Assembly (NCBI GenBank): GCA_033032865.1
Contig: JAWHQI010000228.1
Location: forward strand, 744,001 to 808,000
Length of the DNA stretch: 64,000 nt
Source of the DNA: Dactylorhiza incarnata
Lineage: Eukaryota > Streptophyta > Magnoliopsida > Asparagales > Orchidaceae
Direction: 5' to 3'
This document shows positions 1 through 64,000 of this stretch, one piece after another. The notes under the pieces were generated by a model. The model made no database searches, was not told the origin of the DNA, and saw nothing but the letters and a program-made list of their open reading frames with translations. Position numbers and translations under genes: made by a program. The number at the start of each line of letters is the position of its first letter. The first letter of the stretch is position 1.

Positions 1-324
1 CGTCGCGCTCGCTGGGACAGAGCTCGCCAACACTGAGCTTGCCGGCGCGGAGATCGCCGGACTAGCGAACAACACTCGCCCTTCCCTGTCCTGACCTAAA
101 CCAACGACAACTTCCTTTCCCGCCCTTCCCCCTGGGGCATTCGCGCCGACCATCGCTAAGGGAGGGGTCGCCTGAGGTGCTGGGGTCACGAACTCGCTGC
201 GCAGAGCTATGACCGTGAACCCCAAGGTGTCGAGCACCTCCTTTCTGAAATCTGCGAACATCCTGGCCATCGCCTCCTGAGGTGTCTCGCCGAACTCCTC
301 GCCTTGCTCCTCATCTCCCGCCAT
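1..324 (-). CDS. Gag N-terminus of element E0 (partial, runs off window)
   Basis: On the minus strand an ATG at 324-322 opens a frame that has no stop for 108 codons and leaves the window at base 1. It lies about 40 nt inside the end of an LTR (381) and its primer-site-like sequence, which is where gag starts in a Ty3/gypsy element. The visible part is acidic at the start (MAGDEEQGEEFGE) and then rich in Ala, Pro, Ser and Gly. It stops before any nucleocapsid knuckle, so it would be the variable N-terminal part of gag. The base composition is strongly GC-rich. The gag assignment is inferred from position only; no conserved gag motif is visible in this part. Confidence 0.6.
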   Translation of the reverse strand, partial: MAGDEEQGEEFGETPQEAMARMFADFRKEVLDTLGFTVIALRSEFVTPAPQATPPLAMVGANAPGGRAGKEVVVGLGQDREGRVLFASPAISAPASSVLASSVPASAT

Positions 325-360
325 AACCCTTCTCTGGAACTTTCTTGAACCAGCCAAACT

Positions 361-380
361 CCACGCTCACCGCACCAAAA
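361..380 (-). other. Primer-binding-site-like sequence of E0
   Basis: Immediately inside the LTR end, the minus strand reads TTTTGGTGCGGTGAGCGTGG. The leading TTTTGGTGC resembles primer sites of non-chromovirus plant gypsy elements. I cannot assign the priming tRNA. Confidence 0.5.
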
Positions 381-681
381 TGTTAAAACCGATTTATCGA
401 TCTCTTGTGGAGCTTGGGGCCCTCAACGGATTGAGGGGTAGCTAGCCCTTACCGGTCCCTCGGAAGAGGTAGGGCAGACAACTTGGACAAAGAATAAAGA
501 CCCTGATCTTAGCGAGGAGGTCCCTCCACTAACCCGGAAGATCGTTGAGCGCTTCCCCTCCCAAGCCAAAGCTAAGACTCGGGCACCTTGGAGAGCTAGA
601 GAGCCCAAACCAAAGCGACCTGAAGAGAGAAGAAGGCTCAAAGATTCTGAACCGGTCTCCCTCCAAGGTGCCCTTTAAGGC

Positions 682-690
682 CTATTTATA
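682..690 (-). promoter_or_regulatory. TATA box of the E0 LTR
   Basis: TATAAATAG on the minus strand, directly downstream of the repeated U3 part and upstream of a gene-like leader. A good match to the plant TATA consensus in the expected LTR position. Confidence 0.65.
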
Positions 691-879
691 GATTTTGGTT
701 TTGTGGTGTGTCAATAGCCAACTCCCGCTGTCCATTCCTACTATCCGCACCCCAAATTGGTCTGCTGACAGCCAAACTCCGCTGTCCGGAGGGGCTAACC
801 GCAGACCACCAGGGGTTTTCTGGTAAAAGACCACCCAGGTACCAGCGAACCCGAGACCCTCGACCTGTTCAGCGAACAT

Positions 880-1260
880 GGGGCTCGCCAAAAGATCTGG
901 CTGGCTCGCCAAAGCCACCTAGCGAACTCCCTCGGCCGGCTGGCTCGCCTGCCTCTACGGCTCGCCTGCTGAACCGCTCCTTAGCGGGTTGAGCTCGCCA
1001 AAATGGCTAACTGTACCCCAGAAATGGCTATTTGTACCCCAAGGTCTCGGGCCTGCCTAGCGAACTCCTTCGATCGGCTGGCTCGCCCGCCGAACCGCTC
1101 CTTAGCGGGTCGAGCTCGCCAAAATGGCTAACTGTACCCCAGAAATGGCTATTTGTACCCCAAGGTCCCGGGCCTGCCTGGCGAACTCCTTCGACCGGCT
1201 GGCTCGCCTCTTCCCCGGCTCGCCCCTGCCTGGGCTCGCCCTTGCCTGGCTCGCTCCCTT
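880..1260. repeat. 121-bp tandem repeats in the E0 U3
   Basis: Two clear units start near 991 and 1112 (period 121), each carrying GAGCTCGCCAAAATGGC, two GTACCCC motifs and CTTAGCGGGT. A degenerate third unit precedes them. The words GGCTCGCC and AGCGAACTC recur throughout. The array lies just upstream of the TATA box, where plant LTR enhancer repeats usually sit. Confidence 0.75.
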
Positions 1261-1307
1261 GGTCGTGCGAACTTGGAACCCTTCCTGGCGAACATCGGGG
1301 TTGTACA

Positions 1308-2769
1308 TCGTATCTACGTACTTCAGATTCTTGTGATCTGAGAATATATTGCAGTGGACACCGTAGAGATAGTGTCGCCAGATCTTGAGAGCGAATATGA
1401 CTGCTCCCATCTCCAAGTCATGCACCCGGTAGTTCCACTCATGGTTCTTCAACTGGTGGGAGGCGTAAGCTATCACGCGCCCGTTCTGCATCAGAACGGC
1501 ACCCATCCCCTGATAAGACACATCCGTGTACACCTGAAATCCATCCCTCCCCGATGGAAGGGCTAGGATGGGGGCCGTAGTAAGTCGACCCTTCAGCTCC
1601 TGGAAGGCTGCCTCACACTGTGGCGTCCATGTGAAAGCAGCATACTTTTTCGTCAGGGATGTGAGTGGGAGGGCTATCTGTGAAAACCCCTGCACGAACT
1701 TCCGGTAGTAGCCGGTAAGTCCCAAGAAACTCCTCACGTCGGTGGCCGTCTTCAACGACGGTCAATCCCGTTCTGCCTGGATCTTCGCTGGGTCCACTGC
1801 TAGACCAGCTCCACTGATGATATGGCCTAGGAAGGCCACCTCCTTTAGCAAAAACTGGCACTTGCTGAACTTCGCATAAAAACGATGCTCCCGAAGCTTA
1901 ACCAAGGTTAGTGCCAAATCCCGTGCATGCTCCTCCTCCGACTTTGAATAGATGAGGATGTCGTCGATGAACACGATGACGAAGATGTTGAGATAAGGCT
2001 CAAACACCCGGTTCATCAAACTCATAAATGTTGATGGTGCATTTGTAAGCCTGAACGACATCACAGTGAACTCATATAATCCATATCGGCTGCTGAAGTT
2101 CGTCTTCGGGATATCCTCCTCCTGGATCCGCAGCTGATAATACCCTGACCTCAAATCCAGCTTCGAGAAGCAGTGGGCTCCCTCCAGATGGTCAAATAGC
2201 TCATCGATCCTTGGTAACGGGTATGTATTCTGAACCGTCAGCCGGTTCAGAGCTCTGTAGTCGATGCACAATCTGAGCGTCCCATCCTTCTTCTTCACGA
2301 ACAACACCGGAGCTCCCCAAGGTGAGGAACTCGGCCTAACGAACCCGTCTTCCACCAGCTCCTGCAGCTGGCTCCAAAACTCCACTAGCTCCTTTGGGTA
2401 GGGGGCCCTAGATACCGGCTTAGCCCCCGGCACCAGTTGGATTTGGAAATCCTTCTCATGGTGCAGAGGTAGTTCGGGTAGCTTCTCCGGATATACGTCG
2501 GCAAAATCCCGCATGACCGGGATATTTGACACCAAGTCTTTGACTTTCGTCGCCTCGAAGAGCACCTGATATACCTCGTCTCCCTGCAGGTGGGCCTTGA
2601 CGGCCTGAACTGATGATAAAAAGATACGAGAGGCGGATTTAGTACCTTCGATCACTACTTCACCATCTTCATGCTTTAGAACGATCCTCCTTGCCGGACA
2701 GTCAATCTTTGCATGGTTCCAGTGCAGCCAGGTCATGCCCAAGATCAGATCGAAGTCCTTCATCTTCAA
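1308..2769 (-). pseudogene. pol: Ty3/gypsy reverse transcriptase and RNase H (broken)
   Basis: The reverse transcriptase frame (2769-1762) shows [21 protein letters not shown] and the catalytic-site motif [10 protein letters not shown], the FIDD form of YxDD used by this group. A single TGA at 1764-1762, where related elements have Trp, ends it. The same frame then continues through the connection domain ([12 protein letters not shown]) into RNase H ([22 protein letters not shown]). At about 1310 the frame is cut by the inserted LTR of E0. A glycine normally found in the MPFGLTNAP motif is Arg here (MSFRLTNAP), so the enzyme would probably be inactive even without the stop. RNase H C-terminus and integrase are absent. 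Confidence 0.92.
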
Positions 2770-2993
2770 GCGTGTCGTCGGCGCTTCGAACAGTTTCCCT
2801 CAAATCTCCACATCCTTGTTTCACTTTGCAATTGTTAGAACTTCAGATCCATCCAGGAATCACACTCTCCTGTAGATGCCCTCGAAATGTTGTACTTGGC
2901 ATAGATCATCTATGAACTCTTCTGAGACGAACGAGTGAGAGGCACCCGTATCGAATAAAGTGTATGAGGGCTTGCCGCAGACGAGTACTACAC
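2770..2993 (-). pseudogene. Retroviral-type aspartic protease of E1 (broken)
   Basis: The minus frame contains the active-site motif LFDTGASHSF near 2955-2930, followed by a Ty3/gypsy-like FVSEEF stretch. Downstream, between about 2830 and 2790, two in-frame TGA codons interrupt the link to the reverse transcriptase frame. In this family the protease cleaves the gag-pol polyprotein. It lies directly upstream of RT as expected, and begins right after the intron-like segment 2994-3086. Confidence 0.85.
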
Positions 2994-3086
2994 CTGGGTG
3001 GTTTTTGTTTGTTTGGTTTAATGCTAAGGTAAATCTAATGTTTACTACATACTAATGAATCATGAAACAAAAGGCATCAAAAGAAC
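2994..3086 (-). other. 93-bp intron-like segment between gag and protease
   Basis: On the minus strand this AT-rich segment starts GTTCTTTTGATG and ends AACCACCCAG, flanked by ACAG upstream and GTGTAG downstream. It holds two adjacent in-frame stop codons and a branch-point-like TAGTAAAC. Its removal at the GT and AG would leave the gag frame continuous into the protease frame. The flanks are GC-rich. It could be a true intron or a short insertion that happens to have GT-AG ends. Confidence 0.5.
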
Positions 3087-3385
3087 CTGTAATGACCCTT
3101 GCGGGATCCCGGGACTGTGCAAAGTCCAGGGCGTACATCTGCTCCCTGTTTTGCCTCCGATCTCCGCCCTGAAATCCACGGCCTCATCCACGTCCTCGGC
3201 CCCCGAAATGCTGGCACTAAGGGGAAGCCTGTCGTGCTGGTGGTGCATTCCTCTGATGGCTGTTTCTCCTGATATGGCCGGTCTGGTGGCAGTGGTAGCA
3301 CTCCAGAGGTGGCCCACCTCCACCAATCCTCGGCATCTCCCGCATCTGTAGAGGCTGAAAGCCAACACTACCAGCCAGCCAATGC
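3087..3385 (-). pseudogene. Gag C-terminus with degenerate zinc knuckle (E1)
   Basis: The minus strand near 3305-3260 encodes CYHCHQTGHIRRNS, a CX2CX4HX4C nucleocapsid knuckle whose last Cys is now Ser. It is preceded by a Gly/Pro stretch. A frameshift separates it from the downstream RVITG segment that leads into the protease. The N-terminal two thirds of gag are absent; upstream sequence is LTR U3. Confidence 0.8.
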
Positions 3386-4718
3386 CACCACCACCTCCGT
3401 TGAGGTGGTGGCTGGTGATAGGGTGTGGTTGGCCGGCCGGAGGTGGTCGGACTCGGGTTTCAGAGGAGGGGAAAGAGAGCTCAATCCGTGCCCTTTCGGA
3501 AGCACGATCCGAGCCCAATTGAACTCGGACCAAGCCCCAAATCATGAAGAGATCCAGCACTAAGGGAGAGGAGGTAGATCGGACCTGTGTGGGGGCTTGG
3601 TGGCGCGTGTTCCGATGAGTCGCCATGGCCGGAGGGGGAGCTTTCGGCGCCATGTCAATTCTTGCTTCTCGGGCTCGATTTCTTCGTAGAAGAGGGGGGT
3701 TTCGCTCCTTTCCATCCTCTGAAGGTGTTAAGGGCGTCAATAGGGGGAGGGGAAGAGCCTTGGCATTAATTGCCGTAATCACCATTAATGGCGATTTTCG
3801 GTTTATTATGGGAGGAAATGGTTTGGTCATCAATTACGCCGGAAAAAGGGCTGAAACTTCTCCTCTCCTCAAGGGGAGATGAATGGTGCCATAAATTGGG
3901 TTTATTTGGCCATAAATGCCATTCTCCTCCTCTTCCTCTCTCCGCCATTTTTGGGGGAATTGGAGATTTCTCTCTCCTGGCCGAAATCCTTCAAATTGAA
4001 TGGCCAACTCAGTAGCATTCATTCTCCATTAGGTGGTGGACCACACCAATTGGGTCTAGCTCAAGTGTGTTGGGTTCAATTTGGGTAAAGTAGGTCATTT
4101 TGACCTAAATTTAGGCTAAAGTTGACTTTGGTAAAATTGACCACTTGGGTTGACCACAATGGGTGGGTAGTGACCCATTTGACTCCCTTGTGAGTCAGGA
4201 AGGCTTAGGTGGAGTCAATTTGGCAAGATGAGGGTGAATTGCCCCTTAATATGGCACTTTGACCAAATTAGGGCTAGAGTTGACTTAGGGTAAATTGGCC
4301 AATTTAGAGGTCCCAAGATGGGGCTTTTTGGTCCATTAGGTTCCTAATGACCCTATAAGGGTAGGGGCAAGATTAATTTGGCATGGTGGAGGCCAATTGA
4401 CCCTAATTGAGTTAGTTTTACCAATTTTAGAGTTAAGGTTGACTTTAGCAAAATTGGCCTCTTTGGTTAACCCCAATGGGTCCCTAGTGTTCCAAGGAGG
4501 CCCCTAATGGGTTAGGGATACTTTGGTGGAGTCAAGGTTCAAGGAAAGGCCCCAAAATCCAACCCTAGGCTAGGTATATGAAAACTACTATATGCAGACC
4601 ACTGGGATTTCTCCCTCTCATCCAAGCTCACATGGTCTTAAGCTCTTCTTTTGGTTTTGTCATGACCTAGTCATGACAAAACCAAATTAGGGGGTCTAGT
4701 TGTTTGGGGGATGTTACA
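3386..4718 (-). repeat. U3 part of an E1-type LTR
   Basis: Starts TGTAACATCCCCC on the minus strand and aligns by eye with the first 1.35 kb of the plus-strand LTR at 20255, including the perfect palindrome GTCATGACCTAGTCATGAC near its start and repeated TTGACC / GGTCAA words. The similarity stops in the GGTGGTGGTGGCATTGGCTGG stretch, after which gag begins, so this LTR is 3'-truncated. Confidence 0.8.
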
Positions 4719-5341
4719 AAAAGTATACGAACACGACGGAAATATAGGTTCATTTACCTTATAAGCAAGAAGACCAAGCCTGTCTTCAAGAATAGCATAT
4801 GCCTAGATTTATTATATATATGTGAAAATACTTTGTACGATTTCCAAAAATAGGTGGTACATAATAAAAAAATTGTGTTATGCAATTCTTTACATAAAAT
4901 ATTTCACATAATGCAGTAAAGTACACATTTTCCCAGAGAGCAACATATATCCACCTTAAAAGTAGCACAAGTAGTAGCAACCTGCAAGTACACTGAAAAC
5001 AAAACCTGATGGGCTTCTACAACTGAAATGAGCCCGCAATGTGACAGCAGGAAGGCAAAACATCTAGGACTGCTCCTCACCAGGAATATCCTCTACCAGG
5101 GACCGGACAACTCAGTTCTAGCGCTTGCCACAACTACTGACCTGAACCTGAATCTGGGGCACTCAACAAAAAAGAATGCATCAACCCAAAAGGGAGCAAG
5201 TGAGAGCAAAAGTAGGAAAGAAAGCTATGAGACAACATGACTGAAAATTAGCCAAGAGTAAGCATAGAGTAAGCATAAGCAGCTTGAACAAATACACCAG
5301 TTTATAGAGAAACAAGCTCATAAACGGGGGAATCAAGCAAA

Positions 5342-5540
5342 GAGGGTGGTGGTCTCATTGTCTAACTACCCTTAACAAAAGATGGTGGTGGTCTCATTGT
5401 CCAACCAATCATTAATAAAAGATGGAGGTGGTTACATTGTCCAACCTACCATTAATAAAAGATGGAGGTGGTCTCATTGTCTAACCTACCATTAATAAAA
5501 GATGGAGGTGGTCTCATTGTCCAACCTACCATTAATAAAA
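5342..5540. repeat. Five 40-bp tandem repeats
   Basis: Units of exactly 40 bp (GATGGAGGTGGTCTCATTGT followed by a CCAACCTACCATTAATAAAA-like half) at 5342, 5381, 5421, 5461 and 5501. The last three are nearly identical, so the array expanded recently relative to the LTR that holds it. Confidence 0.92.
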
Positions 5541-5875
5541 GATTTGAGATGGAGGATCTCATTGTTCCCTTACCCATCCTTCCGGTTCAAAGTAAATCCA
5601 TACATAAATCAACATTATACTTGCTTAGTCAATGTCTAAAGGTGGCAAACCAGGCTAAGACAAAAGATTCATAAGGTAGAGCTCACCTTAGAATAAAAAA
5701 AAACTAATACTTCCAAACAGTTGGACAAGTCAGAACAATACTGAAAGAGGTCACAATAGTATAAGAGGATTCTAGTGATTCAAGTGGAATCAAAGGGAAT
5801 TTCTTCCCACTATACGACCAAAAAGACTCAAAATGAGCATTTAAAACAGAAACTGCACAAAGGAAAGAAAATCGG

Positions 5876-6245
5876 CTGGTGCTCCCGTCGATTGACGAGT
5901 GCTCCCGTCGATCGATGGGAAGGCCCGTCGATTTTTACTTAACGACCCGGGGAAACATCTTCCCCAGTTGATACCGCCGATCGATGGGACGGTCTCGTTG
6001 ATCGACGGCAGGTCCCGTCGATTTTTACTTAAATGATTCGGGGAAGCATCTTCCCCTGCCAATCCATCGAGCGACGGGAAGGTCTTGCCGATCGATGGGA
6101 GGTCCCTTCGATCGACGGGAAGTCCCATCAATTTTGCCTTAAACGATTCGGGGAAGCATCTTCCCCCAGCTAAAGCCGCCGATTGATGGGACGGTCTCGC
6201 CGATCGATGCGAGGTCCCGTCGATCAACGGGAAGTCCCGTCGATT
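5876..6245. repeat. CGTCGATCGACG-word array, period about 100 bp
   Basis: Short palindromic words (GTCGATCGACGGG and variants) recur many times, organised in four larger degenerate units each holding ATTTTTACTTAA and GGGGAAGCATCTTCCCC; the latter is itself an inverted repeat. The unit spacing is about 90 to 110 bp. Confidence 0.85.
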
Positions 6246-7166
6246 TTCACTTAGGCAAAATTTTCAGAGGATTTTACAACTACAGAAATAGTAAAGACTA
6301 CAGATTTCCTGGAACTTACCTAAAATCGAAACAGCTGAAATAATTTATTTATGTGCTTATGCACATGCAAATATTCTGTAAGAGTTTAAAGACTCAAAAA
6401 AAATTCCTGGAAGAGAGGAAACAAATAAATACAGAAATCTGAACATATACTCCAAAACTAAATCTATAAATACAACCAATTTCTGGGAAAAGATCATCAA
6501 CAAGAATACGATCACAAAAACCGCACTTGCCTCGATTTCGAATAATGACTTGACGGATCTTGACGATCTTGACGGCGGCCTTCCGATTCCTCGCTCCGAC
6601 GAAGAAATCGACCTCCAAACCTCCTTCTCAAAACAAAACCCTATCTCTCTCTCTCTCCTTCTTTCTCTATTTCTCTCTCTAAAATGGCTGAAGCTCACGA
6701 AACAAGAACAGGAGGATGATTTTGCATCGGAAGAAAAGAGAGAAATCCTATTTAATAGGATGAAGGTGGTTTCCAACTAGACCCCACTAACTTCTCCTAA
6801 AATATAAATTATAAACAGATTTTTTTATGAAAAGTTATATATATATATATATTGATAAGAATGTATATATATACATATTTTCTCGGGCTATAAATATACA
6901 TAAATTTTTATAAGAATTTATATATGTAAGTTTATACATAATTTGATACGAAATTCTTATAAAATATATTTTCTATGCTAATTAAAGGTTTCATGCCAAG
7001 ATAAATGAAGATTATAATTATTATTTATTATTATTATTATTATTTTTATCAACCGTGACCTCGTGAACACTCGAGATAAACCACGACGACGCACCTATGA
7101 CGGTAATGCCCTCACTACGACGGAATTAATGATTTAACTATAAATCGGAAATTCCGGGGCGTTACA

Positions 7167-7499
7167 ACAGCTCATTTTATTATCATATTGATTTAGAATT
7201 AATAAATAGTGGTTTTGTCTTGTAAAAACTAAATGTTTCATGATATAGTAAAATGTAGATATCTTTGTTTAAAAATAATGATGTATCCCTCTTCTTCGTA
7301 CTCTTAAGGTCATTGGGTTCCATGCCACTTCGGTTTCCATGGGCGGGACAACTGGAGAACTGATTTTAGATTGACCTACCTTATATTTAAACTATGAGTA
7401 GGGGATCTGAAGATTGCCTTATCACTCTGTGAAACCCGTCACTAGGTTTTGCAATATCTGAGATGAAAGAGTAAGGTTTCCTATTCTTTTAGGAAATCT
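7167..7499. other. Unassigned 333 bp between two LTRs
   Basis: No coding potential or recognisable element ends seen. It is probably old sequence into which the neighbouring LTRs inserted. Confidence 0.5.
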
Positions 7500-8523
7500 T
7501 GTTGGGTTTTTCTAGAACCATACATCACATGTAGGCGCAGCGGAAATAAAGAGAAACAACCCAAAAAGACTTGGATCGGCCATGAATATTGAATCAAGAA
7601 GTAGAACAAAATTACTAGGCAAAAATTACCTTAGTGGGGTTGGATCAAATCCAACCTAGATGCTCCAAGAAGAAGATTCCTGTCGGCGGCAAAGAGAGTT
7701 CTCACGTAGAATAATGTCTACGTCTCTACAGCAGTCCACACGAGCCGGGAGAACACCAAGTCACGTCGCACGCAACTCGGAAGGGAGAACAACTGCACCT
7801 TGCACTTCCACGAACTGCTAGGTTCGCTCCAGGAAGAACAATCACGACGACGATCGCCGGAGAGGAGGTCAGCGGAGGCGAACTAGACGGAACTCCTTCC
7901 GTCTAGGGTTCGGGCGAGAGCGGAACTCTTTCCGTCGGCTGGATTCTTTCGTCTATCATAAGAACCCTAAAGAAGATCTATTTATACCCAAAGCATAAAC
8001 AGGCTTCTAGAAGAATCGCTATCCGCTGACCACACAGCAGAATTGGGGTTTCTGTTACAATTCGTCGAGATTCCACGGAACAGCATTCGTCGAGTTTTCA
8101 CGGGACAATTCGACGAATTCTGACGAATCACATCAGACGGCAACATTTGCCGAGTTAAGGATCTCTGTAACAATTCGTCAGGATTCCACAGAACAATCCG
8201 ACGAATCCGACGAATTCCGACGAATCATGTCAGACGGCAACATTTGCCGAGTTAAGGATCTCTGTAACAATTCGTCGGGATTCCACGGGACAATCCGACG
8301 AATCCGAAGAATCCGACGAATTCTATCCATGTAAACCCGACGAATTCAGACAGCAACATTTGCTGGACTTTCCCCATTCTATATGGTGATTGGTAACCTT
8401 TACCAACACAGTCAATCTTCCAACTTCTCCACATGCTCTTATGTGCGACCCTGCAGGCTCATATTGCGTTGGCAGTGACATTACATGTTTGACCACTTCT
8501 AGATCACAATGGTAACTCCAACA
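7500..8523 (-). repeat. Solo Ty1/copia-type LTR
   Basis: On the minus strand it runs from TGTTGGAGTTACC (8523) to CAACA (7500). It is flanked by near-identical pentamers AATCT (7495-7499) and AATCA (8524-8528), which would be a mutated target-site duplication. A TATA box (TATAAATAG, 7986-7978) lies downstream of three degenerate ~100-bp repeats (8050-8360) rich in ATTCGTCGGATTC and CGACGAAT words. The CGCTGCGCC stretch at its 3' end is familiar from copia LTRs. No internal region follows on either side, so it is a solo LTR. Confidence 0.7.
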
Positions 8524-9460
8524 AATCAACCTACCCTTTTTATCCTTGAGTGTGTTAACACATAATATCAATACCAAAAATCATATGACCTGAGTTACTA
8601 GTAACTAATATGAATTCGATATTCTAGAAATAATAATTCATTCTGTTAAAAACTTTGGATAAAACCCTAGGGAATAAGAAAACTGGAGAAGATTTAGGGT
8701 TTTAATAAACAAAGTAAAATATATATCATCCAAATATTTATAAGTATTATTACATGAAAAAAAACACAAGCTACATATGAAGAGGGGGGGGGGGGGGGAG
8801 GAAGAAAGGAGAATAAAAAATGGAAACCTGCTAAAGAAGCCTCCTTTATCCACGGGTTCCTCTCCATCTCCCATTGTCTTCATTGTGTTCCTCTCTAATC
8901 TGGATTTTCTTTCATTTCTGGATCAGATCAGGAATACATTCTTCAGGTCAAAATCTTTTATTTAAAGAGAAGTTTTGTCAGTAGTAGTTTATAATTCACA
9001 TGGTCCACGACACACGGTCATGTGTCTCGGCAGTGTTCCTCAAGCATCGCGCTGATTCACTACTATATGTGTATGGATGCGAGAACCTAATTAAAAATTG
9101 CATAAGGTTATGTCATATGGTCATGTGTCTTGGATCGTGAGCCTCAAAAATTGCGCCTTCTCGCTCCAAACTGCCAGCCATATTTTAGGACAGGAATCAA
9201 GGCCATCTCTTGGTTGAAATTGATGCTTATCCATTTGTTCTTCTTATCCAAATATGCACAACTTTCCCTATATAGATTAGATCAATTAGCCTTGCCCTGC
9301 ACACTTAAACAAATGTCAAAAATACCAAATATCATATACAAACACATATTTAATTCATATTAAATGAAATAAACAATGATGAAGAATATAGTTATCATAT
9401 ATAATTTGACTTTATCATGAACACAACAACAAGTGTTCTCAATAGAAGTCGCATCCATAA
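8524..9460. other. Unassigned 940 bp, no gene seen
   Basis: AT-rich, with a 15-nt poly(G) tract (8784-8798). No ORF with recognisable similarity, no LTR ends. It ends where composite A begins. Confidence 0.5.
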
Positions 9461-9611
9461 GACTTAGGGTAAGACCTCTTCTGAGCTATTGAAGGGCAAG
9501 TTTCAAAATATTTCACCCCCTCTCTCATTCATTCACTCTAAACTCAAAGTAACCGGCTACTCGACAGTTACCCCCTCATCCTTCAGCTTGAGCAAGTGTG
9601 GACTTGGGACA
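9461..9611 (+). repeat. 3' end of a gypsy LTR (element X, copy A)
   Basis: A 5'-truncated LTR whose end GGGACA is followed by TTTTTGGTGCC, a primer-site-like sequence, and by a gag start. The copy in composite B (24386-24440 plus 32908-33008) is interrupted by E5. Confidence 0.65.
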
Positions 9612-9631
9612 TTTTTGGTGCCAACAGAACG
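9612..9631 (+). other. Primer-binding-site-like sequence of element X
   Basis: TTTTTGGTGCCAACAGAACG directly after the LTR end. The form resembles TTTTTGGCGCC sites of non-chromovirus plant gypsy elements. The priming tRNA is not identified. Confidence 0.55.
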
Positions 9632-9711
9632 AACACGCGACCTTCAGATCTTAGGTAATCGATGAACAGTGGTGGCAGTGAAGGTGTGAGACTCAACCCC
9701 TTAAAGTGAAA

Positions 9712-10083
9712 ATGAGTTCTTACCCTTATCAAGTTTATGGAAAACTAACACTTTCCTTAGAAGAATGGCAAGATCCTCCCCGCCTTCTCAGATCAAATTC
9801 TTTGGGAGCATGTTCCTAATGGGTTTAGAGAGCCCCATCATCCTGTATTCTCTGGAGGAAAAGACCAAGTCAGCCAACTTCAAGCTTTCGAATCTGCTAT
9901 CTCTTTGAGGACTATCTTAGATGGGGTCAAGTGTAAGTTGTTAGCTATAACCTTCGATGGTCAATCTAGAGAATGGTTTTATAAGCTTCTGTCTCAATCT
10001 GTGTTCTACTTCACTGACCTTTGGAAGGAGCTTCTCTTAAGGTTTGCTACCTCGAAGAAGCAAAAGAAAGGCACAACAGCTCT
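9712..10083 (+). pseudogene. Gypsy gag N-terminal fragment (element X, copy A)
   Basis: An ATG at 9712 starts MSSYPYQVYGKLTLSLEEW, then the frame is lost in a C-rich stretch (9774-9783). The second half (9905 onward, another frame) encodes a Retrotrans_gag-like segment with FDGQSREWFYKLLSQSV and FADLWKELLLRF-type sequence: a Trp-containing helix followed by the 'drLF' helix of plant gypsy gag. It is cut at 10084 by a copia LTR, so residues after that point in the open frame belong to the LTR. The parallel copy at 33109 keeps the frame open through an expanded poly(C) tract. Confidence 0.7.
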
Positions 10084-11159
10084 TGTTGGAACATGGTCTT
10101 CTGCATCTCCTAGGTTTGAGAATAATAAATCCTATGTGTATTTGATATTGTGTGTTTAAGTGTGCAGGAAATAACTCCATATGACTCAAGGATAACATAA
10201 GAAGGTTGCCCCCCAAGTTTGAAGCTAGAAATCCAACATGTTCACTAGCGCCGACGGTAGCACCTAGCGCAGGCGCTAGCTCTGATTAGAGCACTTTCCG
10301 GAGCTGTTTTAGATGGCGCTAGCGCCAGGCGGTAGTGGCTAGTGCAGGCGCTATTTCGACGCACATAAGGAATTATGGGAGGGTTTCCTTGTAATGAAGA
10401 TACGCACACACAAAATATAGCATAAATAAGGATAGCGACGACGGTTGAGATAGCGTAGGCGCTTGCTCCAAGGTTATAAAAAGGAGCCCTCTTCTCTCGT
10501 TTTCAACACACATCCTTGAGAGAGTTCTAGTGGCAAATTTCCATAGCCTTATATTGCCGAGAGTTGATCTCCCACCCAATGTTCCGTGAGTTTGTGAAGG
10601 AGGATTGCTACACGCCGCATCCGACCGACGATCGCTTCAACCACGCTTATTCTACAGTGGTCTTTCGTCTCTAACTTCAGAAGTTCTTCAAGAGGGAGTT
10701 CTAATATTGTTGCTGTTATTTTTATTCTTGTAATCATTTAGAAAATTTTCCTTCTGTTGCCGACTAGGTCTAGGTAAGACTTAGGGCAGAAATTTGCCTC
10801 GTGTTGGCGACTAGGTCTAGAGTGTATGTCTAGGGGGTGCTCGAGGCCATATCCGGGGAAGGATTGGCTAGAGTGGCTTGAGGCCGTATCTAGGGAAGGA
10901 TAGGATAAAGCCACCGGTTCGTGGGGATACGAGTCGGGATAGAAAATGAAAAAGTCTTTTTACTATTCGCCTTCGTTTTCTAGCGTCATAAGAAATCAAA
11001 TTTTGTAATCCTACATTTCATATTAATAAAATCTTGTCTCTATTTCATTTCACTTAATTTGTTTTTTTTTTTGCACTATTTTGATCTCCTAATATTTCAA
11101 TTCATCCCCCCCCCCCCCCCCCCCCTCTAGAGAATACTCAGAGGCACACTGTGCACTTT
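10084..11159 (+). repeat. Copia-type LTR E3, copy A
   Basis: Starts TGTTGGAACATGGTC; its end GTGCACTTTCA is completed beyond the E3b insertion (to about 16580). The first 60 bases match, in reverse, the LTR of E8 (59544 downward). It contains an AGCGC-word array (10235-10350), a TATA box (TATAAAAAG, 10475-10483), a polypyrimidine stretch and a 20-nt poly(C) tract (11106-11125) before TCTAGAG. E3b inserted three bases before its end. The next bases belong to another LTR (E9) rather than to a primer site, so E3 may be a solo LTR or half of a recombined element. Confidence 0.75.
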
Positions 11160-12918
11160 TGATATTAAAAAATTACGGTTTTATAGATTTATGAGAATTT
11201 AAGAGATTTGTTGTTGATGTTCTCCAATTCTATATCCGATAAAGGCAAGCGTACCTTATCGTTTATTATCAAGGTCGTATTAAAACACGGGTCTGTCGAG
11301 TTCTTCTACTTCGAGAAAGCAAACTATTATTTTATCAAAAATAATATTGAAAAATGGTAATAATTAAAACTAAATAAAAAGAGAACAAAGAGAAAAATAA
11401 AGAAAACAAAACTTGATTAGAACTTGCTTTGAAATGAAATAAAAAGATAAATATTAGCATTCTTCTCTATGCCTTGACCGTGGAGATTCCTAGCTTATGA
11501 ACGCACCTCTCTCGAGGAATACGCCCAGCTGATATTAAGTTGATCGGTCGGACTCTCGTCCTACAACCGAAACGCCTAATACTCGCTTTAATGAGGTGAA
11601 TCCCACTATAGGATTTGACTTATATCTAGAAGATTTACGTCATCCTCTCTCGAGGGGTGCGTGCAACTCTTTATATTCTCAAGTGATTGATTCGTACGCA
11701 CGAGCCTCTCGGCTAACTAGAATATGAAAACAAATACCGAAATTCATAACTGGCATATGAACTCGATATCGATATTTTTTTAGAATAAATCGAAGGAGAG
11801 GAGAAACGATAATAAGGAAAAGATAATTTCGAATCAAAGCTTGTAAAAACTAAGAACTACTAAATATTTGCTAAAGGAAAAATATAGAAAAGACGAGGAT
11901 TAAGAGGGAAGGAGGAGATTTTGCATAAGTGAAAAAGAGGTTAAAATTTCATTACATAAAAAGAGATTAAACAAATTGAAAACTAAGTTACATTGCATGG
12001 AAATAAACCTAGATTATCTTGCATGAAATAAAGAAGAACAAGAAATAAAACTAAGCTTAAGAAAAAGAAATTACATTAATTAAAAACTAAACTTAAACAT
12101 GAAAATAATGAAAATCTATACAAGAATAGCCCAAATGGGTAGGGGCGGGAGGAGGAATTGCTGGAAATGGACTCATGAATTTATAAGAAAATTTTCCAAG
12201 TTACACGCCCTCGGTCATGGGTGTGACCAAGGGCTTGTAATCACTTATCTGCACGGCTGGTACAGTGGCGTGGGGCTTGCGTGTCAGCGGGAGAAAATCA
12301 GACATTACATGCCCATGATATGTGGGTCACCGACATGTACCTGGGTGGCTGCATTGAGTGCAGCATGGGCTTGGGTTCGGCGCAGCAGCGAGCTGAGATC
12401 ATGCGGGAATGTCACGGGCGTGACATGTGTGGCAACATTGGATTCGGTGGCTGACATGTCCACGTGGAAAGCTTGAAAATGAGCTTTAAAATTACACGCC
12501 CTTGGTCACAGGCATGACCGAGGGCGTGACTTGGGTCAACTTCTCGACTGCAGCTCCTCTTCTCAGCGGCATCGCTGGGAGCATCTCTTTAAGTTTACAT
12601 GCCCTTGGTCACGAGCATGACCATGGGTCACGGGTGTGAATGAGGGCGTGACTTATTGTGGACTAGCTCAAACTGCGTGGGATCAACTCTGGACTGAAAT
12701 TAAGGTTACACGCCCTTGGTCACGGGCGTGACCTAGGGCGTGTACTGTCAATTTTGAGCAAAAATTCCAGAAAATCTGCAAAACAAAAATATAACTATAT
12801 TTAGAACAGAAATTATAAATGAAATGATTTTTAACCAAATTATAAATAATATTTACAAAATTATATAAAAAATTAACATAAATACTATAATAAAAATATG
12901 CACAAATCCTACTTATCA
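11160..12918 (-). repeat. 3' LTR of E3b (copy A)
   Basis: 1,759 bp. It contains an array of inverted CACGCCC...GGGCGTG words (about 12200-12740) upstream of a TATA-like TTATAAAT near 12180 on the minus strand. It is preceded in sense direction by the polypurine tract. Confidence 0.88.
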
Positions 12919-12937
12919 AATACCCCCATACTTAAGC
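12919..12937 (-). other. Polypurine tract of E3b
   Basis: GCTTAAGTATGGGGGTATT on the minus strand, directly before the 3' LTR. It has the AAGTATGGGGGT core also seen before the 3' LTR of E6, which supports the Athila-like assignment. Confidence 0.75.
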
Positions 12938-13310
12938 TTTTGCTATTCCAGAGCAAAAGTATGAGAAATAGTTATAAGACATTTAATAAAAATTTTAATT
13001 AGAACTAAAAATATATTAAATCACGAGTAAGCTAAAAAGAAAAATTTAAGGATTAACAAATTAAGTCCTAACTTACGAAATTAGAATAATAAGAGAAAAA
13101 TGTTTAACCAAGACTTCTTAAAAATAATAGCTAGTAAACAAGATTGAGAAATTTGAAAACAAAATTAGATTTAAAATTATAAAACCATAACTTTGAAAGA
13201 AACTAAAGGAAAAAGTAACCTACTAAATATTGCTCTCTCCATAATTTAATTTAAATCTGGATCAAAGATATTGGTTCTGGGGGCTCACAAAATTTGGCAT
13301 ATGAAGAGAT

Positions 13311-13585
13311 CTTAGATAGGAGGTGATGAATTTTATCCTCTCACCTTACTTAATTTTTTTGTATATGTTTAGGAAAATGATGAATTTTTCCTCTCATTTT
13401 CCACGGAATATAATCTTTTAAAACTCTCTTCTCATAAAATCCCAAAATGTATATGTTTAGGAGTAATGAATTTTATCCTCTTACTCCATGCCATATAATC
13501 ATTTAAATGATTTTGGGCGCGTATGTTTAGGGAATAATAAATTTTATCCTCTTATTCCCATGACATATGATCTTTTAAAACACTT
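13311..13585. repeat. Internal degenerate repeats in E3b
   Basis: Three units of about 70 to 90 bp, each with GTATATGTTTAGG, AATGAATTTTATCCTCT and ATATGATCTTTTAAA-like parts (13361, 13449, 13521). Copy B has the same set (about 51860-52150). Confidence 0.75.
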
Positions 13586-14155
13586 TTTATATGCCACAAA
13601 AGGGTAGGGTAAAGAAAAATTTCTAGCTTATAAATTAAATTATTTTGAGAGCAAATTATAGTAAATTAAACTTTCCTAAGATTCTAAGAGTATGAGGTAG
13701 AAATAATTAAAATCTAAATGTGTTAAGCACAATTACTACAAAATTGAAACTATTTAAAATAAAAGAGAAAAAAGTGCTAAATAAAATACACTAACCAAAT
13801 TAAATTCATAAATTATTTCTTAAAACTAAATCACCTAAAAAATTAAATTTAACAAACCATGATAAAATAAAAATTAGCAAATTAAAAATACAAATACAAA
13901 TGCTTATAAATTAACTCATAGAACAAAATTGATTTTTGAAATAACAAAAACCAAAGTAAGGGCTTATTATATTTTTGGGATTTTTCTAAGTTTTCTTCAA
14001 TTTGTTTTGAATTTTTTATATTATCTTTTTTATTTTATTTTTGATATTATATTTTTTTGGATTTTTGATATTATCTTTTTTTAGGATAAGAAATAAACAC
14101 TAGAAATGCTAATTATAAACTAATAAAGCCTAAAAAATAAATTTTTTTGGTAATT

Positions 14156-14242
14156 CTTGGACTTCCCGAGGTATAAACTGAATGGGTTCTCAACGGTACT
14201 AGGAGGTGTGATGGGATGTTAGCCCAAACGTCTCTTTCCAAG
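14156..14242 (-). ncRNA. Candidate structured RNA block (E3b copy A)
   Basis: GC-rich 87-nt island in an AT-rich interior, about 490 nt downstream of the primer site in sense direction, so probably in the genomic RNA leader. Sense strand: CTTGGA...TCCAAG closes the ends; GGG-N7-CCC forms a first hairpin; CCTAGTACCG is identical in the blocks at 23974 and 61806; the apical stem uses CCG/CGG, GAG/CTC and AAC/GTT. The ending CTCGGGAAGTCCAAG is shared by all copies. Function unknown; packaging, dimerisation or translation signals are possible. Confidence 0.55.
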
Positions 14243-14726
14243 ATTTAATTTTTCGATTATCTAATTTTTATGAATATTTTGGGTTTTCTATTTTTTTTAA
14301 GAAGCTAAATTTTCTTTTGCAAAAGACAATAAAAAGGAAATACACTATGTACGTACAAACAAAATATTTTTGAAATTTTGGGATTTTTCAAATTTTTGCG
14401 GAAGTCTTCTACGATTTAATAATTTAAAAGAAAGGGAAATACACCCCCATACTTAAAATTTAACATTGTCCCCAATGTTGAAAGCTAAGTATGAAGAAGA
14501 AAAATAAAATACAAGCACATGATTATGAAAGAAAAGGAACAAGGAGGGGGAAAGAAGCACGTCCCTGATTTGGAGACGGGCGACCACCACGATCACCTGC
14601 AAAATTATTTTTAAAACAATAAAACAAAACACAAAAAAAACATAAAGGTTACTTATTAATTTATTTATTTATTTTTAATTTTGATAAAAGTAATAGTGCT
14701 TTCTCTTTTCAAAATATCGACAAAAT

Positions 14727-14745
14727 ATCCCCGACAACATCGCCA
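14727..14745 (-). other. Primer-binding site of E3b
   Basis: TGGCGATGTTGTCGGGGAT on the minus strand, six bases from the LTR end. It is similar to the Asp-tRNA-type site of E6 (TGGCGCCGTTGCCGGGGA). Confidence 0.75.
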
Positions 14746-14751
14746 AAAACT

Positions 14752-16572
14752 TGATATTAAAAAATTATTGTTTTACGGATTTATGAGAATTTAAGAGATT
14801 TGTTGTGATGTTCTCCAATTCTATATTCGATGAAGGCAAGAGTACCTTATCTTTTATAGTATAGGATACTTAAGAAAAATATCAAGGTCGTATTAAAATA
14901 CGGGTCTGTCGAGTACTTCTAGTTCGAGAAAGCAAACTATTATATTATCGAAAATAATATTGAAAACGAGTAATAATTAAAACTAAATAAAAAGAGAACA
15001 AAGAAAAAAATAATGAAAACAAAATTTGATTAGAACTCGCTTTGAAATGAAATAAAAAGATAAATATTATCTTTCTTCTTTATGCCTTGACCGTGGAGAT
15101 TCATAGCTTATGAACGCACCTCTCTCGAGGAATATGCCCACCCGAGATTAAGTTGATCGGTCAGACTCACATCCTATAACCAAAATGCTTAATACTCCCT
15201 TTAATGAGGTGAATCCCACTATAGGAATTGACTCTTATCCAGAAGATTTACGTCATCCTCTCCCGAGGGGTGCGTGCAACTCTTTTTATTCTCGAGTGAT
15301 CGATTCGTATGCATGAGCATCTCGGTAATCTAGAATATGAAAACAAATACCGAAATTCATAACCGACATATGAACTCGATACCGATATTTTTTGAGAATA
15401 AATCGAAGGAGAGGAGAAACGATAATAAGGAAAAGATAATTTCGAATCAAAGCTTGTAAAAACAAAGAACTACTAAATATTTGCTAAAGGAAAAATATAG
15501 ATAAGAAGAGGATTAAGTGGGAAGGAGGAGATTTTGCATAAGTGAAAAAGAGCTTAAAATTTCATTTCATAAAAAGAGATTCCACAAATTGAAAACTAAG
15601 TTACATTGTATGGAAATAAAACTAGATTATCTTGCATGAAATAAAGAAGAACAAGAAATAAAACTAAGCTTAAGAAAAAGGAATTACATCAATTAAAAAT
15701 TAAACATAAACATGAAAATAAATAAAATCTATACAAGAACAACCCAAATGGGCAGGGGGCAGGAGGAGGAATTGCTGGAAAAGGGCTCCTAAATTTATAG
15801 GACAATTTTCCAAGTTACACGCCCTCGATCACGGGCGTGACCAAGGGCGTGTATTCACTGATCTACATGGCTGGGACAGTGGCGTGGTGCTTGCGTGTCG
15901 GCGGGAGAAAATCAGACATTACATGCCCGTAACATGTGGGTCACGGGCGTGTACCTGGGTGGTTGCATTGAGTGCAGCATGGGCTTGAGTTCGGTGCGGC
16001 AGCGAGCAGAGAACACGCGGGAATGTCACGGGCATGACCAATGGGTCACGTGCATGAACAATGGGTCACGTGCATGACTTGTACAGTAACATTTGATCCT
16101 GTGGCTGACATGTCCACGTGGAAAGATTGAAAATGAGCTTTAAAATTACACGCCCTTAATCACGGGTGTGACCGAGGGCGTGACCTTGCTCAACTTCTCG
16201 ATGGTAGCTCCTCTTCTCGACGACATCGCTGGGAGCATCTCTTTAAGTATACACGCCCTTGGTCACGGGAGGGACCATGGGTCACGGGCGTGACCGAGGG
16301 TGCGACTTGCTATGGACTAGCGCAAACTGCGCGGGATCAACTCTGGATTGAAATTAAGGTTACACGCCCTTGGTGACGGGCGTGACCTAGGGCGTGTACT
16401 GTCAATTTTGAGCAAAAATTCCAAAAAATCTGCAAAACAAAAATTCAACTATATTTAGAACAGAAATAATAAAAGAAATGATTTTTAACCAAAATTTAAA
16501 TAATATTAACAAAATTATATTAAAAATTAACCTAAATACTATAATAAAAATATGCAGAAATCCTACTTATCA
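14752..16572 (-). repeat. 5' LTR of E3b (copy A)
   Basis: 1,821 bp, highly similar to 11160-12918 including the CACGCCC / GGGCGTG array (about 15815-16405). It differs by scattered substitutions and a ~45-bp stretch (14858-14890) missing in the other LTR, so the element is not very young. Confidence 0.88.
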
Positions 16573-17288
16573 ACTTTCAAAGCTGTAGAAAGCTTCTTCT
16601 TCCTCCATCTATGAAAGAAGCTAACAAAAGATATAGAGTTCAATATGAAAGACTATATTAGTACATATAATCCTTGCATCTTCTTGTAAGCATTGATTCA
16701 TCCTCTGGTAAAGAATTCAAGACACTTAGTGCCTAGAATCCTTAGTGACTGTTGAAAGAGGATTCAAATTAGAAGATTACACTTCATCATCTTCTTCTTC
16801 TTCTTCTTACTCAAATTCTCATTTCTGTAAATTGAGTAAAGAGTTTTATGCATCCCTCTTCAAAGGAGTCAGTTTTGGTTCAAGATTTCCTTATTAAAAG
16901 ATCTGGTTTGGTTCGAAAAGTCTTCTTATCAAAAGACTCTGTCCCTGGTTCTAAGAGTCTCCTTATCAATAGACTCAGTGGTTCTAAGCGTCTTCTTATC
17001 AAAAGTCTCAGGCACTATGATAGTGAATTCCTACCAAGGTGGTAGAAAATTGGACTACCTAGATTTAGGGGAACCACTATAGCTTTTTGTGTCTTCTGTG
17101 CTTGTGAATTTTCTGTGATTATCTTTTGTCTACTTTTATTATTTTGTGATTTATTTATTCTGGTTGGAGTCCTAGATGCTTAGAAATTAAACTTAATTTT
17201 TTGTGCACTCATAGGAAAAGATTTTAAATCTCTATTCACCCCCCCCCCCCCTCTAGAGAATTCTCAGGGGAGTTACTGTGCACTTTCA
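16573..17288 (+). repeat. 5'-truncated LTR of Sirevirus-like E9, copy A
   Basis: Ends GTGCACTTTCA immediately before the primer site. It contains four repeats of TCTTCTTATCAAAAGACTC type (16880-17010) and a poly(C) tract (17239-17250) before TCTAGAG. Its 5' end is lost: it joins the end of the E3 LTR directly. Confidence 0.7.
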
Positions 17289-17290
17289 AT

Positions 17291-17302
17291 TGGTATCAAA
17301 GG
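17291..17302 (+). other. Primer-binding site of E9 (initiator Met-tRNA type)
   Basis: TGGTATCAAAGG two bases after the LTR end, the usual plant copia primer site with one change from the TGGTATCAGAGG of copy B (54199). Confidence 0.85.
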
Positions 17303-17384
17303 TAGGTAGATCATAAAAAGGTTAACACCTTGTTCAAAAGATTCTCTCACTCATTTTTTTATATTTGAAAAGTATTTAAACAAA

Positions 17385-18478
17385 ATGAGTTCTAAGGACT
17401 GTTTATCCACTAGACCACCAGTGTGTAATCTGAACAAGTTTACACTGTGGAAGGCCAGAATAAAATTATTCATGAATTCTATTGATGAGGACATCTTTAA
17501 TGTTGTGTTATAGAAAGGATGCTAGTGGGACCTCAACACAAGAACTGGTTCCTAGATCTGAGTGGACTGAAGCTGAGAAGAAAGTAAAAGCCTATGATGC
17601 TGAGGCTATGAATATATTAGTATCAACTATGTCAAATGTCATATTTCAGAAAGCGACTGAATGCCAAACTGTAAAAGAAATCTGGGATTCACTATCCAGA
17701 TTAGTTGAAGGAAGTTCTAATGAGAGGAAAGATAGGAAGTCCCTTCTTATATCCTAATATGAGAACTTTCAGAAGAAGTCTGAAGAAAATTTTGTTGAAA
17801 TGTATGAAAGGTTCAACATCATAATCAATGAGCTCAAAGGATTGGACAAGAATATCTCATTGACTGAGATAAATGATAAGTTGCCTATGTGCTTCCCAAG
17901 CACTTGGGACTCTAGGATCTGGGTCATCAGAGAGTCTAGATGACACAGGGAGATCTCCACAAATGCTCTTCTAAGCAAGTTGTAGTCCTATAACATGTTT
18001 AAAAGTAGATCTGAAATAGAAGCTAAAGAGAAAGCTTCAACTCCCTCAAGAGAAAGAACCATTGCATCAAAGGCACATGAAGGAGAACCTTCAACCTCTG
18101 AAGAAGAGATGTATAATCTCTTATTCATAAGGTTACGAAGGTGGGTCAAAATTGAAGACTCTAGAAGAAGGGATAGGAGCTCATGTAAGCTCAGGTTTGA
18201 TAAGACTCCCAAATAAGAGGTAATATGTTTTGCCTAAAGAAAGTCAGGGCACATTGCTTATGAATTTCCTGAAGAGTAAAAGGACAAAATCAGTAAGAAT
18301 GAGTACAACAAGCAGTCCTTCAGAAAGAAGGACAAGAAGAAAGGAAGATCTTTCATAGCTGAAACTTGGAGTGACTCAAAATATGAGTCAAGTTCCTCAT
18401 CTAAAAGTGAAGAAGAAGTTGTTATTGTAGAAGCCTGCCTGATGGCTTTGGAAGATTCCTTTGAGGAAGATCAAGTAC
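17385..18478 (+). pseudogene. Copia gag pseudogene (E9, copy A)
   Basis: The ATG at 17385 starts a UBN2-type gag: FTLWKARIKLFMNSIDED at the N-terminus, then, after a frameshift at about 17515, the core with TMSNVIFQKATECQTVKEIWDSL and ELKGLDKNISLTEINDK-like sequence. A nucleocapsid-like RKSGHIAYE remains near 18240 with lost cysteines, followed by a Ser/Glu-rich acidic segment. Several stops and at least one frameshift kill it. Gag forms the particle that packages the element RNA. It ends abruptly where E4 begins. Confidence 0.85.
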
Positions 18479-20254
18479 AATGACTTGGCCTTAGTTGAAG
18501 CATTAGAAATGTAAAGTTGCTAGGTTTAGTCACTTAGGGATGCATATTCCTTTGTAGAAGTTGGGAACTGAAATTAGGTCGTGCAAGGTTTAATTATATT
18601 TGAAAGTTCTGGTAGTTTGGGGCTTTCGGAAGTGATTAACTTATGATTTGTTATAAATCACGCCCTATCTAGGTAGAAGATTTTAACTACAATAATAGCC
18701 CTTATACCTTGGGAGCTATGATGACGGATAACCAGTGATCTTAGACGATAACTTATTGGAATTAGAATATAGTGTTTGAGTTTACTATGATAAGAACGAT
18801 CTAAGTTTATCTTACTTTGGACCATCCGAAAGTGATCAAGACTAGCATATGTGGAAGTAATAGGAATTTGGTGAAATAAACGTGGTGATACTTCTTCGAT
18901 GAAATTGACTTGTGAGCTTCAAAGATTTTACCCATATGCCTTATGAATCAAACTCCATATAGAAAATGATTGGGAGTTATCTTACATATATTGATACTAA
19001 TAAAGATTGGTTAACATATACTCATAAGGTTCACAAGTGCACCACCATAAAATTTGAGGATGATTGGGACGCCTGATGATCTGATCAGTCCCACCAAGGG
19101 TAAGAACTGGATAAGTTGTAGAGTGGAGATGATTGATCACTCAGACATACTTGAAGGAATAAGAACCTAAACATGCGGAGAAAACATTAAAGATGCGTTG
19201 TCTACCCATATTAACAAGAGCTTTAGTCACCGGAAAAATGGTGTATTCCGGAACACGTATGTCCTCGGAATGAAGAAAGACGTCATAAGTTTTGTGATGC
19301 ACGGTGAAGGCCAAGTACAAAGTCTTTGGAGAACTGCCACAGTCACTGCCTGTGTTAGAGTGGAGTTCGAGGACATAATTATGGATTTCATACACAGGTT
19401 ACCACATCCCCACTCTGGGCACAAGTTTATTTGGAACATCGAGGATAGATTGACCAAGGTAGCTAGGGTCACCTCGGGACGAAAGGACGCTCCCGTTGGT
19501 GTTTGATGGGATTTGACGAGATGTTTGTCCATTATCATAGTGTGACCAGGACAATCGTGTCGAATCAGGATGGACGATGTACGTCCAAACAGTGAAGATC
19601 AGTCCAGGCTTATCTGGGCTCTTGCTTGACGTCAGCACAGCTTTCCACCCTCAGAGGGATGGAGGCGCAGGACTCCACTATCTTGGATCCGGTATGAGGA
19701 TCCCAAGGCACTCGGCTCGGAATTTATGGAGGACATAGATACCCAGGTGTGACTGATTTGAGTTAGGATGTTGTGGACCAGATCTTCCAGGTCAAGTATT
19801 ACGATGCGTGGTATCGTCAAGTAGAGTTCCAGGTTGGAGACCGGGTATTCCGGAAGTTACGTCCGATGAAGGGAGTCTTGCGAGTTCGCAGGCGGATGAA
19901 GCTCAGTCTGAGATTGATGGGGCTCTACAGGATCCTAGAGTGATCATTCCATTGGCTTATAGACTTTAGTTGCCACCGGAGTTAGTGGGATTGCACGACG
20001 TCTTCCATGTCTCCTCCTTTAGGAGAGCTCTACTACGACCAGAGAAGCAAATTTCTACTATAGATGGCCCGGTAGCCTCCGATCGATTGATTCACCTGAG
20101 AGCCACTAGAACTGATGTGGCAGAGATAGTCAGTGCTCTTCGAGTCAGAAATAACTTCAATTCTTAGGGGATGTTACGTTCAGTCACTCTCGATGAAAAC
20201 CCCGCGAGCCTAGCCAGAATTTCGAGGACAATTTTTTTTTTGTTTATTAGGATT
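18479..20254 (+). pseudogene. Decayed chromovirus pol (integrase) of E4
   Basis: From about 19190 several plus-strand frames keep integrase pieces: VEFEDIIMDFIHRLPHPHSGH (the core-domain DFV-GLP motif with the first catalytic Asp), then a DRLTK-like piece, a GDRVF-type stretch near 19835, and PPELVGLHDVFHVSSFR (19970-20020), the LPP-L-VHDVFHVS motif before the chromodomain position. Frameshifts and stops are frequent. 18479-19180 is too decayed to assign. It ends with the typical TTTCGAGGAC and a degraded polypurine tract before the LTR at 20255. Upstream gag, protease and RT are missing. Confidence 0.75.
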
Positions 20255-21770
20255 TGTAACATCCCCCAAACAACTAGACCCCTTGAGTGGTTTTGTCATG
20301 ACTAGGTCATGACAAAACCCTAGGAATCTTGAAGAGACCACTTGGCCTGCTAGGAAGAAGGAAACCACAGTGGTCTGCAAATAGCAATTTCCAGTTAACA
20401 AGCATAGGGTTGGACTTAAGGGCCTCACCTTGACCCTTTGACCCCACCATAGCATACCTAACACTTTAGGGGTCCCCTTAGAGCACCAAGGACCCATTGG
20501 GGTCAACCAAAGAGGCCAAATTGACCAAAGTCAACCCTAACCCCAAATTTGTCAAAGTAGCCTAATTAGGGTCAATTGACCTCCACCATGCCCAATTGAC
20601 CTTTGCCCTACCCATATAAGGTTATTAGGTACCCAATGGACCAAAAAGCCCCATCATGGGGCCACCAATTTGGTCAATTTGACTAAAGTCAACTCTAGCC
20701 CTGTTTTGGTCAAACCAACACCTTTTGGATAAATTGGCCCAATTGGGGCACCACCATGACTCGACCAACTTTGGGTGATGTCAAGGGACTCAAGCCACAC
20801 CACGTGGACCAGTCAACCCATCAGTTGACCAAGTCAACACCTCAAGTCAACACTTGGTCAACATTGCCCAAAAAGAGGGGAAAAGGCTAACTAAAGCTCA
20901 ATCCACTTGGGCTAGGCCCAATTGAAGTTGCACTCTAGTCTCAAGAGGCTGAAATTACATGGAATGCCATCCAATTTCTGGAGTGGGTGACTAGGAGTGA
21001 GAAATTGGGAGTTTCCCCCCCAATTTGAAGAGAGAGAAAAGGAGTATTAATGGCATTCATGGACAAGGGAGGCCAATTGATCTCCCAATTGATGGGGATT
21101 CATCTCCTCTGGCTGTTACAAGAAGTTTGGGGGTTTTTCCTGCTCAAATGGGGACTGAATCAAGAGGAATTCAGTTGGCCGAAATTCACCATTAATGGTG
21201 TTAATGGTGATTGATGATTTGTCTCTTCCCCTCCCCCAATTGGACCTTATAACACCTTTAGTGGATGAAGAGGAGGAGTTTCCCCACCATCCCCAAAGAA
21301 ATTGAGCACCAGAAGCTAGGATCGACATGACGCTGAAAGCTCCATCTCCGGCCATGGTGACTCGCCGGAATTCATGCCACCAAATCCCCACACAGGTCCG
21401 ATCCGCCTCCTCTCCCTTAGTGCTAGATCTTACGATAATTTAGGGCTTGATCCGAGCTCAATTGGGCTCGGATCGTGCTTTCGAAAGGGCTCGATTCGAG
21501 CTCTCTTTCCCCTCCTCTAAACCTCGATTCCGACCACCTCCGGCCGGCCAACCACCCCCTATCGCCGGCCACCCCCTCAACGGAGGTGGTGGTGGCATTG
21601 GCTGGCCGGGAAGAGGCACAGGTGGCCAGGAAATCGTCCCGCAAAGAAGTCCAGGATGGGCTGTCATGCGCCATCCATCCCTCGGGGATGATGACTATGA
21701 TCCGCCGGATCTGTCGTGATCAGCTATTCGTAGATTTAAATGATTATGTTATAACATTATTTCAATAATT

Positions 21771-22113
21771 TGTCGATCTGAGTAGAAGAAATTCGTCGAG
21801 CTGTAGGCTGGGTTCGTCGAACTAATTGTTGAGTTCATCGAACTGAATCTGGAGTTTGTCAAATGGAATTCATTCGTCGAACACACTCTGGAATTCGTCG
21901 AATTGATAGTTGAGTTCTTCGAACTAAATTCGGAGTTCGTCGAACGGAATTAATTCATCGAACTGAATTAATTCGTCGAACTGAATCTGGATTTCGTCGA
22001 ACTGAGAGATAATCTGTTGAACTGGCTGGAGAACTGATTTCGTCGAACTGAAGCACGACATTCGTCGAACGCAAAACATATTTCATCGAACGCAGATCAG
22101 ATTTCGTCGAACA
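21771..22113. repeat. TTCGTCGAACTGAAT-word array in the E4 LTR
   Basis: About 15 to 20 copies of TTCGTCGAAC or one-mismatch variants, spaced about 15 to 30 bp. The core TTCGTCGAA is an odd palindrome. The same word occurs in the unrelated copia LTRs at 42200, 48100, 59090 and 63960. Confidence 0.85.
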
Positions 22114-23973
22114 AAGAGACTTGTATTTTATTTTAATTATTAGAAATACTAGAACCCCTCAAATGAAAAAGTGCCCAACATAAATGTTGTAGCCCTTGGT
22201 GTCTAGCTTAAGTGAAAATTTATTTCAGGTCAATAGGGGCATTATTGCCCCCTGAGGATTCATTTTGCTAAGACTGGTCCCTAGGGTAGGGCAGTCACAA
22301 ATTCTTGAATATCTTTCTACTGGTAAATGGTATGGCCCTAAAATTTAAAACATAGGTTATTTACACCTACCCACACATCATACCCAAAGATGGGAATTTT
22401 AGAAGAACCTTTTTCTAAGGTTTTTGTAATAATTTCATAAATTAAATATTAATTAATTATTGGGTCAAATAACCTCCAATGCCCTCCAAATTTTGGTGAG
22501 TGCTTCTTGGGGTTATTGTATGACCTTGGTAAATATATCAGCCCAATTGGGAATGATTTGGTTGGGTAATTTGTCAACCCAAGTTAGGTCAAATTGGGTC
22601 AAAGTTAGGGCATGGTGTTGATCTTGGGGTATGGTGGTCAGAACTCATCACCATAAGTTGAAACCTTGGCCACTGGTTTAGGATCACCTAATACACCTTC
22701 ATGAGTAAGATGGGGTGGTGTAGATGTGGATATGCCCTAGGACCCTAGTTTTACTCCTTGGGGTGCATATAGAACCTTGTGAAGTCCATGTGATCAAAAG
22801 CCCTGGAATGGCCATGAAATTTAGGAGATATGTTCATGGGGTGTGAATATGCTTTAGGAAAATTTTGAGAGAATTTTAGGAGTACTTATTTCCCCTAAAT
22901 TAGGTCATAACCCCTTTCGAGAAATTTCTTATAAGAGATATTTACATGTTGAAATGGCCTTGGATGGTGATGAAACCTTGGTAGTGCCTTTATAATCATA
23001 TGATGGACCTATGGTAATTTTTGGGTAATTAATTAGGTTATTTATCCAGCACTTCATTCATAAGGCACTTATTTTACCTTAATCTCAAGAAATATAATTG
23101 AGGCTCCAAACCTCTCTGGAAAAATGTGCAACTTGGTGATAGGACATTTCAGAGCAATAATAATCTCTGTAAATTTTTATATAATTTTAGGAGGTTGTTA
23201 TCAGTAGGTTACTTCACAACATCCTCATATTATGATTTCTTTGGAATATTTATTTAAGTTGTTAATATTCCTTTATAAATTCTAAAATTTGGCTTGAGAA
23301 CTTTTCTGATCAATATAAATGTCTGGTAATATTCCCATAATTTTTGCACAACTATTGTTGGTGGTTGCTTCTTTAATTTCTAATTTTGGTTAAATAGTCA
23401 ATATTATAATTAGAGGACAATTCTTGATTATAAAATTGTGACACACTGTACTTACTGTTATTTTGGCATGATAGATTTATCCTAATTTTATGATTGTCAT
23501 GTCATAAGAATACCTTACACTTCATGTTCATACTTGGCAAATATTGGAGAAATTTAAATAAATGCTAAAATGTTGAGAAAAAATATGATTCTCTGGGTTT
23601 AGTCTTAAAATACCATGGTAGTCCTCCAGTAAAAATCTTGTGTCATGTGGGTGAATATTTGGAGTACCTCTACTTATAAGCTTCATATAGTTAGTTTGGT
23701 CTGCGTATAGTAAAAATGTAAAATTTGGATATTTAAGGGACTACCAAGTGGAAGTGGCATGTAGTTGGTGTACATGGTCAGGTTGAGAAGATTGAAAGTC
23801 ACCAGAAAAGAGTTTAGGTGATGAGAGTGTGCTTGGTGAGTTAAGGGTAAAGTTGTGCTCGGGATTGACGAAAGATCGTCTTTCCCTTAGCCTGTCATAA
23901 AATGCTTAGGGGTAATTCAAGAGAAATGACAGGAAGGGTATTCTTACGGGTAGCTACCAATAACATTAAGTAC

Positions 23974-24061
23974 CTTGGAAAGGGAGCTTTGGGTTGTCAT
24001 CCCAGTATAACTCCTAGTACCGTAGCGAGCCCCTAACAGGGTAATCCTCGGGAAGTCCAAG
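23974..24061 (+). ncRNA. Candidate structured RNA block (E4 LTR)
   Basis: 88 nt starting CTTGGAAAGGGAGC and ending CTCGGGAAGTCCAAG on the plus strand, which is the sense strand of E4. Ends pair (CTTGGA/TCCAAG); GGGTTGTCATCCC forms a hairpin; CCTAGTACCG is shared; the apical stem pairs CCG/CGG, CGAG/CTCG and CCC/GGG. It lies about 330 nt from the right edge of the LTR, so in a full element it would probably be transcribed near the 5' end of the genomic RNA. Confidence 0.55.
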
Positions 24062-24385
24062 ATTTACCATAAATTGTAGGGATAAGTTGATATAGAAGAT
24101 TAACTTAATAATGCACGCCCCCACACCCTGTAGTTATGGGAGGTTAGTTGGTTTGGTTGTAGGAGCAGTAGGCTCGGTGGTTGAAGCAGCGGACTAGTTA
24201 GTTCGGTGAGCTTGAGACTATGTAATTCTTGTTGGTACGGACGGGCTGGTCTGGCGATCCGTTGGCCCGGAATGTTATGATGACGGGCAGGTTAGCCCGA
24301 GGAGTTTATGGCTCGGGATATAGTAGAACATGTTTGCATGTGCATGAAGGTGGTGGGTCTTTGGAATTGGACAGTCGTTCACACC

Positions 24386-24440
24386 GACTTAGGGTAAGAC
24401 CTCTTCTGAGCTATTGAAGGGCAAGTTTCCAAATATTTCA
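24386..24440 (+). repeat. Start of composite B (element X LTR, left piece)
   Basis: GACTTAGGGTAAGACC through AAATATTTCA matches 9461-9517. It is interrupted by E5 and resumes at 32908. TTTCA at 24436-24440 is one side of the E5 target duplication. Confidence 0.85.
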
Positions 24441-25725
24441 TGTTGGATCTTACGGCGCCCTTAGAGGGGGGGGGGGGGGTGAATAAGGGAATAAAAAATC
24501 TTTTTATAATTTTATGGAAATTACTAAATTGTTTTATAATATGAGAAAGGCAAAATAACAATTTAGCTAATTTGTGAGAATATCATAATTTTCATCTTTA
24601 GAAATAAGTACTAAATTGTTTTATGAGTAAGAGATTGAAATAAACAAATTAGTTAAAGTAATTTGAATTGAAAAACTTTGTAACCAATATATTAAAGATA
24701 ACGCCAAAGGAGAGAAATCAAGTAAACACAAATAAAGACATGATTGTATTTATATAAAAAAGGTGTTTACAAAATTTGATTTCAATATCGCTAGAAATCG
24801 GAGGAGTACAAAAGTAAATTTCTTTTCCTTTTCTATACCGACATGTATCCCCACAAACCGGTTGGCTTTAGCCTATCCTTCCCCGGATATGGCCTCAAGC
24901 CGCTCTAGCCAATCCTTCCCCGGATATGGCCTCGAGCACCCCCTAGATCTAATCACCTAGACCTATTCACCAACACAAGACGAATTTCCCCCTAAGTCCT
25001 ACCCAGACCTAGTCGCCAACACAAGGAGAATTCTCTAAACGGTTACAAAATGTATGGAATGGAAATAATGAAAAACAATAATAAAACTCCCTATATGAGA
25101 TCTCTGGAGTCGAGGATGAAGGATCGTTGTAGCATAAGCGAGGTAGAAGTGATCGTCCTTCGGATGTAGCGTGACGTAGTCCTCCTCCAGAATTATCCTT
25201 AAGCTTTTTGTGGGAGATCCATCTTCGGCAGCATAACAGCACTGGAGTTGTGGCACAAGTAACCTCTCTGGAATCTCTTGCCAAAATGAGAAGCAAAGCT
25301 CCAATTTATAGAACTTGGAGCTAGAGCCTGCGGTAGTGGCTAGCGCCGGCGGTAGCGTTCGTGTGGAGCGGTTTGCAGAACCGTCGGTGGCGTGGCGCTG
25401 TGCACGAACTGGAGATAGCGCCTGGCGGTAGCGATAGCGCTGGAGGTAGCGGGAGATAGTGCTGGCGGTAGAGGTAGCGGTAGCGGTTGCGTAACCGTCG
25501 CTGTGCACGAACTCGAGATAGCGCCTGGCGGTAGCGATAGCGCTGGCGGTAGCGGTAGCGCTGGCGGTAGCGCTGCTCCTTTCAAAAGATTGCTCCAGGC
25601 TGCTTTTTACCTGTGGAGTATTGCACCTATAGTTCCTGCACACTATAAACATACTACAAGCAATATCAAATACAATATGGGATTTGTTATTCTCAAACAA
25701 AGGGATGTGACACACATGTCCAACA
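24441..25725 (-). repeat. 3' LTR of E5
   Basis: 1,285 bp. On the minus strand it starts TGTTGGACATGTG and ends GATCCAACA. U3 carries an array of AGCGCTGGCGGTAGCGATAGCG words (25325-25580) just upstream of TATAAATTGG (25310-25301). The R/U5 part has a poly(C) tract in sense direction next to TTATTCA and CGCC...CCTAAG. Large frames across the array are low-complexity artefacts. Confidence 0.93.
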
Positions 25726-25738
25726 ATCTCCCCCTTTT
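25726..25738 (-). other. Polypurine tract of E5
   Basis: AAAAGGGGGAGAT on the minus strand, directly before the 3' LTR. The same form precedes the 3' LTR of E8, and a GGGGGAG-cored variant precedes that of E7. Confidence 0.85.
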
Positions 25739-27860
25739 GATAATAACAAATCCTCTAAGCAAGAAATCAACAATAGTGTTTATAGATAAGATAAGCAAGA
25801 TAAAAGTGCAACTATAGTAAATGATATGCATGATAATGTGCATACTCCCCCTATCTTAATGCTCCCCCTACATAAATGCAATTTATGTGTTACTCCCCAT
25901 AAATGATAGATTTCATGAATTAGTCTCCCCTTATTTATTTATATTTCTCATATATAGATTTCTTCAATTAATCTCCCCCTTTTGGTATTAGCAAAAGAAG
26001 GTGGGGTGAGGGTAGTAAGGAGGCATTAATATATCATGATCGAGCTTTTCGAAATATAAAGAATGATAAAGAGTTTAAGCATAGCATATATAAGAGATTT
26101 CAAATATAAAGATAAGAGTTGTAAGCAAGCGGAAGATTATAGAAAACATCTTTGTGTAAGCATGAAGATCATAATTATAAATATGAGTTTAAGTTCAAAA
26201 TGTAAAGATGTTGTAACCTTTTTGAAATCTCAAAGTTTTTTATAAGGATACCAAGCATGAAATGAACATATCAAAGAGAGATTAAGCTACAATGTTACTT
26301 AATTCTAAGTTCAAGAAATACCAAAACATTGTAGAGATCATGCTAGGTTATCTAGTGCATTTCTTATATAAAGAGTAGTATAGATAAAGCATTAGAATTC
26401 AATACTCATGAGAAGAAGTGTTATGAAAGATAATGATGTGCACATAAGTGTATTTTGGGCAATGTTAACAGTTGATTTAAATCACCAAAATACAAGACAT
26501 ATGTAAAGTAAAATGCACAATAAAACATAAGTAAATTACTTTCACACACTTTTAATGCACATAATTTTTAACAAAGTGGTGTAATAACCAAGGTTTGCAC
26601 AAGTAACTTTACTATTCTTTCCAAGGTGCTCAACCTCACAATGCTTATGAAGACTTATCAGGATGTTCAAGTAGTGCTTGGTGAAGTTATATTTGTCTAC
26701 ATATATATAATTTTTTGTTCACATTTGTGAGACAACATTCTCCGAATACACTTATTTTGCAAACCAAAATTTTTAACTTAACCACTTTTCTACATTTCAT
26801 AAGTGCAATTCAAATGTAGTGTAGGCAATAAACTTATGCAAGTTTTAATTCATTGTACAAATACAATACACAAGCAAGCATTTTTAGATTTATACACACA
26901 TGTTGATTACCAAAATAAGTGAGTGAAATGTATCATTATCAATCATAAAACATTTACTCATACTTAGAGACATGCTAAGCTTGGTTCTACACATTTTGCA
27001 ATACAATTGATGCGCTTTAAATAGATATATCAAAGCATGATAAGAAAAACAATGTTCATAGTAATTTGAAAGAATATGATTTAACATTGTAAATAATTCT
27101 AAATAATAGAATTCATACATGCTTGATATTAGCAATAAAGATTATACAGTTTTTTTTGTTGTTTTATCATTTTTAATGAGAAAAAGAAAACAGAAAATCA
27201 CAAAAACATATTTTTGTATTTTTGAATTTTGAACTTTTGTAGTTGATTTTTCAAAATATGGATAAGAACACAAATAACAAAAACATATTTTTGTATTTTT
27301 AGATTTGAACATTTATAGTTGATTTTTCATAGAATGAATAAAACACAAATAACAAAAAACATATTTTTGTATTTTTGAATTTTGAATTTTTGTCTTTGAT
27401 TTTTCATAATGTGAATAAAATAAAAATACCAAATGTAAGAAATACAAAAACAAAGTAGTACATATAGACTAAAATATTTTTAATGATTTTTAGAAATTTT
27501 AAAACCCAGAAAAATCAGACACTCACGCTAGCGCCAGCGCTAGTGATAGCGCGGCAAACAGTACACGATTTTTTAGGAATTTTAAATTTTTTATTTTTGA
27601 TATTGATTAAGTGTCCTTAGAGTAGTTCCATGCTGTAATTTCAGAATTTTTTGAGATCTCTAGGTGGATCAAATTTGCATGAAACTTTGGCTTTTTCAAA
27701 TTCATGTGTTTTACAAAAACATTTAAGCTCAAAAAGACAGATTATGCAAACACAAGAGGACATTTTTTTATTAAATAACCCAAAATATGCATGATTAAAG
27801 TGATAAGTAAATAAAATGATCATGCAAAGAGTAATATAAGTATGTCCTAAGATTAAAGAC
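25739..27860. other. Non-coding AT-rich interior of E5 (3' half)
   Basis: No credible ORF. Similar by eye to the E8 interior (59560-62270), including GAAGAAGTGTTATG...GATGTGCACATAAGTGTATTTT and AGGTGCTCAACCTCACAA...GACTTATCAGG. A CGCTAGCGCCAGCGCTAG word cluster lies at 27527-27560. Confidence 0.7.
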
Positions 27861-28100
27861 TACCCCGACTAAATGTCTACACCCTAGCCCCGTACTAAGT
27901 GACGGATGGGCATGAGGAGCTGCACGCATGCCGTAGGTTGGGGTGTTAGTCCCATATGCACACACTAGAGAACACTCAACCTAGCACTCATTCCCCTAGT
28001 GCCTCGCAAGGCCCCACTCGAACCCTCCCCGGTTAAGGACAAGACATGACTTAGAGGTTAGGTCTCTAATGCATACAACCCTACTCCCCCGCTATTGTGA
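27861..28100 (-). ncRNA. GC-rich conserved block of E5, candidate RNA structure
   Basis: 240 nt of markedly higher GC than its surroundings, nearly identical to 60001-60240 in E8. In sense (minus) direction CTTAACC can pair with GGTTGAG (GGTTAAG in E8, so a pair is kept through a wobble change), and GGCATG pairs with CATGCC across a loop that differs between the two copies. GGGACTAACACCCC gives a small hairpin. Function unknown. Confidence 0.45.
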
Positions 28101-29996
28101 GATATGAAGTCAAAGGTGAAATAATCTTTTGGACAACCTATGCTTTTAAATCTAAGGGTTGATATAAAAACTATGGGTTATGTTTAATGTGATGAATCCG
28201 CATAGTTTTTCTACTTTTTATGAGATGACGAAATGAGACAACTAGCACAATTACTAATATTCAATAAGTGACAATGCTAGTATGATGAGTTTTGGGTTTA
28301 ATGTCAAGTCATAAAATTAATATTAATATTGCATGTATTCCAAAATAGAATTTCAAATTATAGATCTAGAATGGAGTGATGATTTAGTTTGATTTATACT
28401 TTCATTACAAAGTTGATTCTAGAGTCTACAAATATGAGAGATACATGCAATCACTAGCAAAGCAAATCAATACATCAAATAATGTAAAGAAAACATTATT
28501 CATAATTTTAATCATAAGATTCATAATTCCTATTATCGATTTGAGACAAGTCTTGATAGAACATGAATTATGATTTATGATTAAAGAGAATTTTTGCATA
28601 GAATATATGTTAGATCATCATGATGTATGAGAATTATAATCCTTCTAGACTTATGATATAGTGATATAGTGATTTTCTTTTGAAAGAACATGATTGATTT
28701 GTAAGTCTAGAAAAATGATGATCATGTAATCATATTAAAGACAAAGATCACATATAGAATGTTTTGAAATTTATAATAAAATTTGCATTCAATAATTGAA
28801 TCTATTAATCTTTGGTTTTGCATGATAATATATGATTTATGATATAATATTCATATATATATTCTAATGATTAATCCATAAACTATGTGTTTGTTGGAAT
28901 TTTAGTATTCTATATAATTTCAAATCACATAGTTATCATCAAATTTAAATAACATTGTAAATGTTATACCTAGCATATAAGTTTAAGCATAAACCAAGAA
29001 GTGATGCTAGGATGATGAGTTTGAATGCAATGTTATTACATAGGATTAATGGAGATTATGTTGCATGTAATATGAAAAGTTCTCAAATTAATTTTCTTTA
29101 GACCTAGAATGAAATGATTAAACTTTTGATTTGATCTTAATGATATAAGATGATTCCAAGGTCTAAATTACATGCAAACAATGGTGACACACATCACACA
29201 TAATATTTAAATTAATATATGAAACAATTATACATAGGATATCATGTGATGAAAAAATCCATAAACACCGAAATTTCTGAATTAAGCGAACTAAGATAGC
29301 ATTTAAAAGCGGAGTTAAAATTGGGCAAATTGACATCACCAAACAAACTTAAATGGGCAAGTTTAGTTTGCCAATAGATGGAGATTTCTGTGCTCTTTCC
29401 TAAAAGATATTAAACGCGAAAATCGGACGAGCGGATCAAAAGATATGGATATTTCAAGCTTTGATCAAAAACTCGCTTTTTGAAAGATTAAGCATGCGTT
29501 TAGATGAATTTTTGTTTTTGATTTTTCTAGATAATGTTCTTCATTATAAGGGCTATCATATGCACTAAACAAATATAGAATAAAAAAATGTTGCACATTT
29601 AATTTTTAATTTTAAGCCCTTTAATAAACCATTTAAATCCAATTTTTAAAATAGTTTCAATAGTCTTGATAATAATTTCAAAATTCAATTTCTAATGATA
29701 ATTCAAGACAATTAAGGGTAAAGGATTTAAAAGGATAAAGAACAATCAAAGATGAGAGATAGATCACTTAAAAAAAATATATGACTTAATGTTCAATTTT
29801 AATTCAAATTTGATTTGATAGACATTAGGCTTAATATATGAAAGTCATATTACATGATATATAAAGTGATCATAGCATGTTTGTTTTTAAAAAAAATATA
29901 AAATAAACAAAAGAAAAAGAGACAATAAGCATATCATGAAGTAGAGTATTGATATTTCATTTTTAATTTTTTCTACTCCATGCAAATGATTGGATA
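28101..29996. other. Non-coding AT-rich interior of E5 (5' half)
   Basis: About 1.9 kb of strongly AT-rich sequence with no recognisable coding remnants; pol would be expected here in an autonomous relative. Confidence 0.65.
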
Positions 29997-31553
29997 CTAA
30001 TTAATAAGAGATTTAGGTATCCAAAGGGGACCATGTGGGATGGTTCCTTTGGGCACCCAAATATGACATGATGACTTTTTAGAAGACAAGGGTAAATGGG
30101 CCTTTTCTATTAAAGTTGATGTATCATTTTTCTTTAAGGGTCTCCATTCATACCTTGGTGGTTTATATTTTAAATTCATATTATGATTATATGACATCTT
30201 TATATGATTAGATTTGTTTGAAAAATAATTCATTTGCAATTTATGTTTATTCAAATTATTTTTCAAAATAGATTGATGTTGATAATCATAATGATTTTCA
30301 TTATATGGATTCTTTGAAATTTTATAAGAGTGATTGTCTTTCTTTAGAAGTGATTGTTGAAAGAGTGGGTTACAATATGTTTTAAAAGATTGATTATAAT
30401 TTTGATGATTTCCATTTCCACTCTTTCGTATAGATATACTCTTAGGATAATAATTTGAATTTTGATTTTTATAAAAAGGAGTTTTTAAATTTGAGTCATG
30501 ATTGAAAATATATTAAGACTTATAATAGTGACTCTTAAGAATTTTATGAGGATCATAATTCTTTTTGAAACTAAACTCCTTTCGATTTAATGTGTGAAAA
30601 TGATCCTTTTTAGAAATAATTTTGTAAGTTAATTTATCCTTGTTATTCAAAATCTTATGATGAAATTCATTAGGTGACATTTGAAATTTTTCAACAAAAG
30701 ATTTTAATTGTTTTAACTTACAAGATAAAACATCATTATCAATTAACAATTTTTCATTATGCCTTTTAGAAATTATGAGCCCTTTTTCAATTTCCTTGAA
30801 TTTTTCTTTTAATAAATTGCAATTAAGACAAGGAATAGGAATTTTAACTAAAGAGTGTGAAAGAGAATTTAACAAATCAATATTTGATTCTACATTATCG
30901 TTTGCTTTTAAAGATTTATTTTCTAAACGTAATTTGGAATTAGCAATTTTTAACTTTAAAATTTTACGTTTAGCAATTTTAAGCATACAAGAAGTAGAAA
31001 TAGAATTTGTTACAAAAAGAGAAGATTTAGATTTTCTTACCTTGCTATAGTTTCCGTCTTCTCTTTTGCTTGATGTGTTGCCAACAAATGAGTCCAACAT
31101 TGTGACGTTGTATTTTTCTTCCTCCAAGCATGAATCCTCATCGATTTCTTCTCTTGGATCCATAAGGAATTTCTCATCGATTTCTTCTCTTGGATTCATA
31201 AGGAATTCCTCTTGTTCATCATCTGTAGAAGGAAGACTATAAGTATTCTCAAGAAATTTCCAAACTTCATAAGCAGTAGGAAGTGTATAAATTAGTTTGA
31301 AAATATTTTAATGCAATGCACAATATAGACTATTCATTGATTTGGTATTTAAAAACGTTTCATTTTTATTTAAAATACTTGGGGGTATTTTAATAGTAAT
31401 ATTCCATACTTCCATATCCAAAGACTTAAGAAATTTTTCCATAAGAAATTTCCACCCATTATAATTTTTCCCTTCAAATAAAAGTGGTGCTAAAAATTTT
31501 TCATTTATAAGAAAGTTTTCACCATAAATAGAAGCGAGATCATGAGACGCCAT
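29997..31553 (-). pseudogene. Sirevirus-like gag of E5 (stops only, frame kept)
   Basis: The ATG at 31553 begins MASHDLASIYGENFLINEKF, about 30 nt from the primer site. One frame continues for about 519 codons to 29997, interrupted mainly by a TAA at 31310-31308 and a stop at 30513. Parts in order: LFEGKNYNGWKFLMEKFLKS (gag N-terminal Trp motif), YTLPTAYEVWKFLENTY, a short acidic duplication (NPREEIDE / DPREEIDE), a long coiled-coil Lys/Glu-rich part, a CLNCNLLKEKF segment, and KSSCHIWVPKG near the end, a motif typical of the gag-protease border in these elements. The middle of the UBN2 domain is deleted. No normal CCHC knuckle is visible. Confidence 0.85.
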
Positions 31554-31583
31554 TATTCCTGGTTTTTAAACCGTTTGGAATAA

Positions 31584-31599
31584 CCTCGCTTTGATACCA
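31584..31599 (-). other. Primer-binding site of E5 (initiator Met-tRNA type)
   Basis: TGGTATCAAAGCGAGG on the minus strand, two bases from the LTR end. It fixes the element's orientation. Confidence 0.9.
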
Positions 31600-31601
31600 C
31601 T

Positions 31602-32907
31602 TGTTGGATCTTACGGCGCCCTTAGATGGGGGGGGGGGGTGAATAAGGGAATAAAAATTCTTTTTATAATTTTATGGAAATTACTAAATTGTTTTATAAT
31701 ATGAGAAAGGCAAAATAACAATTTAGCTAATTTGTGAGAATATCATAATTTTCATCTTTAGAAATAAGTACTAAATTGTTTTATGATTAAGAGATTGAAA
31801 TAAACAAATTAGTTAAAGTAATTTGAATTGAAAAACTTTGTAAACAATATATTAAAGATAACGCCAAAGGAGAGAAATCAAGTAAACACAAATAAAGACA
31901 TGATTGTATTTATATAAAAAGGTGTTTACAAAATTTGATTTCAATATCGCTAGAAATCGGAGGCGTACAAAAGTAAATTTCTTTTCCTTTTTTATACCGA
32001 CTTGTATCCCCACAAATCGGTTGGCTTTAGCCTATCCTTCCCCGGATATGGCCTCAAAAAGCCGCTCTAGCCAATCCTTCCCCGGATATGGCCTCGAGCA
32101 CCCCCTAGATCTAATCACCTAGACCTAGTCGCCAACACAAGGCGAATTTCCCCCTAAGTCCTACCCAGACCTAGTCGCCAACACAAGGCGAATTCTCTAA
32201 ACGGTTACAAAAAGTATGGAATGGAAATAATGAAAAATAATAATAAAACTCCCTATATGAGATCTCTGGAGTTGAGGATGAAGGATCGTTGTAGCATAAG
32301 CGAGGTAAAAGCGAAGCGATCGTCCTTCGGATGTAGCGTGACGTAGTCCTCCTCCAGAATTCTCCTTAAGCTTTTTGTGGGAGATCCATCTTCGGCAGCA
32401 TAACAACACTGGAGTTGTGGCACAAGCAACCTCTCTGGAATCTCTTGCCAAAACAAGAAGCAAAGCTCCAATTTATAGAACTTGGAGCTAGCGGCCGCGG
32501 TAGTGGCTAGCGTCGGCGGTAGCGTTCGTGTGGAGCGGTTGCGGAACCGTCGGCAGCGTGGTGCTGTGCACAAACTGGAGATAGCGCCTGGTGGTAGCGA
32601 TAGCGCTGGCGGTAGCGAGAGATAGCGCTGGCGGTAGCGGTAGCGGTTGCGTAACCGTCGCTGTGCACGAACTCGAGATAGCGCCTGGCGGTAGCGATAG
32701 CGCTGGCGGTAGCAGGAGATAGCACTGACGGTAGCGGTAGCGCTGGCGGTAGCGCTGCTCCTTTCAAAAGATTGCTCCAGGCTGCTTTTTACCTGTGGAG
32801 TTTTGCACCTATAGTTCCTGCACACTATAAACATACTACAAGCAATATCAAATACAATATGGGATTTGTTATTCTCAAACAAAGGGATGTGACACACATG
32901 TCCAACA
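31602..32907 (-). repeat. 5' LTR of E5
   Basis: 1,306 bp, same ends and parts as 24441-25725: word array 32485-32760 and TATA box 32477-32468. Differences from the other LTR include small indels in the word array and a few percent substitutions. Confidence 0.93.
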
Positions 32908-33008
32908 TTTCACCCCCTCTCTCATTCCTTCACTCGTAACTCAAAGTAACCGGCTACTCAACAGTTACCCCCTCATCCTTCAGCTTGAGCAAGTGTGGAT
33001 TTGGGACA
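32908..33008 (+). repeat. Element X LTR end (composite B, right piece)
   Basis: Resumes exactly where 24440 stopped apart from the TTTCA duplication, and matches 9513-9611. Ends GGGACA before a TTTTTGGTGCC primer-site-like sequence (33009). Confidence 0.8.
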
Positions 33009-33108
33009 TTTTTGGTGCCAACAGAATGAACACGCGACCTTCAGATCTTAGGTAATCGATGAACAGTGGTGGCAGTGAAGGTTTGAGACTCAACCCCTTA
33101 AAGTGAAA

Positions 33109-33176
33109 ATGAGTTCATACCCTTATCAAGTTTATGGAAAACTAACACTTTCCTTAGAAGAATGGCAAGATCCTCG

Positions 33177-33225
<49 letters not shown>

Positions 33226-33524
33226 TTCTCAGATCAAATTCGTTGGGAGCATGTTCCTAATGGGTTTAGAGAGCCCCGTCGTCCTGTATTCTCTGGAGGA
33301 AAAGACCAAGTCAGCCAACTTCAAGCTTTCGAATCTGCTATCTCTTTGAGGACTGTCTTAGATGGGGTCAAGTGTAAGTTGTTGGCTATAAACTTTGATG
33401 GTCAATCTAGAGAATGGTTTTATAAACTTCTATCTCAATCAGTGTTCTGCTTCGCTGACCTTTGGAAGGAGCTTCTCTTAAGGTTTGCTACCTCGAAGAA
33501 GCAAAAGAAAGGCACAACAGCTCT
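33109..33524 (+). pseudogene. Gypsy gag fragment with polyproline tract (composite B)
   Basis: The ATG at 33109 gives MSSYPYQVYGKLTLSLEEW, then a homopolymeric run of Pro codons from 49 consecutive C (33177-33225), then an open frame with RPVFSGGKDQVSQLQ, FDGQSREWFYKLLSQS and ADLWKELLLRFATSKKQKKG. The latter part is a Retrotrans_gag-like domain with its Trp helix. The real coding part ends at 33524, where the E3 LTR starts; the following codons are LTR. In copy A the C tract is only a few bases and the frame is lost, so the length of this tract decides the frame. Confidence 0.7.
33177..33225 (+). repeat. 49-nt poly(C) tract in gag
   Basis: Uninterrupted run of 49 C inside the gag frame. The paralogous position in copy A (9774-9783) is CTCCCCGCC. 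Confidence 0.95.
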
Positions 33525-33566
33525 TGTTGGAACATGGTCTTCTGCATCTCCTTGGTTTGAGAATAA
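33525..33566 (+). repeat. Copia LTR E3, copy B, first 42 bp
   Basis: TGTTGGAACATGGTCTTCTG and the following bases up to GAGAATAA match 10084-10125. Split by E7, it resumes at 48401 (after the AATAA duplication). Confidence 0.85.
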
Positions 33567-33898
33567 TGTTGTTTATTGGGTGTCAAATTATCACCTAGAG
33601 GGGGGGGGGGTGAATAGGTTTTTCAAATTATATTAATCCCTTTTGGTGATCTTGATTTCTGGTTAGTAGATCTAAAATTTATAAAGCATAACACAGAAAA
33701 CACACAATGATGTATAGAGGTTCCTCAAGACAGGTTGTCTTGAGTAGTCCTCTTTCCCTCTGCGCCTACCTAGCAGTGTGCTAGGCTCGGCAAACGCAGC
33801 CAAATCTTCAGGCCCTCAAGCCTTACACCTCAGACCCACAAGTCCAACAGCCTAGGACTGCAAGCCCCTACTGCCCCCGAGCCCACAAGCTTGACACT
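33567..33898 (-). repeat. 3' LTR of E7, piece next to E3 (U5 side)
   Basis: Matches 46671-47033 by eye, with a short poly(G) tract (33600-33610) and the CCCGCAAG / CCTCAAG words. Continues at 41148 after the E6 insertion (ACACT duplication 33894-33898). Confidence 0.9.
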
Positions 33899-35411
33899 TG
33901 ATGAGTCCTGATCATATACACATTTATGGACTCATCCGGGCCATTATTCAGTAAATTCACCGCACTTTAGCCTTATTATAGTCTATATTTGATAACCCAT
34001 GCTAGGTGCACATTTAGGCCCACTTTGGTGTGTTTTCGTGTGTATTATCTTTAGTAGTATTCATATGTTGTTAAGTGCCACTTTCAGTGGCTAGATCTGT
34101 GTTTGTGCTGGAATAGGAGGCGTGCAAGTGTTTCCGGTGCAATTCTGCACAGGAACACTGCGCACGATCACTTGTTCTAGTGCGCACGACCACCGGTCGT
34201 GCGCCACTAATCGTGCGCACTTAACACTTTTTCACGAGTTCTGTCTGGTGCAGTGCGCACGACCATCGACTCCAGTGCGCACGACCATCGGTCGTGCGCC
34301 ACTGCTCGTGCGCATTGACCATTAAATTTCTGAGTTCTGTTTGCTGTAGTGCGCACGACCATCAACTCCAGTGCGCACGACCACCGGTCGTGCGCCACTA
34401 GTCGTGCGAACATTGTATTTTATAATTTCGTCTCTTGCAGGTTCTGTCCAGGCAGTGCGCACGATCGCAGAATTCCAGTGCGCACGACCACTGGTCGTGC
34501 GCCAATGATCGTGCGCAGTATTCAATCCAGCGCCTATTTAAACGCCTGTTGCGATTTTAGGGCGGATCGATCATTCCGGGAGCGAGGTTCCTGTTCCGTA
34601 CGCCGCCGACCACCGCCCTGGAACGCCCCTACTTCATCTTCCACGCAAGGGGAAGCCTCCTCCATCCATTCCAAGCCTTCCTCCATCGTCCGTGAGTGTT
34701 CTCCATCGTCCGCAAGCCTCCAAGCAACCATTTTCGCTTTCCGCCCGGTGAGAAGAAGAAGAGACCTTGAGTCGAAGACGACGGAGCACGTAGGGAGATT
34801 GTGACAGCTCTCTACGCCGGAAGCATTGCCCGTCCGAGTCCGGAGGTAGCCCGACAACCTACCATTCCGGCCGTGAACGGCCGCTAGTCTTCACCGCCAG
34901 TTATTTCTGTCTTCTTTCCCTTCATTGCACTCTTTGAACCATGTACTAGATGAATATTGTAATATTTACTTTGATGAAATGGAATATTTCTTTGTTTTTC
35001 TCCATGGTTTGCTCATGATTCATTCCGTTCTCACTCACTCACTCGCACACGCACGCAAGGTGTTTGCTCCGTGTTAGCAAGAGCTAACGACGGTTGTGAA
35101 GAGGTGTTTGCGACCCTCACCCTTTCGCACTTGAGTTCACTTCATCCGCCTCACGAAGCACGGCATCGCAGCCGTTGCATCCACCTCACTTTGCGAAGCG
35201 GTGTTCTCGACCCGCATCTCTGTTGTTGTTGTTGTTAAAATTAGGAAAACCAACCAAAAACCCCTCTTTGTGTTTGTGAAATGCTTGTGTAACAATAATC
35301 ACTGCGCGATTCGTTCACCAATCCTGCATTCCTCAAGAGACCGACATCCGGGGAATTTATTCTCCATAATTATTACTTGACAGCGACCGGTGCACTTGCC
35401 GACGCGCATCA
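33899..35411 (+). repeat. 5' LTR of E6
   Basis: 1,513 bp. U3 has four or five units of GTGCGCACGACC...GGTCGTGCGC (34135-34525), mutually complementary inverted repeats, directly upstream of TATTTAAAC (34534-34543). An open frame of 151 codons (34349-34804) exists in both LTRs but simply reflects the duplicated leader. Confidence 0.95.
34135..34525. repeat. GTGCGCAC / CGACC-GGTCG inverted-repeat array (5' LTR of E6)
   Basis: Each unit reads roughly GTGCGCACGACCACCGGTCG then TGCGCCACT and TCGTGCGC, so adjacent words can fold on each other. The array ends about 10 nt before the TATA-like box. The copy in the 3' LTR (about 39870-40260) differs at a few sites. Confidence 0.88.
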
Positions 35412-35417
35412 AGTTTT

Positions 35418-35435
35418 TGGCGCCGTTGCCGGGGA
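35418..35435 (+). other. Primer-binding site of E6 (Asp-tRNA type)
   Basis: TGGCGCCGTTGCCGGGGA, the characteristic Athila primer site, six bases after the LTR end. Confidence 0.9.
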
Positions 35436-35524
35436 ATGCAGACGTGTATCATCTTGTGTAGTGATTTTCGTTATACGAGCTGTTGTCTTTGAACTTCCTT
35501 GTTTTCTTCTGTTTCTGACAGTGT

Positions 35525-37855
35525 ATGCAGAGACAGACCGCCGGTGAACTCGCACCTTTTGACCCAGAAATCGAACGGACTGCTCGCGCGCGAAGGCGCG
35601 CTGCAACCGTACAAGCGGCCATGGGTGATCAAGTAAACCCGAACGATGATGATGCGAGAGTGCCCAACGAGGGGCAACATCTGCCTGGCGACGAGCAGGA
35701 GGCGGCGAGGCCTCGACCCCGCACGATGAGAGACTACACCACCCCCACTGCTGGGAGTGTGTACCCGGGGTTTGGGACCAACATCATGAATAATCAGTTT
35801 GAGATCAAGCCAGCGATCTTAAACATTATCCGCAATAATGCTCAGTTTTCAGGGCTGGCTAGCGAAGACCCGCATCTGCATCTGGCAGAATTTTCTGATA
35901 TCTGCGGAACCTTCCGCTATGCCGGGATTGCTGATGACACAGTCAAGCTGAGACTGTTCCCCTTCTCTCTCCGGGACAAGGCAAAAGTGTGGCTTCACTC
36001 CATTCCTCCCGGGACTGCTGCAACTTGGGATGCCCTTGCATCCAAGTTCCTCGCTAAATTCCATCCTGTGGACAAGATCGTGAGCTTGCGGCGGGAGATC
36101 GCCACATTTCGTCAACTGGACCAAGAGACCCTTGCTGAAGCATGGGAGCGCCTTAACGAGCTCCTTCGCCGTTGTCCTGGCCACAAGCTCCAGCCATGGA
36201 ATGTGGTCGAGTTATTCTACTTTGCAATCGAGCCCCACTACAGGGCAATGATCGATGCCGCAGCGGGTGGTACCCTGATGAACCACACTCCGGACGAAGC
36301 CCTTCGGATTTTGCGTGACACTGCCTCCCACAGTACGTTCTGGACTGCAGGGAGAAATGCCCCGAGAAGCGGCCGAGGTCTTTTCATGGTCGACTCACTC
36401 CCCACTCCATCTGCGCCTGCTGCTATCATTACTTGTGAAGGATGTGGAGGCGGAGGCCATCATGCTTATGAATGTTCGGGGAACCACATGGCAGGTGATT
36501 TCGCACACTTGACCTTAAATGAATCTGTGAACTATGTAGGAAATCAACCCAAGGGGGCGCCTTACAATAACGCCTATAATCCGGGAGCGAGAAGTCATCC
36601 AAACTTCTCTTGGAATCCCAACACGCCCGGCCAACGATGGTCACCGTGGCAGCATCAAAATGATGCTTACGCCTCCGGGATCCAACCGAGGCCGCCGCAC
36701 CCGGATTATAAGCAAGCACCCCCCACCCAAAAGAAAAGTAATTTAGAAGAGATGATGGAGAAATTCCTGCTTGCAGCTAATTCAAACATGGTAAATCAAA
36801 CCGCATCTATGCGAAACTTGGAGACGCAATTGGGCCAATTGGCTCAAGCGCTAACCGAGCGTTCGCAGGGAACCCTTCCCAGCAACACGGAAAAGAACCC
36901 TATTGATCAAGGGAAAAGTCTGGGAGATACGGTAGATGCCAAACCGAGTGAGCTGGTAATCTCGTGCTCCATCAATAAGGTTGAAACCAAGGCTTTATGC
37001 GATTCCGGTTCCTCCCGCAACGTTATTGCACTGCAAGATGTTGCGAAGTTACAGCTGGAGATGAACACGGAGGAAAGGAAATCGCTGATTCTCGCTAATG
37101 GCACGATTATCCAATCTGAGGGGGAAGTAAAGAATGTGGAGGTAACGGTTGAGGGGACAACTGTAGTAGCTGATTTTCAGGTTCTAGGCCCGCAAGAAAA
37201 CCAGTCCATTCCTATCTTGGGGGTGCCGTTCTTGAAAGAGAGCGGTGCTACCCTTGATTTTGCTACGGGGTGCATTTCCCTAACCAATGTGGTGCAGCAA
37301 CCTACTTGCCCTGAAGCCACAACTGAAATATTCACTCCGCCCCCTCTCGTTATTTCTGATGAATTTCTAAGCGGTGCAGGAAAGATACATGTTCAAGAAA
37401 CAGGTGAAGGAGGAATGGAAGAGTTCCAATCGGATGAGGAAGAAGAGGTCGACTTCCGGAAAGAGTTCGACTCCGAGATGGAGGAAGACGACAGTTCGGG
37501 AAACGTTGACTTGAATATAGTTAGGGATGATATTTATTTATCTCCGTGTGATGAATCATGTAATAAACTATGTAAGCGCTCCATCTCGTGGGCCGATCCG
37601 GTAGTCACCACGATGCCGGAAGTGACGCCACCTGATTCTAAGGCAGAAAAATTTGAGAACTCTCAGCGGTGGCAGTCTCCAACTGTCACCAAACTTAAAA
37701 AGGAAAAACTTCTGCGTGACGCTCGTGCTGCTGCTCTCCGTAGCAAGGTGGCGGAGGTTAGGGGAGCATTGGGTAATACCAGTGCTGGCCCTAAAGCCTT
37801 CACCTCCCGCCTACGTGCTACGGGAGAAGCGCACCATAAGAGCGCTTTTAGTTGA
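35525..37855 (+). CDS. gag: Gag-protease polyprotein of Athila-like E6 (intact, 776 aa)
   Basis: The first in-frame ATG after the primer site is at 35525 and the frame is open for 776 codons. Residues about 1-85 are charged and low in structure. About 105-270 form a Retrotrans_gag-like domain, with LRLFPFSLRDKAKVWLHSIP and the conserved Trp. C304-C307-H312-C317 form a CX2CX4HX4C nucleocapsid knuckle. D493-S-G-S-S with ILGVPFL at about 563-569 form a retropepsin-like protease; the catalytic Asp is present, with Ser in place of the usual Thr. The C-terminal part is acidic (EEEEVDFRKEF), then basic. Gag forms the particle and binds RNA; the protease should mature it. An undamaged ORF in an element without RT means it is recently mobile or helps in trans. 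No pol follows. Confidence 0.93.
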   Translation: MQRQTAGELAPFDPEIERTARARRRAATVQAAMGDQVNPNDDDARVPNEGQHLPGDEQEAARPRPRTMRDYTTPTAGSVYPGFGTNIMNNQFEIKPAILNIIRNNAQFSGLASEDPHLHLAEFSDICGTFRYAGIADDTVKLRLFPFSLRDKAKVWLHSIPPGTAATWDALASKFLAKFHPVDKIVSLRREIATFRQLDQETLAEAWERLNELLRRCPGHKLQPWNVVELFYFAIEPHYRAMIDAAAGGTLMNHTPDEALRILRDTASHSTFWTAGRNAPRSGRGLFMVDSLPTPSAPAAIITCEGCGGGGHHAYECSGNHMAGDFAHLTLNESVNYVGNQPKGAPYNNAYNPGARSHPNFSWNPNTPGQRWSPWQHQNDAYASGIQPRPPHPDYKQAPPTQKKSNLEEMMEKFLLAANSNMVNQTASMRNLETQLGQLAQALTERSQGTLPSNTEKNPIDQGKSLGDTVDAKPSELVISCSINKVETKALCDSGSSRNVIALQDVAKLQLEMNTEERKSLILANGTIIQSEGEVKNVEVTVEGTTVVADFQVLGPQENQSIPILGVPFLKESGATLDFATGCISLTNVVQQPTCPEATTEIFTPPPLVISDEFLSGAGKIHVQETGEGGMEEFQSDEEEEVDFRKEFDSEMEEDDSSGNVDLNIVRDDIYLSPCDESCNKLCKRSISWADPVVTTMPEVTPPDSKAEKFENSQRWQSPTVTKLKKEKLLRDARAAALRSKVAEVRGALGNTSAGPKAFTSRLRATGEAHHKSAFS

Positions 37856-39620
37856 TGTGTGTTTTATTTGCTGTGATGAACTATTTTTGAGTATTTCTTT
37901 TTAATTCCTGCACTCTTTATAAACACTGTTAATACAGGTATTTGGTCCAGCTTAAGGACGTTAAATGAAAGCGCTACTGGGAGACAACCCAGATTTCCGT
38001 TTTCGTATTTCTTTTTTTTTTAGTTCAGCTTTTGTATTTGCTTTTGTTGCCTTGAGTTTGTGCTTGCAGGTTTCGTGTTCGATGGCGGATGCTGCGGACT
38101 ATTCTTGATCGTAAACGCCAATCGTCTGGTATGCTCATTTCTGAGCATTGGGTAACACTTCCTCCCCTCTTTCAGCTTCAAATTTCTAGATATCGTGTTT
38201 AGCTTAAGTCTGGGGGAGCGGTTGTTATTATCCACTGTGCACGAGCTGCATTGCATACTAGAAGGTTGCTTTTTATTTTTCATTATCATTATCATTGTTG
38301 CATTCCTTACACACCACTTCACCCACTTGAGTGCGTGCTTGTCTTTTTGTGTTGTTCCGTTTAAATTAGTTTGGTTGGAATGTGAAATAGTTTGTTAACA
38401 TAGGAATTATTATTTGGAGCGCGATGTCGACTCATGTAGTGTACTAGTCACGTCGCATGTTATGGTAGAATTTGAGTAGAACTAGATTTTCTTTATGCAT
38501 CTAATTTATATTTAGTATTTCTGCGTAAATTTAGATTTAGTATACTCAAATGGTGAATTTGTATGAAATTGACGATAACCCGGTATTGTGTGTGTACGAT
38601 TGCTAGTCGTGTGTTGCTCGAGTCGGGAGGAAGGTTTATCTTTCTCGTGGGCTAAGAACTTGCCCCAAGCGACTCTCGAAGCATGGGTGAGAGCTACTCG
38701 TTGAGTCAAACATGATGTAGGCCACCCTTTGGCTAGTTTGAGCTTTGTTATACCATGTCCATTTCATTCACCTTTGCAAGCCCATGTTGTGCCTACCATT
38801 CCTATTTTCAGCTCCTCTTCATCCACCAAAGCCTGGAGCCTATCCTACTCCCGCAACCAAAACGTTTTTAACTGCGCTCATAATTCTAAACTTGTGTGGA
38901 GTGTGGAATCGTTGTGTTATGATGGGAAAATAATGTCCATCCGCTGATTTTGAACCAACCGGGGGTTACACAAAAGAAGTGAAATATGTAAAAGAAAAAA
39001 AAAAGAGTATTTTTAAAAAAAAAAAAAAGTCCTCCCGAGCTAAAAACAGAAAATCTGTTGGTGTTTGTGAAGTAGGCCGTGTGCACACCTGGTTTTCATG
39101 ATAAGTCTGGGGGTGTGTCACACGAGCGTAGTTTGTGGTTTTGTGGGGTGCAGCGTTCCGATAGCTCACTTGGGTTGCGCAGCCATCGTGTTTAACTTTG
39201 AATATCATACCGTAACCTAAGCCCCGTTTTAATCCTATAAGTCCTACTGATTTGATTTGTGAGTTTGCTAGCGCCGTGGTGAGAGTGTGACCGGGCAAGC
39301 GTATGGTTCACGACGTTGATGGATTTCAGCGGAGTTATTCCTAAGCCCCGATCTTGTCCAACACCCGCCTCAGTGTCTCGTCGCTTTCATACCGGGCATG
39401 ATCGCCAAATTCGTCATAATTCACCAACTGAGTATAATTAAATCTCTACTTACGCTTTAATACTTACGTAAATTAGTTAGCATAGTTAGAATCTTCTTCT
39501 ACTAGAATTTCTACTCGCATGCGTACGTTACTTCGCACCGTACTCCCTTGTGTAATTCTCTATGTTAGCTATCGTTTTCACATTCCACCGGATTCGTTTG
39601 CTCGGGACGCGCAAACAGTT
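37856..39620 (+). other. Non-coding tail of E6 with repeated polypurine-like sites
   Basis: No coding remnants. At 37956-37992 lies GACGTTAAATGAAAGCGC followed by GGGAGACAACCCAG, a conserved block seen after the ORFs of Athila-type elements. AAGTCTGGGGGAG (38203-38215) and AAGTCTGGGGGTGTGT (about 39102) resemble the real polypurine tract at 39621. A(n)-rich runs lie at 38992-39028. Confidence 0.75.
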
Positions 39621-39633
39621 AAGTATGGGGGTG
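39621..39633 (+). other. Polypurine tract of E6
   Basis: AAGTATGGGGGTG immediately before the TGATGAG start of the 3' LTR. Confidence 0.88.
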
Positions 39634-41142
39634 TGATGAGTCCTGATCATATACACATTTATGGACTCATCCGGGCCATTATTCAGTAAATTCACCGCAC
39701 TTTAGCCTTATTATAGTCTATATTTGATAACCCATGCTAGGTGCACATTTAGGCCCACTTTGGTGTGTTTTCGTGTGTATTATCTTTAGTAGTATTCATA
39801 TGTTGTTAAGTGCCACTTTCAGTGGCTAGATCTGTGTTTGTGCTGGAATAGGAGGCGTGCAAGTGTTTCCGGTGCAATTCTGCACAGGAACACTGCGCAC
39901 GATCACTTGTTCTAGTGCGCACGACCACCGGTCGTGCGCCACTAATCGTGCGCACTTAACCCTTTTTCACGAGTTCTGTCTGGTGCAGTGCGCATGACCA
40001 TCGACTCCAGTGCGCACGACCATCGGTCGTGCGCCACTGCTCGTGCGCATTGAACATTAAATTTCTGAGTTCTGTTTGCTGTAGTGCGCACGACCATCAA
40101 CTCCAGTGCGCACGACCACCGGTCGTGCGCCACTGGTCGTGCGAACATTGTATTTTATAATTTCGTCTCTTGCAGGTTCTGTCCAGGCAGTGCGCACGAT
40201 CGTAGAATTCTAGTGCGCACGACCACTGGTCGTGCGCCAATGATCGTGCGCAGTATTCAATCCAGCGCCTATTTAAACGCCTGTTGCGATTTTAGGGCGG
40301 ATCGATCATTCCGGGAGCGAGGTTTCTGTTCCGTACGCCGCCGACCACCGCCCTGGAACGCCCCTACTTCATCTTCCACGCAAGGGGAAGCCTCCTCCAT
40401 CCATTCCAAGCCTTCCTCCATCGTCCGTGAGTGTTCTCCATCGTCCGCAAGCCTCCAAGCAACCATTTTCGCTTTCCGCCCGGTGAGAAGAAGAAGAGAC
40501 CTTGAGTCGAAGACGACGGAGCACGTAGGGAGATTGTGACAGCTCTCTACGCCGGAAGCATTGCCCGTCCGAGTCCGGAGGTAGCCCGACAACCTACCAT
40601 TCCGGCCGTGAACGGCCGCTAGTCTTCACCGCCGGTTATTTCTGTCTTCTTTCCCTTCATTGCACTCTTTGAACCATGTACTAGATGAATATTGTAATAT
40701 TTACTTTGATGAAAATGAATATTTCTTTGTTTTTCTCCATGGTTTGCTCATGATTCATTCCGTTCTCACTCACTCACTCGCACACGCACGCAAGGTGTTG
40801 CTCCGTGTTAGCAAGAGCTAACGACGGTTGTGAAGAGGTGTTTGCGACCCTCACCCTTTCGCACTTGAGTTCACTTCATCCGCCTCACGAAGCACGGCAT
40901 CGCAGCCGTTGCATCCACCTCACTTTGCGAAGCGGTGTTCTCGACCCGCATCTCTGTTGTTGTTGTTAAAATTAGGAAAACCAACCAAAAACCCCTCTTT
41001 GTGTTTGTGAAACGCTTGTGTAACAATAATCACTGCGCGATTCGTTCACCCATCCTGCATTCCTCAAGAGACCGACATCCGGGGAATTTATTCTCCACAA
41101 TTATTACTTGACAGCGACCGGTGCACTTGCCGACGCGCATCA
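39634..41142 (+). repeat. 3' LTR of E6
   Basis: 1,509 bp, about 99% identical by eye to the 5' LTR. Differences include loss of one GTT unit in a GTTGTT run, single-base changes in the inverted-repeat array (CGCACG to CGCATG) and a GAAATG/GAAACG change near the end. Confidence 0.95.
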
Positions 41143-41147
41143 ACACT

Positions 41148-42534
41148 CAGGCCCTCAAGCCCTACACAACATAGAACCGCAAGTCATGTGCCTACAGCCT
41201 AGGCCCGCAAGCCCCTACTACGCCCGAGCCCTCAAGCTCGACAAGATCGGACCCGCAAGTCCACTGCCCTGGCCCTCAAGCCTCATAGCTCTCCAGCCCA
41301 CAAGCTAGACGGTGTCAGACCCGCAAGTCCACTGCCCTGGCCCTCAAGCCTCACAGCTCTCCAGCCCTCAAGCTAGACAAATAGGCCCGCAAGCCTTTAC
41401 AAGAGATTACAGTAGAAATGACTGTAACTTCTGCCGGATGAAGATTGGCAACTTTAGCCTGATGAAGATTGGCTTCTTTAGGTTGAAGAAGATGCTTCTT
41501 GATCTGGAGATTCAGCACTGGATCTTCTTCAGCCTTCACTTCTTTTGCGTGGTGTTGATCGGCTACTTTTCAGTCGATGATGATGACTAATTCTTCAGAG
41601 AGCACTTGATGCTTGATCTCTACTTGATCTTCTTCTTCTCCGCCGAGAATACTGTTCTATTGAAGTGCAGCGGCGGGATACTTTTACGTTCTTTTTCTCT
41701 TTCTTCGAAGATGTGTTTTCTAGCGCATCACTATTCCCTTTTATAGGACAAATCAGCTGCATAACGGTAACATGTGATGTCATTTAATGTCAGACACCCA
41801 TTCCATAAGAGCACGCACTGATTGGACAATCAGGCGGCGACATTAAATGCTGACAGCGCGTCCGCAACATTGGATTCTGTCTCGACGATACTCCCATTAT
41901 TACGATGTCATGGACAATATCTCGATGACAGGACTTTGTCGAACCCTTACGCCTTGATAGATTTTCAGTTATTCTTGCTTCTGCATCTCATGCTGGTATC
42001 TCAACGATACGAGATATTCTTGCTCTTCTGTATATACGACGATACACCATCTCTGACTGTGTCGTCGTAATCACTTTGATTTCTCGACGACACGCCTTCT
42101 TTACGACGATGTTCGACGCCATCAGTCATACTTAGCCTTTTCAGTGACAAGGCTTCTTCACAATGATGTCAGTTCTTTCTCGACGACAAGGCCACTTTGG
42201 TGAAGTCGACGATACTGCGTCTTCTCTGCGTTCGACGATCTTGCTTCTGCGTTCGACGAACACGCCAAGTCTCAGCAGTCGTCGATCTTCCTTCTGAGTT
42301 CGACGATCTTGCTTTTGTGTTCGACGAACACGCCAAGTCTCAGCGGTCATCGATCTTCCTTCTGAGTTCGATGAACTCCATTCTGCGTTCGACGAACTTC
42401 CTTCTGCGTTTGACGAATCTGTTCCACTACCTTCCTGAGATTTATAAGCTAGAGAAGCCATCAAATACAAAGTGAAGTTTCCTTGACTTGGTGACTTCTT
42501 CAAATCAGGAATCATTTGGGCAAGATTCCCAACA
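41148..42534 (-). repeat. 3' LTR of E7, main piece
   Basis: Continues from 33898 and matches 47034-48395. TATA-like TATAAAAGGG (41745-41736). U3 (42175-42420) has GTTCGACGAA / TCGTCGA words. The R/U5 side carries many CCCGCAAG / CCTCAAG words (to about 41400). Confidence 0.9.
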
Positions 42535-42549
42535 ACCTCCCCCTATTGG
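42535..42549 (-). other. Polypurine tract of E7
   Basis: CCAATAGGGGGAGGT on the minus strand, directly before the 3' LTR. Confidence 0.8.
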
Positions 42550-42931
42550 AAGAAGTCAGAATCTCAATTCAAGACTACTTTCACTTGACAATAGATATTA
42601 TAATCTTAACTTTTGAGCATGTAAGATTGTACTTATCTTTCACTAAACATCCTGAGTACATCAAACTTGTAGCTCCCCCTTGATTTGATGTCTCTTCTTT
42701 TATGGCTCCCCCTACTTCTTTCTCCCTCTATCTTTGAGGTCGTCTTCTTGAGCATCATCTTGTCTGGAACATTTGAAGCCCTTTCTCCCCCTTTCTGACT
42801 TCTTTTCTGGAGCTCTTCTCTTACTAGACAATAGTCCAAGGCTCCCCCTTGCTCGGTCATAGTTCATCGAAACCCTGAGAAATTTTCTTAACAATTATCT
42901 AAAAAGGGATTAGAGAAAAGTAAGTAGAAGA
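42550..42931 (-). other. 3' untranslated interior of E7
   Basis: Pyrimidine-rich on the plus strand with repeated GGCTCCCCCTT / CTCCCCCT words, i.e. several AAGGGGGAG-type purine clusters in sense direction between RNase H and the polypurine tract. No ORF. Confidence 0.6.
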
Positions 42932-43395
42932 TCACTCTAAGTTTAACATCCCCAGTTGGAATTTGAAGAAATTAAACTTAGCTTCATCTAAGGGCTTTGT
43001 AAATATATCAACCACTTGTTTGTCTGTTGGGAAAAACTCAAGGGTGATATCTTCATTTTCCACATGCTCCCTGATGAAGTGATACCTGATCTCAATATGC
43101 TTAGTCTTGCTGTGAGAGACAAGGTTCTTAGAAATTGAGATTGCACTTGAAGAGTCACAAAACAGGGGTGTTTTGGTCATCTTTAGGTTGTAGTCTTCAA
43201 GTTGATGTTTGATCCATAGCAGTTGGGCACAGCAGCTCCCAGCAGAGATATACTCCGATTCTACTGTTGAGATTGCCACACTAGTCTGCTTCTTACTGCT
43301 CCAAGAGATCAGTCTTCCACCAAGGAACTGACATGTACCTGATGTACTCTTCCAGTCTTCCTTTCATCCTGCATAACCTGTATCACCTGCAACTG
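42932..43395 (-). pseudogene. C-terminal RNase H of E7 (truncated pol)
   Basis: The minus frame keeps KSTSGTCQFLGGRLISWSSKK (split by a stop near 43360), then AISTVESEYISAGSCCAQLLW, CDSSSAISISKNLVSHSKTKHI and DIFTKPLDEAKF, the classic end of Ty1/copia pol. The part before about 43395, i.e. integrase, RT and the RNase H start, is missing and replaced by the accessory unit. RNase H would degrade the RNA of the RNA-DNA hybrid during copying. Confidence 0.92.
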
Positions 43396-43713
43396 ATGTC
43401 TAGCATAGACCCATGTACGTTTTTATGACATTTTGCCAGCTAAGTATGCAAGGTGCGAGGCACGTTATCAGTTATCAGCAAGCAATAACTAGATATAGCA
43501 GTGATTGCACATTTATGAATACCAAACATATCCAGAATAGCATGCCACAATATTACCATAGGCAAATGCCTTATAAGCATTCATAGAAAATTGTTCATAT
43601 ACTAAGATTGTTCATATATACCAAACTATTTTAAATAGGAGGACCAATTGTTCTTGAGGTACTATTATCCTTAGAAATCTACGTCATTCAATTGTTTTGA
43701 ACAAGAAGTTTCC
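43396..43713 (-). other. Downstream part of the E7 accessory unit
   Basis: AT-rich, non-coding, between the stop of the accessory ORF and the RNase H fragment. It looks like a 3' untranslated region by composition; no retroelement motif seen. Confidence 0.45.
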
Positions 43714-44562
43714 TTATGGCATGCCGGAGCTGGCTCCCTTCGTTTCCATCTTCTTCATTCGCCTGTAGAAGTCAGTAGGCTTCGGGATCTTCTTTGGAGG
43801 AGGAGGAGGGTCGTGGGGAAAGGCAATCTTATGTCGCTTCCTTTCTTCCAGGTCTTGTACGTGACGATTCCATTATGTGGAGGAGTAGACTCTTTCATGG
43901 TCTTTCTGGGCGTGACCAAATGCTATCCATGACTTTGTGATCATTTTGCTTGAGCGAGCTCTCCACTGGCTTGATTCTGGATCCTGCTTTACCTCATTTA
44001 TTCTCTTCTTTCTATACTCTTCGCAGGAGGTTTTCCTTTTCTTTCTAGGTGTTGAGGATTCATCCGATTCCGCTTCAGAGTCAGAGCTAATGGAGGGTTC
44101 AGTGTGTACATATGCGGATGGGGTTATTTGGTGTGCTTGCTTTATTTGATTAATTACCCCTCTTGCTTGATGTGAACAAGCGGCTATGCTTCCCTTAATC
44201 TCCTCCTGGATTTCTTCTTTAATCCTCCTTTCCCCGTCTTGGATTTCTTTCGTTACTGACTCCTTTAGTTCGAACAACTATTCTAGGATCTCCCGATCCC
44301 CGACATCTATGAAGTTTCTTACTTCCAGAAGATTAGCGTATAGGGTTTGCTCGTGGTTGGCAATTCTGTTTATGATGAGGGCGGTGGACTCCGTATGTTG
44401 AGTGTGAAGTTGAGAGATGTCCTCCTTTATTGATTTTACCTCTTCCTTCATCTCATCCCTGATTTTGTTCACTGCTTTCTCTATGAAAGTCTCCATTCGC
44501 TCCCACAGAGCTGTAAGCATCGTAGAGGAGGGAATCTCACCTGTCCCTTTTTCGGTAGCCAT
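43714..44562 (-). pseudogene. Accessory coiled-coil protein of E7, unidentified (282 codons, two stops)
   Basis: The ATG at 44562-44560 (MATEKGTGEIPSSTML) starts one frame to a final stop at 43716-43714. It is interrupted only by TAG at 44280-44278 and TAA at 43875-43873, with no frameshift. Residues about 15-150 are a long charged helix (IRDEMKEEVKSIKEDISQLH, VTKEIQDGERRIKEEIQEEI), probably a coiled coil. An acidic Ser-rich stretch (SSDSEAESDESS) and a basic cluster RKKRK (a nuclear-localisation-like motif) follow. A basic Trp-containing segment and PPPPPKKIPKPTDFY come near the end. I do not recognise the family. Position between gag and RNase H is wrong for a Sirevirus env-like gene. It could be a captured host gene, an integrated viral gene or an element-specific gene. 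Confidence 0.6.
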
Positions 44563-44639
44563 TGTCCTTGGGAAGGCGATACGACGGAGATGAGGAGGGG
44601 ATTTGTCGATTGAGTAGTTTGAGGCCGACGATAGAGTGA

Positions 44640-44960
44640 TTTTTGCATTCACTCTATTTATAGGGCAAGTAGGTGAAGAGGCGCGTACCTTCGACGCCGT
44701 TGATGAATGATCAGACGGCTCCGATGGACCGATCCTAGTGCCGAATTAGAAGGCTCGTCTTTATTTTGCTGATACTGTTTTTATCGTTGAGACATGTCCA
44801 GGGTGTGCATCCCTCCTGCCAGGTCCATTTGTCGTCGTGATATCTACTATGTCGTCGACATATCTTATTGTATCGACGATACAATTCTTCCTTACATGTC
44901 TGCCTAAGGCATTCTTCCACCCTGCTTGGGAGTTACCCTTTGGTATCAACCCTGCACTAA
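44640..44960 (-). promoter_or_regulatory. Promoter-like region of the E7 accessory gene
   Basis: In sense (minus) direction: TATCGTCGATAC, ATGTCGACGACAT (a 13-nt palindrome) and CACGACGAC words near 44880-44830; then CGTCTGATCATTCATCAACGGC (44723-44698 region), resembling CCAACGG-type elements of plant promoters; then TATAAATAG (44661-44653); then a 90-nt leader before the ATG. A short frame across the words contains a chance YVDD string; I do not read it as a reverse transcriptase. Confidence 0.45.
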
Positions 44961-45029
44961 GATGGTTAGTGAGAAAATTTTGCTGTTCCAACCTATGGGC
45001 TAGAACAACTACCTTATCCAAGGCCCAGA

Positions 45030-46650
45030 TTTATGGGCACTTGGACTATCTGTGAATTGAGATTACAGACCCTTAGGAACCCAAGTAGTTTTGGGTCCTA
45101 GCAAATTGTTATCATTAAAAGGCATACTGGATTCTATTACTTTCGGATAAGCGCATTAATAATGAGCAAGGCGATTTGAAGGTTTAGCATACGTTACCCT
45201 TGGAGCAGTTGGATTGTACCAACAATCAACTGCAAAGTGGCCTGTTTTGCCATAGCACCAACAATCAAACTTGTTGTATCTTGTCCTTTTGCAGTTGGTA
45301 GGTGTGTGATTCTTCTGTGGACAGTTGGAAGAGTACCTATAGGAGATAGAATTATATTGGTTAGAGATATGACTCTTCCTGTTCACAATTCTTTTCGTGA
45401 AGACAGTCCTTTGCAAGCGTTCCTTCATACTCCTGGACCTACTGAGCTCTTGTTCCCTTGTGATCCTTCTTTCATGATATACTTTGGAGGTAGTGGGTAA
45501 CTTCTTTCTCTCCCCTGTGGAAGTTCCATCTAAATGGTACCCAGGAAACGATCCCCTCATGCCCTTATTGAGGGGTGAAGGGATCTTCCTCAGGTTAGCC
45601 TTTGTCTCACAGAGTAGATCGGAATTATTTTATTTGAAGAATCTTTGCTTCCTTCCTTGAGTGAAACTGCCCCCATTAACCAGTGGAGGAGTCGTCTCTG
45701 GTTTAGAGAATCTGGCTCCTGTCCTTCGTTTTGTGGGGGATTTGTTCTTCATGCCACTAAGTTGATTAACCCTGGGTTTCGGCAGTCCTGCCAGATCCCT
45801 ATCCTTTTTTAGAAGAACGATTTCTTTGGTTAGAGAGTGCCATAGTTCTCTGCTGTCAACCAGAGCTTTCATGGTTTTCCCAAACTTTGTTATTAGATCC
45901 ATGTTTGAACTAGCATTATAATCTCTTTTGAGCTGGCAGAAATCTTCGTTCTCCATAGTCAGCCTATCATCCTTTTCTAAGAGATCGGAGTTTCTATCTT
46001 GAAGAGTTGAGATCTCCACAGCTTGCTTCTTGCAGAGCTCCTTGCTCCTTTTGAGTTCTTCTTGAAGATCCTCATAGTTTTCTGTGAGACTTGCTTCAGA
46101 TTCTGAATCAGTATTAGATAAGGGAGCCCTTATGCTTACCTATTCTAGTGTTGACTCATCCTGAATTTCTTCCTCTGATTCAGATAGGACAGTTAGTCCA
46201 AATTGAGCTCCCTCCTCTATATCTAAATTGCTTGAGTCACTATCACTCAAGGTTTTGATCTTCCCCTCAGCTGCAGTACTTCTAACTTCTGAGGATCCTT
46301 ACATGAGGACTGTCAGAGAGTTCCACATCTCCTTAGCTGTTGTACAGTGGATTAATTTTTGAAGTATAAGGGTATCAACTGTATCAGCTATAATGTCTCT
46401 GGATTTCTTGTCCAAGTTATCTAGGATGATCTCATCCTCAGTCAATGTCTTGGATATGGTCTTGGGGGCATATGGCCCGTTTTAAGTAACTTGAAACATC
46501 CTGGGATCCATAGCCTCCATGAATATTCTTGTTCTAACTTTCCACAGGGCAAAGTTCTTTCTAGAACATATAGCTATTCTTGACTCCATAGCTATGAAAC
46601 TTGAACACCCAATGGCAGATCTGTTCAAGTTGTTAAGCTTTTCTTTGAAC
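45030..46650 (-). pseudogene. Copia gag pseudogene of E7
   Basis: Begins just inside the primer site. A UBN2-type N-terminus (SRKNFALWKVRTRIFMEAMD) is followed by the TVDTLILQKLIHCTTAKEMW core, an acidic stretch, a coiled-coil segment (EISTLQDRNSDLLEKDDRL), a basic segment, and a knuckle near 45260-45230 reading CWCYGKTGHFAVDC, where the second Cys position is displaced or mutated. GPKTTWVPK lies near 45090, marking the gag-protease border. Several stops break the frame. Coding similarity ends at about 45025, where the accessory unit begins. Confidence 0.85.
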
Positions 46651-46653
46651 AAC

Positions 46654-46668
46654 CTACCTCTGATACCA
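46654..46668 (-). other. Primer-binding site of E7 (initiator Met-tRNA type)
   Basis: TGGTATCAGAGGTAG on the minus strand, two bases from the 5' LTR. Confidence 0.9.
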
Positions 46669-46708
46669 CTTGTTGTTTATTGGGTGTCAACTTATCACCT
46701 AGAGGGGG

Positions 46709-46709
<1 letters not shown>

Positions 46710-46742
<33 letters not shown>
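46710..46742 (+). repeat. 33-nt poly(G) tract in the E7 5' LTR
   Basis: A run of G interrupted only by one C just before it (46709). It sits at the CCTAGAG(G)nTGAATAG site where all copia LTRs of this window carry a tract. Confidence 0.95.
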
Positions 46743-46743
<1 letters not shown>

Positions 46744-46937
46744 GAATAGGTTTTTCAAATTATATTATTCCCTTTTAGATGATCATGATTTCTGGTTAGT
46801 AGATCTAAAAGTTATAAAGCATAACACAGAAAATACACAACGATGTATAGAGGTTCCTCAAGACAGGGTGTCTTGAGTAGTCCTCTTTCCCTCTGCGCCT
46901 ATCTAGAAGTGTGCTAGGCTCGGCAAATGCCGCCAAA

Positions 46938-47285
46938 TATTCAGGCCCTCAAGCCTTACACCTCGGACCCGCAAGTCCAACAGCCTAGGCCCGCAAGCCC
47001 CTACTGCTCCCGAGCCCGTAAGCACAACACTCAGGCCCTCAAGCCCTACACAACACAGACCCGCAAGTCCTGTGCCTACAGCCTAGGCCCGCAAGCCCCT
47101 ACTGCACTCGAGCCCTCAAGCTCGACAAGATCGGACTCACAAGTCCACCGCCCTGGCCCTCAATCCTCATAGCTCTCCAGCCCGCAAGCTAGACGGCGTC
47201 GGACCCGCAAGTCCACTGACCTGGCCCTCAAGCCTCGCAGCTCTCCAGCCCTCAAGCTAGACAAATAGGCCCGCAAGCCTTTACA
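46938..47285. repeat. CCCGCAAG / CCTCAAG word repeats in E7 R/U5
   Basis: About 20 copies of a 10-to-14-nt word ending in CAAG, spaced about 12 to 20 nt, lying between the TATA box and the LTR end, so inside the transcribed leader. The 3' LTR has the same set (33805-33893 and 41148-41400). Confidence 0.8.
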
Positions 47286-48395
47286 AGAGATTATAGTATA
47301 AATGACTGTTACTTCTGCCGGATGAAGACTGGCAACTTTAGCCTGATGAAGATTGACTTCTTTAGGTTGAAGAAGATGCTTCTTGATCTGGAGATTCAGC
47401 ACTGGATCTTCTTCAGCCTTCACATCTTTTGCCTGGTGTTGATCGACTACTTTTCAGTCGATGATGATGACTGATTCTTCAGAGAGCACTTGATGCTTGC
47501 TATCTACTTGATCTTCTTCTTCTCCGCCGAGAATACTGTTCTATTGAAGTGCAGCGGCGGGATACTTTTTCGTTCTTTTTCTCTTTCTTCGAAGATGTGT
47601 TTTCTTGGGCATCACTGTTCCCTTTTATAGGACAGATCAGCCGCATAACGGTAATATGTGATGTCCATTAATGTCAGACGCCCATTCCATAAGAGCACGC
47701 GCTGATTGGACAATCTGGCGGCGGCATTAAATGCTGACAGCGCGTCCGCAACATTTGATTGTCTCGACGATACTCCCATCATTATGATGTCATGGACAAT
47801 ATCTCGACGACAGGACTTTGTCGAACCCTTACGCCTTGATAGATCTTCAGTTATTCTTGCTTCTGCCTCTCATACTGGTATCTCAATGATACGAGATATT
47901 CTTGCTCTTCTGTATATACGACGATACGCCATCTCTGACTGTGTTGTCGTAATCACTTTGATTTCTCGACGACACGCCTTCTTTACGATGATGTTCGACG
48001 CCATCAGTCATACTTAGCCTTTTCAGCAACAAGGCTTCTTCACGATGATGTCAGTTCTTTCTCGAAGATAAGGCCACTTTGATGAAGTCGACGATACTGC
48101 GTCTTCTCTGCGTTCGACGATCTTGCTTCTGCGTTCGACGAACACGCCAAGTCTCAGCGGTCGTCGATCTTCCTTTTAAGTTCGACGATCTTGCTTCTGC
48201 ATTCGACAAACACGCCAAGTTTCAGCGGTCGTCGATCTTCCTTCTGAGTTCGACGAACTCCATTCTGCGTTCGACGAATCTGTTCTACTAACTTCCTGAG
48301 ATTTATAAGCTAGAGAAGCCATCAAATACAAAGTGAAGTTTTCTTGACTTGGTGACTTCTTCAAATTAGGAATCATGTGGGCAAAATTCCCAACA

Positions 48396-49426
48396 AATAA
48401 CAAATCCTATGTGTATTTGATCTTGTGTATTTAAGTGTGCAGGAAACAACTCCATATGAATCAAGGATAACATAAGAAGGTTGCCCCCAAGTTTAAAGCT
48501 AAAATTCCAACATGTTCGCTAGCGCCGACGGTAGCACCTAGCGCAGGCGCTAGCTTTGATTAGAGCACTTTCAGAAGCTGTTTTAGAAGGCGCTAGTGCC
48601 AGGCGGTAGTGGCTAGCGCAGACGCTACCTCGACGCACATAAGGAATGTTGGGAGGGTTTCCTTGGAATGAAGATACGCACACGCAGAATATTGCATAAA
48701 TAGGGATAGCGACGGCGGTTGCGAAGCATAGGTGCTTGCTCCAAGGATATAAAAAGGAGCCCTCTTCTCTCGTTTTCAACACACATCCTTGAGAGAGTTC
48801 TAGTGGCAAATTTCCAGAGCCTTATATTGTCGAGAGTTGATCTCCCACCCAAAGTTCCGTGAGTTTGTGAAGGAGGATTTCTACACGCCGCATCCGATCG
48901 ACGATCACTTCAACCACGCTTATTCTACAGTGGTCTTTCGTCTCTAACTTCAGAAGTTCTTCAAGAGGGATTTTTAATATTGTTGCTGTTATTTTTATTC
49001 TTGTAATGTTTTAGAAAATTTTCCTTGTGTTGCCGACTAGGTCTAGGTAAGACTTAGGGCAGAAATTTGCCTTGTGTTGACGACTAGGTCTAGAGTGTAT
49101 ATCTAGGGGGTGCTCAAGGCCATATCTGGGGAAGGATTGTCTAGAGTGGCTTGAGGTCGTATCTGGGGAAGGATAGGATAAAGCCATTGGTTCGTGGGGA
49201 TACGAATCCGGATAGAAAATGAAAAAGTCTTTTTACTATTCGCCTTCGTTTTCTAGCGTCATAAGAAATCAAATTTTGTAATCCTACATTTCATATTAAT
49301 AAAATCTTGTCTCTATTTCATTTCACTTAATTTGTTTTGGTTTTGCACTATTTTGATCTCCTAATATTTCAATTCACCCCCCCCCCCCCCCCTCTAGAGA
49401 ATACTCAGAGGCACACTGTGCACTTT
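48396..49426 (+). repeat. Copia LTR E3, copy B, main piece
   Basis: Continues 33566 after the AATAA duplication and matches 10126-11159: word array (48520-48635), TATAAAAAG (48748-48756), poly(C) tract before TCTAGAG (about 49377-49392). Cut at its end by E3b copy B, as in copy A. Confidence 0.85.
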
Positions 49427-51472
49427 TGATATTAAAAAATTACAGTTTTATGGATTTATGAGAATTTAAGAGATTTGTTGTTGATGTTCTCCAATTCTAT
49501 ATCCGATGAAGGCAAGCGTACCTTATCGTTTATAGTATAGGATACTTAAGAAAAATATCAAGGTCGTATTAAAACACGGGTCTGTCGAGTACTTCTACTT
49601 CGAGAAAGCAAACTATTATTTTATCAGAAATAATATTGAAAAAGAGTAATAATTAAAACTTAATTAAAAGAGAACAAAGAGAAAAATAAAGAAAACAAAA
49701 CTTGATTAGAACTTGCTTTGAAATGAAATAAAAGATAAATATTAGCATTCTTCTCTATGCCTTGACCGTGGAGATTCCTAGCTTATGAATGCACCTCTCT
49801 CGAGGAATACGCCCACCTGAGATTAAGTTGATCGGTGGGACTCTCGTCCTATAACCGAAACGCCTAATACTCGCTTTAATGAGGTGAATCCCACAATAGG
49901 ATTTGACTCCTATCCAGAAAATTTACGTCATCCTCTCTCGAGGGGTGTGTGCAACTCTTTATATTCTCAAGTGATCGATTCGTACGCACGAGCCTCTCGG
50001 CTAACTAGAATATGAAAATAAATACCGAAATTCATAACCGGCATATGAACTCGATATCGATATTTTTTGGGAATAAATCGAAGGAGAGGAGAAACGATAA
50101 TAAGGAAAAGATAATTTCGAATCAAAGCTTGTAAAAACCAAGAACTACTAAATATTTGCTAAAGGAAAAATATAGAAAAGAAGAGGATTAAGAGGGAAGG
50201 AGGAGATTTTGCATAAGTGAAAAAGAGCTTACACAAATTGAAAACTAAGGTACATTGCATGGAAAACTAAGTTACATTGCAAACTAAGCTTAAGAAAAAG
50301 AGATTACACAAATTGAAAACTAAGTTACATTGCATGGAAATAAACCTAGATTATCTTGCATGAAATAAAGAGATTACATAAATAAACCTAGATTATCTTG
50401 CATGGAAATAAACCTAGATTATCTTGCCTGAAATAAAGAGATTACATTGCATTGAAAACTAAGTTACATTGCATGGAAATAAACATAGATTTTGCATAAA
50501 GAGATTACATAAAAAGAGATTACACAAATTGAAAACTAAGTTACATTGCATGGAAATAAACCTAGATTATCTTGCATGAAATAAAGAAGAACAGGAAATA
50601 AAACTAAGCTTAAGAAAAAGAAATTACATTAATTAAAAACTAAACATAAAGATGAAAATAATGAAAATCTATACAAGAATAGCCCAAATGGGCAGGGGGC
50701 GGGAGGAGGAATTGCTGGAAATGGACTCCTAGATTTATAAGAAAATTTTCCAAGTTACACGCCCTCGGTCATGGGCATGACCTAGGGCTTGTAATCACTG
50801 ATCTGCACGGCTGGGACAGTGGCGTGGGGATTGCATGTCAGCGGGAGAAAATCAGACATTACATGCCCGTGACATGTGGGTCACGGGCATGTACCTGGGT
50901 GGCTGCATTGAGTGCAGCATGGGCTTGAGTTCGGCGCGGCAGCGAGCAGAGATCACGCGGGAATGTCACGGGCGTGACATGTGTGGCAACATTGGATTCG
51001 GTGGCTGACATGTCCACGTGGAAAGCTTGAAAATGAGCTTTAAAATTATACGCCCATGGTCACGGGCGTGACCGAGGGCGTGACTTGGGTCAACTTCTCG
51101 ACGACAGCTCCTCTTCTCGACGGCATCGCTGGGAGCATCTCTTTAAGTTTACATGCCCTTGGTCACGGGCATGACCATGGGTCACGGGTGTGGCCGAGGG
51201 CGTGACTTATTGTGGACTAGCTCAAACTGTGTGGGATCAACTCTGGACTGAAATTAAGGTTACACGCCCTTGGTCACAGGCGTGACCTAGGGCGTGTACT
51301 GTCAATTTTGAGCAAAAATTCCAGAAAATCTGCAAAACAAAAATAAAACTATATTTAGAATAGAAATTATAAAAAAAATGATTTTTAACCAAATTATAAA
51401 TAATATTTACAAAATTATATTAAAAATCTACCTAAACACTATAATAAAAATATGCACAAATCCTACTTATCA
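49427..51472 (-). repeat. 3' LTR of E3b copy B, with internal expansion
   Basis: 2,046 bp; longer than in copy A because of a scrambled tandem expansion (50225-50580) of GAAAACTAAGTTACATTGCATGG and CCTAGATTATCTTGCATG segments. The CACGCCC / GGGCGTG array is at about 50755-51300. Confidence 0.88.
50225..50580. repeat. Scrambled tandem expansion in E3b copy B
   Basis: At least four repeats of AAACTAAGTTACATTGCATGG and four of AAACCTAGATTATCTTGC in mixed order, where copy A has single copies (11945-12040). Confidence 0.85.
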
Positions 51473-52710
51473 AATACCCCCATACTTAAGCTTTTGCTAT
51501 TCCAGAGCAAAAGTATGAGAAATATTTATAAGACATTTAATAAAATTTTTAATTAGAACTAAAAATTTATTAAATCACGAATAAGCTAAAAAAGAAAATT
51601 TAAGGATTAACAAATTAAGTCCTAAATTACGAAATTAGAATAATAAGAGAAAAATGTTTAGCCAAGACTGCTTAAAAATAATTGCTAGTAAACAAGATTG
51701 AGTAATTTGTAAACAAAATTAGATTTAAAATTATAAAAACCATAACTTTGAAAGAAACTAAAGGAAAAAGTAACCTACTAAATATGTCTCTCTCCATAAC
51801 TTAATTTAAATCTAGATCAAAGATATTAGTTGTGGGGGCTCATAAAATTTGGCATATGAAGAGATCTTAGAAAGGAGGTGATGAATTTTATCCTCTCACC
51901 TTACTTAATTTTTTTGTATATGTTTAGGAAAATGATGAATTTTTCCTCTCATTTTCCATGGAATATAATCTCTTAAAACTATCTTCTAATAAAATCCCAA
52001 AATGTATATGTTTAGGAGTAATGAATTTTATTCTCTTACTCCATGCCATATAATCTTTTAAATGATTTTGGGTGCATATGTTTAGGGAATAATGAATTTT
52101 ATCCTCTTATTCTCATGACATATGATCTCTTAAAACACTTTTTTATATGCCATAAAAGGGTAGGGTAAAGAAAAATTTCTAGCTTATAAATTAAATTATT
52201 TTGAGAGCAAATTATAGTAAATTAAATTTCCTAAGATTTTAAAAGTATGAGGTAGAAATAATTAAAATCTAAATGTGTTAAACACAATTACTACAAAATT
52301 GAAACTATTTAAAATAAAAGAGAAAAAGTGCTAAAGAAAATACACTAACCAAATTAAAATCATAAATTATTTCTTAAAACTAAATCACCTAAAAAATTAA
52401 ATTTAACAAACCATGATAAAATAAAAATTATCAAATTAAAATGACAAATACAAATGCTTATAAATAAACTCATAGAACAAAATTGATTTTTGAAATAACA
52501 AAAACCAAAGTAAGGGCTTATTATATTTTTGGGATTTTTCTAAGTTTTCTTCAATTTTTTTTGAATTTTTGATATTATCTTTTTTATTTTATTTTTGATA
52601 TTATATTTTTTTGGATTTTTGAAATTATCCTTTTTTTAGGATAAGAAATAAATACTAGAAATGCTAATTATAAACTAATAAAGCCTAAAAAATATTTTTT
52701 TTTGGTAATT

Positions 52711-52797
52711 CTTGGACTTCCCGAGGTATACACTGAATGGGTTCTCAACGGTACTAGGAGGTGTGATGGGATGTTAGCCCAAACGTCCCTTTCCAAG
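52711..52797 (-). ncRNA. Candidate structured RNA block (E3b copy B)
   Basis: Same 87-nt block as 14156-14242, with only isolated base changes (for example TATAAACTG to TATACACTG in plus orientation). CTTGGA/TCCAAG closing bases are intact. As it is a duplicate of copy A it adds little independent evidence. Confidence 0.5.
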
Positions 52798-53105
52798 ATT
52801 TAAATTTTTGATTATCTAATTTTTATGAATATTTTGGGTTTTCTATTTTTTTAAGAAGCTAAATTTTCTTTTGCAAAAGACAATAAAAAGGAAATACATT
52901 ATGTACAAAAAGAAAATAACTATGTACAACCAAAATATTTTTGGAATTTTGGGATTTTTCAAATTTTTGCGGAAGTCTTCTACGATTTAATAATTTAAAA
53001 GAAAGGGAAATACACCCCCATACTTAAAATTTAACATTGTCCCCAATGTTGAAAGCTAAGTATGAAGAAGAAAAATAAAATTTCTTTTTCTTGTTGGGAA
53101 AGAGG

Positions 53106-53488
53106 TCAACTTCTCGATGGCAGCTCCTCTTCTCGACGGCATCGCTGGGAGCATCTCTTTAAGTTTATACGCCCTTGGTCACGGGCGGGACCATGGATCA
53201 CGGGTGTGACTGAGGGCGTGACTTGCTATGGACTAGCTCAAACTTTGCGGGATCAACTCTGGACTGAAATTAAGGTTACATGCCCTTGGTGACCGGCGTG
53301 ACCTAGGGCGTGTACTGTCAGTTTTGAGCAAAAATTCCAAAAAATCTGCAAAACAAAAATACAACTATATTTAGAACAGAAATTATAAAAGAAAAAATTT
53401 TTAACCAAAATATAAATAATATTTACAAAATTATATAAAAAATTAACCTAAATACTATAATAAAAATATGCAGAAATCCTACTTATCA
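53106..53488 (-). repeat. Remnant of the 5' LTR of E3b copy B
   Basis: Matches 16191-16572, with part of the CACGCCC array (53165-53310). Confidence 0.85.
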
Positions 53489-54196
53489 TCTTTCAAAGCT
53501 GCAGAAAGCTTCTTCTTCCTCCATCTCTGAAAGAAGCTAACAAAAGATATCGAGATCAATCTAAAAGACTATATTAGTGCATATAATCCTTGCATCTTCT
53601 TGTAAGAAAGGATTCATCCTCTGGTAAAAAATTCAAGACACATAGTGCCTAGAATCCTTAGTGACTGCTGAAAGAGGATTCAAATCAGAATATTACACTT
53701 CATCTTCTTCTTCTTCTTACTATAATTCTCATTTTTGCAAATTGAGTAAAGAGTTTTATAAATCCCTCTTCAAAGGAGTCAGTCTTGGTTCAAGATTTCC
53801 TTATCAAAAGATCTTGTTTGGTTCGAAGAGTCTTCTTATCAAAAGACTCAGTCCCTGGTTCCAAGAGTCTCCTTATCAAAAGACTCAGTGGTTCTAAGCG
53901 TCTTCTTATCAAAAGACTCAGGCACTATGATTGTGAATTCCTACCAAGGTCGTAGAAGATTGGACTACCTAGATTTTGGGGAACCACTATAGCTTTTTGT
54001 GTCTTTTGTGCTTGTGAATTTTCTGTGATTATCTTTTATCTACTTTTATTATTTTGTGATTGATTTATTCTGGTTGGAGTCCTGGATGCTTAGAAATTAA
54101 ACTTAATTTTTTGTGCACTCATAGGAAAAGTTTTTAAATCCCTAGTCCCCCCCCCCCCCTCTAGAGAATTCTCAGGGTAGTTACTGTGCACTTTCA
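53489..54196 (+). repeat. 5'-truncated LTR of E9, copy B
   Basis: Matches 16573-17288, with the CTTATCAAAAGACTC repeats (53795-53920) and a short poly(C) tract (about 54147-54158), ending GTGCACTTTCA. Confidence 0.75.
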
Positions 54197-54198
54197 AT

Positions 54199-54210
54199 TG
54201 GTATCAGAGG
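54199..54210 (+). other. Primer-binding site of E9, copy B
   Basis: TGGTATCAGAGG, the canonical plant copia initiator Met-tRNA site, two bases after the LTR. Confidence 0.9.
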
Positions 54211-54286
54211 TTGATCATAAAAAGGTTAACACCTTGTTCAAAAGATTCTCACTCATTTTTTTATATTTGAAAAGTATTTAAAGAAA

Positions 54287-56038
54287 ATGAGTCCTAAGGA
54301 CTGTGTATCCACTAGACCACCAATGTGTAATCTGAACAAGTTTACACTATGGATGGCCAGAATAAAATTATACATGAATTCTATTGATGAGGACATCTTT
54401 AATGTTGTGTTACAGAAAGGATGCTAGTGGGACCTCAACACAAGAACTGGTTCCTAGATCTGAGTGGATTGATGCTGAGAAGAAAGTAAAATCCTATGAT
54501 GCTGAGGCTATGATGATATTAGTATCAACTATGTCAAATGTCATATTCCAGAAAGCGACTGAATGCCAAACTATAAAAGAAATCTGGGATTCACTATCCA
54601 GATTAGTTGAAGAAAGTTCTGATGAGAGGAAGGACAGGAAGTCCCTTCTTATATCCTAATATGAGAACTTTTAGAAGAAGTCTGAAGAAAATGTTGTTGA
54701 AATGTATGAAAGGTTCAACATCATAATCAATGAGCTCAAAGGATTGGAAAAGAAGATCTCATTGACTGAGATAAATGATAAGTTGCTCATGTGCTTCCCA
54801 AGCACTTGGGACTCAAGGATCTGGGTCATCAGAGAGTCCAGATGACACAGGGAGATCTCCACAGATGCTCTTCTAAGCAAGTTGTAGTCCTATATCATGT
54901 TGAAAAGTAGGTCTGAATTATAAGCCAAAGAGAAAGCTTCAACTCCCTCAAGAGAAAGAACTATTGCATCAAAGGCACCTGAAGGAGAACCTTCAACCTC
55001 TGAAGAAAAGATGTATAATCTCTTATTCATAAGGTTCTGAAGGTGGGTCAAAATTGAAGACTCTAGAAGAAGGGATAGGAGCTCATGTAAGCTCAGGTTT
55101 GATAAGACTCCCAAACAAGAGGTAATCTATTTTGCCTACAGAAAGTCAGGGCACATTGCTCATGAATTTACTGAAGAGTAAAAGGACAAAATCAGTAAGA
55201 TTGAGTACAAGAAGCAGTCCTTCAAAAAGAATGACAAGAAGAAAGGAAGAGGTTTCATAGCTGAAACTTGGAGTGACTCAGAATCTGAGTCAAGTTCCTC
55301 ATCTGAAAGTGAGGAAGAAGTTGCTATTGTAGAAGCCTGCCTGATGGCTTTGGAAGATTCCTCTAAGGAAGATCAGGTATCATATGTTGATGATTTCGAT
55401 TTCTCTTTAGATGAATTTAAAGAATGTCTTAAAGAATTATGTAATGATCATCTAGAAGCTCATAAAATTCTTAGAAAAGAATTAGAAGATCTTAAGGAAG
55501 AAGATTGATATTCTGATAACTCTAAATTAAGAACTGAAATATCTTAGATGCAAAAATAAATAGACAAATTAACTGCTGAAATTTTAACATTAAAGGAAGA
55601 GCTTACAAAGTCAAAGGCCTTTGAAGATTCACTCAATGGGAGAAATCAAAAGCTAAAAGATATCTCAGAGAATCTCTCTAGGAGATTCAAATATCTTATA
55701 TTAGGAGCATATTCATCAATCTATAATGGATCCTCCAGCAAACCTACATGGGAGAATCTAGTAGTATTTGTTAGATCTAGTGAGAATCAAGTAAATGAAA
55801 TCAGTAAAATTTGTGAAGAATTAAATAATCGTCCTGATAAAGTTACGATATTTAATAGGGTAAACCCTAATAATCTGAAGAAAAAAATTCTAGGCACACA
55901 TCCTTTAGAAAAACCAATAAAAAATAATCAAAAATCTAAAATCAAAAGAAAGAACTTCAAGCATTCTGCTGATTTACTGTACAAAAATAAACTTTTAGCA
56001 AATTTCCAGTACCAAGCTAACATGTCTTGGTTTGATTG
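54287..56038 (+). pseudogene. Sirevirus-like gag of E9, copy B (broken)
   Basis: The ATG at 54287 starts a UBN2-type gag (FTLWMARIKLYMNSIDED), with a frameshift near 54420, the TMSNVIFQKATECQTIKEIWD core, and ELKGLEKKISLTEINDK. A knuckle relic (RKSGHIAHE) lies near 55140, then an acidic Ser/Glu stretch. After the point where copy A ends, a coiled-coil segment (55375-55700: EFKECLKELCNDH, ILTLKEELTKSKAF) is followed by a basic C-terminus ending near 56038. The length fits Sirevirus gag. Stops and frameshifts are frequent. Confidence 0.85.
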
Positions 56039-56394
56039 ACCAATTCTCTTCCATCCAAAATGGTAACAAGAAAGACCACTCCACTCTTTCATATCACCCT
56101 ACAATGGTAAGAGCAAAGTGCCAAGGTAACCTGTGTCCTCTTTAATGTTTGAATTTCATGTGCAGGTAAAATTAGGGTCTCTTTCTCAGAGACAATGTAG
56201 AAAAAGGGAAATTAACTCTTCAATGTGTACTACTGATAATCAAAGAGGTGATATTTTCTCTAAGCCTCTTGATGGAGTTTTCTAAGTTCACGCATATTAT
56301 CTAGTAAATCCTATTTTCAATAAAAATCTATTGCTTGGAAAAATAACAAATTTCTTTGAAGAAAATTCAAATGTTAATACAGCGAAGCGTCGAA
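56039..56394 (+). pseudogene. Tail of copia pol (E9), pol deleted
   Basis: Near 56225-56285 the plus strand encodes TTDNQRGDIFSKPLDGVF, matching the ADIFTKPL end of copia RNase H. Everything between gag and this tail (protease, integrase, RT) is deleted. Confidence 0.65.
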
Positions 56395-56799
56395 TCGAAT
56401 TCGACGCACCATTGATTTCTACTTGACACCAACTTTGAGGGTTGTCTGGGATAGTTAATTTGAATAGCACTCGACGCAGCTTTGAGTGCATATCGACGCA
56501 TGCGCCGACTTAATAGTTGTTGTATTTATTCGAAGTCACGTCGATTAGCACTCGACGTAACGCTGACATGCTGAACGCGCTCAAACTTCTTCTATAAGCT
56601 ACTTAGACTTATTTTAGCACGAAGCATATGTTTCTTATCAAATTTGCTTTGAGTAAAACCCTAAGCTACGACGAATCGCCTTTTTAAAGCAACACAGTCG
56701 TTAGACCATTTCATGCTTTCAAATTTTCTCTCTCTTACTCTCTTGCTTTCTTATTCCCCTTCTCTTTTCTTCTCTATTTTGTGTATGTAGGTACTTTCA
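56395..56799 (+). promoter_or_regulatory. Promoter-like leader of the E9 env-like gene
   Basis: In order: CGTCGAATCGAATTCGACGC, ACTCGACGCAGC, ATCGACGCATGCGCCGAC and ACTCGACGTAACGC words (56395-56565); a TATA-like TCTATAAGC (56594-56602); AAAACCCTAAGC, a telobox; a long polypyrimidine tract; and TTTTGTGTATGTAG just before GTACTTTCAATGG, a possible 3' splice site 11 nt before the ATG. This suggests expression as a separate or spliced transcript. Confidence 0.45.
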
Positions 56800-58097
56800 A
56801 TGGCACCTCCAAAAGTTAAATCCATTTTTGATGTCGACATCGAATCATTCAATGTCGTTACTGATAATTTCAAGGGCATTCTAGCGCTTTTTCAAACCGC
56901 AAGACTCGTCAAGTTAATCTCCACCAGAAGCATGATCTATGACGTTGAATTAACAGAGCTGGAAGATGATATTCATATTGACGAGGATGGGTCTCTTCGT
57001 GTGAGAATTTCTGATAATGACATCCACATCATAGAGGAAACCTTTAATCTCACATTTGATCTTCCAACAGATTATGATTCATCGAACAATCAACACAGGA
57101 AATACAACAAGCTCTGCAGACTATGAACTTCATCAAGGACAAAGAAATAAATCTAAAGAAGAAAGACTTTTCAGAAGAATACAGATTTCTGGTAGACATA
57201 GTAGGCAAAGTTTTACTATGTAAAATCTCTGTGCATGATGCCATCCCAAAACAACATCTACAAATAATGGGTATTTTGGATCTAAATAAAAGAACAACTG
57301 GGGCAAATGTCATCTAAAACTGATTGGACATAAGTATGCTCATTAAGAGAATGATTAAATGCTGACTATGAGTCAGTGATATATCACCACTATCCAATGG
57401 TGTGCAGATCCAAAGGAGTGTCCATTCCTCCTGGAAAAAGAATAAATATTAGGATTTTCTAAAAATGGACTCGACAAATTCTGAAGCCCATTCAAATTCC
57501 ACCATCTCCTCCCTCATATCCACTTGTTGAAGACCAAGGAGAATCCATACTTGATATGCCAGCTGATATTCAAACAAATCAGGCTCCTCATCAACAACCA
57601 ATGTCAGACATTCCTATCCAAACAAATTTTACATTAGCTCTTCCTTATTCTAGAGAACAAGCTTCTCCTCCACCTTCTTCCCCCCATAAAACCTCATTCT
57701 TTGATATTGAACAGGCAATAGATACAGCAGTGAATCTGGTCACTGGAACATTCTCTGAGCTGATACAGATGCATTTCAGGAAATTTATAAAAAAGTGTTC
57801 TCAAATGGAAATTGAAATGAAAGAAACATAAGTGTCACTGCAAGCAATCACAACACTGATATCTTCCATCATAATACAAGATCTTTCTAACCTTACTAGT
57901 TAGTAAGGTTTAGAAAGGGGGAGATTATTCAAGTGGAGGAAGTTCCTACCCTAGATGTTTTAGTTCCTGCACCAGATGTTTCACTGCATGCACAAACCCA
58001 GGGGGAGCCTCTCACAGTTGATGAACAAATTCAAAAGGAAATTACTCCAATTGCTTATGAAGCTTCCCTCACTGTTAAAAAGGTTGCATCAACTCAG
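56800..58097 (+). pseudogene. Env-like / plant transposon-protein ORF of E9 (broken)
   Basis: The ATG at 56800 starts MAPPKVKSIFDVDIESFNVV; the frame lasts 108 codons and continues after a shift (57123-57317), then another (57480-57831) with a Pro-rich segment, FFDIEQAIDTAVNLVTGTFS, and a coiled-coil-like end. Location after the pol tail, the MAPPK start and the N-terminal fold match the env-like ORF found in many Sireviruses (putative plant transposon protein domain). Function in the family is not known; a cell-surface role has been suggested. A GGGGGAGATT purine cluster (57917-57926) lies inside it. It is cut at 58100 by E8. Confidence 0.6.
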
Positions 58098-58100
58098 GGG

Positions 58101-59544
58101 TGTTGGATCGGTAGGCGCCCTTAGAGGGGGGTGGGGTGAATAAGGGCTTTTAAAAACTTTAGTATATTCTGAATAACTTTGAAAAAGCTTTGATTATTAA
58201 ACTAGAGATGATCAAGACAAATCAAGTGGAGTAAAAGTAAGGACATGATTTTATTAACTTGAGAAGCATGATTACAAAACTTGATCTCTTATTGAAGCTA
58301 GAAATCAAAGCTAATAGAAAGACTCTTTTTGTTTTCTATACCTACTCGTATCCCCACGAACCGGTTGGCTTTAGCCGATCCTTCCCCGGATACGACCTCA
58401 AGCCTCTCTAGCCAACCCTTCCATGGATATGGCCTCAAGCACCCCCTATACCTACTCCCGAGACCTAGTTGCCAACACGAGGCAAATTTCAGCCCTAAGT
58501 CCTACCCAGACCTAGTCGCCAACACGAGGCAAATTTCACTAAACGATTACATAAAAGATATGAAATGAAAAGATAATAATATAAAAACTACCTCTATGTG
58601 GATCTCTTGGAGAAGTAGATGAAGACACAGAGTATGATCGTAGTCGATGCGGTCTTTCATCACGATGATGAAGCGTGTTGAAATCTTCTCCACGGATCTC
58701 CTTTAGTCTTTATGGATTTGTGGGAGTATCTCTCTGAAACTTCCTCTCTATGTTGTGGCACGAAGCTCTGGAATTCTGGATCTCTAGAGGCTTTCTAAAG
58801 TCAGAGCCAAGATGTCCTTTTTTAGACTTAGCGCTAGCGCCTGCGCTATCGCTACCACTGGCGCTATCCCAAATTAGGACATATTTTGCGCGGCCGAATC
58901 TTCAATCCGAGGAAACAATTCCTCCTTGCCAACTGTGTGCGTCGCTACCGCCTGCGCAATCGGCTACCGCCAGGCGCTATCTCCTTCCATATGTGCTCCC
59001 GAAATTGCGCTATCATCTCTAGCGCCAGGCGCTAAGTGCTGCCGCCGGCGCTAGTGGGTGTACTGTCTTCTATTTTCATTCGTCGGAATTCGTCCGGAGT
59101 TCTCGAGAACATTCGACGAATTGACTTAGCCGCACAATTTCCTTCACAAGTCTGCCTTTTTGACTTCTGTCTGCGTTCGTCGATATTCGTCGGGAGTTCA
59201 CGAGAACATTCGACGAATGGACTTAGCCGCAAAAATTTCTTCTTCAAACTAGAGATTTGGCTTCTCTCTGGATTCGTCGGAATTCGTCGGGAGTTCACTA
59301 GAACATTCGACGAATGGACTTAGCCGCTAACAGTTCGTCGAACGACAGCTAGCGCCTGCGCTAGTGCTACCGCCAGTGCTAGTGGAAGATTTGGATTTGA
59401 TGGCTCAACTTTGCGGGCAAACTTCTTATGTAATCCTTTAGTCATGTGGACTTTGTTATCCTGCACACATAAACACACAAGATCAAATACACATAGGTTT
59501 TGTTATTCTCAAACCTAGGAGATGCGGAAGACCATGTTCCAACA
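58101..59544 (-). repeat. 3' LTR of E8
   Basis: 1,444 bp. On the minus strand it starts TGTTGGAACATGGTCTTCCG and ends CCGATCCAACA. U3 words: AGCGCCAGGCGCTA types (58830-59050, 59340-59385) and ATTCGTCGGAATTCGTCGG types (59085-59340), both upstream of an AT-rich TATA-like stretch near 58815. The 5' 60 bp match E3, and R/U5 matches E5 and E3. Confidence 0.9.
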
Positions 59545-59557
59545 AACTCCCCCTTTT
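59545..59557 (-). other. Polypurine tract of E8
   Basis: AAAAGGGGGAGTT on the minus strand, next to the 3' LTR, nearly the same as in E5. Confidence 0.85.
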
Positions 59558-60000
59558 GATAATAACAAAACCATTAACGATAAAGCAGAGCATTAATAAA
59601 TAAGCATGATGAAACTATATTTGTGTGTGTGTGAGAGTGATGACTTAGGATAGTTATTGATTTTAGCATTTAGAATTGCTCCCCCTAAATACATGCTCCC
59701 CCTAAGTGAATGTTCTCCTAATATGTAAGTTATCATCTTAATTAAGTATTATAGTTTGATAGCAGATTAATATTTATCATGTTAGTTCTCCCCCTTTTGT
59801 TATTAGCAAAAGAGGGTAAGGAGACATCACTAAAAAGTTACAAAGAAGATAAAAGCATGATCGAGCTTGTAGAGAGGGAAATGATAAGGAGTTTTAGAAT
59901 ACTTTTCATTTGAATAGATCAGAGTTTGAGTATTACAACATTTTCATAAATCAGAGTTTGTAACATAAACAAAATGTAATGATTTCCAATTAACTAAACT

Positions 60001-60240
60001 ACCCAGACAATATGTCTACACCCTAGCCCCGTGCTAAGTGACGGATGGGCATGAGGAGCTGCAAACATGCCGTAGGTTGGGGTGTTAGTCCCATATGCAA
60101 ACACTAGACACAACTTAACCTAGCACTCTTTCCCCCTAGTCCCTCGCAAGGCCCCACTGGAACCCTCCCCGGTTAAGGACAAGACATGACTAGAGATAAA
60201 GGTTATCTAATGTCTACAACCCTACGCCCCCGCTATGGTG
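60001..60240 (-). ncRNA. GC-rich conserved block of E8, candidate RNA structure
   Basis: Nearly the same 240 nt as 27861-28100 in E5. Sense strand: CTTAACC pairs with GGTTAAG about 55 nt away, GGCATG with CATGCC, and the direct repeat TGTAGACAT occurs at both ends. In an AT-rich interior this preservation points to selection on RNA or DNA structure. Confidence 0.45.
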
Positions 60241-61805
60241 ATAAATGAAGTCATGGATAATAATTATTGGAAACATTTAAGTATTTTAATTCTAATGACA
60301 TAGCCTATGGATTTATATTTTTATTTGAATTTATGAAAAACACTCACATAGCTATTTTGAAGTCCATTACTAAATCAGAGTTTTTAGCATAATAATATTT
60401 TCATAGAAATAAATCAGAGTTTTATAGCAAAGAAAAAATTCATGTTAAAAGCAACCAATATAGAGTTTACCAAGCAAGTCTACCACTTGTTGCAAGAAAG
60501 GAATTTGAAGATTCAAGTGATGATGCACCAAAAATGAAAGACTTTAAATAAGCATGAAGGCGCAAGGTAAAACAATTATATGGTGATGATGCGGAAGACT
60601 TATAGAAATACAAGAAACATCTTATTGTAATCAATGATGATCCATAGAAAGATATATGAGTTAAATTTCAAAAAGAAGATGTTTTTGTAAATCATTTTTC
60701 AATTAAAATCTTTTAAGTTTGATAATAAAGTAACCAAGCCTGAAATAATGTTATCAAAAAGAGATTACTACAATGTTACTTTAATTCACAATTTCAAAAC
60801 ATACCAAACATTGTAGAAAGCTTGCTAGGTTATCTAGTGCATTTCATAAGTGAAGAGTAGTATAGAATTAGCATTAGGATCCAATACTCATGAGAAGAAG
60901 TGTTATGGAAGATAATGATGTGCACATAAGTGTATTTTTGAGTAGAGTAAACAAATGTTTTAATCAAAAATACAAGTAATATGTAAAGTAAGAGCATAAT
61001 AAAACACAAATAATTTTACGTCCACACACTTCAATGCACAAAAAAAATGTACAACTACCAAGGTGCTTTGCACACACAATGCTCATTAAGACTTATCAGG
61101 GTGCAAAGTAGTGCTTGGGGGATCACATAGTTTTATTCTTCAAGATTGATTTTTATTGTGATCCGGTGTACTTAAGAATAAGTGGTTTTTATTTTGAAAG
61201 AGAGTTATGGTTTGTACAAGATACTTTATTATTCTTTCCAAGGTGCTCAACCTCACAACGCTTATTAAGACTTATCAGGAGGTTCAAGTAGTGCTTGGTG
61301 GAGTTATCTTTGTCACTTTATTTTATGATTTTATTTTGTACAAAGTTCTCCGAATACACTTGTTTTGCAAACCAATATAATTTATAAGAAAGATAACCAC
61401 TTTTCTTAATTTTTAAAAGTGCAAATAAAGGAGTGTAGGTAAGATACTTGTGCAATTTTAATTCATTGTACTAATACAAAACATACACAAGCATTCTTAG
61501 ATTAAACACAAATGTAGACAATGCCAAAATAAGTGAGTGAATAAAGATCATTATCAAACATAAAGCATTTACTCATACTTAGAGGCATGCTAGGCTTAGT
61601 TCTACACCACTTTCAATATAATTGATGCACATATTAATAGATATATCAAAGCATGATTCAAAGTAGTTTGAAATGATAATTTGTAAAATTATAGAAGTTC
61701 TAAATGATGTGTTAAATCATGCTTGATTTTCAATGAAGTACATACAATATTTTTGATATTTGTGAAGAATAATTTTTATTTAAAGTTTGAACTTAAAAAT
61801 TTGAT
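60241..61805. other. Non-coding AT-rich interior of E8
   Basis: No ORF with recognisable similarity. It contains two copies of CCAAGGTGCT...CACAA(T/C)GCT(C/T)ATTAAGACTTATCAGG (61056-61100 and 61238-61280), the second matching E5 at 26620. Confidence 0.7.
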
Positions 61806-61893
61806 CTTGGACTTCCCGAGGACTACCTTGTGAGAGGTTCGCCCGGTACTAGGTGATATGATGGGATGATAGCCCAAATCACCCTTTCGCAAG
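61806..61893 (-). ncRNA. Candidate structured RNA block (E8)
   Basis: 88 nt; sense strand starts CTTGCGAAAGGGTG and ends CTCGGGAAGTCCAAG. GGGCTATCATCCC hairpin, identical CCTAGTACCG, and an apical stem using CCG/CGG, CGA/TCG and ACCT/AGGT. The apical pairs differ in sequence from E4 (CCC/GGG) and E3b (AAC/GTT) but stay paired. Confidence 0.55.
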
Positions 61894-62216
61894 ATACAAG
61901 TAAAAAGTTAAGTTCAAACTTAACAATTTTTGATAATTTTTTGTTTTATATTTTTGTATTTGATTTTTGCAAACAAATAAAAGCATATTTTTGTAATTTT
62001 GGCTTTTGTATTTTTGTATTTGATTTTTGCATAAAAAATGACAAATAAAAACAAAAGGAAAAACATATTTTTTTTGTAATTTGGTTTTTGTAGTTTTGAA
62101 TTTGATTTTTCAAAAATTAAAGAAAAAAAAAACAGAAGTGCAAAACCAAATAGTAAATATAGATGAGTATATTTTCAGGTATTTTATAGAATTTTATTTT
62201 TATTAAAAATCAGAAG

Positions 62217-62889
62217 GGTGCGATACCGCCGACGCTAGTGATAGCGCTGGCGCTATCGAGCCTTTTGTTAAATCCAGATTCTTTTTTTCATTTTTGCCAT
62301 TTTCATTCACCCTCTCCGGTAAAACCCTAGAAGACGACCCAGCCCACGCGTATATCTGAGGTAAATCTTCATCCTTTTTTTATGTTTTTTGTTTTAAAAC
62401 TTGATTTTGATGTTAGAGATGAAGGTATTTGAGGTTTTTAGGTGGATTTAGAAACTAGATCTACAATGGGTGATTATCTTCAAGATTAGTGTTTTTTATG
62501 AGGATTTTGGTTTTGATCTTGATTTTTATGTGGATTTCTTGCATCTAGTAATCTAGGATCTGAAAGTGTTTTAATTTTTAAGGAGATGTTTACTATTTCA
62601 GATGAGAGGAGTAGTGCCGACGCTACAGTAGGCGTTATTGATAACGCTGGGCACTATTGATAGCGCTGGCGCTAGTACCAGTTGCTTAATTTTTTAATTT
62701 TTCTTGTATGTGCAGATGGCACCTGGACCAAGGGTAAGAAAACATCAGAGCTGGCCGTGGAGGCTGCAGTAGTGGGCGTGCCATATGTGGTGGAGTTTGA
62801 CTTACCGCGACACCACCATATTATGCAGCTATTCGCTGCTGCTGAGGTGCTAAATCTGTTTATTTCTGATTATTTTTCTTCGGAGTTGG
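62217..62889 (+). pseudogene. Antisense gene in E8: promoter, intron and truncated ORF
   Basis: Plus strand, opposite to E8. AGCGCTGGCGCTATCG words (62225-62270) are followed by a leader with AAAACCCTAG (a telobox), a GT donor in CTGAGGTAAATC (about 62358), a 350-nt AT-rich intron-like stretch with further AGCGC words, and an acceptor TTGTATGTGCAG directly before ATGGCACC at 62716. The frame starting MAPGPRVRK soon shifts to one with SELAVEAAVVGVPYVVEFDL and FAAAEVLNLFISDYFSSEL before E10 cuts it. The MAP start at a splice site recalls the env-like gene at 56800. Product unknown. Confidence 0.45.
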
Positions 62890-64000
62890 TGAAAGTGGGG
62901 ATAGATCAAGATTACTCTAGAGGGGGGTGAATAGAGTATTTTAAAATAATTTAGCTTAAAGAAATCTGTAGAAAGCAATTTGAGTTATTTAAGTATATGT
63001 GTAAGTGAGTGCAGCACATATATAAACATAAACTAAAACACAGCACACACAGCACAACACAAATAATAAAGGCAAACATAGAAGACACAAGGATCTATAG
63101 TAGTTCCCCTCAACCTGGGTACGTCTACTATTCTACCACCCTGGTAGGAAATCCACTAAGGCTTTTTGATCAGGTGAGCCTTCACCACAGAGCTTTTGAT
63201 CAGGTGCTCAAAACCACCACAGAGCTTTTGATCAGTTGCTCAAAACCAAAAATCAACTTTTGAAGGGAGTTACAACCCTGTACACAGTTATAAAATAAAA
63301 GTAAAATAAAGATGATGGTGTCTTCTCTTTTCTCTAACAACAGAGAAGACTAGTGGATTGTTGAATGATTGTCAGATCTCCCCCTGTGAATAAGAGTAAG
63401 AAAAACAGGATAGAAAATCTGCTCAGGGTGTAGGTCTTCTTGATCTTCAGAGTATCTCCAGCAAAAGTTCTCTAGAAGGAATTGATGCAGATGATTCCTA
63501 GAGATTAAGAGTAGGTGTCTGGAGAAGATGAAGACTTCAGAGAAAATCAGAGAGAGTTCTTGAGAGGAATGAAAACTGAGCAGCAAAAGATTATTTTCTG
63601 TATCTGTGTCTCTCTCTAGAATAATAGTAATGATAATCTCTGGACGGGAGAGAGTTGATCCTCTTTTTAAATTTCAAACAGGGCTGGAAAGGAATGAGAC
63701 AAAAAGGAAAGATTTGCCTCTGACAGAAAAAGGAATACCAATATATTAAATTCCTTGAAACTTGCAATCTTCCTTATAAAATAATCTGCACGCAGCCCTT
63801 AATTAATGCAGCAACGGCCAAAATATTTGATAGAAAATACTGCAATAACTGACTGATATTATAATAAGAACAGCTGTCAGCCTTCATAAGAAATCCTGAG
63901 GATAACTCCAAAATAGTACTCTGAATAGAAGAGGTCACTGAATATAGAAACTCTGAAGAAGTTCGTCGACCTGAGGGAAAGTTCGTCGAACTGATTCTTG
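62890..64000 (-). repeat. LTR of copia-type element E10 (runs off window)
   Basis: Starts TGAAAGTGGGG on the plus strand, i.e. ends in CACTTTCA on the minus strand like E3 and E9, followed by the CTCTAGAGGGGGGTGAATAGAG signature. CACAGAGCTTTTGATCAGGTGCTCA is repeated three times (63170-63245). A TTTAAAAAGAGG box lies near 63665 and TTCGTCGA(A/C) words begin at 63961. Which of the two LTRs this is cannot be told. It cuts the antisense ORF of E8. Confidence 0.65.

Follow-up and report, generated by a model that had tools for sequence, protein, structure and literature searches.

Introduction

Structured RNA of the ENE type is found, according to one report (PMC12501189), in the 3' UTR of RNAs from many families of plant LTR retrotransposons, and the 87-88 nt block studied here can be likened to such ENE or dENE elements (Evade/Copia93; plant and fungal TE RNAs) as structured 3'-UTR RNA of plant LTR retrotransposons. 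In ENEs, however, the poly(A) tail is trapped by U-rich internal loops, with two tracts of ~ 5 U bordered by G-C pairs, whereas the block lacks loops of this type (the longest U run is 3 in 39, 2 in 11 and 4 in one of 51 blocks) and is predicted to be a three-way junction with a loop-E signature. The CTE, RTE and MTE of retroviruses and murine LTR elements are, like the block, structured RNAs of unspliced genomic RNA present in cis, and host-factor use is described for them (PMC12786077). Their hosts are not plants, whereas the carriers of the block are plant elements, and the likeness drawn here is one of description. The CTE is an export element and elements of this kind have a 3' position; we know of no NXF1 or RBM15 binding for the block.

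Cassandra TRIMs hold a small structured RNA with 5S words inside plant LTRs, as stated in the same source (PMC12786077). The resemblance of the block to it is partial: Cassandra has 5S-homologous regions transcribed by Pol III, whereas the block has no Rfam 5S match, and no recognisable 5S in an LTR was found at the Rfam gathering score across the window, i.e. the whole stretch of 64,000 nt of Dactylorhiza incarnata DNA analysed here. P5SM, in the TFIIIA pre-mRNA, is a cis-acting 5S-like RNA bound by L5, which lies within an exon of a host gene and regulates splicing, and PSTVd has been reported to recruit 5S-binding proteins (L5, TFIIIA) as the plant TFIIIA pre-mRNA mimic does. P5SM belongs to a host exon and the block to retroelements, and the likeness between them is one of description. 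Finally, the Pr77 or 79-nt signature of trypanosomatid retroposons is, like the block, a short conserved RNA domain occurring across retroposon families (PMC4035085, PMC2323293). It differs from the block in being linked to an HDV-like ribozyme and in its hosts. Pr77 has a 5' position and a promoter role.

Results

Four blocks of 87-88 nt had been described in a sequence-only reading of the window, and they are present at the coordinates and on the strands given there, with sequences that read as described. On the plus strand, an 88-nt copy lies at 23974-24061 in the LTR of a Ty3/gypsy, chromovirus-type element (E4). On the minus strand, an 87-nt copy is found at 14156-14242 in an Athila/Tat-like non-autonomous element (E3b), an 87-nt segmental-duplicate copy of the E3b insertion at 52711-52797 and an 88-nt copy at 61806-61893 in a copia-type element (E8). 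Positions 10121-18477 and 48396-55379 form a segmental duplication, each side with one E3b block copy; the copies at 14156 and 52711 are therefore one insertion, duplicated, and the window holds three independent types and not four. The two-part core CCTAGTACCG-N20-40-CTCGGGAAGTCCAAG matches four times in the window compared with 0 in 100 shuffles. When a covariance model of the four blocks was run on the window, the strong matches were those four alone, the next one reaching 11.4 bits, and with a 51-copy model the best match beyond the four blocks has 11.3 bits. Block identity is 74-84% across the three types while the 100-nt flanks are within the shuffled range, in agreement with the description of like blocks between unlike flanks.

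In the source genome (3.27 Gb), 12,720 exact matches of the core pattern were observed versus 0 for the reversed control pattern. This is the single genome that was searched, and the rows of the 51-row alignment were fetched by exact core match. Clustering of 54 copies by their flanks gave clusters A (31 copies), B (15) and C (7), with one copy alone. The flank groups are unrelated, namely Ty3/gypsy (chromovirus-type) LTRs, copia elements with gag and no pol seen, and Athila/Tat-like elements, and all of the copies fetched in genome order (30/30) fall inside the three clusters. Between clusters (19 A, 13 B and 5 C copies), flank identity is 0.53-0.59 compared with 0.59-0.62 for shuffled flanks, and identity at block positions outside the core is 0.70-0.76, the stretch common to the lineages being the block plus a few bases. 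The claim that unrelated retroelement types have the block in common is thus borne out, as the three unrelated flank clusters show similarity between them that is confined to the block. Inside lineages the block appears only modestly more conserved than its flanks, with identities of 0.80-0.83 vs 0.74-0.77 within cluster A, 0.86-0.89 vs 0.84 within B and 0.91-0.92 vs 0.76-0.77 within C.

No Rfam family matches the block using covariance models and none reaches the gathering score anywhere in the window; the Rfam 5S model is absent up to E = 10 for three block copies. Public virus collections and prokaryote collections gave no match to the block, and no report of it was found in open-access full-text literature. 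The E8 block gave no match when the whole genome was searched at the DNA level; very common words are skipped in this search, which is hence no measure of rarity. Given that no RNA family checked matches it, the block may be an undescribed RNA part.

The 51-copy alignment supports a fold of the block as a three-way junction. The outer helix P1, (G/A)TCTTGGA / TCCAAGA(T/C), commonly has one bulge and shows a few compensated pairs. The pairing of the ends as CTTGG(A)/(T)CCAAG noted in the sequence-only reading stands as this outer stem, except that E8 begins CTTGCGA and has a bulged C there. The arm P2 is the covarying one and has the TGGG-N7-CCCA hairpin as a cap, and the second arm P3 displays AGUA/GAA at its base, a bulged-G (loop E, sarcin-ricin) signature. 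Because the rows were fetched by the exact core, the constancy of the P3 and loop E letters follows from the way the rows were chosen and says nothing about pairing.

Over the whole structure 93.1% of 1119 cells are paired, compared with 38-56% with slid partners. In P2, 55 double-changed cells are observed versus 19.4 in shuffles (0/500 reach this number) and 7-18 when slid; pair 15-40 of this arm is AU in 17, CG in 17 and GC in 11 of the 51 rows. On a tree made without the P2 columns, nine double changes map to four P2 pairs versus 0-1 with slid partners, while permuted letters give a mean of 3.6 and, over 200 runs, a maximum of 9 that equals the observed value. Two of the five covariation measures are not above shuffles, i.e. 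pairs with a double change (216/500), of which 5 are observed versus 4-7 in slid versions, and further pair types (153/500). Covariation beyond phylogeny, for which a test had been suggested with the first description of the block, is seen in P2 within the limits of these shuffle and permutation controls. That description had the apical stem changing in sequence while staying paired, but this stem is partly register-shifted in E3b and P2 is the better covarying helix. Folding energy (MFE) is ordinary in the four blocks (z of -1.08, 0.67, 0.61 and -0.72) and the structure rests for this reason on covariation; with RNAalifold alone, the 51 rows do not yield P2. In the P2b hairpin, UUCG or UUCA precedes a G in 5 of the 51 rows, L060 having UUCG.

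As judged from the sequence, the block lies downstream of the coding sequence in two lineages, in one fetched element each, and would so be in the 3' part of the RNA. For each of clusters B and C, the position was read from a single fetched element together with the copies in the window; the 3'-UTR position that characterises ENEs is found in these fetched elements and would extend to cluster A. In the fetched copia element (L081) the order is LTR-PBS-copia gag-block, with the block ~ 1.3 kb past the gag frame and a gap of ~ 35 nt, free of the block, between PBS and gag. E8 has its copia-type 3' LTR at 58101-59572 (minus strand), ~ 2.2 kb downstream of the block, and the end of this LTR at 58101 corresponds to the PBS-proximal LTR end of L081. 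Its internal region (59787-62250, minus strand) is homologous to the post-gag regions of L081, over 62250-60122, and of a related copia element at 24441-32918 (minus strand). The latter has no block at the matching position; its LTRs are at 24441-25735 and 31602-32918, its PBS at 31599-31588 and its gag from 31565, the gag match having an E of 0.0083, below the Pfam cut-off. We also compared 13 copies for a long outer stem enclosing the copia block, which is AAGTTTGAACTTAA in E8. Only 5 of them (L033, L036, L042, L080 and E8) have an exact inverted repeat that includes the word TTTGAACT, the remaining 8 having other repeats or none, so this stem is not a defining feature.

In the Athila/Tat-like L082 the order is integrase-block-3' LTR. 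E3b, on the minus strand, has in element sense its 5' LTR at 14751-16573 and its 3' LTR at 11159-12919, and a primer-binding site at 14735-14745 which resembles, with 2 mismatches, the tRNA-Asp-type motif, exact in the relative L035. The E3b stretch at 14440-14645 (minus strand) is 72% homologous to the region after integrase in L082, which places the E3b block in 3' non-coding sequence. It looks leader-borne because gag-pol is missing and the 3' region is left near the PBS.

The E4 LTR (20255-24388, plus strand) starts with TGTAACATCC, contains the block and follows remains of integrase reading frames at 19171-20164 (plus strand), recognised by eye only and with no Pfam integrase match. Homology of this LTR to six compared genome copies stops at about 24376-24388. 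In L083 and L041 together, a ~ 6.07 kb LTR begins with TGTAACATCC and ends with TTACA, beyond which a PBS starts, and the block is at LTR position about 4500-4585, as computed by hand. A TATA motif is found 581-883 nt downstream of the block in 16/16 cluster-A copies examined; TATA motifs are also found upstream in 13/16, with four related ones near -745. Taking the start site from TATA motifs, the cluster A block would be in the 3' part of the RNA. In the copies with a recognised coding frame (gag in L081, integrase in L082, RT in L040), the block is in element sense as described before. The genomic-leader location given in the same description does not hold, as the block is past gag in copia, after integrase in Athila/Tat and inside a ~ 6-kb LTR in gypsy. 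A gag-like zinc knuckle was also observed ~ 1 kb downstream of the block in L056-L058, so some arrangements fit poorly with this general picture.

Discussion

It seems to us about evenly balanced whether the block is a shared ~ 90-nt 3'-UTR RNA domain through which a host factor is recruited for the stability or export of genomic RNA. Three LTR-retrotransposon lineages would carry it as a cis-acting part of their genomic RNA and, their Gag proteins being unrelated, its partner would be a host factor, or else the fold itself would block a nuclease. By analogy with the systems above, we infer that the host factor would act in stabilisation or export, and the likeliest job would be protection or export of unspliced genomic RNA. 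Transfer between lineages probably took place by template switching or recombination. A structured RNA part common to retrotransposon superfamilies would be unusual, and the retention of one module in the RNAs of copia, gypsy/chromovirus-type and Athila/Tat elements would point to the exploitation of a shared host pathway; if true, this would be a second 3'-UTR strategy alongside the ENE triple helix. Furthermore, the block could help to annotate thousands of non-coding stretches, may help explain non-autonomous elements without pol that retain the block region, and is small enough for a direct reporter test.

A 5S rRNA mimic or derivative, in which the loop-E/helix IV side and, in part, the helix III/loop C side would be imitated and L5/TFIIIA recruited for export or stability, is in our opinion unlikely. 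The words ATCCCATCA, TAGTAC and GGGAAGTCC are common to the block and 5S, and AGTA...GAA (as in loop E, with UAGUA / GAAG next to a helix) is present in 51/51 rows, although it had itself served to fetch them. Against a plant 5S, the score of the 51-copy profile is reached by 10/4000 shuffles at one gap setting, in a comparison that is post hoc, and by 1, 1 and 2 of 150 shuffles at three gap settings, but 19-113 of 2000 shuffles score at least as high as single copies. Moreover, the 5S reverse complement scores 17.3, 19.4 and 17.3 versus 19.4, 26.9 and 17.8 for 5S itself at three settings, the comparison was picked only after the likeness had been noticed, loop E does not fall on loop E in the linear alignment, and the block has neither a full 5S of the Cassandra kind nor a match to the Rfam 5S model up to E = 10. 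A 5S-like origin is only suggestive. We regard as a long shot the more specific proposal that an undescribed class of 3'-UTR RNA, a loop-E three-way junction and in part a 5S mimic, was passed among Ty3/gypsy chromoviruses, Athila/Tat and copia, and that its > 10,000 copies capture one host 5S-binding-protein RNP for export or stability, a viroid-like trick reached by convergence. Quite improbable too is a translation element of the 3'-CITE type, a Y-shaped 3'-UTR RNA by which poorly capped genomic RNA would attract an initiation factor or a ribosomal subunit; the three-way junction does sit in 3' non-coding RNA, and BARE is described as a plant retroelement with uncapped RNA (PMC12786077), but the block matches no Rfam family.

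Packaging or dimerisation through Gag, which had been proposed along with the leader location, is unlikely given the positions of the block outside the leader in the three lineages, and a signal for either in the 5' leader has very little in its favour. E3b and L035 do carry the block ~ 500 nt after the PBS, but without gag-pol in between and in a region that follows integrase in L082; the PBS-gag stretch of L081 is ~ 35 nt and one signal would need to be read by three unrelated Gags. The compact three-way junction with strongly conserved letters, together with the precedent of retrozymes among retroelements (PMC4918200), could recall a self-cleaving ribozyme of an undescribed type, which is nevertheless highly improbable: cleavage in the 3' UTR or U3 would cost the RNA its poly(A) end, and the absence of a hammerhead match reported earlier is confirmed by CTGANGA in 0/51 rows and no Rfam ribozyme match. 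A small independent mobile element (MITE or SINE) inserted in three elements, to which the sharp block borders and the inverted-repeat ends formed by the P1 strands could be attributed, is extremely unlikely, as direct repeats of at least 6 nt at the block ends are found in 12/54 copies (22% vs 19% of shuffles) and the genome-order copies all belong to the three flank clusters. There is scarcely more reason to favour a DNA-level element, i.e. an enhancer or binding site with no RNA role. Such an element would suit the cluster A block upstream of a shared TATA motif, but the block is away from the LTR in clusters B and C, and the compensatory pair changes of P2 and the UUCG loop are RNA signatures.

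Copies of the block in the window and in the genome

The sequence-only reading had placed an 87-88-nt structured-RNA candidate, here called the block, at four places in the window, and all four were confirmed: 23974-24061 (plus strand) in E4, a Ty3/gypsy LTR copy; 14156-14242 and 52711-52797 (both minus) in E3b, an Athila/Tat-like copy, and its duplicate; and 61806-61893 (minus) in E8, a copia-type copy. The core pattern CCTAGTACCG-N20-40-CTCGGGAAGTCCAAG has 4 matches in the window versus 0 in 100 shuffles. A covariance model built from the four blocks, a check which that reading had proposed, matches strongly in the window at those four only, as does a model built from 51 copies. The blocks at 14156 and 52711 are a single insertion duplicated with its surroundings (10121-18477 versus 48396-55379), hence the independent types are three. 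Between these types block identity is 74-84% and the flanks are inside the shuffled range, in agreement with the claim of similar blocks in dissimilar flanks.

On the Rfam search, also asked for, no family matched the window at gathering level, and up to E = 10 the three copies gave only matches far under the families' own cut-offs. Searches of open-access full text found no report of the block.

The genome containing the window has 3.27 Gb in 3184 contigs. CCTAGTACCG-N20-40-CGGGAAGTCC matches it exactly at 12,720 places (6199 forward, 6521 reverse), and the reversed control of the core pattern gives 0 on either strand. A DNA search of the same genome with the E4 block returned 1622 candidates; the 40 scored were all at 95-100% identity. 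Of the 12,720 pattern matches 50 were read: L031-L060, the 30 that head the list in genome order, and L061-L080, chosen for sequence variety among the remaining 70 of 100 places listed. Together with the four window copies they make a sample of 54.

Host elements

Single linkage on either flank sorts the 54 copies into clusters A (31), B (15) and C (7, two being the same window insertion) and the single locus L062, while the upstream flank alone yields 9 groups and the downstream flank alone 6. The genome-order subset (n=30) holds 19 A, 9 B and 2 C. In comparisons across clusters (19 copies of A, 13 of B, 5 of C), identity of the block outside the core is 0.70-0.76, whereas that of the flanks (0.53-0.59) does not exceed the shuffled level (0.59-0.62), which bears out the proposed sharing by unrelated retroelement types.

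Cluster A is Ty3/gypsy LTR sequence. Indeed, RT and RNase H precede the LTR sequence in L040 (Pfam RVT_1, E 5.6e-26), and L041 ends in TTACA, AA and TGGTATCAGA, the start of the PBS. Using the further fetched stretch L083, the L041 LTR is taken to run from TGTAACATCC, an LTR start shared with E4 (20255), to TTACA, giving by hand computation about 6.07 kb with the block at about 4500-4585. A second, more divergent block lies about 70 nt upstream of the main one in this LTR. L040, L041 and L050 each have two blocks within the same LTR, separated by about 70 nt (the second at 1657-1742, minus, in L050), and L061 appears to fuse the start of the first with the end of the second. This tandem arrangement is reminiscent of the CTE, whose layout is two-fold.

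Cluster B represents a copia element in which gag was seen but no pol. In the fetched stretch L081 the LTR is followed by a PBS at 1132 (TGGTATCAGAGC), gag starting at about 1179 (Retrotran_gag_3, E 0.0022, short of Pfam's cut-off), a gag-type frame to 2472 and the block core at 3855. The window also contains a related copia element (24441-32918), with gag, a long 3' part and no pol seen; at the matching place it has no block. Block presence varies inside this family. Cluster C is Athila/Tat-like: L082, another fetched stretch, shows an integrase frame at 1-465 (rve, E 1e-18), a match to window 14645-14440 at 1076-1277, the block core at 1452, a match to the E3b 3' region and LTR homology from 2649, starting about 1.15 kb past the block. 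The labels chromovirus, Athila and Tat are presumptive, being taken from hallmarks (LTR start, PBS type, integrase tail) and not from a classifier.

L037 and L043 are mosaics. Upstream of its block L043 has a flank of copia type (B); downstream, close to the block, its flank is of another kind and resembles L037. The flanks therefore switch at the block, which may be a recombination point.

Position in the element RNA

A location in the genomic leader, as had been suggested, finds no support: the block follows integrase in L082, lies about 1.3 kb past the end of the gag frame in L081 and is upstream of a TATA motif in cluster A. This motif follows the block at a distance of 581-883 nt in 16/16 copies examined (16 of the 19 genome-order A copies; L031, L052 and L057 omitted), which would most likely place the cluster-A block in U3 and hence on the 3' side of the RNA. 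TATA motifs also occur upstream, at varying places, in 13/16, among them four related copies with a common one near -745. In E3b and L035 the PBS-to-block distance is about 500 nt; both are read as having lost gag-pol because the same sequence comes after integrase in L082. A 3'-UTR position would cover all three lineages. Counting against it, a CCHC zinc-knuckle-like frame, short of Pfam's cut-off, follows the block after about 1 kb in L056-L058, a cluster-A subfamily in which L056 and L057 are 99.97% identical across 3 kb and 7.6 kb apart. The TATA motifs that cluster-A loci have at about +580 to +800 relative to the block lie, in L040 and by eye, within short inverted repeats, which could represent a hairpin of the promoter or of the poly(A) region.

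Proposed structure and covariation

The fold model is a three-way junction with an outer helix P1 of at most 8 pairs, which many copies interrupt by a one-base bulge, and two arms: P2, predicted to pair columns 10-16 with 39-45 below the hairpin P2b (TGGG-loop-CCCA), and P3, with CCG/CGG, the loop-E letters AGUA/GAA at its base and an apical P3b above. Alignment A3 comprises 51/54 copies, excluding L037 (divergent) and L041 and L057 (near-duplicates). Within the structure 93.1% of 1119 cells are paired, compared with 38-56% for slid partners, and 55 cells are double-changed versus 19.4 in shuffles (0/500 reach this) and 7-18 with slid partners. Counted by pair, five show a double change (4-7 in slid versions), with no excess over shuffles (216/500), nor is there an excess of further pair types (153/500). 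Pair 15-40 is AU in 17, CG in 17 and GC in 11 copies, and pair 13-42 AU in 36, UA in 6 and GC in 3. On a FastTree tree made with the P2 columns left out, 9 double-change events map to four P2 pairs, with pair 15-40 accounting for six; slid partners give 0-1 and permuted letters a mean of 3.6 (maximum 9 in 200). A few compensated changes are found in P1 pairs. UUCG or UUCA precedes G in the P2b hairpin in 5/51 rows (L054, L060, L063, L067, L076), L060 having UUCG. RNAalifold by itself did not recover P2 from the 51 rows, and the folding energies of the blocks are ordinary. The P3 and loop-E letters are invariant because the copies were fetched by those letters.

Possible function

As the three lineages sharing the block have unrelated Gags, it is unlikely to be a signal for Gag; a host factor, or else an intrinsic nuclease block, is likelier. 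Most likely, a host RNA-binding partner would promote stability or export of the RNA carrying the block. RNA of the plant LTR element Evade is protected by a 3'-UTR ENE triple helix (PMC12501189), and murine elements export their RNA by RTE and MTE (PMC12786077). The block itself falls outside the ENE definition. A specific version of the host-factor reading, mimicry of 5S, is suggested by the score of the 51-copy profile against 5S, which 10/4000 shuffles reach, but this comparison was chosen post hoc, single copies score weakly, and the reverse complement of 5S nearly equals the 5S score at two of three gap settings. Moreover, the Rfam 5S model gives no match and the alignment leaves the two loop E strands unsuperposed.

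Other features of the window

An element at 33899-41143 has LTRs (33899-35412 and 39634-41143) that are 98.9% identical, a tRNA-Asp-type PBS at 35418 and a 778-aa gag-protease frame with no long pol frame; it is apparently a recent non-autonomous Athila/Tat-type insertion. A long poly-C run (33177-33225) within a gag-like frame and shorter ones at 11106-11125 and 17239-17251 possibly reflect assembly or replication slippage. Inside the E4 LTR, repeats of about 21 nt that contain TTCGTCGAAC words form an array at 21789-22119. Two copies, 9507-10126 and 32904-33567, are 89.9% identical and appear to comprise the end of a Tat-like LTR, a leader and the beginning of gag; near 24388 the E4 LTR joins, by eye, sequence of this same kind.
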